From: Oscillospiraceae bacterium
GTDB taxonomy: Bacteria; Bacillota; Clostridia; Oscillospirales; Oscillospiraceae
DNA length: 64,000 nt
NCBI GenBank assembly: GCA_015067435.1
Contig: SVMM01000017.1
Location: forward strand, 1-64,000
Direction: 5' to 3'
The notes below the pieces were generated by a model, which saw nothing but the letters and a program-made list of their open reading frames with translations, was not told where the DNA came from and did not search any database. Below, piece after piece: positions 1-64,000 of this stretch; position 1 is the first letter of the stretch, and each line of letters opens with the position of its first letter. The position numbers and the translations under genes were made by a program.

Positions 1-77
1 GTGGCTCACTTTTTCGTCAGCGTTTGTGGCTCAGAAATTCGCTGGCGTGTGGCTCAAAAATTCATTGACATTCACAT
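1..77. repeat. Spaced GTGGCTCA direct repeats, possible insertion-sequence end
   Basis: The octamer GTGGCTCA occurs at 1-8, 26-33 and 49-56. The second and third copies are followed by A-rich stretches ending in AATTC. The last copy runs into TTGACATTCACA, ending at 77. Multiple short terminal repeats of about 20-25 bases are typical of IS21-family ends, so this could be the terminus of an element lying to the left of the window. No transposase is visible, so this remains inference. The TTGACA at 65-70 would serve as a -35 box pointing toward the gene at 161, but no well-spaced -10 follows. Confidence 0.4.
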
Positions 78-160
78 ATCAGCGATAAATGTGGATTTTT
101 GTGCATTTGCCGAAATCCGCTCCGGCTGCGCGAGCCGATTACATTGGGAGGGAGTTTCCT

Positions 161-1348
161 ATGAGAGATCTCAAGCATCTGATCTTCTTTGAAAACCTGC
201 TGCAGGACGCGCACAACGACCTGGTCAAGCAGGCGCAGAGCGAAGGAAAAAAGGCGCTGGGCTACACCTGCTATTTCATGCCGGAGGTGCTGCTTGACCT
301 GCCCGGGTGCTTCGGCGTCCGTCTGCGCGCGCCGCGCAGCGGCTCGCCGGACATGGCGACCTACTACATGTCGAACCGCACCTGCCACTACGGCCGCGCG
401 CTGTTCGAGCGCGCGCTGGAGGGCGGCTTCAACTTCCTCGACGCCCAGCTCGCCACCGAGACGTGCACCGTGACCTGCCGTTTTCAGGAGCATCTGGGCC
501 AGATGGACGTCATCAAAAACCCCGATTTCTTCGTGGAGTTCACGGACGTGCCGTTCAAGAAGAACGAGAACAGCATGGTCCACTTCCGCAAGCAGCTGCA
601 AAAGCACGTGCTTGACGTGCTGCACGACAAGCTGGGCGTCGACGTCTCCGACGAGGCGCTGATGAAGGCGATCGAGGAGCACAACGAGGTCTGCCGCCTC
701 ATCACCGAGATCGGCAGCTACCGCAAGCAGGCAAACCCGCCAATCACGGGCTATGAATTCCAGGTCATCCAGCTCGTGACGCTGACGTGTCCGAAGTATC
801 TGATCCTCCCCTACCTCCGCGAGACGGCGGAGGAGCTCAAGACGCGCGAGCCGGAGCCCAAGTTCCCGTTCCGCTGCCGCGTGGTGCTAGCGGGCGCGGA
901 GAACGACGACCCCGACTTCACCAAGCTGATCGAGAGCTGCGGCGCGCTCGTCGTCGCCGACCGGCACTGCTACGGCTCGCTGCCCGGGCGCGAGGAGATC
1001 GTCGTCGCCGACGGCCAGAGCCCGCTGGACGCCATCGCGCGTCACTACCTCGCCACGAGCTACTGCCCGCGCTTTATGCCGCAGGACGAGATGCGCGGCC
1101 GCAAGAAATACCTCGCCGACATCGTCAAGGAGTACAACGCCGACGGCCTGATCGTCGCGTCGAACAAGTTCTGCGAGTACTGGAGCTACGAGCGCACGAT
1201 GGACGCGCTGATCCTGCCGCGCGACTACGACATCCCGACCTGCTCCATCGAGAAGGAATACGTCAACGCCTCCACCGGCCAGCTGCGCACGCGCTTTCAG
1301 GCGTTCGTGGAGAGTGTGGAGATCAAGAAGTTACAGGAGGCGAAGTGA
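161..1348 (+). CDS. 2-hydroxyacyl-CoA dehydratase, smaller (D-component-like) subunit
   Basis: This 395-residue protein resembles the HgdB/BcrB-type 2-hydroxyacyl-CoA dehydratase D-component family, iron-sulfur proteins that eliminate water from (R)-2-hydroxyacyl-CoA by a radical mechanism. Conserved-looking cysteines lie in TYYMSNRTCHYGR, in ATETCTVTCRF and near the C-terminus in SNKFCEYWSYER, the usual kind of cluster ligands. I chose ATG 161 because GGGAGGGAG sits just upstream; a longer reading from 89 has no ribosome site. The next gene starts two bases after the stop and encodes the partner subunit, so the two are co-translated. The ATP-dependent activator (HgdC-type) that the family needs is not in the window. 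The exact substrate cannot be told. Confidence 0.8.
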   Translation: MRDLKHLIFFENLLQDAHNDLVKQAQSEGKKALGYTCYFMPEVLLDLPGCFGVRLRAPRSGSPDMATYYMSNRTCHYGRALFERALEGGFNFLDAQLATETCTVTCRFQEHLGQMDVIKNPDFFVEFTDVPFKKNENSMVHFRKQLQKHVLDVLHDKLGVDVSDEALMKAIEEHNEVCRLITEIGSYRKQANPPITGYEFQVIQLVTLTCPKYLILPYLRETAEELKTREPEPKFPFRCRVVLAGAENDDPDFTKLIESCGALVVADRHCYGSLPGREEIVVADGQSPLDAIARHYLATSYCPRFMPQDEMRGRKKYLADIVKEYNADGLIVASNKFCEYWSYERTMDALILPRDYDIPTCSIEKEYVNASTGQLRTRFQAFVESVEIKKLQEAK

Positions 1349-1349
1349 G

Positions 1350-3068
1350 ATGAAGTCGCTCGATATCAAGCTCAATGTCGAACTGCCCAAGCTCTCCGAG
1401 CTGGGCGGCAAGCTGAAAGAGGCCGCGAAGCTGTTCCCCGACCCCAAAAACATCAGGCTGCCGAAGAATCTGGACGAGGCGAAGAAGGCCGCGCACGACT
1501 TCTGGTACGGCAAGCCCCACGGCGAGCGCCGCCTCGGCGACCTGTATGTCGAAAAGACCGGCCTTTACAAGCACCGCGAGTGGCGCGGCGTAAAGGACAC
1601 GTTCTACTACTTCCACATGATCTGGCTGTACAACTACGCCAACATGGTCGCGGACATCATGAAGTTCGGCGGCCCGGTGATCTTCGCCAAGGGCCTGTGG
1701 CGCTACCGCTGGATGGGCCAGACGTACCTCCCCGTGCTGCACTGGTTCGACCGCGGGCTGGAGGGTATGCGCGGCGAGGCGCTGCGCGCGAGCGCGTGGC
1801 ACTACCGCGCGATGGTGTGCGTCACCATCAACCAGTTCATGAACATGTTCAATGCGGACGCGAAGCTGCACAACGGCGCGCACAACGACGCGTGGCACCA
1901 CTCCATCGCCCACAAGGAGACGGTCTGGGGCGGCGTGTTCTACCCGTGGTCGGACAAGTTCAAGAACATCCCCATGGAGATGATCCCCTACTTCGTCACC
2001 TGCCACGTCAACAACCACACGGTGCTCAACTACATCGACGCGGTGCAGTCCATCGGCCTGCCCGGCGACCCCTGCCCGATGTGCCAGGCGGAGGCGGGCC
2101 TGTTCGTGCTCGACGACATGCCCGACTACGCGCCCTTCGTCGTCACCACCAACGAGGCGTGCGACGGCTCGGTCGCGTCCACCGCGATTCAGGACTGGTT
2201 CCTCAACGTCCCGCTCTTTGCCCTGCCGCAGCCGATGCAGTTCGACGACCCGCTGGTGCAGGAGCACTGCGCCAACGAGATCCGCGAGCTGTGGAAGTTC
2301 ATCGAGGAGCAGACCGGCGTGCCCTTCAACTGGGAGCTTTTGAAGGAGAAGCTGGAGCGCCAGAACGAACTGCAGCGCTTCGAGTGGGAGAAGTGGGACG
2401 TTGACGCCAAGACGAACCACTACCCCATCAACGGCGTGGCGCAGGCGCTCTACCGCATCTACCAGTCGCAGTACGGCGACCATTACATCTGGCACGACAC
2501 CGACAAGAAGGTCGGCAAGATCCTCACAAAATGCGTCGAGCAGAAGATCGACACCTTCCCCAAGACGCGCCACCGCGTGATCGCGTGGTCCTGCGCGCCG
2601 CTGTACTACTCCAACTGGTGCACGTGGGCGTACAACTGCTGGGGCCTCAACACGGTCATCAACATGGACTCGCTGATGTTCGACATGACCATCCGCACCG
2701 ACACGCTGGACAACTGCGTGATGGATATGGCGCGCTACCACGAGTGGGCGCCCATGCGCCGCATGGCGGTCGGCGGCATGCACCACATCTTCGAGCTGTG
2801 GGATTACATGGAGCGCTTCAACTGCGACATGGTCATGATGTACGACCAGCTCCAGTGCAAGGGCATGCAGGGCGTCGTCGGCCTCTTTGAGGACGAGTTC
2901 CGCAAGCGCAACATCCACGCCATCTGGATGCCCCACGCGCTGCCCGACAAGCGCACGGTCTCCCGCGCGGAGATCCGCCGCATCATCAACGACTACATGA
3001 CCACCGTCATGCACGAAGAACCGCTCGACCCGTCGCTGCTGGAATTCGACGACGACATGAGCTGGTAA
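1350..3068 (+). CDS. 2-hydroxyacyl-CoA dehydratase, larger subunit
   Basis: This 572-residue protein is the second subunit of a 2-hydroxyacyl-CoA dehydratase-like enzyme. It is cysteine- and tryptophan-rich. Candidate cluster ligands are in GDPCPMCQAEAG (about residue 245), IAWSCAPLYYSNWCTWAYNCWG and MYDQLQCKGMQG. The C-terminal RRIINDYMTTVMH resembles the end of the family. It is longer than HgdA (about 480 residues) because of a basic, helical N-terminal extension of about 80 residues. AGGAGG at 1335-1340, inside the end of the preceding gene, serves ATG 1350, so the two are translationally coupled. Together they suggest amino-acid or hydroxy-acid fermentation. Family-level assignment is secure; the pathway is not. 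Confidence 0.78.
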   Translation: MKSLDIKLNVELPKLSELGGKLKEAAKLFPDPKNIRLPKNLDEAKKAAHDFWYGKPHGERRLGDLYVEKTGLYKHREWRGVKDTFYYFHMIWLYNYANMVADIMKFGGPVIFAKGLWRYRWMGQTYLPVLHWFDRGLEGMRGEALRASAWHYRAMVCVTINQFMNMFNADAKLHNGAHNDAWHHSIAHKETVWGGVFYPWSDKFKNIPMEMIPYFVTCHVNNHTVLNYIDAVQSIGLPGDPCPMCQAEAGLFVLDDMPDYAPFVVTTNEACDGSVASTAIQDWFLNVPLFALPQPMQFDDPLVQEHCANEIRELWKFIEEQTGVPFNWELLKEKLERQNELQRFEWEKWDVDAKTNHYPINGVAQALYRIYQSQYGDHYIWHDTDKKVGKILTKCVEQKIDTFPKTRHRVIAWSCAPLYYSNWCTWAYNCWGLNTVINMDSLMFDMTIRTDTLDNCVMDMARYHEWAPMRRMAVGGMHHIFELWDYMERFNCDMVMMYDQLQCKGMQGVVGLFEDEFRKRNIHAIWMPHALPDKRTVSRAEIRRIINDYMTTVMHEEPLDPSLLEFDDDMSW

Positions 3069-3083
3069 GGGGGAGGCAGAACG

Positions 3084-3380
3084 ATGAACAAGAAAAAAGC
3101 GTTGAAAGCCATCGTCAAGCAGGGTAAAAAGCTCCGGAAGATGAAAAAGGCTGCGAATCGCAGTTCCGGCAAGCGCTGCGGCGGCTGCCTGCTGTTCCGC
3201 GTCCTCGGCAAGATCTTCGGCATCCTCGCCGCGGTCTACGCGATCCTCTTTGCCGTGTTCTTCTTCGACCTCGACGGCAAGCTGCTGTACTACGTGGTCG
3301 AGCCGCTGCTCGTCAAGCACTATGACAAGATGGAGCGCAAAAACCCGTTGGATATGCCCTACAAGATCAAGGAGGCGTAA
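3084..3380 (+). CDS. Small membrane protein downstream of the dehydratase
   Basis: This 98-residue protein has a strongly basic N-terminus (MNKKKALKAIVKQGKKLRK), a CGGC pair at about residue 35, one hydrophobic segment at about residues 42-60 and a charged C-terminus. GGGGGAGGC precedes ATG 3084, which lies 15 bases after the dehydratase stop, so it is the last gene of that operon. The positive-inside rule predicts N-in, C-out. I do not recognise the family. A role in anchoring or supporting the dehydratase is only suggested by position. Confidence 0.65.
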   Translation: MNKKKALKAIVKQGKKLRKMKKAANRSSGKRCGGCLLFRVLGKIFGILAAVYAILFAVFFFDLDGKLLYYVVEPLLVKHYDKMERKNPLDMPYKIKEA

Positions 3381-3393
3381 CCGATTCCGCAAA

Positions 3394-3428
3394 AAATCCC
3401 GCCGTACCGGACCGGTACGGCGGGATTT
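3394..3428. terminator. Bidirectional rho-independent terminator
   Basis: A perfect 16-base inverted repeat (AAATCCCGCCGTACCG, loop GAC, then its complement) lies between the convergent genes ending at 3380 and 3439. A-rich and T-rich flanks let it work in both directions. Confidence 0.9.
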
Positions 3429-3438
3429 CCGCGTTTTA

Positions 3439-3699
3439 TCAGCTTCTGAACCGCTTGAGGATCTCGTCGGATGCTTTCCACGCCGCGTAGAGCGCGTCGC
3501 GGTAGTCGCCGAGCTTGTCATAGGCGTCGACCGTCTCGTCGATGCGCTCGCGGATGATGAGCAGGCGTCCCTGCAGCTCGTCGCGCTCCTCGTCCGTGCA
3601 GTCGTCCTCGACCGCGCGGGCGGCAAGCTCCAGCATCTCCTCCAGCAGCGCCTGCACCTCGTCGAGCATTGCTTCGGCAAAAATGGGGTCCATATCCAT
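3439..3699 (-). CDS. Small acidic helical protein of unknown function
   Basis: This 86-residue protein is almost wholly predicted alpha-helix and acidic: MDMDPIFAEAMLDEVQALLE, then a stretch rich in E, D, L and R ending in LKRFRS. There is no signal peptide and no membrane segment. AAAAGGAGGG lies upstream of ATG 3699, and a good sigma-A promoter lies at 3724-3752, so it is probably its own transcription unit, ending at the shared terminator at 3394-3428. I do not recognise the family. Confidence 0.7.
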   Translation of the reverse strand: MDMDPIFAEAMLDEVQALLEEMLELAARAVEDDCTDEERDELQGRLLIIRERIDETVDAYDKLGDYRDALYAAWKASDEILKRFRS

Positions 3700-3723
3700 A
3701 GCGTTCGCCCTCCTTTTGTCGGT

Positions 3724-3752
3724 ATTATATACAATGCTTTGGGAAAATGCAA
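3724..3752 (-). promoter_or_regulatory. Sigma-A promoter of the small acidic protein
   Basis: On the minus strand, TTGCAT (3747-3752) and TATAAT (3724-3729) are separated by 17 bases, about 25 bases upstream of ATG 3699. Confidence 0.75.
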
Positions 3753-3758
3753 CACAAT

Positions 3759-5933
3759 TTATCGGCCTGTGACCTCAATAATGAGCACCTCGCCGTCCTT
3801 GACGTAGAGATTCATCTTTCCGCCGTAGGAGACCGCCTTCTCGACGCTGGTGAACCACGACTCGGTGTCAGCGTTCCAGCAGGGCGTGTACGGCGAGATC
3901 TGATAGGTCTTTCCGCCGGCGGTCACGCTGGTCGTACCCATCCAAGAGGTCTTGGTCACGCCGGTGATCTTGTCGAGCTTCACGGCAAAATACAGTTGAG
4001 TATCTTCCGTATCAATGATGGACCTAAGCTCGACAAAATCTCCCGTTCTTGCTTCGTCAGGATTACCAGCGAAGGTTGTACGATATTTGCCCTTCGTTCC
4101 ACGTGGGCCGCAGTCAACCTCGACAGTATAGCCCGCAATATAATTTCCGTTCACTCCGTCAATTTTTCTTTCATAGTCACCATATGGGCTAACCCAATTC
4201 CAGTTTTCTTCTGTTTTAGGCTCGCCAGATGTATAGTATCCCGTTTTTCCCTCAATCTTGGGACCTTTGGTTCCATATCCTTCCTTCCATTCCCATTCAC
4301 CGCCAACCAATTCAAACTTTGCGCGGCCATAGATCAGATTGCTCTCGCGCATGCCGAGCACAAGGAGGTCGATCTCGCCCTGCTCGTTGCTGCGGGCGTA
4401 GATCACCTCGTTCGCCGCGATGCGGCTGACGCCGAGGGAGGCGAGCGTTGTCATTTCGCCGTCCTTGAGCACCAGCACGTTCTCCGCCAGCTTCCGGTCG
4501 CTGTATGTACCGGCTGTCACGTCCACAACGCCGTAAAGGGAGCTTTTCTCCGGAATCAGGTAGACCTTCTTCGCGCTGCCTCCCAAACTGGGATCACGCG
4601 ACTGGGAGATCCGGACGACCTGCCCCGCATGTTCCGAATCGGAGTAGTTGAGCGTGATGGTGCTGCCGCCGCAGAACATGATGACCTTGCCTTTTTCGTC
4701 CACATAACCCACGGCGTTGGCGCGGGTGTCGTTGGAACCGTTCTCCACCGCGCCGGCGACCTGTCCGTCCGCCGTCAGTAGCAGCGTCATCTCCTGTCCG
4801 GGCAGGAAGCCCGCGATGCTCTGCTGCGCCATGGGCAGCACCGGAAGCTCCGTGCCGTCCAGCACGGTGATCGTCAGCGGCGCCTCGCGCGAGGGCATGA
4901 AGTCCTCGTAATAGACGTTGACGCGCGTGTTGCACACCAGCACCGCGTTGTTCGCCGCCGAATAGATGGCGACGTCGTTTTTCTTGAGCGCGTTCGCGCT
5001 CACGCGCGAGCCGTTGCGGAAGATCAGATAGTTGTGCGCGCCGCCGGTCAGCTCGTTAAAGCCCGCGGTGGAGCCGTCCGCGCTGACGATGACCGCCGCG
5101 TCCTGCGGCGCCTCGCCCGCGATTACGCCGGCGGTGACGGACGGCAGGAAGCTGATCGCCTCCTCGTTGGAATTGTAGACCACGCGGCCCTTGAGCCCGT
5201 TGAGGACGTTGCTGAGCATCGGCGTCACCATTTTGGGGTCCTTGCCGTCCGAGGTGCGCATCGTGCCCTTGGCGAGATCGACGGACAGAAGCACCGTCTC
5301 GCTGCCAAGCGTGCGCAACGTGCCGCCGTCCTTTGTCTTGGCGGAGAGCGCGTTGACGAACAGCTGCGCCGCCTGCGCACGCGTGATCGCCGCGCCGCCG
5401 GAGAGGGTGAGCCCCTTCGTCAGCCCGTTCGCCTTGCCGAGGTCGAGGTAGCCCTGCGGCCAGATGCCGCCGCTGTCGGCGTCAGACCAGCCGAGGGTGC
5501 GCATGAGCACCGTCACCGCCTCGCCGTAGCTGATCTCCTGATCCGGACGGAAGCTGCCGTCCGGGAAGCCGTGCATCAGGCCGGGTTTGTTCTCCCCTTC
5601 CGGCGTCGTCGCAAGATTGATGTAGCCGCAGGCCCAGTGAGACGTGCGGACGTCGGGGAAGATCGTGCGGCTGCGGTAGCGCACGACCTCGCTGCCGCTG
5701 CCCCGAAGCTCGATCGTCATTTTGCAGAATTCGGCGCGCGTCAGTTTGCCGTTGGGGCGGAAACGACCGTCGCCGTCGCCGATGACCACGCCCATCAGGC
5801 GCAGCACCTCGACGTTGCGCGCCGTCGTCACGTCCGCCACGTCGGCAAACGCGCCCAGCGCGTCCGCCGGCACGGGCAGCAGCGTCAGCGCCAGCGCCAG
5901 CGTCAGCAGCGCCGCAAATACTCTCTTTTTCAT
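3759..5933 (-). CDS. S-layer homology (SLH) domain surface protein
   Basis: This 724-residue protein starts with a classic signal peptide (MKKRVFAALLTLALALTLL, cleavage near PADALG). Three SLH-type repeats follow at about residues 28-200, recognisable from DGRFRPNGKLTRAEFCKM, HGFPDGSFRPDQEISYGEAV and a third ending ITRAQAAQLFVNAL. SLH repeats bind secondary cell-wall polymer, so the protein should sit on the cell surface. The remaining ~520 residues are beta-rich and I do not recognise them. The gene lies 12 bases after the permease gene, so it is the last gene of the adaptor-ATPase-permease operon. That suggests it works with, or is exported alongside, that transporter. ATG 5933 is preceded by GGGAGG. 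Confidence 0.85.
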   Translation of the reverse strand: MKKRVFAALLTLALALTLLPVPADALGAFADVADVTTARNVEVLRLMGVVIGDGDGRFRPNGKLTRAEFCKMTIELRGSGSEVVRYRSRTIFPDVRTSHWACGYINLATTPEGENKPGLMHGFPDGSFRPDQEISYGEAVTVLMRTLGWSDADSGGIWPQGYLDLGKANGLTKGLTLSGGAAITRAQAAQLFVNALSAKTKDGGTLRTLGSETVLLSVDLAKGTMRTSDGKDPKMVTPMLSNVLNGLKGRVVYNSNEEAISFLPSVTAGVIAGEAPQDAAVIVSADGSTAGFNELTGGAHNYLIFRNGSRVSANALKKNDVAIYSAANNAVLVCNTRVNVYYEDFMPSREAPLTITVLDGTELPVLPMAQQSIAGFLPGQEMTLLLTADGQVAGAVENGSNDTRANAVGYVDEKGKVIMFCGGSTITLNYSDSEHAGQVVRISQSRDPSLGGSAKKVYLIPEKSSLYGVVDVTAGTYSDRKLAENVLVLKDGEMTTLASLGVSRIAANEVIYARSNEQGEIDLLVLGMRESNLIYGRAKFELVGGEWEWKEGYGTKGPKIEGKTGYYTSGEPKTEENWNWVSPYGDYERKIDGVNGNYIAGYTVEVDCGPRGTKGKYRTTFAGNPDEARTGDFVELRSIIDTEDTQLYFAVKLDKITGVTKTSWMGTTSVTAGGKTYQISPYTPCWNADTESWFTSVEKAVSYGGKMNLYVKDGEVLIIEVTGR

Positions 5934-5945
5934 GCAGAAACCTCC

Positions 5946-7151
5946 CTAATCCGCCCGCAGGGCGACCACCGGCTGCAAGCCGGACGCCTTGATCGCGGGA
6001 TACATACCAAAAATGATGCCGAGGGACACCGAGAACGCGAACGCCCCCAGCGTGATGGTCGGCGAGGGATAGAGCGACATTCCCTCGAACAGCAGCTTTC
6101 CGGCAAGGTGCGTGCCGCCGTAGCCGATTGCGATGCCGAAGATGCCGCCGATGCCGCAGATCATCGCCGCCTCGACGAGGAACTGCGTCACGATGGACGA
6201 GCGCTCCGCGCCAATGGCGCGGCGGATGCCGATCTCCCGCGTGCGCTCGGTGACGGTGACGAGCATGATATTCATGATGCCGATGCCGCCGACGAGCAGC
6301 GAGATGCCCGCGATGCCGCCCAGCACCACCGAGATCATCGTCAGCGCGCTGTTGCTCTCATCCATCCACTGCTGCTCGCTGTAGGCGTACCCATAGCCCC
6401 TGCTGTTCTGCTCCGTCAGCGTGTCGATGTACGCCTGCAAAATGTTGAGCATGCGGCTGATCGTCTGCGAATCCTTGACCTTGACGACGCACTCGCTCCA
6501 GCTCATATCGGCGTTGGGCAGAAAACGGCTCGCCGTGTAGGGCACGACGATCACGCTGTCCATGGAATAGCTGCTGTCCTTGTCCTTCTCGGCGTAGATG
6601 CCGACGACCGTGAACGGCACGCCGTTGATCATGATGTCCTGATAGAGCGGGTCGGCGTAGTCGAACATCGCCTTCGCCGCGCGCGCGCCCATCACGCAGA
6701 CCTGATGATAGTCCTCGATGTCGACGCGGCACAGGTCGCGTCCGCGCGCGACGTCAAAGCTGCTGCACAGCGAATACTGGTCGCTGCCGAGCACAACGCG
6801 CGGCTGCTCCTGCCACTCCATCGTGTCCGAGGATTTCGCCCCGAATTTGACCGTGCCGCCGATCTCCGCGCTGGGCGTCACGCCGACGACGTCCTCGCCG
6901 AGGCCCTGGCAGTAGTCGTAAATCTTCTCAAAGGAGTTCTCGCCGCTGTAGAGATACATGGAGACCGTGATCTTGTTTGTTCCCTGCGCCTCGAACGCCT
7001 CCATCATCTTCTCGTTGTAGCCCGACACGGTGGCGACGATGGTCATGACCGAGGCAATGCCGATGATGATGCCGAGCATCGTCAGAAACGAGCGGCCCTT
7101 CTTCGCGAGGATGGACTTGACCGCCATCTTGACCGCCTGAAAAAACTTCAT
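5946..7151 (-). CDS. MacB-type ABC transporter permease
   Basis: This 401-residue protein has the MacB/FtsX-like permease layout: one N-terminal membrane helix ([19 protein letters not shown], about residues 20-40), a large extracytoplasmic domain (about 45-275), then three helices near the C-terminus. It has the typical motif [21 protein letters not shown] at about residue 300. It pairs with the ATPase encoded just upstream and the adaptor before that. Such tripartite sets in Gram-positive bacteria export peptides or sense and expel cell-wall-active compounds. The substrate cannot be inferred. The last residues (VALRAD) end 12 bases before the SLH gene. Confidence 0.88.
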
Positions 7152-7179
7152 GCCGCGCCTTCACCTCCTCCGGATCGTC

Positions 7180-7875
7180 TCATACCCAATCCACCTCCTG
7201 CGGGTGGTCTTCAATGATCCTGCCGTCCGACAATCGGACGATGCGCCGCGCCGTGGCGGCGATGCCGTTGTCGTGCGTGATGAGCAGGATGGTGCTGCCC
7301 TCGCGGTTGAGCTGCTGCAAAAAGCCCAGCACCTCGTGGCCGGTTCTGGAGTCCAGCGCGCCGGTCGGCTCGTCCGCCATGATGATGGGCGGGTGCGCCG
7401 CGATGGCGCGCGCGATGGCGACGCGCTGCTGCTGGCCGCCGGACATCTCGCTCGGCAGATGCTTGGCGCGGTCGGCAAGCCCCACGCGCTCCAGCGCCTC
7501 CAGCGCCATGTCGCGCCGGTCGAAGGCGGACACGCCCTGATAGATAAGCGGCAGCTCCACGTTCTCCACCGCGTTGAGCGAGGGGATCAGGTTGTAGCCC
7601 TGAAAGATAAAGCCGATCTGCTTGTTGCGGATGTGCGAGAGCTGCTTATCGCTCAGCTCCGCGACATCCTTGCCCGCGAGGAAGTAGTCCCCGTAGGTCG
7701 GGATGTCCAGACAGCCGAGCACGTTCATCATCGTCGACTTGCCGGAGCCGGACTGGCCCGCGATGGCGACAAACTCGCCGTAGTCGATCTCCAGACTCAC
7801 GCCGTCGAGCGCGCGGACCTCGCTCTCCATGCCCTCGCCGTAGATCTTATATACGTTCTTTAATGTTATCAGCAT
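7180..7875 (-). CDS. ABC transporter ATP-binding protein (MacB/LolD type)
   Basis: This 231-residue cytoplasmic ATPase has Walker [10 protein letters not shown] (about residues 40-48), the Q-loop in FIFQGYNL, the ABC signature [14 protein letters not shown] (about 145-158), Walker [15 protein letters not shown] and the H-loop in LLITHDNG. Size and motifs match the ATPase of MacB-like exporters. It starts four bases after the adaptor stop and is followed 28 bases later by the permease. Confidence 0.93.
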
Positions 7876-7879
7876 AGCG

Positions 7880-9652
7880 TTAGAAGTAAAGACCCATGCC
7901 CATGCCCATGTCGTTGCTCACAACGCCGGCATAGACGCACATACCCTCCTCCGCGCCGGAGAGGATCTCGATGTTGCGGTTGTTGGAAATGCCGGTCTCC
8001 ACGATGACGGGCTGGAAGCCCTCCGGGATCTCCATCATGGACGTATCCAGCTCGCCGGCGTTGTCAAAGGGCATATCCGTCTCCACGAAGAGCACCTTGC
8101 AGGTCTTGCCCTCGATGGTCTGCGCGGATTTGACGCACTGGATCGGAACCATCAGGCAGTCGTCGCTCTGGCTGGCGGCGAAGGAGAAGTTGACGGTCGT
8201 TCCCTGATTCAGCTGCCCCTCGCTGTTGTCAACGCTGATCTTGACCGGGAAGCGGGAAACGCCGTTTTCAGACTTTGCCGAAAGGCTCACACTCTCGATC
8301 GTGCCCATGAGGGTCACATCGCCCCACGTCGTCAGCTCGATCATCTCGCCCGCCTTGATGTAGTTGACGTACATTTCGTCGACCATCGCCTCGACCTTCA
8401 TGGTCGAGAGATTGGCGATGCTGACGGCGACGGTGCCCGCCTTCGCCTCCTCGCCGATGCTGATGCCGAGCGAAACGACCGTCCCGTCGATGGGCGCGGT
8501 CGCGCTCAGGGACTTCAGGTTCTCCTGCTCCTTCTCCAGCGCCTTCTGCGCGTCCTCCAGCGCCTGCTTGGCGTCGTCGATGCGGTCGTTGTACGCCTTG
8601 ATCTCATCCTCGCGGTTCTCGCTGTCCATCTTGATGTGGGCAATGCTCTCGCCGGCGGCGACCTTCTGATAGTCGCGCGCCTCGAACCACGTCAGCTTGC
8701 CGGTCATCGGCGCCTTGATCTCCGTGGTGCGGAAGTATTCCAGCTTGCCGGACTCGTAGGGATAGAGCGTCTCGCCCGCGTCGACCGTCGCCGTGGCGGT
8801 CATGCCGTCCTTGAGCGTGCCGGGGTTGTCGACCACGATCACGACCTCGAACAGGCGGCTGCCCTCGTCGGAGATGCGCTCGACCTTGTGGATCTCGTGC
8901 ACCGTTCCGGAAATCTGCGCCATCGTCACGGGGACGGACACCGTCGCCTTCTGGCCGACGGCGATGTCGTTTTCATAGGCATAGCTGAAATAGAGCGTCA
9001 GCAGCAGCCGGGTGTTGTCCACCAGCGTGGCGAAGACCTCTTTTTCCGAGACCTCGTCCTTCACGTCGTGCTTCTTCACCTCGATGAGGATGCCGGCGTA
9101 CTCCGCGCGCGCGTCGTCCTCCACGGGCTTGGCGAGGTACTTCGCAAGGTCGTTCTGCTTCTCGGCGAGGTTGCGCTCCTGATCCCGCACGCGCTCCTGC
9201 GCCTTCGCGACGCTCTCCTCCACCTCGGTGCTGTCGATCTCAAACAGCGGCGTATCCTTGGTGACATAGTCGCCCTCTGTGACGAAGATGTCGCGGACCG
9301 TGCCCGCGGAAAGCAGCGTAACGCTCTCCTGTTCCTCCGGCACGGCCACTCCGTTGCCTTCGACCGTGCTGGTGATCGAGCCGCGGGAGACATACTCGCG
9401 CAGGACCTCGGATTCCTGCTCCTTGTTCCCGCCGAAGCGTTTCCATGCGAAGATGCCGCCGCCGATGAGCGCCGCCACGAGGACGAGCGCCACGATGCGC
9501 CGGATGATCTTCTTTTTGTTCCGCTTGCGTCTTTTCGGCAAGGCGGGCTTTTCGCTGAAGCCGGAGGTCTTGCCCGCCTCCGCCGCGCCCTCCGGCGCCG
9601 CCGCAGCGGTCTCCGGCGTTGTCTGCTTTTCCTGATCGAGCACTTCTGCCAT
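7880..9652 (-). CDS. HlyD/MacA-family efflux adaptor protein
   Basis: This 590-residue protein has a low-complexity cytoplasmic N-terminus, a basic patch (KRRKRNKKK), one membrane helix at about residues 51-70 and an extracellular adaptor domain. That domain has two biotinyl-lipoyl-like halves (near GTVRDIFVTEGDYVTKDTPL and TAPIDGTVVSLGISIGEEAK) flanking a coiled-coil (QERNLAEKQNDLAKYL; DDAKQALEDAQKALEKEQEN). It joins the ATPase and permease in a tripartite exporter. I chose ATG 9652 because AAGAGG lies eight bases upstream; a reading from 9793 would start upstream of the leader hairpins and has no ribosome site. It is the first gene of the operon. Confidence 0.88.
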   Translation of the reverse strand: MAEVLDQEKQTTPETAAAAPEGAAEAGKTSGFSEKPALPKRRKRNKKKIIRRIVALVLVAALIGGGIFAWKRFGGNKEQESEVLREYVSRGSITSTVEGNGVAVPEEQESVTLLSAGTVRDIFVTEGDYVTKDTPLFEIDSTEVEESVAKAQERVRDQERNLAEKQNDLAKYLAKPVEDDARAEYAGILIEVKKHDVKDEVSEKEVFATLVDNTRLLLTLYFSYAYENDIAVGQKATVSVPVTMAQISGTVHEIHKVERISDEGSRLFEVVIVVDNPGTLKDGMTATATVDAGETLYPYESGKLEYFRTTEIKAPMTGKLTWFEARDYQKVAAGESIAHIKMDSENREDEIKAYNDRIDDAKQALEDAQKALEKEQENLKSLSATAPIDGTVVSLGISIGEEAKAGTVAVSIANLSTMKVEAMVDEMYVNYIKAGEMIELTTWGDVTLMGTIESVSLSAKSENGVSRFPVKISVDNSEGQLNQGTTVNFSFAASQSDDCLMVPIQCVKSAQTIEGKTCKVLFVETDMPFDNAGELDTSMMEIPEGFQPVIVETGISNNRNIEILSGAEEGMCVYAGVVSNDMGMGMGLYF

Positions 9653-9686
9653 ATCATTAACCTCTTTTCGATTTGTTCCCTGTTTC

Positions 9687-9748
9687 ACGGCGTCCGGCTT
9701 TTCACGCCGAAACGCCGTATCAAAACGGCTGCGGACGCGCAGCCGTTT
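9687..9748 (-). promoter_or_regulatory. Two leader hairpins before the efflux operon
   Basis: Two stem-loops lie in the presumed 5' leader. The first in transcription order is at 9723-9748 (AAACGGCTGCG, four-base loop, perfect 11-base complement, then TTTTGAT on the minus strand). The second is at 9687-9718 (ACGGCGT paired with ACGCCGT around a nested stem). The first resembles a weak intrinsic terminator. A conditional leader is possible, but no known riboswitch fold is recognised. Confidence 0.5.
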
Positions 9749-9816
9749 CGCACTTTTTGATAAGACGGGGCGCGCGCGGAAAAAGTTCCGCAAAATCCCG
9801 TCGAATTTCGCCGCTC

Positions 9817-9845
9817 AGTATATCAAATTTCCGCCGACGTTTCAA
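9817..9845 (-). promoter_or_regulatory. Sigma-A promoter of the efflux/SLH operon
   Basis: On the minus strand, TTGAAA (9840-9845) and TATACT (9817-9822) are separated by 17 bases. The predicted leader to ATG 9652 is about 155 bases and contains the two hairpins at 9687-9748. The 301-base gap between the adaptor and asnA holds only this promoter, the leader and the asnA promoter. Confidence 0.75.
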
Positions 9846-9890
9846 GAGGACGGCATATTAAGTTTTTTTGAAGCCTTTCTTCATTTTTTA

Positions 9891-9919
9891 TTGAAATCCG
9901 ACAGCCGCTGCACTATAAT
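9891..9919 (+). promoter_or_regulatory. Sigma-A promoter of asnA
   Basis: TTGAAA (9891-9896) and TATAAT (9914-9919) are separated by 17 bases, about 35 bases upstream of ATG 9954. Confidence 0.85.
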
Positions 9920-9953
9920 AAACCACATCAATTTCAACCGGAGGCAATCGCTT

Positions 9954-10961
9954 ATGAGCAAGTGCTATATCCCCGAAGGATATCATACGCCGCTGTCCGT
10001 CTACGAAATGCAGCGCGCCATCGAATTCATCAAGAGCAATTTTCAGACCAACCTGAGCAACGCGCTCAATCTGCGGCGGGTTTCCGCGCCGCTGTTTGTC
10101 GACGAGTCCTCCGGCCTCAACGACAACCTCAACGGCGTCGAGCGGCCCGTCGGCTTCGACATTCCCGACGTGGGGGTCAACGGACAGGTCGTCCACTCGC
10201 TGGCGAAGTGGAAGCGTCTGGCGCTCAAGCGCTACGACTTCAACGTCGGCAAGGGGCTTTTCACCGATATGAACGCCATCCGCCGCGACGAGGAGGTGGA
10301 CAACCTCCACTCCGTCTACGTGGACCAGTGGGACTGGGAGAAGATCATCGACCGTGAGGACCGCAGCGTCGAATACCTCAAGCGCACCGTGCGCGACATC
10401 GTGGGCGCCATCACCGAGACGGCGGACGCGCTGAACATCGCGTTCCCGTCCCTGCACAACCGTCTTCCGCGCGACGTGTACTTCCTCACGACGCAGCAGC
10501 TGGAGGATATGTACCCCGCTCTCTCGCCGCGCGAGCGCGAGAACGAGATCTGCCGCGAGCACGGCGTCGTATTCCTGATGCAGATCGGCAAGGAGCTCAA
10601 GTCCGGCATCAAGCACGACGGGCGCGCCCCCGACTATGACGACTGGGAGCTCAACGGCGACATCCTCTACTGGAACGAGCTCCTCGGCCGCGCGTTCGAG
10701 GTCAGCTCCATGGGCATCCGCGTCGACCCCGAGTCCCTTGACCGCCAGCTGACGCTCGCCCACTGCGACGACCGGCGCGCGCTGCCGTTCCACAAGATGC
10801 TCTTAAACGGCGAGCTGCCGCTCACCATGGGCGGCGGCATCGGCCAGAGCCGCATCTGCATGCTGCTCATCGGCACGGCGCACATCGGCGAGGTGCAGGT
10901 GAGCCTGTGGGACGAGGAAACGCGCAAGACCTGCGAGGATAAGGGCATCCTGCTCCTGTAA
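9954..10961 (+). CDS. asnA: Aspartate-ammonia ligase
   Basis: This 335-residue protein matches AsnA along its length. AsnA is the class II aminoacyl-tRNA-synthetase-like enzyme that makes asparagine from aspartate, ammonia and ATP. Recognisable stretches are the N-terminal SNFQTNLSNALNLRRVSAPL, FDIPDVGVNGQVVHSLAKWKR, MNAIRRDEE, VYVDQWDWEK and the C-terminal LPLTMGGGIGQSRICMLL. The length equals the usual ~330 residues. CGGAGGC lies nine bases before ATG 9954, and an ideal promoter lies at 9891-9919. It is a single-gene unit closed by the terminator at 10974-11003. Confidence 0.97.
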   Translation: MSKCYIPEGYHTPLSVYEMQRAIEFIKSNFQTNLSNALNLRRVSAPLFVDESSGLNDNLNGVERPVGFDIPDVGVNGQVVHSLAKWKRLALKRYDFNVGKGLFTDMNAIRRDEEVDNLHSVYVDQWDWEKIIDREDRSVEYLKRTVRDIVGAITETADALNIAFPSLHNRLPRDVYFLTTQQLEDMYPALSPRERENEICREHGVVFLMQIGKELKSGIKHDGRAPDYDDWELNGDILYWNELLGRAFEVSSMGIRVDPESLDRQLTLAHCDDRRALPFHKMLLNGELPLTMGGGIGQSRICMLLIGTAHIGEVQVSLWDEETRKTCEDKGILLL

Positions 10962-10973
10962 CGCGACATGTGA

Positions 10974-11003
10974 AAAGAGGGTTGACCGCGGTCAACCCTC
11001 TTT
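10974..11003. terminator. Bidirectional terminator between asnA and serine acetyltransferase
   Basis: A 14-base perfect inverted repeat, AAAGAGGGTTGACC and its complement, with a two-base centre and T/A tracts on both sides. It lies between two convergent genes. Confidence 0.9.
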
Positions 11004-11004
11004 C

Positions 11005-11901
11005 TTATGCCTCTTTTTGCCTGTTTTTGTCCTTGAAGCTCATTTCCGGCTTTTTGATGCTCACGGTCGTGTTCGGCTCGACGGAGCTCGTCAGGAACGC
11101 GTTGCCGCCGATGACCACGTTGTCGCCGATCTCCGTCGCCCCGCCGAGAAGCGTCGAGCCGGCGTAGATGGTCACGTTGTTGCCGACCTTCGGGTGCCGC
11201 CGCTCGCCGGGCACGCTGCGCATCCCCGCCGGGGACAGCGCGCCGAGCGTCGCGCCCTGGTACATCTTGACGTTGTTGCCGATGACCGACGTCTCGCCGA
11301 CGACGATGCCGGTGCCGTGGTCGATGAAGAAGTATTCGCCGATGGTCGCGCCGGGGTTGATGTCGATGCCCGTCTGCGAGTGGGCGTACTCCGTCATGAT
11401 GCGCGGGATCATCGGCACGTTCTGCACGTACAGCTCGTGCGCGATGCGGTAGATGAAGATGGCAAAGAAGCCCGGATACGAGAGCACGACCTCCTCGCGG
11501 TTGTGCGCCGCGGGGTCGCCGTCGAAGAACGCGTCAAGATCCTTTTGCAGCATCCGCTGGATCTCCGGCAGCTTCGTGAGCAGCTGCGCCGTGATCTCCT
11601 CGGCGCGGATGCGGTTCTCGCGCGTCTCCTCCATCGAAAGCGCGATCTGATCCGTCAGGTCGTCGAAAATATGCTCCATCAGCAGCGCGCTGTACTGCTC
11701 CGGCGGGAGCTTGAGCAGGTGCTTTTCGCCGTAATACACCGGAAACAACAGCCGCTGGAACGCACGGATGATCTGGATGATGACCTGCCGGTCCGGCAGG
11801 CGCAGCGCGTCGCCGTACATCGGCAGCGCGGAGGCGTTGTACTGGCCCGCCATGGTCAGCGCGGCGCCGCGGATGATCTCGCTGCGTTTCGTCTTGTCCA
11901 T
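11005..11901 (-). CDS. cysE: Serine O-acetyltransferase
   Basis: This 298-residue left-handed beta-helix acetyltransferase uses acetyl-CoA to make O-acetylserine, the cysteine precursor. The N-terminal helical domain (about residues 1-140) is followed by hexapeptide repeats with the family signature DINPGATIGEYFFIDHGTGIVVGETSVIG and GATLGALSP, with catalytic His in IDHGTG. The GERRHPKVGNNVTIYAG loop is also typical. It is the longer version found in anaerobes, sometimes named epsC. GGAG precedes ATG 11901, and the promoter at 11944-11972 has a TTGCAA -35, the same sequence found around the neighbouring Crp/Fnr regulator. No cysK is in the window. Confidence 0.92.
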   Translation of the reverse strand: MDKTKRSEIIRGAALTMAGQYNASALPMYGDALRLPDRQVIIQIIRAFQRLLFPVYYGEKHLLKLPPEQYSALLMEHIFDDLTDQIALSMEETRENRIRAEEITAQLLTKLPEIQRMLQKDLDAFFDGDPAAHNREEVVLSYPGFFAIFIYRIAHELYVQNVPMIPRIMTEYAHSQTGIDINPGATIGEYFFIDHGTGIVVGETSVIGNNVKMYQGATLGALSPAGMRSVPGERRHPKVGNNVTIYAGSTLLGGATEIGDNVVIGGNAFLTSSVEPNTTVSIKKPEMSFKDKNRQKEA

Positions 11902-11943
11902 ATTGCATCACTCCATTGCAACGGTATTGTATGACAGGGCAAA

Positions 11944-11972
11944 ATTATACTGTACTTCGCGTGAGATTGCAA
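11944..11972 (-). promoter_or_regulatory. Sigma-A promoter of the serine acetyltransferase gene
   Basis: On the minus strand, TTGCAA (11967-11972) and TATAAT (11944-11949) are separated by 17 bases. Further TTGCA/TGCAA half-sites lie at 11902-11906 and 11916-11920, close to the start codon. Confidence 0.75.
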
Positions 11973-12032
11973 GTGGCAATGCGCCCAAGTTTGGCATTTG
12001 AATTCGGCGCTTCAATGTGTCAAAGTTCAGCA

Positions 12033-12728
12033 TTATTCTCCGGCGGCGCGGCGCAGCGCCTCCGCGTCGCGGATGACGAAATCCCCGCGCCGCGCGGTCA
12101 GCAGCCCCTCGCGCTGCATCCTGCCCAGCTCGCGCGACAGCGCGCTGCGGTTGACGCACAGCTCGGCGGCGAGCGTTTCGCGCGTGCCGGGCAGGGTGAA
12201 GCGGTCGCTCCCCTGCCGCCGCCGCTCGGCGAGCAGCCTGCGGGCGAGCCTTGCGCGCAGGCTCGGCGCGCGCAGCAGCTCCAGCTGGTCGTTCAGCGCC
12301 CAGTACTTATCCGCCAGCGCGCCGAGCAGGTTCATGCGCAGCCGCGAGAGCGCCGCGCGGCACTGCGGCGCCTCGTCGCGCATGATCGCGCCGAGCGGGA
12401 GGAACAGCACCTCCGTGTTCTCGACCGCGACGACGTCCACCGGACTTTTCCGCCGCCGCGACACCGCCAGCACGTCGCCGAACAGCGACAGCGCGCCGTG
12501 CCGCGCCACGATGCGCAGCTCGCCCTCCGCGCCGTTCCGCTCCGCCTGCACGCCGCCGGTGAGGACAAGCCCCGCGCTGTCCACCGTCTCGTCGCGCTTG
12601 AGGATCGTGCTCCCCTTGGGATAATATGCGGTTCGGCAGCGGAACGTCTCGCAGAGCGTGCGAATCTCGTTCTCCCCGATCCCATCGAACAGCGCCGTCC
12701 GGGCGAGCAGCGGCAGATAGTTTTCCAT
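12033..12728 (-). CDS. Crp/Fnr-family transcriptional regulator
   Basis: This 231-residue regulator has an N-terminal cyclic-nucleotide-binding-type beta-barrel (about residues 10-125, with YYPKGSTILKRDETVDSAGLVLTGGV and GALSLFGDVLAVS) and a C-terminal winged helix (about 150-228, with helix-turn-helix ETLAAELCVNRSALSRELGRMQREGLL). It lacks the four-cysteine Fnr cluster ligands. I chose ATG 12728 for its AAAGGAAAAG ribosome site; nine more residues would be needed for the longer reading. It is divergent from the ECF-type gene at 12815 and shares a control region with it, so that gene and itself are the likely targets. The perfect palindrome at 12743-12756 is the candidate operator. Confidence 0.9.
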   Translation of the reverse strand: MENYLPLLARTALFDGIGENEIRTLCETFRCRTAYYPKGSTILKRDETVDSAGLVLTGGVQAERNGAEGELRIVARHGALSLFGDVLAVSRRRKSPVDVVAVENTEVLFLPLGAIMRDEAPQCRAALSRLRMNLLGALADKYWALNDQLELLRAPSLRARLARRLLAERRRQGSDRFTLPGTRETLAAELCVNRSALSRELGRMQREGLLTARRGDFVIRDAEALRRAAGE

Positions 12729-12742
12729 TTTCTTTTCCTTTC

Positions 12743-12756
12743 GTTGCAATTGCAAC
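12743..12756. promoter_or_regulatory. Palindromic candidate operator GTTGCAATTGCAAC
   Basis: A perfect 14-base palindrome lies in the leader of the Crp/Fnr gene and overlaps the -35 box of the divergent transporter promoter. A protein bound here could block both transcripts. Binding by the adjacent regulator is inferred from position. Confidence 0.6.
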
Positions 12757-12779
12757 AGATTTTTTTGTTTCAGTATAGT
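12750..12779 (+). promoter_or_regulatory. Promoter of the ECF-type S component
   Basis: TTGCAA (12750-12755) and TATAGT (12774-12779) are separated by 18 bases. The -35 is half of the palindrome at 12743-12756. Confidence 0.6.
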
Positions 12780-12800
12780 ATAGTTCAGCTACTTTTGCAA
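12772..12800 (-). promoter_or_regulatory. Promoter of the Crp/Fnr regulator
   Basis: On the minus strand, TTGCAA (12795-12800) and TATACT (12772-12777) are separated by 17 bases. It overlaps the divergent promoter, so the two probably compete. Confidence 0.65.
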
Positions 12801-12814
12801 CAGGAGGCTTTCCC

Positions 12815-13330
12815 ATGAACACCAAAACCATCACCCGCACGGCGATCCTGATCGCGCTGCTCGTCGCGCTGCAATACGCCACAAGCTCGCTGGGTCAGTT
12901 CGTCACCGGCTCGTGCGTCAACCTCGTGCTCGCCGTCGCCGCGCTGCTCGTCGGCCTGTGGGGCGGCGCCGCGGTCGCGATCCTCTCGCCGTTTTTCGCG
13001 TTTCTGATCGGCGTGGGCCCGAAGCTCATCGCCATCGTCCCCTTTGTCGCGCTGGGCAACCTCGTCTACGTCGTGGTGCTCGCGCTGCTCGGCAAGCGCT
13101 TTGCCAAGCTGCCGGAGAGCCTGCTGGCCGTCGCCGCCGCCGCGGTGTGCAAGTTTTTGACGCTGTTCCTCGTCATCGTCAAGCTCGTCCTGCCGGCGCT
13201 TGGCCTGCCCGACAAGCAGGTCGCCGTGATGAGCACCATGTTCTCGTGGCCGCAGCTCGTCACCGCCGCGATCGGCGGCGTGCTGGCGCTGCTGGTGGTT
13301 CCGGCGGTCAAAAAGGCGCTCAAGGAGTGA
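12815..13330 (+). CDS. ECF-type transporter S-component-like membrane protein
   Basis: This 171-residue protein has five or six hydrophobic helices and resembles the small substrate-binding S components of energy-coupling-factor transporters, which capture vitamins and similar micronutrients. The N-terminus TRTAILIALLVALQYATSS and the following GSCVNLVLAVAALLVGLWGGA fit that fold. The shared EcfA/EcfT energising module is not nearby, as is usual for group II systems. AGGAGG lies seven bases before ATG 12815. It is divergent from the Crp/Fnr gene, and the unit closes at the terminator at 13344-13379. The substrate is unknown. Confidence 0.75.
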   Translation: MNTKTITRTAILIALLVALQYATSSLGQFVTGSCVNLVLAVAALLVGLWGGAAVAILSPFFAFLIGVGPKLIAIVPFVALGNLVYVVVLALLGKRFAKLPESLLAVAAAAVCKFLTLFLVIVKLVLPALGLPDKQVAVMSTMFSWPQLVTAAIGGVLALLVVPAVKKALKE

Positions 13331-13343
13331 GCTGAACCCATCA

Positions 13344-13379
13344 AAAAACGGAAGTCCGCTGCCGCGGGCTTCCGTTTTT
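13344..13379. terminator. Bidirectional terminator closing the 41-kb minus-strand run
   Basis: AAAAACGGAAGTCCGC pairs with GCGGGCTTCCGTTTTT (one G-T pair) around a four-base loop, with A and T tracts on either side. It lies between the convergent ECF-type gene and the CoxE-like gene. It is the first strong terminator seen downstream of the CIS run. Confidence 0.88.
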
Positions 13380-13384
13380 GTTTT

Positions 13385-14581
13385 CTATTTGTTGACCAGC
13401 AGCTTTTTCATCGACTGCTCCAGCCCGTCCACCGTCAGCGGGTACATATCGACGAGCTTCTGGATCACGCCGTAGCTCTGCCCCCAGTAGGGGCCCCAGC
13501 TCGGCTCGCCCTCGGGATTGAGCCAGACGAGGTGGTCGTACTGCTCGCGGAAGCGCTTGAGCCAGTCGAGGCCGGAGCGTGCCTCCTCCCCCGTCGCGCC
13601 GTACCAGCGCTTGCCGGTCAGCTCGTACATGTCCATCAGCGCGTCGCCGACGAGGATGACCTTGTACTCGCCGCCGAAATTCTTGAGCAGCCACTCCGTC
13701 GGCACCGCGTGGCTGCGGTACATGCGCGGGTCGGTGTAGACGGCGGAGTAGATGCAGTTGTGGAAGTAGTAGACGTGCAGCTCCTTGAACTGGTTGGCGC
13801 GCTCCGCCGCCTGAAAGAGCATGGAGCACAGGCGCGAGTAATATTCCATCGAGCCGCCGGAGTCCATCAGCATCAGCACCTTGACGGTGTTGCGCCGCGG
13901 GCGCTTGTACCGGATTTTGAGCGTGCCCGCGTTGTCGCAGGTCTCGCGGACGGTGCCGTCCACGTCGAACTCCGTGCGCTCGCCGAGCGTCTGGTCCGAA
14001 TACTGGCGCAGCAGGCGGAAAGCCATCTGAAATTGCCGGATGTCAAGGATATTGTCTTTACGGAAGTCGCGGAAGCGGCGCTCGCCCGCGACCTGAAACG
14101 CGCGCCTGTGGCGGCTGACGCCGCCGACGCGGATGCCCTGCGGCGCGTAGCCGCTGTGGCCGAAGCTGGAAAAGCCGCCCGTGCCGATCCAGTACGAGCC
14201 GCCGTTGTGCTCCTCGGTCTGCTCGCGCAGCCGCTCCTCAAACTGCTTCAGGATCTCGTCGATGCTCTTCTCGTCGTAGCCCTGCGTGCGCAGGAACGCG
14301 CGGAAGTCGTCGAACGCCTGCTCCGGATGGTCGAGCCAGCGCAGCAGCTCCTCGGGCAGCTCGTCCTCGAAGGGGACGCCGTCGAAGTATTCGAGGAACA
14401 CCTTGTCGAACTTGTCGTAGTCCGCCTCCGTCTTGACCAGCACCGCGCGGCAGAGCTGGTAGAATCCGGTCAGGCTCGTGTGCTGCAAATCGAGCGTCAG
14501 CGCCTCCATCAGCGTCATCCACTCGTTCAGCGATACGCCGAAGCCGTGCACGCGCAGCAGATAGAAAAACCCGATAAACAT
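13385..14581 (-). CDS. CoxE-like VWA domain protein
   Basis: This 398-residue protein has a helical N-terminal half (MFIGFFYLLRVHGFGVSLNE, typical of the CoxE-like group) and a C-terminal von Willebrand A fold beginning at VKVLMLMDSGGSMEYYSRL (about residue 237), where DSGGS is the MIDAS metal-binding motif. Later VWA strands include FKELHVYYFHNCIY and EYKVILVGDALMDMYEL. CoxE-like proteins normally work with a MoxR-type AAA+ ATPase as a remodelling chaperone pair, but none is beside it; the only AAA+ protein in the run is the CIS ATPase at 22051. It starts 10 bases after the STAS gene and is the last gene before the terminator. A chaperone role for the CIS is inference. Confidence 0.8.
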   Translation of the reverse strand: MFIGFFYLLRVHGFGVSLNEWMTLMEALTLDLQHTSLTGFYQLCRAVLVKTEADYDKFDKVFLEYFDGVPFEDELPEELLRWLDHPEQAFDDFRAFLRTQGYDEKSIDEILKQFEERLREQTEEHNGGSYWIGTGGFSSFGHSGYAPQGIRVGGVSRHRRAFQVAGERRFRDFRKDNILDIRQFQMAFRLLRQYSDQTLGERTEFDVDGTVRETCDNAGTLKIRYKRPRRNTVKVLMLMDSGGSMEYYSRLCSMLFQAAERANQFKELHVYYFHNCIYSAVYTDPRMYRSHAVPTEWLLKNFGGEYKVILVGDALMDMYELTGKRWYGATGEEARSGLDWLKRFREQYDHLVWLNPEGEPSWGPYWGQSYGVIQKLVDMYPLTVDGLEQSMKKLLVNK

Positions 14582-14590
14582 CGTCCGCGC

Positions 14591-14920
14591 TTACGCTTCG
14601 GCGGCGTCCGCGTCCGCCTCCTCCAGATAGAAGATGTCCGTAAAGCCCTTGGTTTCGATGATATCCATGATCGGTTTGGGGACGCGGATCACACGCATCC
14701 GTCCCCGGCTGTTCATCTTCTTCTGCGCGGTGAGCAGAACGCGGAGCGCGACCGAGCAGATGTAGGTCGCGTCGTGCATGTCGAAGATCAGCTCCGTCGC
14801 CTTGTTCAGCACCGGCTTGACCTCGTTTTCCAGCTTTTCCGCGTCGCTGAGGCCGAGGTGGCCGCCCAGCTCGAACGTGACCTTGGAGCCCTCCGCCGTT
14901 TTGTTGATCGTCATAGCCAT
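14591..14920 (-). CDS. STAS-domain anti-sigma-factor antagonist-like protein
   Basis: This 109-residue protein is a single STAS domain, related to SpoIIAA/RsbV. In the conserved loop, YICSVALRVLL aligns with the DSSGLGVIL of SpoIIAA and keeps the phosphorylatable serine position, while the Asp before it is Cys. In partner-switching systems an anti-sigma kinase phosphorylates this Ser and a PP2C phosphatase removes the phosphate. A SpoIIE-type phosphatase is encoded 19 bases upstream, the typical pairing. No RsbW-like kinase with an intact ATP site is in the window. The target could be a sigma factor elsewhere or a CIS component. Confidence 0.85.
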   Translation of the reverse strand: MAMTINKTAEGSKVTFELGGHLGLSDAEKLENEVKPVLNKATELIFDMHDATYICSVALRVLLTAQKKMNSRGRMRVIRVPKPIMDIIETKGFTDIFYLEEADADAAEA

Positions 14921-14938
14921 CTTCCTTTCAACCGGCGC

Positions 14939-16567
14939 TCAGCTCCAGTCGCCCGTCTCCCCCTTGGGGCCGTAGTACCTCAGCGCCAGCATCGTCGTAT
15001 CCTCGTTTTGCGGGGTTTCCTTGGAGAAGTCATGCAGGATCTGCTTCATGGATTGCAGCAGCACGCTGGGCGATGCGTCCGGCGCCCGGTTGAGTGCCTC
15101 AACGATCCGGTCAATGCCGAAGAGCTCTTCCTTTTCGTTGACGCGGTCGGTCACGCCGTCGGTGTAGACAAACAGCGTGTCCCCCGGCATGAGCTGGAAT
15201 CCGTGGTCGCGGAAGCGCACGCCCTCCATCACCGCGATGCCGGGATTATGCTTGTAGATCTGAAGCTCAAACTTCTTTCCGGCGCGGCGCAGCGCGGGGT
15301 GTTCCTCTCCGGCGTTCGCGGCGATCCCCTTGCCCGTGGACAGCTCCAAAATGCCGAACCAGGACATGGCGAACATATCCGCCGCGTCGCTCTCCAGCAT
15401 CTGCTCGCTGACGCTTTGCAGGACCTCCGCGGGAGAAAAGCCCTGCAGCGCGCGGTTTTTGATAAGCGTCTTGACCATGACCATGAACAGAGCCGCCGGA
15501 ACGCCCTTGCCAGCCACGTCGCCAACGGCGAGGCCGAGATGGTCGTCGTCGATGAGGAAAAAGTCGTAGAAGTTGCCGCCGATATCCTTCGCCGGCTCCA
15601 TGGTCGCCATGATGTCGAACTCCTTGCGATCCGGGAACGCCGGGAACCTGTTGGGCAGCATGTCCTCCTGGATCTGCCGCGCGACGCTCAGCTCCGCGCC
15701 GATGCGCTCCTTCTCCGCGGTCACGCGCGCCACCTGATTGGTGTACGCCTCGATACGCGCCGTCATGTCGCCGAAGGAGGTCGCCAGGTTCTTGATCTCA
15801 TCGTCCTTCTTAAACTTGTCGATGTTGAGATTGAGCTCTCCGTGATTGTAGTCGATCACGCTGCGGTTCAGCCTTTCGATCGGCGAGATGACGTTAACCT
15901 TCAGGAAGCGCAGCGTCAGGACCAGCACGATCGTGATGAGCAGCAGGAAGGCGGGGATGATGCGGATCTCGATGGAGTTCAGGTTGTTTTCGATGTCCGG
16001 AATCAGATAGTCGATCTCCACCATCGCCTGCAGCTTGCCGTCCTTGTCGAAAACCGGCGCCCATGTTTCCAGCCCGGCGCCGAACTCGACCGAGGCCATC
16101 AGCGTGACATCCTCGTGCGCCTTGCCCGCCTTTACATCGGGAACCAGATAGGTATACTCGTACTCGGTATATTCGAAATCCTGTCCCCACTTCGCGATGT
16201 CTGCCGGATCATCATCAGGCGTACGGGCTTCATAAAGATATGTCAGGCTGGTTTCGCCGGGGACGAACAGATACAGATATCCTGCCGTGGAAAAGTTTGA
16301 CTTGACGCTGTCGTAGAACGCGAACAGCTCCGCGCTGTAGTCGTCGAACTCGCCCGTTTTGACATAGTGCTCCAGCTTCTCCCAGTCCGTGCTGTCGGCA
16401 ACGATGTGCACCAGCTCCTGTGCGCGCTCGTTGTAAAAGCGCAGATAGGTGGTTCGCATCGCCGTGTAGCTGACGACACCGACGGAGATCGCCATCAGGA
16501 GCATCATGATCAGCATGATCAGCGTGATACGCCGATTCAGGCCCTGCTTAATCCCACTCTTCTTCAT
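14939..16567 (-). CDS. Membrane HAMP-SpoIIE-type PP2C phosphatase
   Basis: This 542-residue protein has a membrane helix (about 14-35), an extracellular sensor region (about 36-202), a second helix (203-222), HAMP (about 223-275), a short coiled-coil linker and a SpoIIE-type PP2C domain (about 315-535). Most metal-binding motifs are present: GDVAGKG at 349-355, YTDGVTD at 468-474 and EDTTML at 522-527. One oddity is GGNFYD at 330-335, where the family usually has GGDFYD. I start at ATG 16567 because GGGGAGGAATGGC precedes it. It is probably the active phosphatase for the STAS protein encoded 19 bases downstream, so an external signal would set STAS phosphorylation. Confidence 0.88.
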   Translation of the reverse strand: MKKSGIKQGLNRRITLIMLIMMLLMAISVGVVSYTAMRTTYLRFYNERAQELVHIVADSTDWEKLEHYVKTGEFDDYSAELFAFYDSVKSNFSTAGYLYLFVPGETSLTYLYEARTPDDDPADIAKWGQDFEYTEYEYTYLVPDVKAGKAHEDVTLMASVEFGAGLETWAPVFDKDGKLQAMVEIDYLIPDIENNLNSIEIRIIPAFLLLITIVLVLTLRFLKVNVISPIERLNRSVIDYNHGELNLNIDKFKKDDEIKNLATSFGDMTARIEAYTNQVARVTAEKERIGAELSVARQIQEDMLPNRFPAFPDRKEFDIMATMEPAKDIGGNFYDFFLIDDDHLGLAVGDVAGKGVPAALFMVMVKTLIKNRALQGFSPAEVLQSVSEQMLESDAADMFAMSWFGILELSTGKGIAANAGEEHPALRRAGKKFELQIYKHNPGIAVMEGVRFRDHGFQLMPGDTLFVYTDGVTDRVNEKEELFGIDRIVEALNRAPDASPSVLLQSMKQILHDFSKETPQNEDTTMLALRYYGPKGETGDWS

Positions 16568-16606
16568 GCCATTCCTCCCCACACCACACAAGCCGGCACT
16601 CTCGGC

Positions 16607-17164
16607 TTACAGCCGATGCACCTGTATCTGAGCGCCGCAAACGCAATTCTTTCCGCAGATGGGGCACTCCAGCCCCAGCTGATCCAAGCCCTGATAGAAC
16701 ATAGGGATCGTTTCTTCAAACACGACCTCGCCGTTGCAGAGGAACGCCTTACGGGACGGGATCGAGCCGTCGGGGTGTACCCACGCCTCCGTGATGAACA
16801 GCTTTCCGCCGCGCCGGCGCGCGTGCTCGCTCACGCGGCGCGAGACCTCCATGCCGATGCCGCGGCGCTGGTGGTTCGGGGAGATGAAGATGGCGTCTCC
16901 CGTGATGATCTTCTCATCCCCCGCAAGCTCGGCGATCCGCTGCTCCAGCTCCGGATGCGGAACGGTGAACTCAATGATGTCATCCACATAGGTGTAGAAA
17001 CCGACGATCTCACCGTCCTCCACCGCCTTGACGCCAAAATAGCGCCCCTCGGCATCCTTGCGGTGGATCTCCTCCTTGATCGCGCTGCCGTGGGTCAAAT
17101 ACTTTTCCGCAAGGTCAGCGATCTCGTCATAATCCTCAGAAGTCGTATCCATATACTCTATCAT
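16607..17164 (-). CDS. GNAT N-acetyltransferase with a cysteine-rich tail
   Basis: This 185-residue GNAT-fold protein has the acetyl-CoA-binding loop in FISPNHQRRGIGMEVSRRV (about residues 93-111; the Q/RxxGxG/A-type motif is RRGIGM). The C-terminal 19 residues contain CPICGKNCVCG, four closely spaced cysteines that could bind one metal ion. GNAT proteins acetylate amines of proteins or small molecules; the substrate is unknown. It sits between the propeller-MFS gene (31 bases upstream) and the phosphatase gene (40 bases downstream), so it belongs to the signalling tail of the CIS run. Confidence 0.8.
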   Translation of the reverse strand: MIEYMDTTSEDYDEIADLAEKYLTHGSAIKEEIHRKDAEGRYFGVKAVEDGEIVGFYTYVDDIIEFTVPHPELEQRIAELAGDEKIITGDAIFISPNHQRRGIGMEVSRRVSEHARRRGGKLFITEAWVHPDGSIPSRKAFLCNGEVVFEETIPMFYQGLDQLGLECPICGKNCVCGAQIQVHRL

Positions 17165-17194
17165 ATGCTTTCCCTCCGATATCCTCGCTCTAGC

Positions 17195-20164
17195 TCAGCG
17201 GTAGTCCTTGCCGTGCTTGTACATCAGAACAATAAATATGCCGATCAGCAGCAGCATCACTTCGCTGAACATGGCAATTCCCTTCACATAACCGAGTGCC
17301 AGCAGCGCACCGTATGCCACCGGGCCGATCGTCTGCCCGAGACTCTCAAAGACGGAGTAGACGCCCATGGCGCGCCCTTCGCCAAACTTGGAGGTCTCCG
17401 GCGTCAGCTCAAAGTAGGTGTACTGGCAGGTATAGGCAAACGAAATGATGAGCGAAAGAACAACAACGCCCGCGATGACCGTCCCCAGCGAGGGGAAGAA
17501 AACGAACATCAGCATGTTGACGCCCATCGCGGCGCTCGCCGCGAGGATGCTCCAGAACGCGCCGAGCCGCTTGATCATCCAGGAGGAGAGGAACGGCCCG
17601 ATGTAGAGGACCAGCATGCCGCAGGCGAGATAGATCTGGCCGATTCGCACCTCGTTGATGCCGTTCTCCTCCGCAAAGAGCGGGAAGAAATACTCTCTGT
17701 AGGAAAGCGCCATCATAAAGGGCACCAGAACCAGTGCGAAGAATCCGAGCACGCGGCGGTTGAACAGGAACTCGCGCAGCGAGATTCCCTTCACCTCCTC
17801 CGTCTCGTCCGTCTGCTTCTTGCCCGGAAGCACGTTGCCGGAGGACAGGGCGAGCAGCAGGCCGAGGCCGATGATGATCGCGCCGACCAGATAGATCAGC
17901 CGCCAGCCGCCCATGGACAGCAGCATCGAGGCAAGGCCGGCGCCGATGGTCAGGCCCGCCAGCGTTCCCGCCGAAACGTCGGCGCTCGCGTCGGCCATCA
18001 GGGCGCTCGAACCGCCCGTCGCCGCGACGGAGTTGCAGGAGACGTAGATCGTGCCCATGCCCGCGCCGATGAGCATCTTGCCGAGCAGGATACCCGTGTA
18101 GCTGCCGAGAATCAGGCAGATCAGGAAGCCCGCCATATTGACCAGCATACCGCCGGAAATGACGCGTCGGCTGCCCATGCGCTCCACGAGACGGCCCGCA
18201 AACAGGGAGAACATTGCCATCATCAGAAGCTGCGCGGACATCGGCAACGCGATCGCCACGCCGTCCGCGAACGGAAGTCCGCCCTGATAGAGCTGACTGC
18301 ACAGGATCGCAATGAACGCGTCCTGCATGGAATCCGCCAGATAGATCAGGAACATCAGCGTGCGCAGCGGCACAAGCTGTGTGGTGTCCAGATCCACCGC
18401 GCTCCGCCTGCGCTGGATGTGTTTGAGCAGGAAGGTCAGCTCCAGCAGCAGCATCGTCACAACGACCGTGCTGATCGCGGTGTTGATGATCATCTCCCAA
18501 CGCAGCTTCGCCTGGTTGCGCTGGATCACGTCGAGGCTCTGCCCGACCTCCAGCTCCGCCACGATCTCGCCGGATTCGTTGACGATCGGCCGCAGAAGGA
18601 ACGTCCACGCGCCGTAGTTGCTGATTTCGGAAACCAGCAGCTCCTCGCCGGTGTGCAGCACGGCCGCGTACTCGTTCAAATCCGGATCATCCTCATAGAC
18701 CGGGTAAGTACACGGCAGCGTGTCCTCGTAGTCCATGATATAGACGACCTTGCCGTCAATGGCGCGGTAGATCATGTAGTAGTAATAATCCTCGCGCTCA
18801 TACGCGGTGTTGATCGTTTCGTCCAGCGGCGCCTTGATCGCCGCGTACCGCTCCGTACCGTAATCCGAGGGCTGGTCGATCATGCTGATCGCCGTCGTGT
18901 CGATCTTGCCCGAAAGCGTGTCGGCAATGAGGCTGACCTGCTTTTCACTCGACAGCGTGTTGCTGTCCATGATCTTTGAAAGCATCACATAGGACACGAC
19001 AAACGAGACGATTAGGGACGCCGTGACGATCAGAATGACGCGCATGACATTCTCGTCGCTTCCCGCCAGTGAAAGGATCTTTGTCGACAGCTGGAAGATC
19101 AGATACAGCGCGATCAGCCCGCCCAACGCAAGCGCGATCCACAGCATCACGGTCTTGGCAAAGCCCGCGTTTGCCGCCGTATCGACATAGTCCTCGATCT
19201 CGCCGTTGAAATTCTGGTCGCCCGTCAGCCTGTAGTAGCCGGCATAGTTCGTGATCAGCACATTGCGGCCGTCCTCGGACACGCCCATCTTATAGTCGAG
19301 GTCGTCCATGGCATGATAGATGCCCATATTGGACGGGTCGTCCGCGGAAACGTGCCAGATATTCTGCCCTAGCAGCTCCGTGAAGTAAAACTCACCGTTT
19401 TTGGCGTCCATATCGAACACCATCATGCCGCTGAGCTCCTCCAAAACCTCCTGTCCGTCCGTATTGCCGTCGAAGATGCACACCTCGCCGTTCCGGCTTG
19501 CCACCGCAAGCGTGTTGGTGCGCACATCGTAGGCCGCGTCGGTCTTCTTGATCGAATCGAACAGGATGGTCAGCGCGCAGGCGAAGGTGCCGTCCGGCTC
19601 CATCCGGTAGACCTCGACGCCCTCGATCGTATCGATCGTGAAATACAGCGTGTCATTATACACCTGCAGCTCCAGAATGCGCCCGTACTGAAGCGGGGTA
19701 TCCTCCGGCTGCGCCTTGGTATAGTCGATCTCCATGAGAACCTGACTCTCCGAGCCGTTGAGCTTGATGATGCGCTCCCAATCCAGCAGGTTGCCGCGCT
19801 CGCCGTATTTGATATCCGCGACGTAGATGCTGCCGTCCTCCGCCTGCGCGGCATGGCAGGCGTAATAAAACGGCGTGTCGTCACCGCCGCCGTCGTAACG
19901 GCGGATCAGCTTACCCTCTTCGTTGATGACAAGAAGCGTCTTCTTGCCGTTGTCGATCACCAGCGTCTGCCCGTTCTGTCCGAAGCTGACCTCGCTCGTG
20001 GACTCAATCGAATAGGTTGCTGTCCGGGACAGCATATCCCGGTTTAAAAAGACGATGCCCAGCAGCAAAACAGCGGCCAGCACCATCGCAATCGTGCGGA
20101 TAATGGTGACCTTTTTGGATTTCTTTATCGGTTCCTGATTCGTTGTATTTTGCGTATTGCTCAT
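17195..20164 (-). CDS. Beta-propeller / sensor / MFS-transporter fusion membrane protein
   Basis: This 989-residue protein has an unusual layout: a membrane helix at about 19-40; an extracellular propeller-like region at about 50-330 with repeated strands such as GSIYVADIKYGERG and NTLAVASRNGEVCIFD; two helices at 338-357 and 375-395; an extracellular sensor-like domain at about 400-555; a helix at 560-580; and a full MFS-type 12-helix domain from about 597 to 985 (motif-A-like GRLVERMGSRRVISGG). The TM/propeller/two-TM/sensor/TM plan is the same as that of the pseudo-cyclase protein at 28844-31429, but the output domain differs. It could be a transporter gated by an external ligand, or a receptor built on an MFS fold. 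It lies 54 bases after the pseudophosphatase gene. Confidence 0.75.
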   Translation of the reverse strand: MSNTQNTTNQEPIKKSKKVTIIRTIAMVLAAVLLLGIVFLNRDMLSRTATYSIESTSEVSFGQNGQTLVIDNGKKTLLVINEEGKLIRRYDGGGDDTPFYYACHAAQAEDGSIYVADIKYGERGNLLDWERIIKLNGSESQVLMEIDYTKAQPEDTPLQYGRILELQVYNDTLYFTIDTIEGVEVYRMEPDGTFACALTILFDSIKKTDAAYDVRTNTLAVASRNGEVCIFDGNTDGQEVLEELSGMMVFDMDAKNGEFYFTELLGQNIWHVSADDPSNMGIYHAMDDLDYKMGVSEDGRNVLITNYAGYYRLTGDQNFNGEIEDYVDTAANAGFAKTVMLWIALALGGLIALYLIFQLSTKILSLAGSDENVMRVILIVTASLIVSFVVSYVMLSKIMDSNTLSSEKQVSLIADTLSGKIDTTAISMIDQPSDYGTERYAAIKAPLDETINTAYEREDYYYYMIYRAIDGKVVYIMDYEDTLPCTYPVYEDDPDLNEYAAVLHTGEELLVSEISNYGAWTFLLRPIVNESGEIVAELEVGQSLDVIQRNQAKLRWEMIINTAISTVVVTMLLLELTFLLKHIQRRRSAVDLDTTQLVPLRTLMFLIYLADSMQDAFIAILCSQLYQGGLPFADGVAIALPMSAQLLMMAMFSLFAGRLVERMGSRRVISGGMLVNMAGFLICLILGSYTGILLGKMLIGAGMGTIYVSCNSVAATGGSSALMADASADVSAGTLAGLTIGAGLASMLLSMGGWRLIYLVGAIIIGLGLLLALSSGNVLPGKKQTDETEEVKGISLREFLFNRRVLGFFALVLVPFMMALSYREYFFPLFAEENGINEVRIGQIYLACGMLVLYIGPFLSSWMIKRLGAFWSILAASAAMGVNMLMFVFFPSLGTVIAGVVVLSLIISFAYTCQYTYFELTPETSKFGEGRAMGVYSVFESLGQTIGPVAYGALLALGYVKGIAMFSEVMLLLIGIFIVLMYKHGKDYR

Positions 20165-20218
20165 ATCAAACCCTTATTTCTACGATTTCTTTGTGTTCGC
20201 CCGTCGGCGGCTCGCGGC

Positions 20219-22012
20219 TCAGGAAATCGTCGACGTGATCTCGACCATATCCCGGTCAAGGCCGGACTGGAACGCATAGTTCTTCGTGTGAGAACGGATG
20301 TAGTCCGCCGCGTTTCCTCCGGCGGCGTCCTCTCCGGCCTCCAGCGGATTGCTGCCGCCCATGGCGGCAAACATCCGGATGTTTACGGTCTTTTCCTCCG
20401 AGCGGATGCCGCACTCGACCTTGATGTCCGTCCCCTCCGTGCAGGAGCGGCAGCACAGCGCGAACAGCTCATCCACCAAAAGCACCTGCCGCGCGCCGAC
20501 CTTCTCGTCGATGCCGCCGTCCCGCAGCGTCTTGCGCATGAAGTCCGTCACCGCGGGCGCGAACTCCGACTTTCCGGGCACCACGGTGAAGATGTACTCC
20601 CTGCTGCCCTTCTGGTACTCCAGCGCGACTGCCGCGTAATTGCAGACGCTGTCTCCGTTCTCGCAGTACGCCGCTGCATCGTCCGCGACGAAGCGGAGCA
20701 GCTCCTCCGCGTTGCGCGCCTGGCTCCGGCTGCGGTTGAGCGCCGCCTGCAGCTCCTTCTCCCGGAACGGCGTGCCCTCGTCGTCCGTCATATCGCCCAG
20801 ATCGGCGGTGTAGAGGAACAGCCGGTCGCCCTGGTTCAAGCGGAGCCTTTCCGAGCGGTAATTGACGTTCTCGTTTGCGCCGAGCGCCGAATAGACCGGC
20901 GTCTTGAGCCATTCAAAGCGGCCCTCGCTGCGCATCAGGAACGGTACGGCGCCGCCCGCGTTGACAAAGTTGAGCGTTCCGTCCACCGTGTTCAGCACGC
21001 CGACCAGCGCGCACAACTCGTTCTCGCCGCCGAGGTCGAAAAGCTGGGCGTTCACGTCGGACATCGTCTCGATCAGCGAGCGTCCCATGCGCAGCCGGCT
21101 GCGGATCGCGGTCTGCGCCACAACCATAAAGAGGGCGTTGGCGATGCCGCTGCCGGGCACCTGTCCCATGACGACGCAAAGATATTTCTCGTCGAGGAAG
21201 AAGTGGTCGTAAAACGAGCAGCTCTGGCGCTTTCCGGCCTGCACCGCGCCGGAGATCTCAAAGGTCGAGGTCGCGGCGTTATACCGGATCCTCTGCGGCA
21301 GGACCGAGCCGCAGATCTCGTCGACGATCTGCCGGGTGGCGCGCTCCTGCACGACGCTCTGCTTCTCCTCGGTCTCCTCCTGCCGCACCTCCTCATGCTC
21401 TGTCTCATGATGCAGCCGCAGCAGCGGGGACTTGGGCACCTCCGTCGTCACGCGCGTCTCCGCCAGCTCCGTCACGCCCTGCGCGCGGCGGCGCAGCAGC
21501 GGGATCAGGACGAGCACCGCAACGGCGAGCAGCGCGCCGAGCACCCAGAGCAGGTTCCTCTGCCTGACAAGGCGCGCAGCCATCTCGATCTGTCCCGGCG
21601 CGGTGAAGTTCAGCCTGCCCGTCGTGGCGTTGAAATCCGCGCCGTCCAGCTTCGCCAGATCCTCCAGCGCGATGTACCTCTTGCCGTCCACCAGAATGGC
21701 GCCGACGCGCAGCGTCTGCCCGTCGATGACGGCGACAGCCTCCTCCCTGCCGGAGATTGCCGTGGTGATGAGCACGCTGTTTGTCTTCTCATCCCAGTCC
21801 ACGGTGAAGCCCGTTGCGTCGCCGAGCTCGCGCAGCTGCACATAGTTGCGTCCGTCGATCAGATAGCTGTCAAAATGAACCTCCTGCCCGTTCACGAGGA
21901 CGACGTTCTCCGACGGCTCCGCGGCGACGCCCGCCGCGTTCGCCACGCTCCCGCCGAGCAGCGCCAGTCCCGTCAACACTCCGGCCAGCACCCGCGCAAC
22001 CTTGTTGTTCAT
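20219..22012 (-). CDS. SpoIIE-like pseudophosphatase with copper-amine-oxidase N-like ectodomain
   Basis: This 597-residue protein has a signal peptide (1-27), an extracellular domain like the copper amine oxidase N-terminal domain (about 37-140, with LIDGRNYVQLRELGDATGF), a membrane helix (153-173), a SpoIIE-like PP2C domain (about 230-466) and a C-terminal RsbW-like region (about 475-597). The PP2C core is recognisable (DHFFLDEKYL, ANALFMVVAQTAIRSRLRMG) but its metal-binding motifs are lost: GDVxGKG has become GQVPGSG (283-289), YTDGVTE is YTADLGD (401-407), and the terminal Asp pair is replaced by CNYAAVAL. The RsbW-like part keeps VDEL but lacks the Asn and DxG boxes. It is probably a signalling scaffold. 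ATG 22012 has AAGGAGAGAGGG. Confidence 0.78.
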   Translation of the reverse strand: MNNKVARVLAGVLTGLALLGGSVANAAGVAAEPSENVVLVNGQEVHFDSYLIDGRNYVQLRELGDATGFTVDWDEKTNSVLITTAISGREEAVAVIDGQTLRVGAILVDGKRYIALEDLAKLDGADFNATTGRLNFTAPGQIEMAARLVRQRNLLWVLGALLAVAVLVLIPLLRRRAQGVTELAETRVTTEVPKSPLLRLHHETEHEEVRQEETEEKQSVVQERATRQIVDEICGSVLPQRIRYNAATSTFEISGAVQAGKRQSCSFYDHFFLDEKYLCVVMGQVPGSGIANALFMVVAQTAIRSRLRMGRSLIETMSDVNAQLFDLGGENELCALVGVLNTVDGTLNFVNAGGAVPFLMRSEGRFEWLKTPVYSALGANENVNYRSERLRLNQGDRLFLYTADLGDMTDDEGTPFREKELQAALNRSRSQARNAEELLRFVADDAAAYCENGDSVCNYAAVALEYQKGSREYIFTVVPGKSEFAPAVTDFMRKTLRDGGIDEKVGARQVLLVDELFALCCRSCTEGTDIKVECGIRSEEKTVNIRMFAAMGGSNPLEAGEDAAGGNAADYIRSHTKNYAFQSGLDRDMVEITSTIS

Positions 22013-22050
22013 GTTCCCTCTCTCCTTATTTGAGGCGTTCCGGATCATCC

Positions 22051-24207
22051 TCAATCGCCCTGCGCGTCGTCCAGTAAATCTGCGTATTCCCGCAGCTGTT
22101 CGCGCACCACAACGATCTCGTTCTTTTTCAGCTCCGTCACCGCAGCGCGAAGCATGTGCTTCATGGAAATCGGTATCCCCTCGCCCGCCGCCATGAACGC
22201 GGCGGAGAGGACGATGTTCTTGATGTGTCCGCCGGAGAGCTCGAACTTCTCTGCCATGAACCGCCAGTCGATGTCGTCCGAGACCGGCGCGCCCGCCGGC
22301 AGCATCCCGCGGTAGATTGCCTCGCGCGCGGGCGGCTCCGGGAACGGGAAGTGCACCACGTAGGTGATGCGGCGCATGAATGCCGCGTCGATATTGCCCA
22401 TCAGGTTCGTCGCGAGGATGCAGACGCCGTCGTACTCCTCGATCTGCTGCAGCAGGTACGCGACCTCGACGTTGGCGTTGCGGTCGTGGGAATCCTTCAC
22501 CTCGCTGCGCTTGCCGAACAGGGCGTCGCACTCGTCGAAGAACAGGATGCAGCTGGCGTTCTTCGCCTCGTTGAACACCGCGCGGAGATTCTTCTCCGTC
22601 TCGCCGATGTACTTGCTGACGATCTGCGAGAGGTTGATCTTGTAGATCTCCATGTTCAGCTCGTTGGCGATCACCTGCGCGCACATGGTCTTGCCCGTGC
22701 CCGGCGAGCCGGCAAAGAGGATCGAAAGTCCCCAGCCGTAGCCGACCTTTTTGGCAAAGCCCCAGCGGGCGGATACCTGATGCCGGTAGCGGATGTGCCC
22801 GCAGGCGCGCTTCATCAGCGATTTCTGCGCCTCCGGCAGCACGACGTCGTCCCATGTGTAGCCCGGCTTGATCTGCGATGCCAGTTCACCCAGCTTGTGC
22901 ACCGACTGCCGATAGCAGCAGCGGTGAATCAGCGCGCCGGACACAGCGCCCGCGCCGTCGAGGCGAGCCAGTCCGATCGCCTGCTCGCACGCGGTTCGGA
23001 TCTGCCGCGGGCTGAAGCGGAACTTTGCCGACAGCTCCTCCACCGTACAGCCGTCCAGCACGGCGCCGCGCAGCGCGCTCTCAAAGAGCGCCAGCCGCTC
23101 GGTCTCCGTCGGCGCGGGGATCTCCAGCTCCACCGTCAGCGTGCGCAGGCGCGACGCGGACGGCAGCTCGGAGAGCAGGAAGCATTTGTCGCGGTTCGGC
23201 TTGAGCCGTTCCAGCTCCTCCAGCATGGCGGTGTCGGGCGGGACCAGCTGTCCCGTCTCATCCCGTCTGTCTAAATGATACAGGCAAAGGTAGGCGTTCG
23301 TCAAGTCCGCGGCGAGAGAAGCTCTCTGCGCCTGCTCGCGCCACTCGCTCCCCTCCAGATTGGCGAACACGCAGCGCGCGCGCTGGCGCGCCATCAAATG
23401 CTCGATCTGGAAGCGCTTGCCGCCGCCGCGCGGCCCCGAAAGCCGGATGCAGCAGCGCCCCGGATAGGCGAACGCCGCGTCCAGCCGCCGTGCGATGTCC
23501 TCCTGAATGACCAGCGCGTCCAGCCGCTCGCCGCCGGCGCCGTCGAAGAAGCGGAAGCCGTAGCGATCCGACAGGCCCTCTCCGGCGAGGAATTCCACCA
23601 CCTCCCGCCGAAGCACCAGCAGGCCCTTTTCCAGCTCGTCTTCGCGGAAAAGGCGCGTAAATCCGCCGTCGCGGTGAAATCTCGAAATACAGGACGCAAG
23701 CTCCATGCCTTCCGGCAGGAACAATTCGCAGCACAGGGCAACGCCCGGCGCCTTGCGCGTCATGTCATCCTGCAGATAGGCAAAGAGCTTCGTGTATTTG
23801 AGGTCGATCTCCGGCGCATACGCCGTTATCACGCAGCTTTGTTCAAAAGGATCGAGGTGGAACCGCTCAAAAAGCTCGGTCAGCGGCAGCGCCGTTTCGG
23901 TGCGCTCCAGACGCAGCGTGATCGCCGCGTCCGCAAGGTTGAGCTGTTCCCGCTCCTCCGCGTCCAGCTGCGTGGACAGGCCGCGCTGCGCCGCCCTGGT
24001 CAGATTGTGCTCGAACTCCTCGCGCGTTACCACGAGGCCGAGCAGGTTTTTCATTTCGCTGGACGGCCCCAGCCACTGATGGTGGCTGTAATAGTAATAA
24101 AGATACAGATCAAGACGCGACATCTGCTCGCGCATCAGCTCGTCCTGCCCGCCGTAGCCCTTTTCCAGCTTTGCGGCGTCCACCCTGTTCAGCTCGTCAA
24201 CATCCAT
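22051..24207 (-). CDS. CIS AAA+ ATPase (Afp15/Pvc15-like)
   Basis: This 718-residue protein is the AAA+ ATPase found in nearly all eCIS loci. Afp15/Pvc15-type ATPases are thought to act in assembly or cargo loading rather than in sheath contraction itself. The second AAA module is intact: Walker A AGSPGTGKT (499-507), Walker B ILFFDECDAL (554-563) and an arginine pair at MRRI (about 611). The first module has a degenerate Walker A, GPRGGGKR (258-265), so only one ring is expected to hydrolyse ATP. The N-terminal 250 residues are helical. It lies 9 bases after the PAAR-like gene and 38 bases before the pseudophosphatase gene. Confidence 0.9.
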   Translation of the reverse strand: MDVDELNRVDAAKLEKGYGGQDELMREQMSRLDLYLYYYYSHHQWLGPSSEMKNLLGLVVTREEFEHNLTRAAQRGLSTQLDAEEREQLNLADAAITLRLERTETALPLTELFERFHLDPFEQSCVITAYAPEIDLKYTKLFAYLQDDMTRKAPGVALCCELFLPEGMELASCISRFHRDGGFTRLFREDELEKGLLVLRREVVEFLAGEGLSDRYGFRFFDGAGGERLDALVIQEDIARRLDAAFAYPGRCCIRLSGPRGGGKRFQIEHLMARQRARCVFANLEGSEWREQAQRASLAADLTNAYLCLYHLDRRDETGQLVPPDTAMLEELERLKPNRDKCFLLSELPSASRLRTLTVELEIPAPTETERLALFESALRGAVLDGCTVEELSAKFRFSPRQIRTACEQAIGLARLDGAGAVSGALIHRCCYRQSVHKLGELASQIKPGYTWDDVVLPEAQKSLMKRACGHIRYRHQVSARWGFAKKVGYGWGLSILFAGSPGTGKTMCAQVIANELNMEIYKINLSQIVSKYIGETEKNLRAVFNEAKNASCILFFDECDALFGKRSEVKDSHDRNANVEVAYLLQQIEEYDGVCILATNLMGNIDAAFMRRITYVVHFPFPEPPAREAIYRGMLPAGAPVSDDIDWRFMAEKFELSGGHIKNIVLSAAFMAAGEGIPISMKHMLRAAVTELKKNEIVVVREQLREYADLLDDAQGD

Positions 24208-24216
24208 ACCGTCTCC

Positions 24217-24594
24217 TTAGGGCGTCTGTACCGTCATGGCAGGCGTCATCGTGATCTGGATGACGCCGCCGTAAGCACACATCAGCTTGCTGGTATTGTT
24301 CAGCAGCGGCTTGTTGCACACCAGCACGGTCGGCGCGCCGGGCACCCACGGCGCGGGGATCACCGGCGTGCAGGGCATGGGCGTCAGCACGCCCAGCGCG
24401 GCTGCCGTGGCCGAGGCCACCGCCGGATTGGCGAGGCTCGAACACATGCCGAAGGTCGGCGGCTTGTTGTCCATGATCGTCGCCTGTGGCATGTTGCAGG
24501 TCTGCACCGTCTGCTGCGAGGAGACGGGCAGCGGGCAGGGCGCCACGCCGAACGAGCACATGCACAGGGCGGTATTCACCACGGAATTTGCCAT
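24217..24594 (-). CDS. PAAR-like (DUF4280-type) spike-tip protein
   Basis: This 125-residue protein is rich in Cys, Pro and Thr and matches the DUF4280/PAAR-like pattern: N-terminal CMCSFGVAPCPLPV, then NMPQATIMDNKPPTFGMCSSLANP and CTPVIPAPWVP, ending in MCAYGGVIQITMTPA. PAAR proteins form a metal-stabilised cone that caps the central spike and can carry payloads. It sits between the ATPase gene and a small beta-rich gene, a usual position in eCIS loci. No toxin domain is fused to it. Confidence 0.88.
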   Translation of the reverse strand: MANSVVNTALCMCSFGVAPCPLPVSSQQTVQTCNMPQATIMDNKPPTFGMCSSLANPAVASATAAALGVLTPMPCTPVIPAPWVPGAPTVLVCNKPLLNNTSKLMCAYGGVIQITMTPAMTVQTP

Positions 24595-24598
24595 CTAT

Positions 24599-25339
24599 TC
24601 AGCCCTCAACCTTCCATTCCACGCTCTGTTCGCCGGCCTTCAGCTCCGCCTCGAACACCTTTCCGCCGCAAAAGCCCATCAGCTTTCCGGGTTCCCGCAG
24701 CAGCACCTGAATCGTCCCCGCCTCGTCGGCGGTATAGGACTGCATGGCGACCAGCTCCGCGCCGCGGCCGTGCGCCTGCTGCAACGCCGGTGCAAACTCC
24801 GCCGTTTCGGTGTGGAGCGAGCGGATGTAGACCAGCTCCGGCGCCTTTTTATCGCACAGCAGGAAGTGGCCCGGAATCGGGAGCAGCGCCGCGTTCCCTT
24901 CGCAGAACAGGTGCGCCTCCGCGTCACCCGCCTCGCTCTTCTCCTGCGCCAGCTTGATACGGTTGCGCGACGGGACGCCCAGCCAGAGGTGCTCGTTCGC
25001 AGCCTCGCCCTTTCCGCGCCGCAGCGTCAGCGAGACGCGCACCGTCTCCGGCGGAAAACGGTAGCCCGCGCCGGGCTTGAGCTCCACCGTATCCTCCAGC
25101 AGCTCCCCGCGTCCGGCGTGCAGCGGCACCGTCTCGTCCCGGTAGCCGCTCCGGCTGATGCGCAGCTCGTGGTCTCCGGGGGCGAGATCCGCCAAAACCA
25201 GATAGCCGTCCTTCTTCCAGACGGGGCGGCGCAAAGGCGCACCGTCCAGAAAGCAGCGCGTTCCGGACCCGTCGGTGAAGACGCGCCCGGAAAAGCCGTC
25301 GCGCAGCAGCAGCACAGCGTTCACCGTATGCCGGATCAT
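24599..25339 (-). CDS. CIS-locus protein with carboxypeptidase-regulatory-like domain
   Basis: This 246-residue beta-rich protein has no signal peptide. Residues 1-100 look like a transthyretin/carboxypeptidase-regulatory-like beta-sandwich (FTDGSGTRCFLDGAPLRRP, LADLAPGDHELRISRSGYRDETV). The second half is unrecognised. Its start codon overlaps the stop of the DUF4255 gene (ATGA at 25336-25339), so the two are coupled, and the PAAR-like gene follows four bases after its stop. Position between DUF4255 and PAAR suggests a structural or tip-associated role. I cannot name it more precisely. Confidence 0.65.
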   Translation of the reverse strand: MIRHTVNAVLLLRDGFSGRVFTDGSGTRCFLDGAPLRRPVWKKDGYLVLADLAPGDHELRISRSGYRDETVPLHAGRGELLEDTVELKPGAGYRFPPETVRVSLTLRRGKGEAANEHLWLGVPSRNRIKLAQEKSEAGDAEAHLFCEGNAALLPIPGHFLLCDKKAPELVYIRSLHTETAEFAPALQQAHGRGAELVAMQSYTADEAGTIQVLLREPGKLMGFCGGKVFEAELKAGEQSVEWKVEG

Positions 25340-25923
25340 TTTGCGTCTCCCTTCTTCTGATCGGTCTCGATCGTGACCTCGGTGACGCGGGCGATACGGC
25401 GCTCACGCCTGGAGTCGATGGTGACGCCTGTTACCGTGACCACGATGGAAAGCTTATACTCCTTGGAGGTGTTGTTCCAGATCTTGAGCAGCTGCTCCAG
25501 CGGCGTGCGGTCCACCGAGACATGCAGCTCCGCGTTCTCCGCGGCGAGCGAGCCGTTCAGGTAGCGCTGGGGGATCACCGGATTGTCGCGCAGCGTCTGC
25601 ACCACCGCGCCCATGATCCGGTGCTGGTCCGCCTCCTTCACCTGCGCGGGCGCCTTGGAGTGCGTTGTCACCAGATAGTGCAGATTGAACCGCGCCGGCC
25701 GGATGCGCTGGGTATCCCGGTCGACGGAGTAGTAACCCGCCGTCATGTTCTGCCCGTCCTCCTCGATCTGATAGAGGTAGAGTGTCAGCTGGTTGTTCTC
25801 ACTCTCATGGGGCGAGCAGAGATTGATGAGCTCCCGGTTGCCCAGCGGCTCCGGGGTCAGGCTGTCCCGCAGCAGGTCGACCAGCGCGACGCCCGCCTCC
25901 GTGAATGCCGTATAATCAGCCAT
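25336..25923 (-). CDS. DUF4255 family protein (Afp16/Pvc16-like terminator)
   Basis: This 195-residue protein fits the DUF4255 (Pvc16 N-terminal) family. It has an N-terminal helix (ALVDLLRDSLTPE), LYLYQIEEDGQNM, then LHYLVTTHSK followed by HRIMGAVVQTLRDNPVIP, the family's most conserved stretch. In Afp/PVC particles the homologous protein caps the sheath-tube end and stops tail growth. I start at ATG 25923, which follows AGGAGCAGGC; a longer reading is an artefact of overlap with the MORN gene. Its 3' end overlaps the next start codon. Confidence 0.9.
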   Translation of the reverse strand: MADYTAFTEAGVALVDLLRDSLTPEPLGNRELINLCSPHESENNQLTLYLYQIEEDGQNMTAGYYSVDRDTQRIRPARFNLHYLVTTHSKAPAQVKEADQHRIMGAVVQTLRDNPVIPQRYLNGSLAAENAELHVSVDRTPLEQLLKIWNNTSKEYKLSIVVTVTGVTIDSRRERRIARVTEVTIETDQKKGDAK

Positions 25924-25936
25924 ATGCCTGCTCCTT

Positions 25937-28459
25937 TCAGACTCCTCCGGCCGCTTCCGCGGGTTCGTCCGCGGGCTCTTCCGCAGCTTCCTCCGCGGGC
26001 TCCTCCGGCAGGATCGCCGCCTGGAACAGCGGCTCAAAGATGTCCTCGTGCCAGCCGAAGGTGCGGGAGACCCATCCGCCGGTCATCTGGTTGAACGCGT
26101 TCGCCTCGCGCGAGAAATCAGCCAGCGCGGAGACCAGCGATTCGCGTGCAAGCGCCTGATTGTTCATCGCCTGATACCACGCTTCCTTCGTCCCGCTTCC
26201 CGTGGCGTACTCGCCCGCGGCGCGCTGGACGCTTTGCTCCGCCGCCTGATACTGCGCCAGGCACACCTCCACCGCGCTGTGCGCGTCGGTCAGATCCAGC
26301 AGCGCCGTCTTGACCGCCGTCTCCGTTTCCTCCGCGGTTCTCCCGCTCTGTCCCGTCGCCTGCGCATAGGCGGCGGCGACAAGGGACAGCTCGCCGATCT
26401 TCTGCTTCGACGGGTCGAAGTTGATGAGCATATCGTCCAGCGCGTAGTCCGACAGCTTCTCGGCTCCGACGTCCTGTGCGCGCAGCTCCGCGCGCTTGAT
26501 GGCGGTCGTGCACGCGTCGATCTGGTTCGCAAGACTCAGCTGCAGCGCCTCCAGCGCGGCAACCGCCTCGGCGGAGCCCTTGCCCTTGCCGAGCGCGTCG
26601 TTGGCGTCCGCGAGCATCACGCCCACGCGCTCCAGATTCTCCTCCAGCGCGCTCTTGCGCTCCATCTGCGCCCAGCAGTCCAGCATTGCGTCCGCCAGCG
26701 TGACCGCCTGTGCCGCGTCCTCGCATTTCGCGAACGCCTTGTCAGGCGATTTGCCGCCGGAGGAAGCGCCCGCGCCGCCGGAGGAAGCGCCCGCCGTATC
26801 GTCCATCAGATCCAGCGCGCCGAGCAGCCCCTCGATCCGGCTGTCCGAGACGTTCACGGCATCCGAGCCGGGCGCGGCGGGCGTATTCTCCATCTTGCTC
26901 CACGCCACAAGCAGCGCTTCGGTGCGCGCCTCGTCCCCATAGAGCACGGTGATGCGCCGTCCGTTCGCGATCGCGTCCTCGGAGGCGTAAGTCCCGCTTC
27001 TGAGGTTCACGCCGTTCTGCTGCGTATAGTTCGTCGTGCCCTTGTTTGCCATCATGCCGTCCGGCCAGGCGATCGGCGTGGTGTAGTCCATGCCCGGCAG
27101 GAGCGTCACCCACTCGGCGCCTTCGGGCTGCGTGAGATAGAGCTTATGCACCATGGACTCCCGGTCCTCCGTCTGGAAGGTGCACTGCGCCGCAAGGCCA
27201 AGCTCCGTGGCGGTGAGCTGGAACACGCCCGATGCGTCGTCGGTGCGCACGTTTCCGTCGCCAAGCACGGTGCGCAGCTCCTCGGTCGTCATCTCCAGCA
27301 GCTTGCCGCCGTCGACGGTTCCGCCGAGGAACGGCCCCTCGTAGATGGTCTTGCCCGCCTTGTTGAAAAGCGCGCCGAAGCCGGCCGGCATCCCGTCCGT
27401 CCATTCGCCCTGATAGTAGAGGATACCGTTCTTCTTCCACGTCACGGTGCCCTCCGGCGTGCCCTCGGCAAACGTCGCCGTCAGCTGGCCGCCGTCGCTG
27501 AAGAATTCCGTGCCCGCGCCGTTGTACTTGCCCTCGGTGAACTCACCCTCGTAGGCCTTGCGCCCGTCGGTACCGTAGGCGATACCCATGCCGTCCGGAA
27601 GGCCCGCGAGGAACTGCCCCTGATAGGACATCCTGCCGGAGCCGTAGTAGGAGATGCCGTTCCCCTCTTCGCTTCCGGCGCGGAAGTCGCCGTCGTAAGA
27701 CAGTGTCCCGTCCTTGTAGAGCTTGCCGCGCCCGTCGTGGACGTCCTCCAGAAACTGTCCCTCGTAGACAATGACGCCGTTCTGATACTCCGTGCCGCTG
27801 CCGGAGCGAAGTCCTCCGGAGAACTGCCCCTCGTAGGTCAGCAGCCCGTCCTCATAAAGGCGTCCCCGCCCCTCATAGCGTCCGTCGGTGAACTGGCCCT
27901 CGTAGGCGAGGATGCCGTCGGCGTACTCCGTGCCGTTGCCGGAGCGGATGCCGTCGCGGAACTGCCCCTCATAGAGAAGGATGCCGCTCTCGTCATACTG
28001 CTTGCCCTCTCCCTGCAAAACGCCGTCTTCGAGGCGTCCCGAAAAGAGCGGAACCTTTTTCTTCTCGTCGGAGAACACGATCACGCGGCCGCTCCAATCC
28101 GCCACGCGCTTGTCCTTTTCATAAAACTTCGCCGTGAGGAAGTGGCTGAGCACAAAGGGCCACACAATGAAGTAGAAGATCACGCCCATTGCGACCAGCG
28201 TCATCAGGATCTTGATGATCAGCGCCTTGGAGATGTACAATCGGCCGGTTTCCACATAGTCTTCCCGGCTGGTGGGCTTCTGCGCGGCGGAGACGACGCC
28301 CTGCAAAGAGGACGACGCCGCCTTTGTCGCGTGCCGCGAGAAGTTGGTCAGTCTGCGGATGCGCGATCCGATCGCCACGACCCTTCTGGCAAGGAAGGCG
28401 CGGAACGTCCGGAAGAATACGCCCACCGATCTGGTCAATTGATAGAAAAAGTAATTCAC
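25937..28459 (-). CDS. MORN-repeat membrane protein in the CIS run
   Basis: This 840-residue protein has a basic amphipathic N-terminus (about 1-75), one membrane helix (about 78-103, with LMTLVAMGVIFYFIVWPFVL), then about ten MORN-type repeats (about 130-360, units like YEGQFRDGIRSGNGTEY and YEGQFTDGRYEGRGRLY). A beta-rich stretch follows, then a helical C-terminal half rich in Ala, Glu and Gln, ending in an acidic EEPAEEAAEEP tail. The positive-inside rule puts the MORN part outside. The start is GTG 28459 with GGAGGAG six bases upstream. MORN proteins often organise membranes or scaffolds. As it lies directly before DUF4255 in the same run, it is a good candidate for a membrane anchor or exit port for the particle. 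Confidence 0.8.
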   Translation of the reverse strand: MNYFFYQLTRSVGVFFRTFRAFLARRVVAIGSRIRRLTNFSRHATKAASSSLQGVVSAAQKPTSREDYVETGRLYISKALIIKILMTLVAMGVIFYFIVWPFVLSHFLTAKFYEKDKRVADWSGRVIVFSDEKKKVPLFSGRLEDGVLQGEGKQYDESGILLYEGQFRDGIRSGNGTEYADGILAYEGQFTDGRYEGRGRLYEDGLLTYEGQFSGGLRSGSGTEYQNGVIVYEGQFLEDVHDGRGKLYKDGTLSYDGDFRAGSEEGNGISYYGSGRMSYQGQFLAGLPDGMGIAYGTDGRKAYEGEFTEGKYNGAGTEFFSDGGQLTATFAEGTPEGTVTWKKNGILYYQGEWTDGMPAGFGALFNKAGKTIYEGPFLGGTVDGGKLLEMTTEELRTVLGDGNVRTDDASGVFQLTATELGLAAQCTFQTEDRESMVHKLYLTQPEGAEWVTLLPGMDYTTPIAWPDGMMANKGTTNYTQQNGVNLRSGTYASEDAIANGRRITVLYGDEARTEALLVAWSKMENTPAAPGSDAVNVSDSRIEGLLGALDLMDDTAGASSGGAGASSGGKSPDKAFAKCEDAAQAVTLADAMLDCWAQMERKSALEENLERVGVMLADANDALGKGKGSAEAVAALEALQLSLANQIDACTTAIKRAELRAQDVGAEKLSDYALDDMLINFDPSKQKIGELSLVAAAYAQATGQSGRTAEETETAVKTALLDLTDAHSAVEVCLAQYQAAEQSVQRAAGEYATGSGTKEAWYQAMNNQALARESLVSALADFSREANAFNQMTGGWVSRTFGWHEDIFEPLFQAAILPEEPAEEAAEEPADEPAEAAGGV

Positions 28460-28489
28460 CGTGAACTCCTCCCCGGAGAAGAGTTTGTG

Positions 28490-28840
28490 TTACCGAAGCC
28501 GGAGCATCCCGCTTCGCATCAGCGCCACCGCCAGCAGCACCACGATACAGGCGACGGCTGCGTAGGTCAGGATCTTGCGGATGCGCTTCTTTTCATAGTC
28601 CTCCGCGGTATAGTAGGGCTGCACCGGCGAGCGGCGCACATAGCCGTCCTCATATTGCGTGGGGACGTCCGTTTCCGGAATGCCGTCCGGCTCCTCACCG
28701 GGCTCCTCCGCGCTGCTCTGGGCAAGCTCCGCCGCCTTGCGGATCAGGCTGCCCTTGCCGACGGCCGCGCCGCCCTTGTCCATGGGACGCGCGCCGTCCG
28801 TGTCCTGCTCGCGCAGGCGGAGCAATTCCTCCAATGCCAT
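28490..28840 (-). CDS. Small tail-anchored membrane protein
   Basis: This 116-residue protein has a charged, acidic, probably disordered cytoplasmic region (EEPGEEPDGIPETDVPTQ) and one C-terminal membrane helix (about 92-110, ILTYAAVACIVVLLAVALM), ending in a short basic tail. It starts three bases after the cyclase-like gene stop, and the MORN gene follows 30 bases later. The family is not recognised. Its position between two membrane proteins suggests it belongs to the same membrane assembly. Confidence 0.7.
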   Translation of the reverse strand: MALEELLRLREQDTDGARPMDKGGAAVGKGSLIRKAAELAQSSAEEPGEEPDGIPETDVPTQYEDGYVRRSPVQPYYTAEDYEKKRIRKILTYAAVACIVVLLAVALMRSGMLRLR

Positions 28841-28843
28841 GGC

Positions 28844-31429
28844 TCAGATCCCCTTTCCGCCCGCGCCGTCCACGTTCAGCACGCAGTGCAGCGACGGGTC
28901 GTGCTCCAGACGGTCCGCCAGATACAGATAGTACCGCGCCCCGCCGTCGAACGGGTAGTTGTGGGCAAGCTGCAGGAACATGTGCTTCGCGCCCGCCGTA
29001 TCGCCGGCGTACAGGTCGTAGACGCCCTGCGAGAAGTCGCGCATGGACGCAGCCTTGCCGCGGCGGATGTTGAACTCGTCGCCGTCAAAGACCTCGTACA
29101 CCCGCACGCTCTGGCTGCCGACGACGCACTTGCCCATGTAGCGGCTGCCGTAATCCTGTTTTTCGGAAATGATGGCCTCGGTGCAGAGGATACCCGCCTC
29201 CAGACGGTTGCAAAGCCCCATCAGCTCCCGGACCACCGAGAGGCTGGACGAGATCGTCGTCGGCTCCATCTGGGAGCTGTCGCCGACGATGCCCAGCATC
29301 ACGTTGCCCACGTCGAGCGCGATGCGCAGCGTCACGGCGGGCAGCCGCTTCTGCGTGCGCAGCTCGTTGAGGGAAAGCACCTCCTGCTGGATCGCCACCG
29401 CCGTGCTGATGACCTCGCCGCCCTCCTCCATGACGACGTCGAAGCCGTCGTAGGAGAAGTGGAACACGGTGCCGCCCTTGCGCGCCACGATGGACGCGGT
29501 GCGCTCGATCACCTCGTTGACGCTGTCAAACAGCAGGCGCGAATTCTCCGTATTGGTGTAAACATGCTCCGGGAACGTGAACCAGACGGTCATGACCGCC
29601 ATTCGCCGCGCGGCGAATGTGCTCTTGTCGACTTCCCGGATGGACTGCTTGCCCAGAAGCGCCAGGACCTTCTCCGGCACGAACCGGCGGTAGGAGTGCT
29701 CCAGGCTCACGCGGGACTCCTCCTGCTCACGCAGCGAGATGCCGAGAGAGTTGACGATGCTCGCCATACTCTCCAGCTCGTCGCCCGTGTGCAGGTTGAG
29801 CCGTCTGCCCGCGCCGCCCTGAGAGATACGCTCCATTTCCTCGGAAAGGCGCCTGACGTCGCCGCTGATGGAAATGAGGATCAGCAGCGCAGCGGCGACC
29901 ACGATGGCAAAGCCGCAGAACACCAGTTTTTTCAGAAGTGTGCCGTCCGAACGCATGGCGTTCTCCACGCGGATCGACAAAACAGACTCATCTCCGCAGA
30001 CATAGCGGAAAACGCCGTTCTCCAGCGTGCACGCGGAGCCCTTGTGATGCGCCTCCTGCGCCAGAGCGGGGCTGAAGCCCGACAGCGTCTCGGCGCGCCG
30101 TCCGTCCGTGCGCACCCAGGTGTCCGCGTCGTAGCGTGCGACGACCACGCGCACATTGCGGAAGCCCTCCGCGTCCGTGCCCTCCAGCGTCTTGCTCAAC
30201 TCGGTCACGAGGCCCGGCTCGTTGATCCGCTTGTCCGCGCGAGCCGCGCGCAGCACGGCCTCCACGACCTCGCGGTTCTCCCGCAGGGAGGCGTCCCGGA
30301 TCGCGGGGCTGAGATAGAAGATCGTCAGCAGGGCAAAGCACAGCAGCGCCGCCATGGCGAGCGCGCCGCCGCGGAACACGGCGAGCGACGCGTAGCCGTT
30401 GCGCAGTCCGCAGAGCAATAACCACAACAGCGCGGCCGCCGCAATTGCGAACGCCGCGTATTTTACGATCGTCATGATGGCCTGAGATCTCGTCGCGCCA
30501 AGAAGGCCCGTGATCTCTCGGCTGCCCTGGGCGTCCGTCTCGATGAGCACGGAGCCGTCGAGCAGCAGAAGGGCGCGCTCGTCTCTGGTGAGCGCGGCGG
30601 AGGTCAGAGTACGCGTGTATCCCTTTGCCTCGGTGTCGAAGCGGAACATCCGCTGCGACACGCTGCCGCCCGCGTCCAGGAAACAAACGTCGAGAGTAGC
30701 CGTATTTATATAATACCAACCTCCGCGGCCTCTCGTCAAGCCCATAAGCGCCTGATCTTTGACCAGGCTGTCCAGATTCTGCCCGTTGAGCAGCAGATAG
30801 CCGGTGCCGCCGGCGATCGTCGCGCCGTCCGACGTGGTGAGCACGGACAGCGTCCGTCCGCCGTCGCAGGTCGACTTGCCGTTGGGCTCCACGCCGCCCT
30901 GCTCCCGGCAGAGATAGCGCTCCAGTGTGTTGCCCGTGCGCACGGCGAAGTACACGACGCCCTCGTCACAGGCAAATTCGGACACCGCCGTCTTGCCGAC
31001 GCGCTCCTCAAAGGAGTCGCCGGCGCAGGAGACCTCCAGCAGGCGCTCCGCGTTCTCCGCCGCGCCCACACGGAAAAGATAGAGCGTTTCCGCGTTCTTG
31101 CCGTAGATGCCCAGAACGGCGACGCCGTCGCGCAGCGGTACCACGCGCGCGACCGTCCCGCCCGCAAGCTCGTCCGGAAGCTCCGTCGTGAGCGTGGAGA
31201 GCGCGGTGCCGTCCTGCTTGAAGAAATTCACCGCCAGCGCGCCGTCATTCCAGCCGGCGACCGCCGACACGTCACCCGGCCCCGCGCCGACCGCCTGCCA
31301 GCTTCCGCTTCCGGCGCCCCGCAGGGTGTTCCAGCTCTCTGTCAGCGGTCCCTGCGCCGCAAGCAGGATCGCGCTGGCGGAAAGCAGCAGCATCACAAGG
31401 AAAAACAACCAATTCCGTCTGACGTTCAT
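28844..31429 (-). CDS. Propeller / sensor / HAMP protein with degenerate class III cyclase domain
   Basis: This 861-residue protein has a membrane helix (7-25), a propeller-like ectodomain (about 30-310), two helices (319-340, 354-374), a second ectodomain (about 375-498), a helix (500-522), HAMP (523-570) and a class III adenylate/guanylate cyclase homology domain (about 605-780). RFVPEKVLALLGK (582-594) is the typical entry signature, and a short helical tail follows. The first metal-binding Asp of the cyclase fold is missing: the usual FSDIRGFT strand reads VWFTFPE (615-621). The second Asp may survive in SYDGFD. Nucleotide cyclase activity is therefore doubtful. The start overlaps the previous stop (TGATG), with GGGGAGG upstream. 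Its receptor plan matches the MFS fusion at 17195. Confidence 0.78.
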   Translation of the reverse strand: MNVRRNWLFFLVMLLLSASAILLAAQGPLTESWNTLRGAGSGSWQAVGAGPGDVSAVAGWNDGALAVNFFKQDGTALSTLTTELPDELAGGTVARVVPLRDGVAVLGIYGKNAETLYLFRVGAAENAERLLEVSCAGDSFEERVGKTAVSEFACDEGVVYFAVRTGNTLERYLCREQGGVEPNGKSTCDGGRTLSVLTTSDGATIAGGTGYLLLNGQNLDSLVKDQALMGLTRGRGGWYYINTATLDVCFLDAGGSVSQRMFRFDTEAKGYTRTLTSAALTRDERALLLLDGSVLIETDAQGSREITGLLGATRSQAIMTIVKYAAFAIAAAALLWLLLCGLRNGYASLAVFRGGALAMAALLCFALLTIFYLSPAIRDASLRENREVVEAVLRAARADKRINEPGLVTELSKTLEGTDAEGFRNVRVVVARYDADTWVRTDGRRAETLSGFSPALAQEAHHKGSACTLENGVFRYVCGDESVLSIRVENAMRSDGTLLKKLVFCGFAIVVAAALLILISISGDVRRLSEEMERISQGGAGRRLNLHTGDELESMASIVNSLGISLREQEESRVSLEHSYRRFVPEKVLALLGKQSIREVDKSTFAARRMAVMTVWFTFPEHVYTNTENSRLLFDSVNEVIERTASIVARKGGTVFHFSYDGFDVVMEEGGEVISTAVAIQQEVLSLNELRTQKRLPAVTLRIALDVGNVMLGIVGDSSQMEPTTISSSLSVVRELMGLCNRLEAGILCTEAIISEKQDYGSRYMGKCVVGSQSVRVYEVFDGDEFNIRRGKAASMRDFSQGVYDLYAGDTAGAKHMFLQLAHNYPFDGGARYYLYLADRLEHDPSLHCVLNVDGAGGKGI

Positions 31430-32163
31430 CAACGACCTCCCCGACTCGCCGCACGGCGGATCGCGCGTCCCAGCAGGATGAAGCCCCGCCGGATCACGCT
31501 CTTTTTCTTAAATTCCTCGCGCTCCTCCCGGATGACCGGCTCCATCTCGCGCCAGTACGCGTACAGCGGCACGATGGAGCGGAACACGCCGCTCTCCAGC
31601 CGGTCGAGAAACTCCCGCTCCGCCTTTCCCGCGCGGATCGTGCGCGGGAGTATCTTCCGGACCTGATCCGTCGTGAGGATCGCAAGCTCGCGCGCGTTCA
31701 TGTCCTCCATCGGCAGGAGCATGTACCGGGACTTCACCCGGTCGCTCGACAGCTCAAAGATGAGGTTGCGCGAGAGCATCGCGGCGCAGCTGACCTCCGG
31801 CGGGAGATTGGCGAGGCTCAGCGCCTGATGGAACACCATCTCGGCATAGCGGAGCCGCTCCTCCCAGCTCCACTCGTCGCCCCGGTAGAAGATCCGGTCG
31901 ATGTTCTCCCCGCGGCAGTCGTCAAAAACCGCCGTCAGGGTGCCGTCCTCCAGAAACATTCCCCGGAACGCGGGGCAATCCACCGCCTGTATCCCGGAGC
32001 AGATGCGCGCATAGCGGTGCAGAAGCTCCCCCTCGAACAGGTTGAGCAGGCATAGGGGCGTCTCGCGCTCGGCGATGTCGACCGCCTCAAGCAGCGCGTA
32101 ATCCGGCTGCGTATATACCACGCGCACGACCTTGTATCGTTCGCGGATCATCAGCGCATCCAT
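31429..32163 (-). CDS. Possible pseudokinase of the CIS run
   Basis: This 244-residue soluble protein begins MIRERYKVVRVVYTQPDYAL, which looks like the first strands of a Ser/Thr-kinase N-lobe. It continues with a hinge-like region, a helix (RLRYAEMVFHQALSLANL) and SCAAMLSRNLIFE, where a catalytic loop HRDLKPxNIL would be. The HRD, lysine and DFG motifs are not present, so if the fold is right it is catalytically dead. The C-terminus is basic. It overlaps the cyclase-like gene (TGATG) and lies 42 bases after the baseplate-associated gene at 32206. The kinase-like fold is a weak inference and needs structure prediction. Confidence 0.5.
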   Translation of the reverse strand: MDALMIRERYKVVRVVYTQPDYALLEAVDIAERETPLCLLNLFEGELLHRYARICSGIQAVDCPAFRGMFLEDGTLTAVFDDCRGENIDRIFYRGDEWSWEERLRYAEMVFHQALSLANLPPEVSCAAMLSRNLIFELSSDRVKSRYMLLPMEDMNARELAILTTDQVRKILPRTIRAGKAEREFLDRLESGVFRSIVPLYAYWREMEPVIREEREEFKKKSVIRRGFILLGRAIRRAASRGGR

Positions 32164-32205
32164 CGCTTTTCTCCCTCTCCTTCCCTGCCGCGGCGGCGGC
32201 GCGAA

Positions 32206-33996
32206 TTACTCGACGATCACGAACGCGCTCGCGGTCACGCTCTCGTCCGTGTTGCTGATCGCAACGATCTCGTAGGTTCCCGGCAGCTCCGGCGCCTGAT
32301 AGATGCCGTTGTGGTCGATGACGCCGCCGTTTTCCTCCTTGACGACCCAGCGCACGCTCTTGTCCTCGCTGCCCGTGACCTCCGCCTGGAAGCGGATCGT
32401 ACCGCGGACCGCAACGTGCGAAAACTCCGGTGTGACGGAGATGCCGACTTTGCGCTGCGCCATGATGCGGTTGGTGTCGCGCTCCGGCTTCTGCGCGAAG
32501 TAGTGCACCGTCAGGCGGTTGCCCTCCACCATGTCGTGCAGCCACAAGCCGATGCGCATGGTGCCCCGGCGCGGATACACCACGGCGGCGGCCTCGACCC
32601 AGGGCACGCCCATGGGCACGTTCTTGGTCTTGCTTCTGACGAAGATCTCGCTGTTGCCGAAGCACAGCGTCGTCTCGTCGCCCGCGCCGTGGTCGGCGAA
32701 CTCAATGCTCAGCCGCACATCCACGGTGCCCGGCCCGAGGCCGTGCGGGATCTCCTCGGAGTAGATCTTGCTGTTCACGCGCACGCCGCTCGGCAGCGTC
32801 AGGTCGACCGTGCCGTGGCTCACCGCGTAGTCGTACTGCTCCGGTGACGGGATGCCGAAATCAAAATGCAGCGCGCCCGTGGAGGGCTGATAGTTCGCCT
32901 TCACGTCCGGCTTCTGCCAATATTCGAGCGTGCGGACGGACGAGGTCACGGTCCGAGGCCCGTTGTCGCCGGAGGCGCCGCCCTCCTGCGTGATGCGCTG
33001 GCCGAAAGGCAGGTTCGTCACGGAGACGATGAACATGCTCCCCGCTGTGTGCAGCAGCTCCAGCTTGGCGAGGTAGATGGGGATGTCGCGCCCCTTGAGC
33101 CTGCGGTCCAGATTGTCGATCAGGCGGTTCCGCTCGGCAAGCTGGAAGATATCGCGGCAGAGGAAGCACTTCGCGTCGACCTCGACGTAGTTCTTGTAGC
33201 GGTGGCTGCCCAGCTCCAGATCGATCTCGCCGCCGGAGGGCAGGAACGGGCTTTGCAGGTCGCTCATCTGGCGCGCCTTCAGCCGGAAGGGCACCTGATA
33301 GACGCGGCGCTTCTCCTCCGGGCTCTCGCGGAACTCCAGATGGAGGCGTCCGTCGTCGCTGTCCACGAAACCGCTGTCGCCGTTGAGCTGGAAGTAAACC
33401 GGCGGAGTGTTCTCGTTCTTCACCACCAGCAGCTCCGCCGTGAACTCTCTGCCCGCGCAGACCGCCTCCGGCACGGCGAGGATCAGTGACAGCTCGTCGC
33501 TTGAGTAGAGCACGGTGACGTTGTCCTTGCCCGACGCCTCCAGCAGCGCGCGGTACTCCGGCTCCTGCGCGGTGAGGAACAGGTGCGCGCCCTCGCGCGT
33601 GATGTTGCACTGGCGCTGCTGGCCCGACACCGCGCCGACCGCGTTGACCGGCTCCAGATCGGTCTCCTGATAGTCCAGACACAGATAGGCGCTCGCCTTG
33701 CCCTGGATGCTCTCCTGCCCGTCGATCATTTGCAGCTTGCGCAGCAGCGGCTCCTCCACGGCGACCATCCGGCCGAGATAGTCGATGGCCATGCCGCTTT
33801 CGATCAGGAGCGTGGAATCGTCGCTGGCGCTGACGCCGAGGCCGCAGATCACACCCGCGCCGAAGGCGAGCCGGTTCATCAGCTGCGACGAGCGACGCGC
33901 ATAGGTCTGCTCGATCTCGAAGTCCCGAACCGTCAGCAGCTTCCCGTAAAAATAGCGGTTGCGTTCAATCGGGAAAAAATCCGTGTTACCGCTCAT
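32206..33996 (-). CDS. Baseplate-associated CIS structural protein with Ig-like C-terminus
   Basis: This 596-residue protein opens with FFPIERNRYFYGKLLTVRDF followed by RRSSQLMNRLAFGAGVICGLGV, a combination I associate with unnamed large proteins next to the baseplate genes of eCIS loci. The middle is beta-rich. The last ~80 residues (GISVTPEFSHVAVRGTIRFQ to the end) look like a bacterial Ig-like domain. I start at ATG 33996 with GGAGGAGAAG upstream; an upstream TTG at 34011 is less likely. The start lies inside the preceding gene's 3' end. An external decoration or baseplate periphery role is inferred. It might replace the missing tail fibre. Confidence 0.7.
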   Translation of the reverse strand: MSGNTDFFPIERNRYFYGKLLTVRDFEIEQTYARRSSQLMNRLAFGAGVICGLGVSASDDSTLLIESGMAIDYLGRMVAVEEPLLRKLQMIDGQESIQGKASAYLCLDYQETDLEPVNAVGAVSGQQRQCNITREGAHLFLTAQEPEYRALLEASGKDNVTVLYSSDELSLILAVPEAVCAGREFTAELLVVKNENTPPVYFQLNGDSGFVDSDDGRLHLEFRESPEEKRRVYQVPFRLKARQMSDLQSPFLPSGGEIDLELGSHRYKNYVEVDAKCFLCRDIFQLAERNRLIDNLDRRLKGRDIPIYLAKLELLHTAGSMFIVSVTNLPFGQRITQEGGASGDNGPRTVTSSVRTLEYWQKPDVKANYQPSTGALHFDFGIPSPEQYDYAVSHGTVDLTLPSGVRVNSKIYSEEIPHGLGPGTVDVRLSIEFADHGAGDETTLCFGNSEIFVRSKTKNVPMGVPWVEAAAVVYPRRGTMRIGLWLHDMVEGNRLTVHYFAQKPERDTNRIMAQRKVGISVTPEFSHVAVRGTIRFQAEVTGSEDKSVRWVVKEENGGVIDHNGIYQAPELPGTYEIVAISNTDESVTASAFVIVE

Positions 33997-35086
33997 AGTC
34001 TTCTCCTCCAATCGTTGTATCGTAATGGATGGTCACAGACTCGTCGATGACCGCCGTGACATAGTCGCCGATGCGTGAATTGATGCCGAGATAGGTGTGC
34101 CAGTTGAGCTGGACGCAGGGCTTGAGGAGCACCAGCTCCATCTCCGTCTCCGCTGGGATCAGCTCCTCCATCCGCTCCAAAAACTGTTCCATCTGCCGCT
34201 GCTTGCCAAAGGTGTCCTGCGGCAGCAGCAGGAAGAAACGGTAGGGGTCGTCTCCGTACAACCGCCGGTAGAGCTCCGGGTCCTTGCAGTCCGGATCGTT
34301 CGGATCGACCGCAAAATGCTCGACGATCCACGGCGAAACGCCGGTCAGCCGCTCCACGCTGCGCTTGATCCCCTCCACGGTGTACATCGTCTCGTACTCG
34401 TCGATCGCCCGCGGCAGCCGCTCGCGCAGCTCCTCCTCCGTATCGGAGGGGTCCGTGCGCAGCCAGTTGGCGAGGTAATGCAGCATCTCCGGGTTTGCCC
34501 CGGCGGGGTCCAGCTGCCGCCGCACCCCCTCGATACCGTCCTCCATGTCCTGCATCATGGCGGTGAACACAGAGAGGAAGCGGTAGGTGAAATCCTGCTG
34601 CTGATAGACGGCGGGCAGGTAGTCCGACATATGGTCGCTGTCCGCGAGAACGCTGACGCCGTTGAGACGCGGCTTCTCCGCTCCGCCTCCCGTCAGCACG
34701 ACGGCGAGCCATAGCCAGCGCCCCGTCTCCGAGAGCCAGACGTCGTCGCCCTGCCGCTCCGCGTCACCGAATATCTCACGCACCGTCACCGACGTGCGCG
34801 GCCGGCCGGATAGCGCCTGCCACTCATCCCACACGCGATCATCGGAAGCGCGGGCAAATATTCGCACGCCGGACTCCCGGGGAATATCCGCCGAGAGCTT
34901 TACGCGCCCCCACCGGAAGCCGGCCTCCCTGCTGTCCAGCGGCGGCAGAAAGGCGATCCCCTCAAAGGCACCGTCGCAGAGCTGAAGGCTGTCGTCCTTC
35001 AGCTCCAGCGACCAGTAGACGCCGCCCTTCCATTGCTCGGCGCAGCACAGGTTCCAAAATGACTGGGTCGCACTCAATATGCTCAC
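33986..35086 (-). CDS. Phage tail protein I / TIGR02242-like baseplate protein
   Basis: This 366-residue protein has a beta-rich N-terminal domain and a helical tail-protein domain of the TIGR02242 / P2 gpI type at about residues 150-300. Recognisable stretches are SDYLPAVYQQQDFTYRFLSVF, ANPEMLHYLANWLRTDPSD and EYETMYTVEGIKRSVERLTG. In eCIS this protein is encoded next to the J-type baseplate proteins and lies at the outer baseplate. The start is GTG 35086, whose bases overlap the stop of the upstream gene (GTGA), so translation is coupled. Confidence 0.87.
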   Translation of the reverse strand: MSILSATQSFWNLCCAEQWKGGVYWSLELKDDSLQLCDGAFEGIAFLPPLDSREAGFRWGRVKLSADIPRESGVRIFARASDDRVWDEWQALSGRPRTSVTVREIFGDAERQGDDVWLSETGRWLWLAVVLTGGGAEKPRLNGVSVLADSDHMSDYLPAVYQQQDFTYRFLSVFTAMMQDMEDGIEGVRRQLDPAGANPEMLHYLANWLRTDPSDTEEELRERLPRAIDEYETMYTVEGIKRSVERLTGVSPWIVEHFAVDPNDPDCKDPELYRRLYGDDPYRFFLLLPQDTFGKQRQMEQFLERMEELIPAETEMELVLLKPCVQLNWHTYLGINSRIGDYVTAVIDESVTIHYDTTIGGEDYER

Positions 35087-37152
35087 CTTCTATCCTTTGC
35101 CAGAATGATCTCCGCGCGCGTCAGATGCAGAATGGTGTCCGGCGGGACGGTCAGGTCGCCCGCGGCGGTCTGGTAGCTGTTCTGGTCCAGCCCGCGGTAC
35201 TCGATCCGATCCGCCTGATACACGCCGTCCAGCGCCTGGATCACCGCCGCGAGGTCGTCGCGGTCGGCGCCCGCGCCGATCCGGTTCCCCGCGGGGGCAA
35301 AGTACCGTTCGATCGCCTCCCGCGCCGTCTCGGGCCGGAAGCTCTGCTCCGCCCGGACGCGCACACTGACGGTAAAGCCCGCGTAGCGCACCGGGATCGC
35401 CTCCGTCCGGATGCAGACGGGGCGGTTGCGCTCCAGCTGGCGGTCGACCGCCGCGAGGAAACGCTCGTCCGCCCGGGGCATCTCATCGTCGCTCTGCGGC
35501 AGCACCGCGACCGACACACAGGCGGCGAAGCGCTGGTGCTTCTGCCGGACGTCGAAGCCCGGCAGCGCCTTGGCGCCCGCCACGCGGAGCCCCGGCGTCT
35601 CCATCGCCCGACGCTCATAGTCCTCCGTCGAAACGCATTTCTTCGTATTCTTCAGCCGCCGCAGCAGCCTTGCGCGCCCCTCGGCCATCGTCTCCGCGCC
35701 GCGGCCGCCGTGCGCCGCGCCGTTTGCGGCGAGCTCGCCGTCCTCGGTGAAGCACAGGCCCGCGTCGGCGGGGATGTTTCCCTCGCCGCACAGGGAGACC
35801 AGCTCCTCCACGACCATGACGGCGCCCTCTCCGCCGGCAACCAGCGCGCCGTGCGCGCCGTCACCGACGATGATGGTCTCGCGCCTGCGGTCATAGGTGA
35901 ACGCCAGATCGCGCGGACCGCACAGGGAGAGATCCTCCACAAAATGCCACGGCATAAGCCGGACCTCGCCGTCGGGGCACAGCGTCTGGCACATCAGCGT
36001 CAGCCGATCCGTCAGAACGCCCTTGCCGCCCAGATTCAGGCGGAAGACCTCGCCCGGACGCCCCGTTGCGTCGAACAGCAGGTCGTGCAGGCGCAGCGGG
36101 TCGAGGCACGCGATCAGGATGTTGACGTCGCCGTCCTCCGCGACGCCCTCCGTATCAATCGTAAAGCTGAGCCCGTCCGGCTCGCGCTTCACCTTATAGT
36201 CGTTGAACTGCCGCCAGCCTTCCTCCTCGCGCAGGAAGACCGCGGTCTCCGCGCGACGCGCCTGGGCGCTGTGCAGCTTCCATTTCCACTGCGCCGCGGG
36301 CTCCACCGTGAACCACTCCGCGCGGGCGCGGCTCTCCGTCTGAACCGCGCGGAACCTGCCCGCGCTGATCTCGCTGAGGCGCACCTTTTCCTCGCAACCC
36401 GCGTCGGTCTGCCGCAGCGTCAGCCAGAATATCCCGTCGCCGTCCGGCTGCCACGCAGCCGGCGCCGGAAGGGTGATATATCCGCTCCAGCTCAGCGCCA
36501 TCGTCTCGTCCCGCAGGGGCTCGACCGCGCCGACGCCCGAGAGCTCCCACAGGAGCCTGCGCGGCAGCTCGGTATCCCCGTCCGGGGCGTTGCGCTGAAC
36601 GCCGGAGCCGAGAGCAACATGGAACCAGAGACGCAGCTCCTTCTCCGGACGCCGCGAAAAACCGAGACGCAGGGCCGTGCCGCTCTCGCCGCCGAAATCA
36701 AAGGGCAGCAACGGCGGCCCGCCGCTGAGCATCGTGGTGATGTCGGTTCGTCCCCTGCCGTCGGGGCGCTCTATCTCCATGCGGCACAGCTCGGGCCGGA
36801 CGGCGGGGATCTCCTCCGCCAGCTCGAACACGACGCCCTCCGGCGTGCTGAGCTCCGACAGCGGCGCGCGTGCCGGCGCGTCCGGCGATATCTCCAGTGC
36901 GCATTCCGCCGCGCTCTCCGCGCAAAGGCGGGTGCCGGCAAGCTCCAACAGCTTGCGGGCGATCTCCGGCGTGATGCGGTTCATCTCATACTGCTGGGAT
37001 TCCTTGAACCAAGCCATCAGCTCAAGGATCGTGATCCCCGGGTCGTGCGCGTTGTGGTCGCTCCATACCGGACACAGCCACGGCAGGCGGCTCTCCGCCT
37101 CCTGCACAATATCCACGAACCGCTGATCGTCCAGATTGCGAGAAATCAACAT
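35083..37152 (-). CDS. Baseplate J-like protein (second copy, Afp12/Pvc12-like)
   Basis: This 689-residue protein has the gpJ-type N-terminus (LDDQRFVDIVQEAESRLPWL, WSDHNAHDPGITILELMAWF). The C-terminal half resembles baseplate J, with CGEGNIPADAGLCF, ALPGFDVRQK and TVSVRVRAEQSFRPETAREAI. It forms part of the baseplate wedge that triggers sheath contraction. It lies 64 bases downstream of the larger J-like gene and overlaps the TIGR02242 gene. The order gp25, large J, small J, tail I is the standard one for eCIS. Confidence 0.87.
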   Translation of the reverse strand: MLISRNLDDQRFVDIVQEAESRLPWLCPVWSDHNAHDPGITILELMAWFKESQQYEMNRITPEIARKLLELAGTRLCAESAAECALEISPDAPARAPLSELSTPEGVVFELAEEIPAVRPELCRMEIERPDGRGRTDITTMLSGGPPLLPFDFGGESGTALRLGFSRRPEKELRLWFHVALGSGVQRNAPDGDTELPRRLLWELSGVGAVEPLRDETMALSWSGYITLPAPAAWQPDGDGIFWLTLRQTDAGCEEKVRLSEISAGRFRAVQTESRARAEWFTVEPAAQWKWKLHSAQARRAETAVFLREEEGWRQFNDYKVKREPDGLSFTIDTEGVAEDGDVNILIACLDPLRLHDLLFDATGRPGEVFRLNLGGKGVLTDRLTLMCQTLCPDGEVRLMPWHFVEDLSLCGPRDLAFTYDRRRETIIVGDGAHGALVAGGEGAVMVVEELVSLCGEGNIPADAGLCFTEDGELAANGAAHGGRGAETMAEGRARLLRRLKNTKKCVSTEDYERRAMETPGLRVAGAKALPGFDVRQKHQRFAACVSVAVLPQSDDEMPRADERFLAAVDRQLERNRPVCIRTEAIPVRYAGFTVSVRVRAEQSFRPETAREAIERYFAPAGNRIGAGADRDDLAAVIQALDGVYQADRIEYRGLDQNSYQTAAGDLTVPPDTILHLTRAEIILAKDRR

Positions 37153-37216
37153 AGGCTTTTCTCTCCCTTTTTGAGGCTCCGGCGGCGCGAGCGCCTCCGG
37201 CTCGGAAAAAACCGCC

Positions 37217-40120
37217 TCAGCTCAGGCGCACCAGATGGCGGCCGCTCTCCACGACACCGTAGGGGAAATCGGCGTCCGATTCCAGCGCCGCAAGCTTCTG
37301 CCGCCCGTCCTGATCGTAGGACGCCTCCACCAGTATCCTGTCGATGAGCTTGACGTTCTGCGTGTCGCGCACGACGCTCCACACCTCGCCCAGCCGGATC
37401 TGCTCGCCGATGGGGCGGCTCTTCCACGTCTCTCCGATCAGCGTTTCCAGCCTGCGCACGATCTCCTGCTGCGTCTGCGCGGCAAGCTCGATCTGTCTGG
37501 TCTGGACCGTGACGGCGGTGTTGACCGTCAGCACCGTGGCGGGGCAGACATGGAGCCTGCCCTCCGCGATCAGGCAGCACGAGCTGCGCTCGGCAAGAAA
37601 ACGGTATACCTCGCGGCAAAGCTCCTCCGTGCCCTCGCCGTTCTTGCCGAAGCCCGTGATGACCACGGCGATGTGCCCCGGCGCGCTCTCGCCGCGCTCG
37701 TTCTTCCCGGAAAAGCATCTCACATGGCTCACCTGCGGGAACTTCTCCCGCACGAGCTCCTCATAGTCGCGGCGCCCCACGGCGCGGCCCCTGTTGCGCA
37801 GCAGGCAGCTGCCCCACGCTTCGATGCTCTCCAGCGGCAAGCGGCCCGTTCCGCCGCTCATCGCCGTCAGGTTGCGCACGCCGCCGATCTGGGGCATCGC
37901 CGTCAAAAGCGTGTGGACCGCGCCCGCGGGCACGTTGCCCCGCACGCCGCCGCCGCTGGAATACTGCACGCGGATGTTGTGGTCGCCCGACGGCGGGACC
38001 TTGCCCTGCCGCCCGTCGCCAAAGGTAACGGAGCCCTGATAGGGGTCCAGCTCAAACACACGGTCGTCCGGCGCGGCGAGCGCGAGATCCTCCACGCGCT
38101 GCCATTCCACCCAGCAGCGCCGCAGGATATGGTCCTCCCGCTCCAGCCTGATCCGCTCCGGACACTCCTTTTGCAGCCGCTCGATCTCGGCGGCGGAAAT
38201 GCCGTTGAACTCGTCCACCCACACCCGGCAGTCCTGCACGGGCAGGGAGAGAAGCCATACGCGCTTTCCCGCCTCGTAGGCGTCGGTGTCGAACAGCTGA
38301 TCCTCCTCGCGCTGGCGCTGGAGCGCCGACACGGCGTTCACCGTCACCGACCGCACCGCCGGCATCACGCCGGGCTCGGTGTCGCTCCGGCTCAGGCGCA
38401 GCCAGCAGCCCTCCTCGCCGAACAGCTCCGTCTTTGGAAGCGGCTCCGGCAGGAAGAGGAACATTTCGCCGCTGTGCAGCAGGCGATCCGTCTGATCCAC
38501 GGTGCGCACCGGCTCATAGTCCTTGCCGTCCCAATACTCCCACTCAAGCTGTCCCATCAGGCGCGAGCGGCCCTCCACCTGAAAGCGCAGGGAGAGCGGC
38601 ATCGCATGCGGCGAAGCGTCGAAGCGGAAGTACATCGACGCGCGCTCGTCACGCATCGGAACCAGCGCCGCAAAGTGCAGATGCGCGATGCTTTGCGTAT
38701 CCTCAATGCTTTTCCTGCGGCCGTTGTTGTCGGAGAAGCAGCACACGGGCGGTCTCTGCTCGGAATAGCTCCAGCGGAATTCCGCAAGCTTGACGAAGGG
38801 GACGATCCAGCGCTGGTAGAACGACAGCGGGTTCGTCACGTCGACGACGCGGGCGCGGATATAGAATCCCGTCTCCGCGTTCACCTCGACCTCCTCGGCG
38901 TCCTCCGGCACGGTGAAGCGCACGTCCAGCGCGCCGTCGCGCTTGCAGGAGAACGGGTTTTTATCGCCGGTAACCGGAAGATTTCTCCATCCCAAGCCGT
39001 TGTAATACTCCCAGACGACCTCGGAGACATAGACATCGTCCGGCTTCTGCTCGACGGCGCTCTTTTTGTCAATGATGGGCTGGGTGAAGTCGTACCTCGC
39101 GCCCAGCGCCTCCGGCTCGTCCACGATCGGCGCGATCTCCAGATGCAGCAGCGCGTCCGCGCCGCGCTTGGTCAGTGCCGAATCGCAGCGGAGATAGAAC
39201 ACGTTGTAAACCGCGGGGCGGCGTCCGAAGCAGTAGCCGCCCTCCTGCGGAAAGATCGGCAGATCGTCGCTGTACATGCTCTGCGCCGGGCAGGGTCTCA
39301 GCGGCTCGCTGGCAAGCTCCATCGCGTCGAGGCGTATCTCCGCGGCGGGGTGTCCGGTGCAGCTGATGCAGATATGACCGCTCTCGTTGGGCTCCAGCAG
39401 GAGCCTGTCGTGCTTCTCCAGCACGAGCCGCCCATGCTCCGCGTGCACATTGTCGAAGGGAATTTCCTCCCCCTCGTGCAAAAACGTCCACTCAAGCTCC
39501 TCGTCCGCCAGCGCCTCCGCCGTTTCCTCCTCGCGGTGTCCGCTCTCCTGATGGAACGTGACGCTGATGACCGCGGGGCAATCCAGACGAAGGACGTGAT
39601 CCTCGCCGATGGTAAAGCGATGGCGCTGCAGCTCCTCGCCCGCGGGCTCGAAAAAGCGCTGCGGCCGCTCGGAGAGGTCGAGGCGGCGAATGCTGTCCGC
39701 CTCCGCGTCGACATAGTAGACGTCCGCAAGATGCGCGGGCGTGACCTGAATCATGCGTCCGGTTTCAAAGACGACGTTCTCGCCCTCCTCGTCGGGCGTG
39801 AAAACCTGCGTGCCCGCCGGAACGGTGAAGGGCTCCGTTTCGTTGCCATGCGGCTCAAAGCACATTGTGCCGCCCGCGGACACGGGACCCGGCTCCCGAA
39901 AGCCGATCATATTCAGAAACTCCACGTAGAGCTTCTCCGGCAGCGCGTTGAGGCGATCCACGCTCTGTCCGTACAGGTCGGCAAACACCTCCGTCAGCGC
40001 CGCGCCGGGGTCGTCCTCCGTCCGCTCGTAGCGCCACTCCGGCGTATAGCTGCGCGCGAGCGCCTTGAGCTTCGCGCGGATCTCCTCCGGTGTTCTGGAA
40101 TCCAATGCCGGTCGGTTCAT
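37217..40120 (-). CDS. Large baseplate J-type protein (Afp11/Pvc11-like)
   Basis: This 967-residue protein matches the 'putative baseplate assembly protein' family of eCIS. It has an N-terminal LTEVFADLYGQSVDRLNALPEKLYVEFLNMIGF and a long beta-rich middle. Near the C-terminus is the J-like core (VTFGDGRQGKVPPSG, GGGVRGNVPAGAVHTLL, GSCLLRNRGRAVGRRDYEELV), followed by a terminal ferredoxin-like region. It is the main wedge protein of the baseplate. Its ATG overlaps the gp25 stop (ATGA). The length is near the family's usual 900-1000 residues. Confidence 0.9.
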   Translation of the reverse strand: MNRPALDSRTPEEIRAKLKALARSYTPEWRYERTEDDPGAALTEVFADLYGQSVDRLNALPEKLYVEFLNMIGFREPGPVSAGGTMCFEPHGNETEPFTVPAGTQVFTPDEEGENVVFETGRMIQVTPAHLADVYYVDAEADSIRRLDLSERPQRFFEPAGEELQRHRFTIGEDHVLRLDCPAVISVTFHQESGHREEETAEALADEELEWTFLHEGEEIPFDNVHAEHGRLVLEKHDRLLLEPNESGHICISCTGHPAAEIRLDAMELASEPLRPCPAQSMYSDDLPIFPQEGGYCFGRRPAVYNVFYLRCDSALTKRGADALLHLEIAPIVDEPEALGARYDFTQPIIDKKSAVEQKPDDVYVSEVVWEYYNGLGWRNLPVTGDKNPFSCKRDGALDVRFTVPEDAEEVEVNAETGFYIRARVVDVTNPLSFYQRWIVPFVKLAEFRWSYSEQRPPVCCFSDNNGRRKSIEDTQSIAHLHFAALVPMRDERASMYFRFDASPHAMPLSLRFQVEGRSRLMGQLEWEYWDGKDYEPVRTVDQTDRLLHSGEMFLFLPEPLPKTELFGEEGCWLRLSRSDTEPGVMPAVRSVTVNAVSALQRQREEDQLFDTDAYEAGKRVWLLSLPVQDCRVWVDEFNGISAAEIERLQKECPERIRLEREDHILRRCWVEWQRVEDLALAAPDDRVFELDPYQGSVTFGDGRQGKVPPSGDHNIRVQYSSGGGVRGNVPAGAVHTLLTAMPQIGGVRNLTAMSGGTGRLPLESIEAWGSCLLRNRGRAVGRRDYEELVREKFPQVSHVRCFSGKNERGESAPGHIAVVITGFGKNGEGTEELCREVYRFLAERSSCCLIAEGRLHVCPATVLTVNTAVTVQTRQIELAAQTQQEIVRRLETLIGETWKSRPIGEQIRLGEVWSVVRDTQNVKLIDRILVEASYDQDGRQKLAALESDADFPYGVVESGRHLVRLS

Positions 40121-40536
40121 AACGTCTCCCCTCCCTCGGATCCCTCCGTCCGGTAGAACGGATACACGCGGTTGTAGCGGTTATTCGTGCTGCGCACGCG
40201 GTAATTGATCTCGACCTCGAGGGTGCCCTCCAGCTTGTCCGTCTCCCGGCACTTCACCTCGACGTCGTCGATGCGCGGCTCCTGATAGCTCAGGATCTCA
40301 CGCAGCTCGAAGGCGAGGCTCTGTTTCGTGGAGCCGGAATCGGTGGCGAAGACGTAATCCAGCACGTTGGAACCGAAATCCGGGCGCATGATGCGCTCGC
40401 CCTGCGCGGTATTCAAAATGATGCCGATGGCCTCCGCAATGTCCTCTTCCTCGCTGACCATGGCGAATTTACCGGTCTTGGGATCGACCTGAAGGGGAAA
40501 CTTCAAGCCGCGGCCCATGAATTCTTTTCCGTTCAA
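40117..40536 (-). CDS. GPW/gp25-family baseplate protein (Afp9-like)
   Basis: This 139-residue protein is a gp25-like baseplate wedge component. Key stretches are GLKFPLQVDPKTGKFAMV, DIAEAIGIILNTAQGERIMRPDFGSNVLDYVF (the EExR-type region of gp25 appears as QGERIMRPDFGS) and RIDDVEVKCRETD. Gp25 links the baseplate to the first sheath ring. The reading from TTG 40536 has GGAGG upstream; ATG 40518 is an alternative six residues in. Its stop overlaps the next start. Confidence 0.9.
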   Translation of the reverse strand: MNGKEFMGRGLKFPLQVDPKTGKFAMVSEEEDIAEAIGIILNTAQGERIMRPDFGSNVLDYVFATDSGSTKQSLAFELREILSYQEPRIDDVEVKCRETDKLEGTLEVEINYRVRSTNNRYNRVYPFYRTEGSEGGETL

Positions 40537-40564
40537 AGCTCCTTCGCCTCCTTGACGTACCGTG

Positions 40565-41347
40565 TCAGTTAAGCTTGAGTATGGCTCCCTTGAGGCTGGC
40601 GGGTCCGGACGCCTCCAGCTTGAGGGACGCGTCCGCCTTGACCTGCGCGTCCACGCCCTGCATGCTCAGCTGTCCCTTCGCCTTGCCCTTGATGCTGGCA
40701 CCGTCGAGCGAGATGGTGCCGTTGCCCTTCTCCGTGATGTTGCCGCCCTGCTCCAGCGTGATGCTCGTCTGTCCGGCGCTGAGCGTCAGCTTGCTCTTCG
40801 CCTTGAGCGTGACCTCGCCCCCCTTGAGATCCATGATGAGCGCGTTGTCGCCGCCCTTGTCCTTCATCGATATCTGCTGCGCTTCGTCGTCAAGCGTCAC
40901 GACGGTGCCGGACGGCATGGTGACGGTCAGCTTTTCCTTGCCGCTTTCGTCGTGGATCATGATCTCGACCTTCTGCGGCGTTCTGAGGCAGTAGTCCTCC
41001 GACTTGCCGTCCTGAATGGGGATCGGAGGCGTGGTATCCGTGTTCCAGAAGCTGCCCAGCACGATGGGCCGGTGCGGATCGTTGCCCAAATAGCCCAACA
41101 CGACGAGATCGCCCACCTGCGGGAAGAGGAACAGGCCCCTGTCCTTCCCGCCCATCGGTGCCATCACGTAGCACCAGTCGGTCTCCTCCTGATCTTCCGC
41201 CCCGATGGGCAGGCACTTGACGCGGTTGAGATTTTTCTCGTCCTTGATGTTCGTGACCTTGCCCAGCTGCAGGCTGAACGCCGCGCCAAGCCCCATCTGG
41301 TTTCCGGATGCCTGTGTGAGCGCCCCCAGCTGCTCGGACATGCTCAT
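40565..41347 (-). CDS. gp5/VgrG-like central spike protein
   Basis: This 260-residue protein has an OB-fold domain typical of the baseplate V / gp5 family (about 25-120, with VKCLPIGAEDQEETDWCYV, FPQVGDLVVLGYLGNDPHRPIVLGSFWN), then a beta-helix needle with short repeats (about 130-260, e.g. GGEVTLKAKSKLTLSAGQT, NGTISLDGASIKGKA). It trimerises into the membrane-piercing spike and should be capped by the PAAR-like protein. In Afp/PVC and T6SS the hub and spike are one protein (Afp8, VgrG). Here the hub is a separate overlapping gene upstream, as in phage T4. Confidence 0.9.
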   Translation of the reverse strand: MSMSEQLGALTQASGNQMGLGAAFSLQLGKVTNIKDEKNLNRVKCLPIGAEDQEETDWCYVMAPMGGKDRGLFLFPQVGDLVVLGYLGNDPHRPIVLGSFWNTDTTPPIPIQDGKSEDYCLRTPQKVEIMIHDESGKEKLTVTMPSGTVVTLDDEAQQISMKDKGGDNALIMDLKGGEVTLKAKSKLTLSAGQTSITLEQGGNITEKGNGTISLDGASIKGKAKGQLSMQGVDAQVKADASLKLEASGPASLKGAILKLN

Positions 41348-42441
41348 GTCTTTGCTCCCTTCACCTCAAAAGTGGTGGTGTACCCCTTGGCGGTAAAACG
41401 GTGGCGCACCTTCGAGATAAAATATGACCCGTTCGAGTTGCCGTCGCCTCCGTCAATCTTAATGTATCGGCCGGGGATCAGCTCGGGCAGGCCGATGCAC
41501 TCGCCTCCTCCGGAGACAAACCCCATGGCGATCCTGTTGAGCTTGTGCTGCGCCAGCGTTTCACATTCTTTCTGCGTGCGCACGTACTCGTTGCGCTCGC
41601 GCAGCACGGCGTCCTTCAGCCCGCTGACATACTCGGCGGCGGATTTTCCCGAACCGCCCACCGTCACGCTTGATGCGGAGCCTTTCACCGCTTCCTCGTT
41701 GATGTCGCGTCCCCAGACCTCCACCGTGCCCACCTGATGGGCAAGCGATATGCGCTTGCTGAACTTGCGGACGCTCTTGCCGATGGTCAGCGTGATGATC
41801 GGCGAGGTCTTGGCCGTCACCGTGTCGAAAATCAACTCGCCGCCCACGGCAAAGCACGTCGCACCGTAGCGCTCCGCCATCATCTGCAAAAACTTCCAGT
41901 CGTCGACCTGCTGATCCTTGACGATCTGCGTTTCAAAGCCTTCGAGCGAGCCGACCGTGATGCTCTTGGCATAGCCGGCAGACTTGCTTTTTTTCAGGAT
42001 GGTTTCGACAATTTCCTTGGGCTTTTTCTGGCCGCCGTAGATGGGGTCGCACATGTTCATCAGGTAGCCCAGCCCGTCCAGCCCGTTAACCTCAATAAAG
42101 GGCGTGCCTTCCTCGTCATATTCGAAATGGTAGTCGTCCACATATCCGTAGAACAGGGTCTTACGCTCCTGATATCCGCCCTTGACCTCCAGCTTCAGGC
42201 CGGGCTCGATATCGTCCCCCACGTCATTGATCCACTTGCTGTTTTCAAAATCGTACTGGCCCTGAATCTTGAAGGAACAGCCGCCCACCGCTCCGCCGGC
42301 GCTGATCTCCACCTCCATGCTCGGAATAATGTATTTGGTCTGCGACAGCTTATTCCCGTCCACCAGAATCTCAAACCCCGGCGCGGTGAAATTGTCGTAC
42401 TTCTTGGCAAGGCCGGTATAGGTATAGTTTCCCTGATCCAA
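41344..42441 (-). CDS. gp27-like baseplate hub protein
   Basis: This 365-residue protein is the hub half of a VgrG/Afp8-type spike: GFEILVDGNKLSQTKYIIPSM, FYGYVDDYHFEYDEEGTPFI, a VVDDWKFLQMMAERYGATCF-like segment (here QQVDDWKFLQ) and GLPELIPGRYIKIDGG near the end. A longer reading to 42720 enters an arginine/serine-rich stretch that merely shadows the LysM gene. The best start is TTG 42441, eight bases after AAGGAGG and 14 bases after the LysM stop. The stop overlaps the spike start (ATGA), which would give the expected 1:1 ratio. Confidence 0.87.
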   Translation of the reverse strand: MDQGNYTYTGLAKKYDNFTAPGFEILVDGNKLSQTKYIIPSMEVEISAGGAVGGCSFKIQGQYDFENSKWINDVGDDIEPGLKLEVKGGYQERKTLFYGYVDDYHFEYDEEGTPFIEVNGLDGLGYLMNMCDPIYGGQKKPKEIVETILKKSKSAGYAKSITVGSLEGFETQIVKDQQVDDWKFLQMMAERYGATCFAVGGELIFDTVTAKTSPIITLTIGKSVRKFSKRISLAHQVGTVEVWGRDINEEAVKGSASSVTVGGSGKSAAEYVSGLKDAVLRERNEYVRTQKECETLAQHKLNRIAMGFVSGGGECIGLPELIPGRYIKIDGGDGNSNGSYFISKVRHRFTAKGYTTTFEVKGAKT

Positions 42442-42454
42442 TACCCGTCCCTCC

Positions 42455-43192
42455 TTACAGCAGCGCCGGGACGACCAGCATCTCGCCCGTGCGCAGGCGG
42501 CGCGGGTTTGTGAGCCCGTTCGCCGCGGCGATGGCGCGCCATTGGCCGGGATCGCCGTACTCCTCGGCGGCAAGCGACCACAGGGAATCGCCCTGGCGAA
42601 CCGTGTGGTACTTGGTCGTATCCGGGGAATTGAGCGGATTCGACACGAACTGCTTGTCGACGTCGCGATGCTCGATGAACGTGCAGTTGAGGAACGCGCG
42701 CACGGGCTGCCCCTGCTCATCGAAGCGCACGAAGCGCTGCTCGCACTTGGAAAGGAAGCCCTTGAACTGCAGCGACGACCACTCCACCTTCAGCTCCGGC
42801 GGACGGTGTTTGTCGCTGTCGATATACATAAGGTCTGTGATCTTCTTGGTGTAATCGCGCACGTCGATACCGCCCGTGATCGTGGGCAGCAGACTGTTTC
42901 CCTCGAACTTCAGGCGGTCGCTGACCTGTCCGCCGATCTCGGCGCCCGCGGACACGCTGTCAAAAAAGAGTTCAAAGGTCAGCACCTCCATCGCGCCGCT
43001 GAGAAACTGTACGACGGGAGCGTCCGCGCCCAGCGACGCCACGGGGGAATAGTTGACGACCTTCTCCCGTGTATAGGTCTGGGGATTGTAGAGCACCTCA
43101 AAGTATTTCGGAGACGACTTGGCATCCAGATTGGTGATGCGCATCTTCTCCACCGGAATCAGCATATTCGGATTGGCCACTCCAACATACAT
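42455..43192 (-). CDS. LysM baseplate adaptor (Afp7/Pvc7-like)
   Basis: This 245-residue protein has an N-terminal domain of the kind found in phage gp53/Afp7 (YFEVLYNPQTYTREKVVNYS, FELFFDSVS, PPELKVEWSSLQFKGFLSKC) and a C-terminal LysM domain (YHTVRQGDSLWSLAAEEYGDPGQWRAIAAANGL). In eCIS the protein sits around the hub and holds the baseplate to the spike; the LysM may bind peptidoglycan or another part of the baseplate. GGAGACGCC precedes ATG 43192. It lies between the giant repeat-protein gene and the hub gene. Confidence 0.92.
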   Translation of the reverse strand: MYVGVANPNMLIPVEKMRITNLDAKSSPKYFEVLYNPQTYTREKVVNYSPVASLGADAPVVQFLSGAMEVLTFELFFDSVSAGAEIGGQVSDRLKFEGNSLLPTITGGIDVRDYTKKITDLMYIDSDKHRPPELKVEWSSLQFKGFLSKCEQRFVRFDEQGQPVRAFLNCTFIEHRDVDKQFVSNPLNSPDTTKYHTVRQGDSLWSLAAEEYGDPGQWRAIAAANGLTNPRRLRTGEMLVVPALL

Positions 43193-43219
43193 GGCGTCTC
43201 CACCTCTTTCTTGTCCGTC

Positions 43220-46200
43220 TTATCTGCCGCTCCGGCGCAGCTCCCGCCGCAGCCTGTCCTCGATCAGGCGGTAGACCTTGTCCGCCGTCCGCTGCAATTC
43301 CGCGTCACTGGCCTGCTTGCGATAGTATTCGTCCGCCGTGTCTTTTTCCGGACGCTCCTTGAATTCCAGCTTTGCCGGCCCCGCCGTCGTATCACTCTGC
43401 GCGGGAATGACCGCCGGCGCGTTCCAGACGATCTGTTTGCCCGCCGTGTCAGCGGCTCTGGCGGCGTCCGCCGCGCTGTGCGCGCCCGTGCCCCTGCCTG
43501 ACTGATCAAACAGCTCACGCGCCCATTTGGGGAGATTTGAAACAAAATCCGAGGCGGCGGTTTCCGCGCGCTTCGCCTGTGCCGGCTCCGCCGCGCTCTC
43601 CTGCGCCGCCGCGCCCGCGGCGAATACGAGATCCACCGGCGAGCCCGCCGTCTCCGCCGCCTGCGCCGGGACGGCCTGCGCGGCTGTCCGATGCGCCGCC
43701 TCTCCGGAACGCTGCCGCGCGCCGAAGCGGATGTCCCGCGTCGCCGTGCCGAGCTGCATCTGTGCGGCTGCCGTCGGCATTGCGCCGTCCGTCCGCAGGG
43801 CAAGCCCGATGGGCTGCCGTAGCGTCTCCGCCGCAGGAACGGCTGTCCGCAGCGCCCCGGCGGATAAACGTCCCGCCTGCGCCGCGTGATCCGCTGCCGT
43901 TGTCTGTGCCGCCGTGTCTGTGCGCGGCTGCATCGCCGTGTGCGTCCGCCCGCTCTGCCGCGGCGTCTGCGCCGCCGTGTCCGCGCGGCGCTCCGGCATG
44001 GCCGCGTCCCGCGTCTCCGCTGTTTCCGCGCGGTAAATCAGCTCCGCCTCCGGTTCCGCGCGCTCCGCTTCCGCCGGAACAGCCGTCGCCGTTTTCTGCA
44101 TATCGGCGTTTTCCGCCGCTGTCTCGCCTTCCGACGTGCCCGTGCGAACGCCCGACTCCGTCGTTTGTGTCTCACCCGCCGCTTCGCGGTGCACAGCACT
44201 CCGCGCAGCTTCCGCGCTTTCGTGACGCGCGGCGGACGCTTGCGTCTGTGCGCTCCGTTGCGCTTCCCGCGCCGCATCCGCGCGGCGCTCCGGCGTTGCC
44301 GCGTCCTGCGCCTCCGGCGTCTCCGCGCGATAGACCAGCTCCGTGGGCGTTTCCCTCTCCGCGCGCGCCGTCTCCATCGGTACGGCGGTCGCCGCTTTCT
44401 GCGTATCGGCGTGCTTCGCCGTCATTTCGTCCGCCAACGCAGCCGCGTGATCGCGCTGTGCCGTCGTTTGCGCTTCGTCCGCGCTCTCGCGCCGTCCTGC
44501 CGCCGTCTGCGCGGATTGCTGCGGCTCCTGCGCCGCCGTTTCCGCGCGCTGTTCGGGCGGGACGGTGTTCTGTGCCTCCGCTGTCTCCGTGCGGTAGACC
44601 AGCTCCGCGGTCGGCTCCGGCCGCTCCGGACGCGCCGTCTCCGCCGGTACGGCTGTCGCCGATTGAGGCTTCTGCCGTTCGAGCGTTTCGGTGTCCGATG
44701 CGCGCTCGAACGCAGTCCGCGCCGCAATATCTTCTGCGGCGGTCTGCGCCGCCGCGCTCCGCGTCTCTTTTTCCGACGCATCCGCGCTCTCGCGCCGCGC
44801 CGCCGTTTGTGCCGCCTGCTGCGGCTCCCGCGCCGCTGCCTCCCTGCGCTGTTCGGGCGGGACGGTGTTCTGTGCCTCCGCTGTCTCCGTGCGGTAGACC
44901 AGCTCCGCGACCGGCTCCGGCCGCTCCGGACGCGCCGTCTCCGCCGGTACGGCTGTCGCCGTTGCAAATTCCTGTCTCTCTGCCGTTTCGGTGTCCGATG
45001 CACGCTCAACCGCGGCCGGCACCGCCGTATCTTCTGCGGCGGTCTGCACCGCCGCGCTCTGTGTCTCGTTCTCCGGCTCTCCCGCGGCTTCGCGCTGCGT
45101 CACAGCCGTCTGCGCGGTCTGCTGCGGCTCCCGCGCCGACGTTTCCGCGCGCTGTTCGGGCGGGACGGTGTTCTGTGCCTCCGCTGTCTCCGTGCGGTAG
45201 ACCAGCTCCGCGGTCGGCTCCGGCCGCTCCGGACGCGCCGTCTCCGCCGGTACGGCTGTCGCCGATTGAGGCTTCTGCCGTTCGAGCGTTTCGGTGTCCG
45301 ATGCGCGCTCGAACGCAGTCCGCGCCGCAATATCTTCTGCGGCGGTCTGCGCCGCCGCGCTCCGCGTCTCTTTTTCCGACGCATCCGCGCTCTCGCGCCG
45401 CGCCGCCGTTTGTGCCGCCTGCTGCGGCTCCCGCGCCGCTGCCTCCCTGCGCTGTTCGGGCAGGACGGTGTTCTGTGCCTCCGGCGTCTCGGTGCGGTAA
45501 ACCAGTTCCGCGACCGGCTCCGGTTGCTCCGTGTGCGCCGCCTCCGCCGGTACGGCTGTCGCCGTTGCAGATTCCTGTCTCTCTGCCGTTTCGGCGTCTG
45601 ATGTGCGCCCGACCGCAGTCCGCGCCGTCATATCTTCTGCGGCGGTCTGCGCCGCCGCACTCTGCGTCTCCTTTTCCGACGCATCCGCGGCATTGCGCCG
45701 CGCCGTCGTTTGTGCCGCCTGCTGCGGCTCCCGCGCCGCCGTTTCCCTGCGCTGTTCGGACAGGACGGCGTTCTGCGCCTCCGCTGTCTCCGTGCGGTAG
45801 ACCAGCTCCGCGGTCGGCTCCGGCCGCTCCGGACGTGCCGTCTCCGCCGGTACGGCTGTCGCCGATTGAGGCTCCTGCCATTCGAGCGTTTCGGCATCCG
45901 ATGTGCGTTCGACCGCGGTCCGCGCCGCCGTATCTTCTGCGGCGGTCTGCACCGCCGCGCTCTGTGTCTCGGTCTCCGACCCCTCTGCGGCATCGCGACG
46001 CGTCATGGTCGTCTGTGCAGCCTGCCGTGGCTCCCGCGCCGCCGTTTCCGTGCGCTGTTCAGGCAGGACGGCGTTCTGTGCCTCCGCTGTCTCCGTGCGG
46101 TAGACCAGCTCCGAAGCAGGCTCCGGTCGCTCCGGACGCGCCGTCTCCGCCGGTACGGCTGTCGCCGTTGCAGACTCCTGTCTCTCTGCCGTTTCGGCGT

Positions 46201-48127
46201 CTGATGTGCGCCCGACCGCAGTCCGCGCCGCCATATCTTCTGCGGCGGTCTGCGCCGCCGCACTCTGCGTCTCCTTTTCCGACGCATCTGCGGCATCGCG
46301 ACGCGTCATGGTCGTCTGTGCAGCCTGCCGTGGCTCCCGCGCCGCTGTCTCCGTGCGCTGTTCGGGCGGGACGGCGTTCTGCGCCTCCGGCGTCTCCGGC
46401 GTCTCCGCGCGATAGACCAGCTCCATCGCCGCTTCCGGTTGATCCGGACGCGCCGTCACCGCCGGCACGGCTGTCGCGTGTTCCGATGCCGCCGCGATTT
46501 CCCGTCCTTGCGCCGCTTCGGCGCGCGGCTCCCGAGCCGATGTGGGACGCGCCGCTGTATCTTCCGCGGCGGTCTTCGCCGCCGCGCTCTGTGTCTCGGT
46601 CTCCGACCCCTCTGCGGCATCGCGACGCGTCATGGTCGTCTGTGCAGCCTGCCGTGGCTCCCGCGCCGCCGTTTCCGTGCGCTGTTCAGGCAGGACGGCG
46701 TTCTGTGCCTCCGCTGTCTCCGTGCGGTAGACCAGCTCCGCGGCCGACCCCGGTTGCCCCGGACGTGCCGTCTCCGCCGGCACGGCTGTCGCCGATTGAG
46801 GCTCCTGCCGTTCGAGCGGTTCGCCGTCCGATGTGCGTTCGACCGCGGCCCGCGCCGCCGTATCTTCTGCGGCGATCCGCGCCGCAGCGCTCTGTGTCTC
46901 GGTTCCCGACGCATCCGCGCTCTCGCGCCGCGCCGTCATTTGTGCCGCTTCCGTGATCTCATGCCGCATCACGGTCGTCTGCGGCTGCTCGTCCTGCTGC
47001 CGCTCCCGCGCCGCTGTCTCGCTTCGCTGTTCGGGCAGAACAGCGTTCTGGGCCTCCGGCATCTCCGTGCGGTAGACCAGCTCCGTGGCTGTCTCCGGTT
47101 GCTCCGGACCCGCGGCGTATGGCGTCGACACGGCGTCATGCGCGGCGTCGGGCCGAACAGCCGCCGCAGACCGCTGCTGCGCTGTCTCGCTCGTCAGGCG
47201 GTTCAGGTTGCGCTCGATGGTGTCCTGCACCGCGCGGCGCACCGCGCGCATCGCGCGGGACGTTTCATCGGTTTCGGGCAGCTGCTCCGCGGCCCACTCG
47301 ACCACGCGCTCCAGCTCGTCGTCGAAGCTCTCCGACGCACCCTGTGTTTCCCGGCGCGCCAGCGCCTCCTCCCTGCGACGGCGGATCACGTCCGGCAGCA
47401 GAATGCTGCCCGCCGGTACGATCTCCTGCTCCGTTGCGGCGGCGCTGGTCGGATAGCCCGGATGCGTCTCGCGCTGCTTCGGTGTCCAGCCTCCCGCGGC
47501 GGGTACGGACATGGCGCGGCTGGCAAGGGGAAGCTCCGGCGTGGGCAGCGTTCGCCCGCCCTGCCGCGTCCCCGTCAGCCCATGCGTGGACTGCGCCAGT
47601 CCCGCAGAGCGGCGCAGCACGTCCGATTGCTTCGTGCTGCGTCCCTCTCCGGCCTGCCGCTCCGTCCTCATTTGAGCCTGTGCGGGATCCGCCTTTTGTG
47701 CGCCGCCGGCCGGCGCGATGATCTCCGTGCGGTGCGCGCCGTTCTCGATGACGATGCGGCGCGTCTCCTGCGTGATGATGCGAAGCTCCTTTTCCCGCAG
47801 GATCACGCGCTCCAAGATCCGCTGCTCCGGGGACTTCTTCTCCTTCTTGTCCTCCTGCGGGCGGTTCTTTTCCTCCTCCTGACGCAGCCGGTTCACAAGC
47901 AGATTCACGTCCAAATCGAAGTGGATCTCCGGCGCCTGCTGCGGCGCGGCCTCGGCGTCCCCCTCCTCCAGATAGGCAAGGCGCAGGGGGCGATAGTTGC
48001 CGATGCCCTGTGCGCTGCGCTGCAAAAGCTCCTGCGTGAACAGCTGTGTCAACAGCCCAAATGGGGACAGGGTATTCTCCTGTCCCGCGACGGTCATATC
48101 CTGTTTGCTGATCGCAATGGAATCCAT
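43220..48127 (-). CDS. Giant repeat protein between tube and LysM genes
   Basis: This 1635-residue protein has three parts. The N-terminal ~300 residues are charged and helical (LTQLFTQELLQRS, RLRQEEEKNRPQEDKKEKK). The central region has at least eleven ~100-residue repeats, each built on AELVYRTETAEAQN, PEQRxExAAREPQQAAQT and a QSAAAQTAAEDxAAR segment (bases about 44030-47100). The C-terminal ~150 residues contain a divergent twelfth copy (PVDLVFAAG), LPKWARELF and a helical end. Composition is Ala, Glu, Thr, Arg and Gln with few hydrophobics, so much is disordered or loosely helical. ATG 48127 overlaps the tube stop (TGATG). Candidate roles are tape measure or ruler, as no other tape-measure candidate of suitable length was seen, or an assembly scaffold. 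Confidence 0.8.
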   Translation of the reverse strand: MDSIAISKQDMTVAGQENTLSPFGLLTQLFTQELLQRSAQGIGNYRPLRLAYLEEGDAEAAPQQAPEIHFDLDVNLLVNRLRQEEEKNRPQEDKKEKKSPEQRILERVILREKELRIITQETRRIVIENGAHRTEIIAPAGGAQKADPAQAQMRTERQAGEGRSTKQSDVLRRSAGLAQSTHGLTGTRQGGRTLPTPELPLASRAMSVPAAGGWTPKQRETHPGYPTSAAATEQEIVPAGSILLPDVIRRRREEALARRETQGASESFDDELERVVEWAAEQLPETDETSRAMRAVRRAVQDTIERNLNRLTSETAQQRSAAAVRPDAAHDAVSTPYAAGPEQPETATELVYRTEMPEAQNAVLPEQRSETAARERQQDEQPQTTVMRHEITEAAQMTARRESADASGTETQSAAARIAAEDTAARAAVERTSDGEPLERQEPQSATAVPAETARPGQPGSAAELVYRTETAEAQNAVLPEQRTETAAREPRQAAQTTMTRRDAAEGSETETQSAAAKTAAEDTAARPTSAREPRAEAAQGREIAAASEHATAVPAVTARPDQPEAAMELVYRAETPETPEAQNAVPPEQRTETAAREPRQAAQTTMTRRDAADASEKETQSAAAQTAAEDMAARTAVGRTSDAETAERQESATATAVPAETARPERPEPASELVYRTETAEAQNAVLPEQRTETAAREPRQAAQTTMTRRDAAEGSETETQSAAVQTAAEDTAARTAVERTSDAETLEWQEPQSATAVPAETARPERPEPTAELVYRTETAEAQNAVLSEQRRETAAREPQQAAQTTARRNAADASEKETQSAAAQTAAEDMTARTAVGRTSDAETAERQESATATAVPAEAAHTEQPEPVAELVYRTETPEAQNTVLPEQRREAAAREPQQAAQTAARRESADASEKETRSAAAQTAAEDIAARTAFERASDTETLERQKPQSATAVPAETARPERPEPTAELVYRTETAEAQNTVPPEQRAETSAREPQQTAQTAVTQREAAGEPENETQSAAVQTAAEDTAVPAAVERASDTETAERQEFATATAVPAETARPERPEPVAELVYRTETAEAQNTVPPEQRREAAAREPQQAAQTAARRESADASEKETRSAAAQTAAEDIAARTAFERASDTETLERQKPQSATAVPAETARPERPEPTAELVYRTETAEAQNTVPPEQRAETAAQEPQQSAQTAAGRRESADEAQTTAQRDHAAALADEMTAKHADTQKAATAVPMETARAERETPTELVYRAETPEAQDAATPERRADAAREAQRSAQTQASAARHESAEAARSAVHREAAGETQTTESGVRTGTSEGETAAENADMQKTATAVPAEAERAEPEAELIYRAETAETRDAAMPERRADTAAQTPRQSGRTHTAMQPRTDTAAQTTAADHAAQAGRLSAGALRTAVPAAETLRQPIGLALRTDGAMPTAAAQMQLGTATRDIRFGARQRSGEAAHRTAAQAVPAQAAETAGSPVDLVFAAGAAAQESAAEPAQAKRAETAASDFVSNLPKWARELFDQSGRGTGAHSAADAARAADTAGKQIVWNAPAVIPAQSDTTAGPAKLEFKERPEKDTADEYYRKQASDAELQRTADKVYRLIEDRLRRELRRSGR
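44030..47100 (-). repeat. Tandem ~300-base coding repeats in the giant CIS protein
   Basis: Units of about 300 bases recur eleven times or more. Some neighbours are nearly identical over two units; for instance, the run starting at 44607 reappears at 45210, 603 bases (201 codons) later. Such DNA should undergo slippage and unequal recombination, changing repeat number in steps of about 100 residues. Confidence 0.9.
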
Positions 48128-48558
48128 CAAAAGCACCCGTTATAGATGAGCTCTATGCGGCTCACCGCCAACGCAGGCTGATTGCTGTTGAGATCCGGCC
48201 CGATGTACTTTTGCAGATATGCGCCGACGATCGTCCACGTCCTCTGCGGCGTACCAAAGCTGTCCATCAGGATGACCGTCCCGCCGAGGGGGATGGACAT
48301 GCCCGATGCACACATCGTCATCAGCAGGGAAACGGAGTCAATGGTCGTGACCACGCCCTGCTCCAGCACCAGCACCTGCGGTTTGTTCTCTTTAAAGAAA
48401 AATCGGGGGTAGTTCAGGCCGCCCTCATTGTAGACCTCGTACTCGACCTCCATATTGAGGCCGCTGACAGAGGTGAACCGGCCCGCGATCACCGCGCCCG
48501 GTCCGGCAAGCGCCACATCAAAATAAGCCCCCGACAGGAAATCTCCAGTCAACCCCAT
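48127..48558 (-). CDS. CIS tube-type protein (gp19-like), copy 3
   Basis: This 143-residue protein is of the T4 gp19-like tube/tube-initiator group: GAYFDVALAGPGAVIAGRFT, VSGLNMEVEYEVYNEGGLNY and a strand-rich end (PALAVSRIELIYNGCF). It lacks the FLDW-type loop of the main tube protein and is probably a tube-initiator or adaptor ring at the baseplate. ATG 48558 has GAGGTG eight bases upstream. Its stop overlaps the start of the giant repeat-protein gene. Confidence 0.82.
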   Translation of the reverse strand: MGLTGDFLSGAYFDVALAGPGAVIAGRFTSVSGLNMEVEYEVYNEGGLNYPRFFFKENKPQVLVLEQGVVTTIDSVSLLMTMCASGMSIPLGGTVILMDSFGTPQRTWTIVGAYLQKYIGPDLNSNQPALAVSRIELIYNGCF

Positions 48559-48577
48559 GCTCAAAGCACCTCAGTTT

Positions 48578-49066
48578 TTATTGGCCTTCCTCCGGCGGAT
48601 GGGTAATGCGCTCCATGCCCGTGATGGCGAAGGTCATGCTTTCGGAAAGCACCTCGCTCCTGCCGCCGTCCATCGGGGTCAGCTCGTAGCCGATGGGCAT
48701 GGCGTCCTTGAGCGACCATGTGACGCCCGGCTTGCCCGCCTCGTTGAGCGCGATCACGTTGAGCGTCCGGCGCATGTCATCGCCGCCGCTCGGCCCCGCG
48801 TTGTGCGACGCGCCGGCGGAAAACAGCCAGTCCAGAAAGTCGTTGTCCCCGACCACGCCCTTGGTCAGCGTGACGGGCGCAAAGGATGTGAGCGTCGGGA
48901 TATACTCCTGCACGCCCCTGTCCTCGCCTCCGGATCGCGCCTGAATGGTCTGCACCTCCATCTTGACGCCGGAAAACTGCGTAAAAGCCGCGGCGATCAC
49001 GCCGCTGCTTTCCACTTCCACCAGAAATCGGAATGATCTGAACGGTTGCTGATACTCGATACCCAT
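48578..49066 (-). CDS. CIS tube-type protein (gp19-like), copy 2
   Basis: This 162-residue gp19-like tail tube protein has PFRSFRFLVEVESSGVIAAA, TQFSGVKMEVQTIQ, LTKGVVGDNDFLDWLFSAG and a C-terminal ITGMERI strand. It shares the overall layout of the major tube protein at 49711 (DNDFLDWLF compared with DTDFLDWIY) but is clearly diverged. It is probably the tube-initiator (Afp5-like). A short DUF6760-type gene precedes it. Confidence 0.87.
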   Translation of the reverse strand: MGIEYQQPFRSFRFLVEVESSGVIAAAFTQFSGVKMEVQTIQARSGGEDRGVQEYIPTLTSFAPVTLTKGVVGDNDFLDWLFSAGASHNAGPSGGDDMRRTLNVIALNEAGKPGVTWSLKDAMPIGYELTPMDGGRSEVLSESMTFAITGMERITHPPEEGQ

Positions 49067-49081
49067 AGCCGCCTTTCCCTT

Positions 49082-49264
49082 TCATCGGAATTCGATCGAC
49101 CGGTTCTGCTCCGGGCCGCTCAGCTTTTGGTTGACCGCGGAAACCTCGGAGCACCAGCGGCGTCGTTCGAGATGGCTCAGTCCCATCACGTCGTTCCGGG
49201 ACCAATGCAAATAGTAAGACAAAAACGTCATTTCCTGATAGAGCTGATCCTGCGGATACAGCAC
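49082..49264 (-). CDS. DUF6760-type small tail-assembly protein
   Basis: This 60-residue protein fits a small family encoded between tube genes of eCIS loci, here named DUF6760: LYPQDQLYQEMTFLSYYLHW, then LSHLERRRWCSEVSAVNQKL. GTG 49264 is the only in-frame start that gives the family's expected N-terminus; its ribosome site is weak, so it is probably coupled to the preceding gene, whose stop ends five bases earlier. With its upstream neighbour it resembles the split tail-assembly chaperones of phages. Confidence 0.68.
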   Translation of the reverse strand: MLYPQDQLYQEMTFLSYYLHWSRNDVMGLSHLERRRWCSEVSAVNQKLSGPEQNRSIEFR

Positions 49265-49269
49265 CAGCC

Positions 49270-49629
49270 CTACGTTAATAAAAAATCCAGCGGCACCTCG
49301 ATCTCCTGGTTGCAATGCGGGCAGACGACCTTGTAGGTCGGCATCTCCGACATGTTGATGCGCTGGTAAAGATCCTGCAAATAGGCAAGATCCATTGTGA
49401 AAAGCCCTTCGATCACGCGCGTGTTGATGCTGCTGAGCGTGCCCAGCTTCGTGATGACGCGCGAGAGCAGGATGATCGTCAGATATCCCGCGTTCTGCTG
49501 CACGCGGGGATCGCGCATGGGCAGGATCTCGTCCGCCGCCGTCGCGAGGCGCATGGTGCCGCGCTTGTGTACGTCGCCGTTTTTGTCGACGTAGCCCTTG
49601 GGCAGCTCAAACTCAAACTCAGTCTCCAT
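49270..49629 (-). CDS. Phage tail assembly chaperone-like protein
   Basis: This 119-residue protein opens with FEFELPKGYVDKNGDVHKRG and TMRLATAADEILPMRDPRVQ, the pattern of the small 'phage tail assembly' proteins found beside DUF6760 in eCIS loci. Near the C-terminus VVCPHCNQEIEVPLDF has one CxxC pair, a half zinc-ribbon. It is expected to bind tube or tape-measure subunits before assembly. It follows the hairpin at 49651-49697, so its expression is probably lower than that of the sheath and tube. Confidence 0.72.
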   Translation of the reverse strand: METEFEFELPKGYVDKNGDVHKRGTMRLATAADEILPMRDPRVQQNAGYLTIILLSRVITKLGTLSSINTRVIEGLFTMDLAYLQDLYQRINMSEMPTYKVVCPHCNQEIEVPLDFLLT

Positions 49630-49650
49630 TTTTTCTCCTGTTTTCAGGCA

Positions 49651-49697
49651 AAGCCCTCCGCCGCCGTGCGTTTTCCGTGCGGCGGCGGGAGGGCCTT
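49651..49697 (-). terminator. Hairpin after the sheath-tube pair, probable partial terminator
   Basis: GCCCTCC...GCCGCCG and CGGCGGC...GGAGGGC form a strong GC-rich stem with a 13-base loop and one bulge, followed on the minus strand by CTTTGCC, a poor U tract. It lies in the 81-base gap after the major tube gene. It probably attenuates transcription or protects the sheath-tube mRNA 3' end, helping make those subunits in excess. Confidence 0.65.
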
Positions 49698-49710
49698 GCT
49701 CATTCGGTCA

Positions 49711-50190
49711 TCAGATGGGGGACGGCTCGCCGGCTGCGGAGCCGGGCGTGTGCTCAAGACCCTCGTGGCAGAACTCCAGAGACTGGATCGCCACTTCTCC
49801 GCCCATACCGTTGAGATCGGGTACCGTGTAGCCGACCGGCCACGCGTTGATCAGGTTCCAGGACGGACCGGGGTTGCCCGCGTCGTCGATAAGGGTGATG
49901 GTGACGTTGTGGCGTACCATGCCCGTCGGGGGCGCGGTGTTCGTCGGCGCAACGGCGTAGATCCAATCGAGGAAATCGGTGTCGTCCGAAACACCCCAGC
50001 GAAGCGTAACATTGCCGAACTTGGTCAGGCCCGGCAGCTTGCGCGGCGTGTTGCGCAGGTCGTCGCCCTCGCGGTACTCCACGGCGTCGACGGAGGAGCT
50101 CATACCGGAAACCTCAGAGAAACCGGCGCGGCTGATACCATCGATTTCGACCTGATAGCGAAATACTCTGTAGGGATAATTGATTGCCAT
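49711..50190 (-). CDS. Major CIS tube protein (gp19-like), copy 1
   Basis: This 159-residue gp19-like inner-tube protein (Afp1/Pvc1 type) has NYPYRVFRYQVEIDGISRAG, FSEVSGMSSSVDAVEYREG, LPGLTKFGNVTLRWGVSDDTDFLDW and the C-terminal AIQSLEFCHEGLEHTPGS. Its position directly after the sheath and before the hairpin at 49651-49697 marks it as the main, highly expressed tube subunit. AAAGGATG lies upstream of ATG 50190. Confidence 0.93.
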   Translation of the reverse strand: MAINYPYRVFRYQVEIDGISRAGFSEVSGMSSSVDAVEYREGDDLRNTPRKLPGLTKFGNVTLRWGVSDDTDFLDWIYAVAPTNTAPPTGMVRHNVTITLIDDAGNPGPSWNLINAWPVGYTVPDLNGMGGEVAIQSLEFCHEGLEHTPGSAAGEPSPI

Positions 50191-50233
50191 CTATTCTGTC
50201 ATCCTTTCTGTCGATTATAGAATCCGCGTCGGA

Positions 50234-52003
50234 TTACTCGCTGGCGGTCTTCTGCGTGATGCGGAAGATCACAAATTCAGCGGGCTTCACGGGCGCGATG
50301 CCGATCTCGCAGATCAGCCGGCCGTTATCGATGTCGTCCTGCGTCATCGTGGTGGGACCGCACTCGACATAGAACGCCTGATCCGGGCTGGTGCCGGCCA
50401 AAGCGCCGTCTCTCCAGCAGGTCGCGAGGAAGGTCTCGATGGTGCGCTTCACGCGGCCCCAGAGGACCTCGCTGTTGGGCTCGAAGACGACCCAGTTCGT
50501 GTTCGCGCGGATGGACTCCTCCACATAGATGAACAGACGGCGGACGTTGAGGTACTTCCACAGGCCGTTGGAGCTGATGGTGCGGGCGCCCCAGACGCGG
50601 ATGCCGCGGCCGGTGAACGCACGGATCAGGTTCACGCCGATGGGGTTGAGGATATCCTGCTCGCCGGTGTTGTAGTTGCAGCTCAGACCCGTGCAGCCGC
50701 GGACGACCTCGTTGGCGGGCGCCTTGTGCACGCCGCGCTCGTTGTCGCTTCTCGCGAAGATACCGGCCATCGCGCCGGAGGGCGGGAAGAAGTCGGAGCG
50801 CTTCGCGCCGGCGTCATACATCTGCAGCCACGGATGATACATCGCCGCATAGGTGGAATCGTACATGTCGCGGAAGTTCGCGACGTCGTTGGGCTTCTTG
50901 AGGTCGATCGGAGCGTCGAGAATGGCGAAGCAGCTCTTCTTGTTCTCGCAGAAGCCGATCAGGCCCGCCTGGACCTCGGGAGCCGTGACGCCCGGGACCG
51001 CCATGATGGAGACATTGGCGTTCTCCAGGAACGCCTGCATGCCGGTGCGCTTGCCGGGGCCGTCGTCCTTGCCGAGATAGGCGTCGGGCGTCGGGGCGCC
51101 GCCGTCGGAGCCTCCGGCCGGGGCCAGAATAATCATGCCGCCGGTGCCGCCGCACAGCTCGTACGGGGTGATGCCGCCGGCGGGAGCCGCCGGTGCCGCA
51201 GCCTCTTCCTTCTTGCCCTTGTCGTCCTTCTTGTCGTCCTTCGGCGCGGCAGCCTTCGTCGCCGCGGGCAGGATCTCGACCTTGATAAGGTCGCTCTTCG
51301 CGGTGCGGATGGGCGCATAGTTCAGCGCGTCGGGCTTGAGGGACAGGTTCGCGAAGGTCTCGACGGAGTCGTCGAGGCGAGCGGTGATCGTGACCTCGCA
51401 GGTGCGGATGAACTTGGGCGTGCCGACCTTGGTGTCAGCCACGTCCAGCGTGCAGGGCGCGTCGATCGTGACGACCTTGTCCAGCACGCTCTTGATGGTC
51501 GCAAAAGCGCTCTTGTTGCCGTCGAACAGCTCGACCACGTCGCCGGCGTTGAAGCCGTCGGCGTTCTTGAGCGTCAGATCGGCGCCGTTGACGGCGAAGA
51601 CCTGCGTCTTCGCCTTGTAGGAAGGCTCGACGGTGATGCGCATGTTCTCCGACCATGCGCCGGGGCTCGCCGCCGTGACCTTCAGCACGCCGGAGGTAAC
51701 GGTGCCCGCCTTCGCGTCGCCCGGAACCGCGCGCATGATGTAAGCGCGGGAACCGCCGTTGGCGAAGAACTGCTCCACGGCATAGGGGAGGAATCTGGCG
51801 CCGCCGTAGCCCGCCTCGCTGAGGTATCCTCCGTACATGCGCTTGTAATCGGCAAAGCTGGTGACAAGCTGCGGCTCGCCGATTACGGGACCGCGTTCTG
51901 CGAGGCCGATGAAGCCCGCCGTGCTGGTGCTGACTCCCTGCATGGGAACCGCACCTGAGTCAAACTCCTCTACGTACACGCCTGGGGACAAATACTCTGC
52001 CAT
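50234..52003 (-). CDS. CIS tail sheath protein
   Basis: This 589-residue contractile sheath protein starts with the family hallmark MAEYLSPGVYVEEFDSGAVP. It ends with the conserved C-terminal domain (GIRVWGARTISSNGLWKYLNVRR, FLATCWRDGALAGTSPDQAF, IGIAPVKPAEFVIFRITQ), which forms the handshake between sheath rings. A surface-domain insert at about residues 120-285 includes a low-complexity K/D/E/A-rich linker (KDDKKDDKGKKEEAAA). It is the only sheath gene here, whereas Afp and PVC have two or three. The ribosome site directly before ATG 52003 is weak (AAGCGAG); an excellent one lies further up in a structured leader. Confidence 0.95.
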   Translation of the reverse strand: MAEYLSPGVYVEEFDSGAVPMQGVSTSTAGFIGLAERGPVIGEPQLVTSFADYKRMYGGYLSEAGYGGARFLPYAVEQFFANGGSRAYIMRAVPGDAKAGTVTSGVLKVTAASPGAWSENMRITVEPSYKAKTQVFAVNGADLTLKNADGFNAGDVVELFDGNKSAFATIKSVLDKVVTIDAPCTLDVADTKVGTPKFIRTCEVTITARLDDSVETFANLSLKPDALNYAPIRTAKSDLIKVEILPAATKAAAPKDDKKDDKGKKEEAAAPAAPAGGITPYELCGGTGGMIILAPAGGSDGGAPTPDAYLGKDDGPGKRTGMQAFLENANVSIMAVPGVTAPEVQAGLIGFCENKKSCFAILDAPIDLKKPNDVANFRDMYDSTYAAMYHPWLQMYDAGAKRSDFFPPSGAMAGIFARSDNERGVHKAPANEVVRGCTGLSCNYNTGEQDILNPIGVNLIRAFTGRGIRVWGARTISSNGLWKYLNVRRLFIYVEESIRANTNWVVFEPNSEVLWGRVKRTIETFLATCWRDGALAGTSPDQAFYVECGPTTMTQDDIDNGRLICEIGIAPVKPAEFVIFRITQKTASE

Positions 52004-52010
52004 GTTCTCG

Positions 52011-52060
52011 CTTCACGCCTTTTCTTGGCAAAATTGCCGGCTGTGAAGCCCCCTCCTTTC
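52011..52060 (-). promoter_or_regulatory. Structured leader of the sheath gene
   Basis: On the minus strand a strong Shine-Dalgarno-like GAAAGGAGG (52052-52060) is followed by CTTCAC (52043-52048), a nested hairpin GGCAA-TT-TTGCC (52027-52038) and GTGAAG (52011-52016), which pairs with CTTCAC. The sheath ATG is eight bases further on. Folding would bring the distant ribosome site closer to the ATG, or control access to it. Confidence 0.5.
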
Positions 52061-52112
52061 ATTTTATCGTTTTTTTGTGGTCGCCATTTATCGTGATTTT
52101 TTGGCTACAGAT

Positions 52113-52502
52113 TCATAGGCCGGACAGCCTGCCCCAAAAGTGCGCCATCACCTGCGCGCTGTAGGCAAGCGTCTCCGACAGCCGCTCCTCCGCGCCGAAC
52201 ACGTCGTCCAGCTCAGCGCGGCAGCGGTAAACGAGGCCGCCGTCCTCAGCCGGGAACATCGCGCCCCGCACCAGACGGCTGTTGATCTCTCCGCACAGCC
52301 GCAGCGCCTTCGCCGCGTCGGCGGGGTGGAACGGATACCGCGCGTAGACCAGCAGGGCGCCGGGCGCTGCGCGGCAGGCGGTCTCCCAAAGCATCGCGCC
52401 GTGCTGCAGCCGGAAGCGGAGCCATCCGTCCTCCTCCGTCCACGAAGCGCCCTCCCTTTCGAGCAGCGCTTTGACGAGATGCATCACATCTTCTTCTTTC
52501 AT
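52113..52502 (-). CDS. YbjN / type III chaperone-like small protein
   Basis: This 129-residue alpha-beta protein has helix LVKALLEREG, a beta-sheet core and INSRLVRGAMFPAEDGGLVYRC followed by a long helix, the order seen in YbjN and type III secretion chaperone folds. Such proteins bind unfolded segments of partners. I start at ATG 52502; the longer reading is Arg-rich shadow sequence. It directly precedes the sheath gene by 110 bases. A second protein of the same general type ends the cargo operon at 61958. A chaperone role for sheath or cargo is inference. Confidence 0.6.
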   Translation of the reverse strand: MKEEDVMHLVKALLEREGASWTEEDGWLRFRLQHGAMLWETACRAAPGALLVYARYPFHPADAAKALRLCGEINSRLVRGAMFPAEDGGLVYRCRAELDDVFGAEERLSETLAYSAQVMAHFWGRLSGL

Positions 52503-52516
52503 CGAAGCTCTCTCGG

Positions 52517-52894
52517 TCAAATGTTCAGCGGAGCCGTCGCGCCCAGTACGCTGAGGCTGCCGAACGCGGGTGCCTCCGTCAACGCGGGCGCACCGCCGCT
52601 CCATTCGGTCGGCGCGGCGGCGCCCCCATCACGCGCGGCTGGATACATTGCCGTCTCCGGTCCGGTCCGGTGCAGCGCATACATATCCAGCAGCGCGCCG
52701 TTGCCCATGGTATGCGAAAGTGCCAGGATCCCATCCGCGGGAAGCTGGTCCCAGCTCCCGCCCGCGAGGATCGCCTCCAGTGCAAGCGAAGCGGGATTCT
52801 TGATCTCACTGCTCTGCCTGCGGCTTTCCTCCGTCTGGTTCCGGCTCTGTGTTGTTTTCTTTGCCGGGTCCGTCCTGCGCTCCGTCTGGAGCAT
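52517..52894 (-). CDS. Small protein overlapping the upstream coiled-coil gene
   Basis: This 125-residue protein has a charged N-terminus, then a core that reads like real protein (NPASLALEAILAGGSWDQLP, GILALSHTMGNGALLDMYAL) and a Gly/Ala/Pro-rich end. The only good start, ATG 52894 with AAGGAGG upstream, lies 89 bases inside the preceding gene. A gene this size in the gap is otherwise needed to explain the open 300 bases. The family is not recognised. A later start or frameshift-fed translation from the upstream gene is possible. Confidence 0.55.
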   Translation of the reverse strand: MLQTERRTDPAKKTTQSRNQTEESRRQSSEIKNPASLALEAILAGGSWDQLPADGILALSHTMGNGALLDMYALHRTGPETAMYPAARDGGAAAPTEWSGGAPALTEAPAFGSLSVLGATAPLNI

Positions 52895-53921
52895 TGTTCT
52901 CCGAACCTCCTTCGGCCTCCGGCACGTCGTCGGGCGCGTCTATGGGCATTTCCGCAAGCATATCCTCCCCGAACGCGCTTTGGGTGATCTCATCCAGCGT
53001 GTCGGGCGCCTCCAGCTCCGCGAGCGTCTCCGTGGCGCGGTCCGAGATAAAGCGCAGCTTGTTGATGAACTCGTTTTTCATCTGCGCCTTTTTTGCCTTC
53101 AGTGCCTGCGCCTGTACGAGCGCGTTTTGCAGGATCGGCTTCTCCCGCGCGTCGGTGCAGGCCGAGAGCTTTTGGCGGTATTCCGCCTCCAGCTCGTTCT
53201 CGCGGCTGACGTCCAGAAACGGGTACATCCTGCGCATCGTCTCGCTGTCTCCCGCGCCGCTCAGCTCGCCCGTGCCCTGCGCCATCTCAGTCATGGAGTC
53301 CACCACGCGCCGCGCGTCGCGGAGCGTGTCCACCACGACGCCGAGCGCACTCTTGGCGAAGCCCCTGTTGAACACCATCTGGTCCGGTGAGTGCCCTGGA
53401 ATGTTGCGCACCTGGCTGCCGGTTCCGAAAACGCTTTTCTGCTGGATGCGCTTCGGCCCGCCCTCTCCCGCCGATCTCTTGAGGCAGGAAACCAGCATCA
53501 TCTTTCCCGTGCCGTTGAGCACGGAGCCGAACATCGTCCCGCGCTGGAACGCGGTTTCGGAGAATCTGGTCATCGTCGAGGGCGTGTTCCCCGTCCAGAG
53601 CTTCTGCTCTCCGCCCGCCGATCCGGCGGTCACCCGGCTGCGCAGCCCCGTGTCGTCCCGCAAGCCCAGCGACTCGCGGATGCCCGGACGCTCCGCCTCG
53701 CGCTCCCGCTCCCGCGTCTCCTCCTCGGCGGCAACCGCGTCGCGCGCGTGCTTCTGCCCGATCCGGTCGAAGGTCTGCTGAAAGTTTTCGGTCACATGAT
53801 AGAGCGGATCGCGGTGCCGGAGCTTTTCCGAGCCCGCCGCCCATGCGAGCTCCTCCTCCGTCGACCGTTTGGTCAGCGGCACGGGCTCCGCGGTCTTCCT
53901 TCTGCTCTTCCTGATCTGCAT
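52806..53921 (-). CDS. Coiled-coil-rich protein at the head of the CIS run
   Basis: This 371-residue protein has a basic N-terminus (MQIRKSRRKTAEPVPLTKRS), a charged helical segment (EEETREREREAERPGIRESL), a middle with predicted helices and an acidic, disordered tail (about 320-371, rich in D, E, P, G and N). No membrane segment or signal peptide. The upstream pseudo-receiver gene ends one base before this start, and no clear ribosome site is present, so translation is probably coupled. Family not recognised. Early position in the run suggests a regulator or assembly factor. Confidence 0.65.
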   Translation of the reverse strand: MQIRKSRRKTAEPVPLTKRSTEEELAWAAGSEKLRHRDPLYHVTENFQQTFDRIGQKHARDAVAAEEETREREREAERPGIRESLGLRDDTGLRSRVTAGSAGGEQKLWTGNTPSTMTRFSETAFQRGTMFGSVLNGTGKMMLVSCLKRSAGEGGPKRIQQKSVFGTGSQVRNIPGHSPDQMVFNRGFAKSALGVVVDTLRDARRVVDSMTEMAQGTGELSGAGDSETMRRMYPFLDVSRENELEAEYRQKLSACTDAREKPILQNALVQAQALKAKKAQMKNEFINKLRFISDRATETLAELEAPDTLDEITQSAFGEDMLAEMPIDAPDDVPEAEGGSENNAPDGAQDGPGKENNTEPEPDGGKPQAEQ

Positions 53922-53922
53922 A

Positions 53923-54285
53923 TCAATCGTTAAACAGCCGATCCATCGCCACGCGGAAGCGTCCGTCCTCCACTGGCCTGACGAGATAATCGGTCAGGTG
54001 GATGCGCAGCGCGCGAATGGCATAGCGGTCGGTATCGTCCACCAGGATCACACGGCAGCCGTTGTCCGCCTCGCGCACCCGGCGGGCGCACAAGAAACCC
54101 TTCGTATCCCCGTATCCCACGACAGCCCCGTGAAAGCGCCCCGGCTCGAACTCGCGCCAGAGCTCCTCCTCGGACAGGAAGGGCTTTACCTCGGCGTCCC
54201 TGCGCAGCTCCGCGGCATACGTTTTCATTCTCAGGCAAAGCCGATGCGTCTCTTCCGCATCGACGCCGCACACCGCTACCCGCAT
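53923..54285 (-). CDS. Degenerate response-regulator receiver protein
   Basis: This 120-residue protein has the CheY-like layout (MRVAVCGVDAEETHRLCLRM; DNGCRVILVDDTDRYAIRAL; IHLTDYLVRPVEDGRFRVAM) but no output domain. The phospho-accepting Asp strand reads HGAVVGYGD, and the conserved Lys of the DYLxKP motif is Arg. It therefore should not be phosphorylated. ATG 54285 has GAGGGGAG upstream. It is the first gene of the 41-kb run and probably a protein-protein switch rather than a classical regulator. The receiver fold resembles those of the LytTR regulators at 62481 and 63191. Confidence 0.7.
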   Translation of the reverse strand: MRVAVCGVDAEETHRLCLRMKTYAAELRRDAEVKPFLSEEELWREFEPGRFHGAVVGYGDTKGFLCARRVREADNGCRVILVDDTDRYAIRALRIHLTDYLVRPVEDGRFRVAMDRLFND

Positions 54286-54349
54286 CTCAGCTCCCCTCAA
54301 CATAGCCGTCCCGCGCCGTGTCGGGAATCCTTCGTTTCTTACGGTGGGC

Positions 54350-54355
54350 ATTATA
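54350..54355 (-). promoter_or_regulatory. -10 box of the likely promoter for the CIS run
   Basis: TATAAT on the minus strand lies 65 bases upstream of ATG 54285, the first gene of the run. No good -35 is present at 17-18 bases (AACATT, TAACAT), which fits a promoter needing an activator. This is the only strong -10 box I found in the intergenic region heading the run. Confidence 0.5.
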
Positions 54356-54442
54356 CAGCATTTCTTTGGAAAATGTTAGAATCTGTCAAAAATGGTTTCA
54401 AATTGGCACGAACGACGTTACCGCACTTCTGCGCATCGTGCT

Positions 54443-54448
54443 ACAATA
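54443..54448 (+). promoter_or_regulatory. Candidate -10 box of the cargo operon
   Basis: TACAAT lies 58 bases before ATG 54506. The best -35 (TTACCG, 18-base spacer) is poor, so activation may be needed, as on the divergent side. The 220-base region between the two runs otherwise shows AT-rich stretches and no obvious palindrome. Confidence 0.4.
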
Positions 54449-54505
54449 TCTTGGTGTGAAGAACGGCGTTTTTGATGATTTCCGCCAAAGAAAGGACCTG
54501 CTTTC

Positions 54506-55381
54506 ATGGTCAACATCTCATTCTGCCGCCTCGGCAGGAGCATTCCGGAGCCGTTTGCCGGATATGTGATGCCCTATGTCCGCGCGGAGCTTGCCCGGCT
54601 GGACGGCAATACGCCGTGCACCGTTCTGGGCGCCATCTGGAACGGTCTTGCCTGCGCCGCCGCCGTCGCCGTTTGGAACAGTGAGGCGGGCGAGCTCCTC
54701 AGCCTGTTCGTCGATCCCAAGGCGCGCCGCTGCGGCATTGCCGGAAAGCTGGTCGAGCTGCTGGCGGAGGAGGGTGAGCGCCGCGGCGTCCGCGCGCTGC
54801 GCTGTACCTATATCTTAAATAATGATGAGCTCGCCGCCATGGACGCCCTGTTCCTGCACAGGGGCGGTAAGCTGGAAAACAGCAGCCCGATCTGCGGCAT
54901 CCACAGCGACGACTTTGTCGACTCTCCCCTTCTCGGTCCCGCGCTCCGTCCGGGCTGGAAGCGCGGCGACGCCGTCGCGCTGTTCTCCGAGCTGTCGGAC
55001 GCGCAGCGCGCCGAGCTGGAGATCGCGGAGGGGCTTCCGTACTTCCTGCGCCCCTCGGCGGTGGGCGGTAAGCTCGACCCGTCGCTCTCCGCGGCATGGC
55101 TCACGGACGGGAAGCCCGTCGCGTTCGTGCTCGGCTTCCAGAGCGGCGACCGGATGTTCTGCCAGAGCTCCGTCTGGCGCGGGCCGGACGCCCCGCATGG
55201 CAGCTTCCGCGCACTCATCGGCACACAGGTCAACCAATGCTGGTATCGCAGCGGCGGGAGCTTCGTTTTCTTCATCTCCCCCATCAACTCCCGCTCCGCC
55301 GCCATGGCGGAGTGGTTCACCGGCGGCAATTATGACCCCTACGGACAGCGCGAGGCGCTGCTCCCGCTCGGGGAAAAATGA
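54506..55381 (+). CDS. GNAT-family acetyltransferase heading the cargo operon
   Basis: This 291-residue protein has a GNAT domain at about 1-115 (LLSLFVDPKARRCGIAGKLVE holds the acetyl-CoA loop, with RRCGIAGKL as the RxxGxA-type motif) and a second alpha-beta domain at about 125-290 that may be a diverged GNAT repeat (AAWLTDGKPVAFVLGFQSGD). AAAGGACC precedes ATG 54506. It is 36 bases upstream of the first DUF4157 gene, so it is made with the cargo proteins. Acetylation of cargo or of CIS proteins is an inference. The GNAT protein at 16607 is unrelated in its C-terminus. Confidence 0.78.
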   Translation: MVNISFCRLGRSIPEPFAGYVMPYVRAELARLDGNTPCTVLGAIWNGLACAAAVAVWNSEAGELLSLFVDPKARRCGIAGKLVELLAEEGERRGVRALRCTYILNNDELAAMDALFLHRGGKLENSSPICGIHSDDFVDSPLLGPALRPGWKRGDAVALFSELSDAQRAELEIAEGLPYFLRPSAVGGKLDPSLSAAWLTDGKPVAFVLGFQSGDRMFCQSSVWRGPDAPHGSFRALIGTQVNQCWYRSGGSFVFFISPINSRSAAMAEWFTGGNYDPYGQREALLPLGEK

Positions 55382-55417
55382 CGCACGCCTCGCTCGGGCA
55401 GACAGGATGTGATACGC

Positions 55418-57268
55418 ATGAGCTACACCTATGCAAGCCGCAAGCGCGGCAATGACGCCGCGCCGAAAAAGGCCGCCGCGCCCCAGCCGTCGATGGACGC
55501 GCTGCGCGCCGGCACGGCAAAGCCCACACAGGAGCAGATGGGCCACCGGGTCGATCTGCCCGACGCCATGCGCGCCAAAATGGAAAACGCCTTCGGCGCC
55601 GACCTCTCCGCCGTCAAGCTCTATGAGAGCGAGGCGGTCGCCGACGCGGGCGCGAAGGCGATCTCGCAGGGCAGCAGCATCGCGTTTGCGCCGGGGATGC
55701 TGGACTTCACCAGCTTCGGCGGGCAGGCGCTGCTGGGCCATGAGCTTTCCCACGTCGTCTCGCAGGCGCGCGGAGAAGTCACGGGCGGCGGCTTCCTGAA
55801 CGATCACGCGCTCGAAGCGCGCGCCGACCGCGAGGGCGCGATGGCGGCCAGAGGCGAGCAGGTCGCCATGCCGTCGGCGGCGATGTCCCCCGTCACGGCG
55901 GAGGCCGCCGCGGGCCCGATGCAGGCGAAGGACAAGGACAAGAGTAAAGAACAGAAGGGCGCAGGCACGCCGGATCAGGGAGAGCTTGCCCGACAGGCCG
56001 CGGCGGTCGCCCAGCAGCGTCAGGCGAAGAAGAGCGCCGTCTCCGAACCGGACGAAATCGACAGGATCGCCAAGACCGCGGAGGAATTTGACAGCGACCT
56101 TGCGCCCGCGCAGCAGCAACAGCAGCATACGGTGAATACCGGCGACTTTAATTTTGGCAAGTTCGCCTACAGGGGCGACAAGGATCTCGCGCAGTTTAAG
56201 GAGCTTCTGGACGCCTACAACACCGGCGGCGGCACTCCGGAGCAGGAGATCGCGCTCATGCAGGCCGCCTCCTCTTACATTGGCAAGCACAGCACCGGCA
56301 AGAAGGCCAAGCACAAGGGCCGTACCGACATGATGGAGGATGTGCTCTACCAGCTCACCATGAAGGGCGGAACCAAGGATGCCGCCGACGCCAACATCGA
56401 CCGCATGAAAAAGGAGAGCACGACCGACACATGGTACGAGGGCGATAAGGCGAAAGAGATGGTTGACAGCGGGCGGAGCACGCTCGATTCGATCCGCGGT
56501 CTGTATTCGGATGACAAGAAATACAGCAAATCCATGCAGATGATCGCCGCCGACGTGATGAGCAGACAGGGGCAAACCTCCTATAACGCCACCACCGTGT
56601 CCGGAGCAAAGCGCAAATTCTTCAAGGACGGTCCCGGCTACATGGTCAACGGGCGTGTGACAATGGGCGAAAACGATTCCCTCGGAACCAATCTTCATGA
56701 GTTTACCCATGTGGCCAACGGCGAGATCTTTGACAACTCGGACGTTCTGTTTGCGTTTTCGCCGGATGCGAAGGCGGAGGACGTCACGGGTGAGATGAGA
56801 AAGCGCGGTCAAACCATGAAGGAACTGCTGGCTCTTTCCGGGCAGGACAATCAGACCGGCCTCGATCTGGGCGGAAAAAATGTAAGCTCATTCACCGATG
56901 ACCGCGCAGCCTACGCCACAAACTGGAAGACAAGCCAGCAGTATATTCCAAACTATGTACAACGAGCAGAGAAGCAGGGCGCGGAGGATCCGAACAACCC
57001 CGCCCTTCAGAGCTTCGTCGCCTCCGAAAAGGGCAAGCTGGGACGCGCCAAAAAGATTTTTGACGACGAAAAAGCAGTCGCGGCTGCGGATCCGGACTCG
57101 AAGGAAGGCTCCGACTCCATGGTGGAATACGATTCCGTCATCAATCAGATGCTGGCCCAGTACGAGAACGCCGGCGGCAGCAAGGATTCTCAGTATTACC
57201 GCAAGCTGAAATCCGCAGCGCTCGACGCCCATGTGCGCCGCCGCACCGCAGCATTGAAAAAGCAGTAA
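55418..57268 (+). CDS. DUF4157 cargo protein 1 with a second HExxH metallopeptidase-like domain
   Basis: This 616-residue protein has an N-terminal DUF4157 module (about 40-150) containing HELSH (108-112), the zinc-protease-like HExxH motif of that family. A low-complexity linker (about 165-240) follows, then a unique C-terminal region with a second HExxH, HEFTH at 427-431, in SLGTNLHEFTHVANGEIF. DUF4157 proteins are often encoded with eCIS and include predicted cargo, so this looks like a putative secreted metallopeptidase. ATG 55418 gives an N-terminus (MSYTYASRKRG) matching cargo protein 3. Bases 55439-55794 are identical to part of the next gene. There is no signal peptide, as expected for a CIS payload. 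Confidence 0.82.
   Translation: MSYTYASRKRGNDAAPKKAAAPQPSMDALRAGTAKPTQEQMGHRVDLPDAMRAKMENAFGADLSAVKLYESEAVADAGAKAISQGSSIAFAPGMLDFTSFGGQALLGHELSHVVSQARGEVTGGGFLNDHALEARADREGAMAARGEQVAMPSAAMSPVTAEAAAGPMQAKDKDKSKEQKGAGTPDQGELARQAAAVAQQRQAKKSAVSEPDEIDRIAKTAEEFDSDLAPAQQQQQHTVNTGDFNFGKFAYRGDKDLAQFKELLDAYNTGGGTPEQEIALMQAASSYIGKHSTGKKAKHKGRTDMMEDVLYQLTMKGGTKDAADANIDRMKKESTTDTWYEGDKAKEMVDSGRSTLDSIRGLYSDDKKYSKSMQMIAADVMSRQGQTSYNATTVSGAKRKFFKDGPGYMVNGRVTMGENDSLGTNLHEFTHVANGEIFDNSDVLFAFSPDAKAEDVTGEMRKRGQTMKELLALSGQDNQTGLDLGGKNVSSFTDDRAAYATNWKTSQQYIPNYVQRAEKQGAEDPNNPALQSFVASEKGKLGRAKKIFDDEKAVAAADPDSKEGSDSMVEYDSVINQMLAQYENAGGSKDSQYYRKLKSAALDAHVRRRTAALKKQ
55439..55794 (+). repeat. 356-base identical block, copy 1
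   Basis: Identical base for base to 57357-57712 in the next gene. It encodes the end of the leader and most of the DUF4157 module. High similarity continues to about 55939. The identity at third codon positions points to recent duplication or gene conversion. Confidence 0.92.
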
Positions 57269-57335
57269 TTCGGCAGTCGCGCACCGCGCGGGCGCCGGAG
57301 TGATTTGGTGATTTCGGGTACAGGGAGGTATTTCT

Positions 57336-58937
57336 ATGGGCAGCGAATACATGCATCGCAAGCGCGGCAATGACGCCGCGCCGAAAAAGGCCGCCGCGCC
57401 CCAGCCGTCGATGGACGCGCTGCGCGCCGGCACGGCAAAGCCCACACAGGAGCAGATGGGCCACCGGGTCGATCTGCCCGACGCCATGCGCGCCAAAATG
57501 GAAAACGCCTTCGGCGCCGACCTCTCCGCCGTCAAGCTCTATGAGAGCGAGGCGGTCGCCGACGCGGGCGCGAAGGCGATCTCGCAGGGCAGCAGCATCG
57601 CGTTTGCGCCGGGGATGCTGGACTTCACCAGCTTCGGCGGGCAGGCGCTGCTGGGCCATGAGCTTTCCCACGTCGTCTCGCAGGCGCGCGGAGAAGTCAC
57701 GGGCGGCGGCTTTCTGAACGACCACGCGCTCGAAGCGCGCGCCGACCGCGAGGGCGCGATGGCCGCGAGAGGCGAGCAGGTCGCCATGCCGACGGCGGCG
57801 ATGTCGACCGTGACGGCGGATGCCGCCGCGGGCCCGATGCAGGCGAAGGACAAGGATAAGGGGCAAAAATCAAAGCTCGGCAGCAGGGCCGAGCTGGACG
57901 CGATCTCCCCGGCAACCACCGTCGCCGCCATGGACGCGGCCTATGAGGGTGCCGGCGGAAGCAAGACCTCCACCTCAAGTACAGCTTATTCCGCCGCAAT
58001 GCAGGCCAGCGGCTTACGGACAAACACTACCGACTTAGCGAAGGCCCTCAAAACCTACGAGGGCGGCGCTTTTGAGGACGTTGCCGCCAAGACCACCGCA
58101 GCGATGGCCGGGCAGAATGAGCGATGGGCAAATATCCATAACACCAAAAGCAGCAACGCGGATACGGGCGCGTTCGGCGGAATGAACTTTGCCTACAGCC
58201 CGGAGATCTCCGCCGCGGCAGGCGAGCTGATGAGTCAGGTCTTTATGCCGGCCGCGGGAAGCAAGGACGTTCAGGATTACGTCAGGGCGCAGCACGACCA
58301 GATCAAGGACGCGAAGGTATTCCAGAACAGTGAAAACGGGACCGCGATGGACGCAGTCATGGGCAACCTTTTCAACCGGCAGTTTGGTCTCGGCGCGTTC
58401 GGCCAGGCGAAGATCGACGCCGGAGGTTCGTTCAGCGACGCCGGGAGAGGTGTTTCGGACGTCAACTCCTTTATCACCCGTCTTCCCAACCTGGTGCGCG
58501 ACGCGGATACCGGCGCGCTGCGCGATGATCAGATCCCGGAGCATATGAGGCCCGTTTTCGAGCAGTACAGGCAGATGCGCACAATGCTCTCGCCGTCCGC
58601 CCCGGCCGCGCCCGCGCAGCAGCAGGGCGGCCCCGCCCCGGCTTCCGCGCCGGGCAGGAAGACCTCCGACGAGACCTTCGGCTACCGCACCGCGCAGGTG
58701 CCTGCCGACTGGGATCCCACCACCGCCACGGACGACCAGAACCTCTCCGCGGTCTATCAGCACATCCTGCACCCGAGTCCGACCGACACGCCGGAGGACA
58801 TCAGCGCGCGCAAGCGCTTCTTCGCGGAGCAGCGCGCGGCGCAGATGGACGCCGAGTGGCGCCGTACGCAGCAGCCGGCCGCCCAGCCGGAAAAGAAGCC
58901 CGGATTCTTCAAAAGGATGTTCGGCCGCAAGAAGTGA
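57336..58937 (+). CDS. DUF4157 cargo protein 2
   Basis: This 533-residue protein has a different first few residues (MGSEYMHRKRG), then the same DUF4157 module as its upstream neighbour (HELSH near residue 108). From about residue 170 onward it is unrelated to its neighbours. The unique part has a helical region (YSAAMQASGLRTNTTDLAKAL), GGMNFAYSPEISAAAGELMS and a Pro/Gln/Ala-rich linker, with a basic C-terminus (KKPGFFKRMFGRKK). I do not recognise a toxin domain. GGGAGG lies seven bases before ATG 57336. It is 67 bases after cargo protein 1 and is followed 61 bases later by cargo protein 3. Confidence 0.8.
   Translation: MGSEYMHRKRGNDAAPKKAAAPQPSMDALRAGTAKPTQEQMGHRVDLPDAMRAKMENAFGADLSAVKLYESEAVADAGAKAISQGSSIAFAPGMLDFTSFGGQALLGHELSHVVSQARGEVTGGGFLNDHALEARADREGAMAARGEQVAMPTAAMSTVTADAAAGPMQAKDKDKGQKSKLGSRAELDAISPATTVAAMDAAYEGAGGSKTSTSSTAYSAAMQASGLRTNTTDLAKALKTYEGGAFEDVAAKTTAAMAGQNERWANIHNTKSSNADTGAFGGMNFAYSPEISAAAGELMSQVFMPAAGSKDVQDYVRAQHDQIKDAKVFQNSENGTAMDAVMGNLFNRQFGLGAFGQAKIDAGGSFSDAGRGVSDVNSFITRLPNLVRDADTGALRDDQIPEHMRPVFEQYRQMRTMLSPSAPAAPAQQQGGPAPASAPGRKTSDETFGYRTAQVPADWDPTTATDDQNLSAVYQHILHPSPTDTPEDISARKRFFAEQRAAQMDAEWRRTQQPAAQPEKKPGFFKRMFGRKK
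57357..57712 (+). repeat. 356-base identical block, copy 2
   Basis: Second copy of the block at 55439-55794. Beyond 57712 scattered differences begin, and similarity stops near 57857, where the two proteins part. Confidence 0.92.
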
Positions 58938-58998
58938 ATAACACCCACGCAGGCAAGGCAAAAGAACCCCATGCTTTGACTCTATGGGAGGTCATTTT

Positions 58999-61902
58999 AT
59001 GAGCTACACCTATGCGAACCGCAAACGCGGCAGCGACGCCGCGTCGAAAAAGGCCGCCGCGCAGCAGCCGTCAATGGATGCGCTGCGCGCCGGTACGGTA
59101 AAACCGACAAGCGAGCAGATGGGCCATCGCGTCGATCTGCCCGACGCCATGCGCTCCAAGATGGAAAATGCCTTCGGCGCGGATCTCTCCGCCGTCAAGC
59201 TCTATGAGAGCAAAGCGGTCGCGGACGCGGGCGCAAAGGCGATCTCACAGGGCAGCCGTATCGCGTTCGCGCCGGGTATGCTGGACTTCACCAGCTTCGG
59301 CGGGCAATCGCTGCTTGGCCATGAGATTTCCCACGTCGTCTCACAGGCGCGCGGAGAAGTCACGGGCGGCGGCTTCCTGAACGACCACGCGCTCGAAGCC
59401 CGCGCCGACCGCGAGGGCGCGATGGCCGCCAGAGGCGAGCAGGTCGCCATGCCGTCGGCGGCGATGTCGGCCGTCAGCGCGGCCGGCGCCGCGGGGCCGA
59501 TGCAGGCGAAAAAGCCCGAGCAGAAGCGCGAGCGCATCACGGAGAAACCGCAGGCGCAGATCCCGCAGGCGGAAAATGAGGCGGATCGCCTGTCCGCCTC
59601 CGTCAATGCCGGCTCTCCGGACGAGGTCAAGGCGGAGATGGGCCGTAAAATGGGCGCGGATTTCTCCGGCGTGAACTTCCATATGGACGATCATGCCGCG
59701 GCAAAGGCAGATTCCATGGGCGCGCGCGCCTATACCAGCGGCTCAGACGTCTATTTCGACAGCGAGGGCTTCGATCCCGGCGTCGCCGCGCATGAGCTGG
59801 TGCACACGGTGCAGCAGGGCGTGGTGTCCGGCAGCGCGGAGACAGTTTCCACGCCCGCCGGCGGCATCCAGATGGAGACGAAGACGGAGGCGGCAAAGAG
59901 ACGGCGCCCCACGCGCCCGGCCCCAACGACGCCGCCCGCGCAAAGGAGAACGCCGCCGCCCGTGCCGACGGCGCCGCACCCGCCCGTGCCCACAAGAAGA
60001 CCCCCGACGACGCCGCCCGCGCAGCAGCAGCAGCAGACGCCGCCCGCAGCGCCGCCGGCTGAGGAAGAGGGCACCAGCGTCAGCGACGTGATGGAGGCTG
60101 CCTCCTTCCTGCCGGGTCATGTGAATGACTCGGCGGATAAGGCGGGCGATTTCCTGGAGGAGCAGTCGGCGATCGACCGCTACGGGAAAGATCAGGCGGA
60201 AGTCATGGGCGGCAGAGCCGGCCTCACCAAGAACATTGCCGGCCTCATGACCAATACGATGGGAACCATCGGTGCGGCAAGCGGGGTGAAGGAAAAGCGC
60301 GAGGCTCTCGAAAAGGCAAAGAAAAGCGGCAGCCAGACAGATGTCACGGACGCCAAAAACGCGCTGATCGATCAGGCTGCCGAGCTGGGTGAAAACAGCT
60401 ATGGGACGCTGCAAAGCGGCGTAGGCTTTTTCTCGGATGCGGCAGAGGAAACCATGGGCGACGTGGCCGACTGGTTTTCTCTGGCCAAGAACGGCTACGG
60501 TTTCTTCAGGGGAATGCACATGTACAGAAACGATTCCCAGATCAGAGACGCCATGGCAGCCGGCCGGGAGAGGGTCAACGGTCAGCAGCAGCCGCTGACG
60601 CAAAATCAGGCGCTCATGAGCGAAATGTATGACATGGCGCAGAAAAACTACGCCAGAAGAGCGACCGACGACAAGTTTGATATGGCGGAGGCCGGCGCCG
60701 GACTCATCGGCGGCGGCGCGGGCATGGCCGCAAGCGCCGCGGGCGGCAAGCTGGCCGCGGATCTCACGACCAAATTGGTCACCGCGGGCATCAAGGGCTC
60801 GAAGAAGATGGTCCACGAATATCAGGAGGATAAGGATCAGCGGGAGGTTCTGGACCGTCAGATCGGGCTGGGTCAGGAGGTCGGCGACCTCCGGCAGACC
60901 GATACGGCAAAGCGGTTCCAGATCGACCCCGAGTACTACGAGCAGGCTGTGATCCGCAGCAAGGGCGCCGCATCCGGCGAGGTCGGCGAGCTGTACAACA
61001 TGCAGGCACGCAAGAAGGTCGAAGAGTTCCGAAAGCTCAACCCGCAGACCGACGAAGAAGCGGCCAAATTCCTGGAGGCTGGCCGTCTTGACGCGAGCGC
61101 GCCGGATCTGGACACCGGCCTCTACCACACCGTCGGCGGCACCGACAAGGAATACGAGGACAGAGACGCCGACCCCTTCCAGGCGAAGGCGGAAAAGCAT
61201 GCGGCGATCAAGGCAGCGGGCGGATACCGGAAGCATTACGCCAAAAAGATCCGGGAGGGCGCCGCCTCCGGCTGGAACAAGTTTACGACCGGTTTGGGCA
61301 ACGCATGGCAGAAGACCAAAACCGGCGTGGGCAATGCCGCAAGCGCGGTCAAGGACTTTGCCACCAACGCTGAGACCCGCAGGCAGGCTTTGCAGTCCGT
61401 CAAGACCGGCGCGGCCAACGCATGGGAGAAGACCAAGACCGGTGCAGCCAATGCGGCGGAGAAGGTCAAAGCCGGCGCGGCCAACGCTTGGGAGAAGACA
61501 AAGACCGGCGTGGGCAATGCCGCCAGCGCGGTCAAGGACTTCGCCACCAACGCCGAGACCCGCAAAAAGGCTTTGGAGGCCGTCAAGGCTGCGCCCGGCA
61601 GAGCCGTCGAAAAAGTCAAGAGCGGCGCGCACTACGCCGGCGAGGTCATCGGGCACAAGGCCAAATCGATCCGCGCCGAACATCATAAGGCAATGGATCA
61701 GCTCAACGAACACCGCGCAAACTATGAGGGCATGAACTGGGCCGACCGGGCAAAATGGACTCTCCAGAATCCTCTCGCCCGCATCCGGATGGCCACCAAG
61801 TCCGGACGCGAGGCGGCGGACAACCGTCTTGCCCAGAAGCTGCAGGCGGAGGAGGTCCGGGCCTACGAGGAGGAGCAGAAAAGGAAGAAAGGCGGCGCAT
61901 GA
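58999..61902 (+). CDS. DUF4157 cargo protein 3 with two HExxH modules and a repeat-rich helical tail
   Basis: This 967-residue protein has the shared DUF4157 module (HEISH at 108-112), then a second, diverged DUF4157-like module (about 190-290) with AAHELVHTVQQGV (HELVH at 265-269), a Pro-rich linker (about 300-356) and a long helical region. That region includes a Gly/Ala-rich hydrophobic stretch (AEAGAGLIGGGAGMAASAAG) and near-repeats of 11-residue type such as GAANAWEKTKTGVGNAASAV (about 755-880), resembling amphipathic lipid-binding or LEA-like helices. GGGAGGTC precedes ATG 58999. A membrane-acting payload is a reasonable guess, not established. The N-terminal module is about as similar in protein, but not identical in DNA. 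Confidence 0.8.
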   Translation: MSYTYANRKRGSDAASKKAAAQQPSMDALRAGTVKPTSEQMGHRVDLPDAMRSKMENAFGADLSAVKLYESKAVADAGAKAISQGSRIAFAPGMLDFTSFGGQSLLGHEISHVVSQARGEVTGGGFLNDHALEARADREGAMAARGEQVAMPSAAMSAVSAAGAAGPMQAKKPEQKRERITEKPQAQIPQAENEADRLSASVNAGSPDEVKAEMGRKMGADFSGVNFHMDDHAAAKADSMGARAYTSGSDVYFDSEGFDPGVAAHELVHTVQQGVVSGSAETVSTPAGGIQMETKTEAAKRRRPTRPAPTTPPAQRRTPPPVPTAPHPPVPTRRPPTTPPAQQQQQTPPAAPPAEEEGTSVSDVMEAASFLPGHVNDSADKAGDFLEEQSAIDRYGKDQAEVMGGRAGLTKNIAGLMTNTMGTIGAASGVKEKREALEKAKKSGSQTDVTDAKNALIDQAAELGENSYGTLQSGVGFFSDAAEETMGDVADWFSLAKNGYGFFRGMHMYRNDSQIRDAMAAGRERVNGQQQPLTQNQALMSEMYDMAQKNYARRATDDKFDMAEAGAGLIGGGAGMAASAAGGKLAADLTTKLVTAGIKGSKKMVHEYQEDKDQREVLDRQIGLGQEVGDLRQTDTAKRFQIDPEYYEQAVIRSKGAASGEVGELYNMQARKKVEEFRKLNPQTDEEAAKFLEAGRLDASAPDLDTGLYHTVGGTDKEYEDRDADPFQAKAEKHAAIKAAGGYRKHYAKKIREGAASGWNKFTTGLGNAWQKTKTGVGNAASAVKDFATNAETRRQALQSVKTGAANAWEKTKTGAANAAEKVKAGAANAWEKTKTGVGNAASAVKDFATNAETRKKALEAVKAAPGRAVEKVKSGAHYAGEVIGHKAKSIRAEHHKAMDQLNEHRANYEGMNWADRAKWTLQNPLARIRMATKSGREAADNRLAQKLQAEEVRAYEEEQKRKKGGA

Positions 61903-61957
61903 GCCGGCTGCCCCGGCGGCGCGTCAGTTTGCAACATTAATCAGGAGGTAATACAGC

Positions 61958-62425
61958 ATGGATATCCCGGCGGTAAAGGCATGCTTTGACAAGGTGCGGG
62001 AGCACCTTTCCGGACTGGACATCGAATCGATCTATATGGACGGCATCGGCGACCCGCAGGTCGGCGAGACGCTTCGCATCCGCTTCCCCGTCACGCAGGA
62101 CGGGAACGTGGTCATCACCGAATTGATGGTCACATCATTTTTGGATGATCTGGATCTGATGCTCATGTACAGCACGGTCGTGGTGAAAATCGGAGATCGC
62201 TACGACGAGCTGGTGCAAAAGCTTGTCCCGTGGAACATGAACTGCCCGTTCGGCGCATACGGCATTTACGAGGAGGGACGGCAGCTCTACCACAAGTACA
62301 GCTTCCCCTTCCCCAGCGACGCCGACCCCTCCGACGTTGCCGGACAGGTGATGGTGCTGCTGGGCGTGCTCCATCAGGTGCTGTCCGAGAAATACTACGA
62401 GGCGGAGTCGTATTCCGTCGAATAA
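61958..62425 (+). CDS. YbjN-like probable cargo chaperone
   Basis: This 155-residue protein has an alpha-beta layout like YbjN and type III secretion chaperones: N-terminal helix (AVKACFDKVREHLSG), strands in RIRFPVTQDGNVVITELMVT and MYSTVVVKIG, then NCPFGAYGIYEEGRQLYHKY and a C-terminal helix. AGGAGG lies ten bases before ATG 61958. It is the last gene of the cargo operon, 55 bases after cargo protein 3, and is followed by a terminator. Binding to one or more DUF4157 proteins is inferred from position and fold. Confidence 0.65.
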   Translation: MDIPAVKACFDKVREHLSGLDIESIYMDGIGDPQVGETLRIRFPVTQDGNVVITELMVTSFLDDLDLMLMYSTVVVKIGDRYDELVQKLVPWNMNCPFGAYGIYEEGRQLYHKYSFPFPSDADPSDVAGQVMVLLGVLHQVLSEKYYEAESYSVE

Positions 62426-62439
62426 ACGCATGTAAAGTA

Positions 62440-62480
62440 CATCCCCCTGCCGGATTTTCACCGGCAGGGGGATGTGTTTT
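62440..62480. terminator. Terminator of the cargo operon, also serving the LytTR pair
   Basis: CATCCCCCTGCCGG pairs perfectly with CCGGCAGGGGGATG around a seven-base loop, followed by TGTTTTTT on the plus strand. It lies between convergent genes. Confidence 0.92.
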
Positions 62481-63194
62481 TTAATCCTGCGCCGCGCTCC
62501 ACTCCATGAACGCCGCCCTGCTGCGCGACAGATTCGCCGCGCTGATGGGGACCCAGTCGCCGTTGTCGAGGAGGAACCCCTTTTTCTCCACGTCCTGCAC
62601 GTGGGCAAAGTTCACCAGAAAGCTCTGGTGGCAGCGGAAGAAATCCGTCTCGCCCAGCTTGTCGCAAAGCTCCTTGAGGTTCCCGCGGATGCTGAGCTCC
62701 TGCCCCTGCGCGTGGATGATGCAGCTGTGCCCCCGGCTCTCGATGTAGCGGATCTCCTCCGCGGGGACCGTCTGCTCGCCCCACTCCGTGCGCACCGTCA
62801 GCTCGCAGTGCTTTTTCGCGCGCAGCTGGAAGAACCACTCCAGTGCGCTGTCGATATCCTTCTGGGTAAACGGCTTTGTCAGGTAGTCCATCGCGTGCAG
62901 ATCATAGCCGTCCATGCCGTGCTCGCGGCTCGTCGTCGCGAACACGATCTCGCACTTCCGGTCGACCTGACGCAGCCGGCGCGCCGCCTCCGCTCCGTTC
63001 ATTTCCGGCATATAGATGTCCAGAAAGATGATATCCCACCGGTCCGGCCGCCACAGCGACAACAGCTCCGCGCCGTCCGCCGCAGTCTCGATCTGCAGCT
63101 CCACGTCGTGCTCCAGCTCATAGCTGCGGAGCATGCGGATCAAATTGCTCCGTTCCTCTGCCAGATCGTCGCAAACCAGTACGGAAAACGTCAT
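62481..63194 (-). CDS. LytTR-family response regulator
   Basis: This 237-residue regulator has an intact receiver (acidic pair in VLVCDDLAEE, phospho-Asp in IIFLDIYMPEMNG, Lys in DYLTKPF) and a C-terminal LytTR DNA-binding domain (about 135-232, with EEIRYIESRGHSCIIHAQGQ and FFRCHQSFLVNFAHV). LytTR regulators often control secretion, bacteriocins or surface systems. No histidine kinase is in the window. Its start overlaps the stop of the other LytTR gene (ATGA). It faces the cargo operon and is a candidate regulator of the CIS/cargo region. Confidence 0.92.
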   Translation of the reverse strand: MTFSVLVCDDLAEERSNLIRMLRSYELEHDVELQIETAADGAELLSLWRPDRWDIIFLDIYMPEMNGAEAARRLRQVDRKCEIVFATTSREHGMDGYDLHAMDYLTKPFTQKDIDSALEWFFQLRAKKHCELTVRTEWGEQTVPAEEIRYIESRGHSCIIHAQGQELSIRGNLKELCDKLGETDFFRCHQSFLVNFAHVQDVEKKGFLLDNGDWVPISAANLSRSRAAFMEWSAAQD

Positions 63195-63898
63195 CCCACA
63201 TCACCGCCTTGCCATTCATACAGCGCCCTGCGCAGGGCTTCCTGATACGTCCGCCCCACCGGCAGGCAGTACCCGTCGTCCCGCAGGGTAAGCGTGGTAT
63301 AGCTCATTTTCTCCACAGCATCCAGATGGACGAGATAGCTCTTGTGACAGCGAAAAAACGGCGGCGAGGGCAACACGCTCTCCAGCTCGCCCATCGCGAA
63401 CCGGGCGCGCACCGACAGGCTCTGCTGGTTCAGCAGGCAGTAGTGCCGGTACGCCTCGATGTAGCGGATGCGCCCGATGGGCAGATGAAAGCTGTTGCGC
63501 CGGAAGGGCGATTCCAGATAGTATCTCCCCTGCTGCCAGCGGTCCGCGCAGGCGTTGAGCGCCTCCGCCACACGCCGCGCGTCGAGGTCGGGCTTCAAAA
63601 ACGCCGCCGGATGCCACCGGTAGGAGCGGATGACGCGTCCCGCGTCTCCGGAGATGATGATAAGCCCCGTTTCCCCGCCGCCGACAGCGCCCCGCTCGGG
63701 CACGCCGACGCTGTCCATGTCCAGAAACAGAAGGTCGACGGGCTGCGTACGCTCCGGCAGGGCGTCCGCCTGCTCCAGCGAAAGCTCTACGCACTCCCTG
63801 CGCGCCCAGTCGCGCAGGATCGTACGCAGCCGCTCGCGCAGCGCGGGCGAAGCGGTGCAGACCAGAAACACCGCCGCCTTGTCAACCGTCAGTTTCAT
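63191..63898 (-). CDS. LytTR regulator with atypical receiver domain
   Basis: This 235-residue protein has a receiver-like N-terminus and a LytTR domain (about 135-232, GRIRYIEAYRHYCLLNQQSL and FFRCHKSYLVHLDAVEKM). The acidic pair that binds magnesium is missing (VFLVCTASPALRERL), although a central Asp (LLFLDMDSVG) and a Lys (AAFLKPD) remain, so phosphorylation is doubtful. ATG 63898 has AAAGGAAAGG; the upstream ATG at 63934 lies on the predicted transcription start. It is the first gene of a two-gene operon with the intact LytTR regulator. The two may bind DNA together. Confidence 0.88.
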   Translation of the reverse strand: MKLTVDKAAVFLVCTASPALRERLRTILRDWARRECVELSLEQADALPERTQPVDLLFLDMDSVGVPERGAVGGGETGLIIISGDAGRVIRSYRWHPAAFLKPDLDARRVAEALNACADRWQQGRYYLESPFRRNSFHLPIGRIRYIEAYRHYCLLNQQSLSVRARFAMGELESVLPSPPFFRCHKSYLVHLDAVEKMSYTTLTLRDDGYCLPVGRTYQEALRRALYEWQGGDVG

Positions 63899-63936
63899 AC
63901 CTTTCCTTTTCCCTTGATCCCAAATCTTCGACATTT

Positions 63937-63965
63937 ATTTTATGCCTTTTTATCGCGTTTGTAAA
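63937..63965 (-). promoter_or_regulatory. Sigma-A promoter of the LytTR pair
   Basis: On the minus strand, TTTACA (63960-63965) and TAAAAT (63937-63942) are separated by 17 bases. Transcription would start near 63930, supporting ATG 63898 over 63934. Nothing else was recognised to the right-hand end of the window. Confidence 0.7.
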
Positions 63966-64000
63966 GCCCCCTTTTCATTGTGCCCAATCATCTTTTTGGG

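Follow-up and report, generated by a model that had tools for sequence, protein, structure and literature searches.

Extracellular contractile injection systems (eCIS) such as Afp, PVC and AlgoCIS comprise a sheath, tubes, gp25, a J-type baseplate, a Pvc16 cap and an AAA ATPase, with eCIS_core genes nearby. Tail fibres, or the protein CisA in Streptomyces, are encoded just downstream of the baseplate genes; CisA of the cytoplasmic Streptomyces CIS (eLife 2025), a system in which no fibre is recognised, is one single-pass protein. What fires an injection machine is an open question, and for AlgoCIS a second receptor, as yet unidentified, was proposed (PMC13314943). The survey of Geller et al. 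(2021) reported eCIS to be depleted from mammalian and avian microbiomes.

As judged by family matches, the run of genes at 13385–54285 of the window (the whole stretch of 64,000 nt analyzed) encodes an eCIS-lineage contractile injection system (CIS), in agreement with the initial annotation. The hallmarks shared with Afp, PVC and AlgoCIS were all found: sheath, gp19-type tube, gp25, J-type baseplate, spike, AAA ATPase, and Pvc16 cap (Table 1), together with three divergent genes of the eCIS_core (DUF4157-type) at 55409–61902. In contrast to the described eCIS, tail-fibre families were matched neither by Pfam (32 of the 33 genes scanned) nor by PHROGs (10 genes scanned), an unrecognised fibre being possible; a four-gene membrane module is present instead. 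This inner module follows directly on the baseplate genes, where other CIS encode tail fibres or CisA. It is likened to CisA by position and description only, and differs from it in that it comprises four proteins, among whose parts are kinase-like, cyclase-like, and MORN ones. The docking proposed here at the membrane of the producer would be shared with the Type VI secretion system; however, a Pfam scan of 32 of the 33 genes matched no family of its membrane complex (TssJLM). The module is not reported in the accessible parts of PMC8213781, PMC12237407, PMC9230969, PMC10598620, PMC12998442, and PMC13314943, nor among the literature matches listed; Chen et al. (2019) may describe related loci.

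Extent of the gene run and the structural genes

In the frame list, 33 reading frames, all on the minus strand, span 13385–54285 with spacing of −89 to +109 bases, bearing out the near-gapless run described by the initial annotation; the widest gap separates 52113 from the end of the sheath gene at 52003. The first frame opens at 54351, and its internal start at 54285 is where conservation among relatives sets in. Promoter-like sites at 54401–54350 precede this gene. Three further minus-strand promoter-like matches (30739, 23304, and 17740) fall within coding sequence, and the scan covering them gave eight sites over the two strands where 3.0 ± 1.6 were expected, so internal promoters are possible, which speaks against a single 41-kb transcript. 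The inverted repeat at 13344–13379, earlier named the first strong terminator, indeed has more pairs than every other terminator-like site listed for 12.5–32.4 kb, where 20 sites were counted over the two strands and 12.6 expected; between 32.0 and 51.9 kb, 12 sites were found and 11.8 expected. Rfam and ARAGORN gave no matches anywhere in the window. An upstream motif, GTTCGTGCC, occurs with 0–1 mismatch in four of eight relatives; the pattern was derived from the same sequences and is a lead only.

The run is thus real, but the locus does not stop at 54285, where it had been delimited, because three eCIS_core and two LytTR genes reach 63.9 kb. The best solved-structure match of the sheath was 9ezm; the sheaths 8bky and 9gtp, presumably from Streptomyces, were also similar. 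The 1635-aa protein, a mere candidate for the tape measure by its position, contains eight 300-base repeats with 82% matches; a protein of 275 aa stands at its place in one cluster (G006).

Table 1. Features of the window, from the upstream to the downstream end of the run, followed by flanking genes and signals.
Positions	Strand	Feature	Evidence
53923..54285 (frame to 54351)	minus	Receiver-like protein	Acceptor Asp missing by eye, 9 aligned rows
52806..53921	minus	Conserved protein, no function assigned	Matched in 11/15 clusters
52517..52894	minus	Small protein, no function assigned	Frame list; overlaps both neighbours
52113..52502	minus	Small conserved protein	Cluster comparison; without Pfam match; no function assigned
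50234..52003	minus	Contractile sheath	Phage_sheath_1, 82.8 bits; solved CIS sheaths
49711..50190	minus	Tube protein (gp19 family)	Family match
49270..49629	minus	Tail-assembly-chaperone-like protein	phrog_508, E 2.2e-6
49082..49264	minus	Small conserved CIS-linked protein	Cluster comparison; without family match
48578..49066	minus	Tube protein (gp19 family)	Family match
48127..48558	minus	Tube protein (gp19 family)	Family match
43220..48127 (frame to 48136)	minus	1635-aa repeat protein, tape-measure position	Repeat analysis
42455..43192	minus	CIS tube initiator with LysM	CIS_tube, LysM matches
41344..42444	minus	Baseplate hub (GPD-like)	28.7 bits, under 30.1 cut-off; gene order in relatives
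40565..41347	minus	Spike/baseplate V-like protein	Family match
40117..40518	minus	gp25-like baseplate wedge protein	Family match
37217..40120	minus	Baseplate J-like protein	Family match
35083..37152	minus	Second baseplate J-like protein	Family match
33986..35086	minus	Tail I/Gp48-like baseplate protein	Under both cut-offs; baseplate PHROGs match, E 2.3e-5
32206..33996	minus	CIS13-like protein, proposed baseplate side of dock	CIS13_fam, residues 10–147, 81 bits, far under 370 cut-off
31429..32163	minus	Kinase-like protein without HRD	Profile comparison
28844..31429	minus	Sensor: four predicted TM segments, HAMP, degenerate class III cyclase-like domain	Profile, hydropathy
28490..28840	minus	Tail-anchored protein with (S/T)P-x-Q motif	Hydropathy
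25937..28459	minus	MORN-repeat protein, one TM segment, weakly OEP-like coiled-coil C-terminus	Pfam, hydropathy
25336..25923	minus	Pvc16-like cap protein	Family match
24599..25339	minus	Conserved CIS-linked protein, no function assigned	Cluster comparison
24217..24594	minus	DUF4280 protein, presumably PAAR-like	Family match
22051..24207	minus	AAA+ ATPase with WHD, presumably Afp15-like	Family match
20219..22048	minus	Membrane SpoIIE-type phosphatase with Cu_amine_oxidN1 domain	Family match
17195..20164	minus	MFS-type transporter fused to N-terminal membrane/extracytoplasmic part	Family match, hydropathy; 2/15 clusters
16607..17164	minus	GNAT acetyltransferase	Family match; 2/15 clusters
14939..16567	minus	SpoIIE-type phosphatase with HAMP, two TM segments	Family match, hydropathy
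14591..14920	minus	STAS protein	Family match
13385..14581	minus	VWA CoxE-like protein	Family match; 0/15 clusters
55409..57268	plus	eCIS_core protein, cargo-type	Pfam
57336..58937	plus	eCIS_core protein, cargo-type	Pfam
58984..61902	plus	eCIS_core protein, two core domains	Pfam
62481..63934	minus	Two LytTR regulators, first with receiver domain; candidate regulators	Pfam
54350..54401	minus	Promoter-like sites TTGAAA-17-TAACAT and CTAACA-18-TATAAT	Consensus match only
13344..13379		Terminator-like inverted repeat, 16 pairs	Terminator scan

The inner module and its conservation

The kinase-like protein is a probable pseudokinase, judging from profile comparisons. Its profile matched those of 25 kinases with P 5.6e-6 (profile–profile), all controls (12 shuffles, one reversal, and eight unrelated families) giving 0.062 or worse; the HRD motif was absent, a CAALLSEN-like stretch aligning there. 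Pfam gave no kinase match for this protein, and in a PDB profile search non-kinases ranked first, with kinases at E 0.32–0.86. Five divergent loci encode 290-aa proteins, which matched the kinase-like profile with P 1.4e-5 and true kinases with 0.25, i.e., no match. In G241 and G385, the kinase-like protein has a LysM-like end (weak scores); in G385 the gene lies beside CIS13 but on the opposite strand. Among 345 genomes of the order, 10 matched the kinase-like profile, every one with the gene adjoining CIS13. The 391 genomes of the class gave eight matches, six of them weak (E 9.9e-4 to 1.8e-17) and located in genomes outside the 26 with a CIS13 match; CIS genes were not found near the weak matches in stretches of four genomes, one of only 4.5 kb. 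Exclusivity of the domain to CIS, which we considered, therefore holds for close members only, the six weak genomes standing against it.

The sensor resembles the cyclase fold (profile to 2w01, E 1.4e-5), with a Pfam Guanylate_cyc match in only 3 of 46 cyclase-like members. Class III cyclases are characterized by two metal-binding Asp residues and an Asn/Arg pair. The first metal Asp was missing in all 46 members, the column containing F in 42 and L in four; the second was retained in 22, including that of the window. Of the transition-state residues, Asn was present in three members and Arg in seven, never together (0/46). A working cyclase was judged unlikely on the grounds of the first Asp and the Asn/Arg pair. 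The loss of catalytic residues here and in the kinase-like protein (HRD) suggests that signalling is probably conformational. Membrane topology of the module proteins is predicted by hydropathy.

Related loci were compared from Oscillospirales, Lachnospiraceae, and Desulfosporosinus, counting those with enough downstream sequence. The cyclase-like sensor gene was found in 55/55, the MORN membrane protein in 48/48, Pvc16 in 45/45, and the kinase-like gene in 55/58 loci. Of the three loci without a BLAST match for the latter, L107 has a 249-aa frame at its place, and L086 and L100 have no frame, so the kinase-like gene is not indispensable. In 14 divergent Clostridial CIS loci, MORN lay near CIS13 in 13 and the cyclase-like gene in 11; the module was absent from L215 and on the opposite strand in L218. 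Carriers include Agathobaculum massiliense, Anaerotruncus colihominis, Oscillibacter valericigenes, and strains of Flavonifractor and Faecalibacterium. The search for the same gene order in related Oscillospirales, which the initial annotation had proposed as a check, thus found that the genes from 31.4 to 25.9 kb, in the inner module, are kept.

Possible docking at the membrane and alternative explanations

The linked sensor-like and inactive signalling genes suggest a machine docked at, and fired from, the membrane of the producer. The CIS would probably not be only freely released but be docked at the cytoplasmic membrane by the module, which would replace tail fibres; we give this reading a probability of roughly 0.5. 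We infer the docking and the trigger; the structural genes, the gene order, and the lost catalytic residues are read directly in the sequence. The particle would be assembled in the cytosol, and its CIS13 side would meet a complex of the kinase-like scaffold, the sensor, the tail-anchored adaptor, and the MORN protein, which would extend into the cell wall. The outer part of the sensor may signal via HAMP to the dead cyclase-like domain; a conformational change rather than a second messenger would trip the baseplate; SpoIIE/STAS and LytTR proteins may set readiness or expression. More tentatively, this could be a further mode of CIS action in gut Clostridia, membrane-docked and sensor-gated, in which these four proteins replace fibres and signal to the baseplate by shape alone. 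The compact linked gene set is a candidate trigger and suggests that gut Clostridia harbour a CIS family: by record names, the hosts are largely such bacteria, in contrast to the mammalian and avian depletion reported by Geller et al. (2021).

It is rather doubtful that the role of the membrane and signalling genes is limited to sensing conditions and thereby timing CIS production, the particle being an ordinary released eCIS. SpoIIE/STAS genes and LytTR regulators are typical of gene control, the upstream motif is conserved in part of the relatives, and the eCIS_core cargo equally suits a released eCIS, which speaks against the docked reading. However, no DNA-binding domain was matched among the recognisable domains of the inner module, which in close loci lies between CIS13 (32206) and Pvc16 (25336) and is retained where SpoIIE/STAS are absent, as in A. 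colihominis. The lack of such a domain, the lost catalytic residues, and the tail-fibre/adaptor position make the inner module more likely a part of the machine than its regulon. The initial annotation had regarded the sensors as part of the machine's regulon rather than chance neighbours; conservation of the inner module upholds the latter half, while “regulon” is probably too weak a term for it.

Particles acting inside the stressed producer, as in Streptomyces, with the module as a richer counterpart of CisA, would fit the two baseplate J proteins, the lack of a recognised fibre, the sheath likeness to 8bky and 9gtp, and the same place occupied by CisA. We consider this unlikely: the best sheath match is 9ezm instead, and the published account of CisA, as far as accessible, mentions no sensor, MORN, or wall-facing parts. 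That the genes are chance operon neighbours agrees with the rarity of some outer genes among 15 clusters (VWA in none, MFS-type and GNAT in two) but is very improbable, the inner-module order being kept across families and divergent CIS lineages. This order contradicts chance linkage of the inner module; that of 13385–14581 may still be due to chance.

The outer set at 13.4–22 kb is variable across clusters; its linkage, claimed initially for the whole set, held in part. A same-strand downstream SpoIIE-type gene was present in 14/15 clusters (the G006 match being only 23%) and STAS on the same strand in 8/15; by BLAST, the MFS-type fusion did not match the cyclase-like sensor. The SpoIIE phosphatases and the STAS protein, in which Ser stands at what we take to be the phosphosite position, recall partner switching of the RsbU/RsbV type, of which Bordetella BtrUVW is an example. 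In contrast to such systems, neither a sigma factor nor a separate RsbW-like gene was recognised within the run; visual inspection showed RsbW-like parts only in some of the relatives.

Gene Run and Structural Genes

The contig is 87 kb long in a genome of 3.34 Mb, and the window is its first 64 kb. The near-gapless run of 33 frames on one strand that the initial annotation had described was confirmed, with intergenic gaps of -89 to +109 bases. The first strong terminator had been placed beyond its last gene; this also held, since the terminator scan listed none comparable to the 16-pair repeat (see table) within the run. Judged from these signals, the run likely forms a single transcript; we grade this only as likely because three promoter-like matches on the minus strand lie inside its coding sequence. 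The motif GTTCGTGCC occurs upstream of the first gene, and a copy with 0–1 mismatch lies in the upstream region of 4 of 8 relatives.

Features of the locus and its flanks
Feature	Position	Strand	Remark
Terminator-like repeat	13344-13379		16 pairs; end of the 33-gene run
33-gene run	54285 (or 54351)-13385	-	
MORN protein	25937-28459	-	inner module
Tail-anchored 116-aa protein	28490-28840	-	inner module
HAMP and cyclase-like sensor	28844-31429	-	inner module
Kinase-like protein	31429-32163	-	inner module
Eight 300-base repeats	44501-46932		82% matches
Promoter-like sites	54401-54350		start of the 33-gene run
GTTCGTGCC	54405-54413	-	upstream of first gene
Three eCIS_core genes	55409-61902	+	divergent from the run
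Two overlapping LytTR regulator genes	62481-63934	-	

Genes were identified with Pfam (32 of 33 genes), NCBIfam (ten) and PHROGs (ten). The sheath, three tube proteins, a LysM tube initiator, the spike, gp25, and two J-type baseplate proteins were recognized; the hub matched just under and a tail I-like protein below the cut-off, while a protein taken as CIS13 matched the N-terminal part of the CIS13 family far under that family's cut-off. The Pvc16 cap, DUF4280, and an AAA ATPase with a WHD domain were also matched. The sheath resembles solved sheaths of Afp, Pvc and other contractile injection systems (CIS), the top match being 9ezm, whose origin was not seen. The CIS encoded here belongs to the eCIS lineage. 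CIS13 and Pvc16 enclose four membrane or signalling genes, the inner module; past the AAA gene follow a pair of SpoIIE phosphatase genes and those for an MFS-type fusion, GNAT, STAS, and VWA. The protein at the tape-measure position (1635 aa; 275 to 1635 aa among clusters) contains the eight repeats, and its gene holds three of the four further copies of GTTCGTGCC in the window.

Distribution of the Inner Module

CIS13 alignment from four genomes gathered 77 loci in named records, of which 60 form the close set (CIS13 identity of at least 39% over >80% of its length). Where a locus extended far enough downstream to be counted, BLAST found the cyclase-like gene in 55/55, MORN in 48/48, Pvc16 in 45/45, and the kinase-like gene in 55/58 close loci; the linkage of sensors to the CIS sought in relatives is thus kept. 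At the kinase-like position of the three exceptions, a 249-aa frame is present in L107 and no frame in L086 or L100. Among the carriers are Faecalibacterium, Agathobaculum, Flavonifractor, Oscillibacter, Anaerotruncus, Lachnospiraceae, and Desulfosporosinus. The tail-anchored protein was present in 38 of the 53 loci where both its flanks, the cyclase-like gene and MORN, were found, and (S/T)P-x-Q occurs in 38 of 39 such proteins (window plus 38 loci). None of the 17 remaining loci (L111-L127, from Fusibacter, cyanobacteria, methanogens, and others) matched the kinase-like, cyclase-like, or MORN protein; for some of them the downstream sequence covered was only about 3 kb.

Among 345 Oscillospirales genomes, CIS13 was matched in 30 (19 above 40 bits, 11 only below 30 bits) and the kinase-like protein in ten: eight matches were full-length, each adjoining a close-type CIS13, and two partial ones (G241 and G385, the latter on the opposite strand) likewise adjoin CIS13. 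G266 was the one close-type genome without a kinase-like match in this search. Weak kinase-like matches in six Clostridia genomes without a CIS13 match count against this protein being exclusive to CIS. In 14 divergent loci (nine from the order, five from the class), MORN lies near CIS13 in 13, on the same strand in 12, and the cyclase-like gene occurs in 11, after the DUF4280 gene in L214 and on the opposite strand in L218. Neither was found near CIS13 in L215, where the place of the usual module is taken by a secreted-looking protein of 379 aa together with a protein related (26%) to the MFS-type fusion (L215:4867-8410, G795). L202 (G281:C17) and L203 (G465), lacking a cyclase-like match, represent a compact second CIS type: CIS13, a 266–306-aa protein whose frame includes one TM segment, and MORN. 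A genome of the same genus listed as 100% complete (G080) had neither a CIS13 match nor a strong CIS-type AAA match; therefore, cluster distribution within the genus is patchy.

Domains, Topology and Reading of the Inner Module

By profile search the sensor matches solved adenylate cyclases (2w01, E 1.4e-5) as well as HAMP-type receptors; Pfam detected HAMP in 35 of 46 members and Guanylate_cyc in 3 of them. At what we take to be the catalytic positions (metal Asp, Asn, Arg; placed by eye), the first metal Asp column holds F in 42/46 and L in 4/46, the second Asp is present in 22/46, including the window, and the Asn/Arg pair shows Asn in 3/46, Arg in 7/46, and both together in none. The cyclase-like domain is probably inactive. 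The kinase-like profile matched 25 true kinases with P 5.6e-6 over 151 columns, and none of the controls (12 column shuffles, one reversal, eight unrelated families) scored better than 0.062; a CAALLSEN-like stretch stands in place of the HRD region. The protein is likely a pseudokinase, not certainly, because Pfam gave no kinase match among 46 members and a PDB search ranked non-kinases first, with kinases at E 0.32 to 0.86. The receiver-like protein of the run's first gene lacks the acceptor Asp (by eye, 9 rows).

By hydropathy, the sensor is predicted to carry four TM segments and MORN a single one (81-99); for the 116-aa protein one is predicted close to its end, and for the kinase-like protein none. 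In G241 the latter continues via a TM segment to a LysM-like end (18.1 bits, below the 20.9 cut-off), and the G385 frame weakly matches the LysM protein by BLAST (E 0.007). An outside location of the coiled-coil part of MORN is suggested because its separate counterpart in Desulfosporosinus (L104), an OEP-like protein, has a signal-like start by eye.

We favour, with a probability of about 0.5, a membrane-docked CIS: the particle would contact the inner module and dock through it, and the trigger may be a change of shape passed to the CIS. The module sits where other CIS encode tail fibres or, in Streptomyces, CisA. A Streptomyces-like cytoplasmic CIS is unlikely, and a plain regulon is doubtful; both rank below docking. 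One published study cautions that CIS mode can be mispredicted from sequence alone. No earlier report of the module was found in the part of the literature that was searched.

Outer Signalling Genes and Flanking Genes

Signalling genes in both stretches had been proposed as partners of the CIS; this stands for the inner module, while the outer set varies. Of the 15 clusters with wide sequence, 14 have a SpoIIE-type gene downstream in the same orientation (G006 via a 23% match) and 8 have STAS; the MFS-type gene and GNAT were each seen in 2, and VWA in none. No SpoIIE match was found in the fetched region of the A. colihominis cluster (G134) or in the whole Desulfosporosinus genome (G132). The outer genes are frequent helpers outside the core.

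The three eCIS_core proteins have similar N-termini (88–93% over 171–180 aa) but differ in the rest of their sequence, with no BLAST match past the N-termini; they are likely a set of interchangeable cargo proteins. Contigs C16, C7, and C31 carry three additional copies. eCIS_core was found in 15 of 18 genomes examined, in 11 of them within about 27 kb on the contig that carries CIS13. Receiver-LytTR relatives (at least 39%) occur near the cluster in 7/15.
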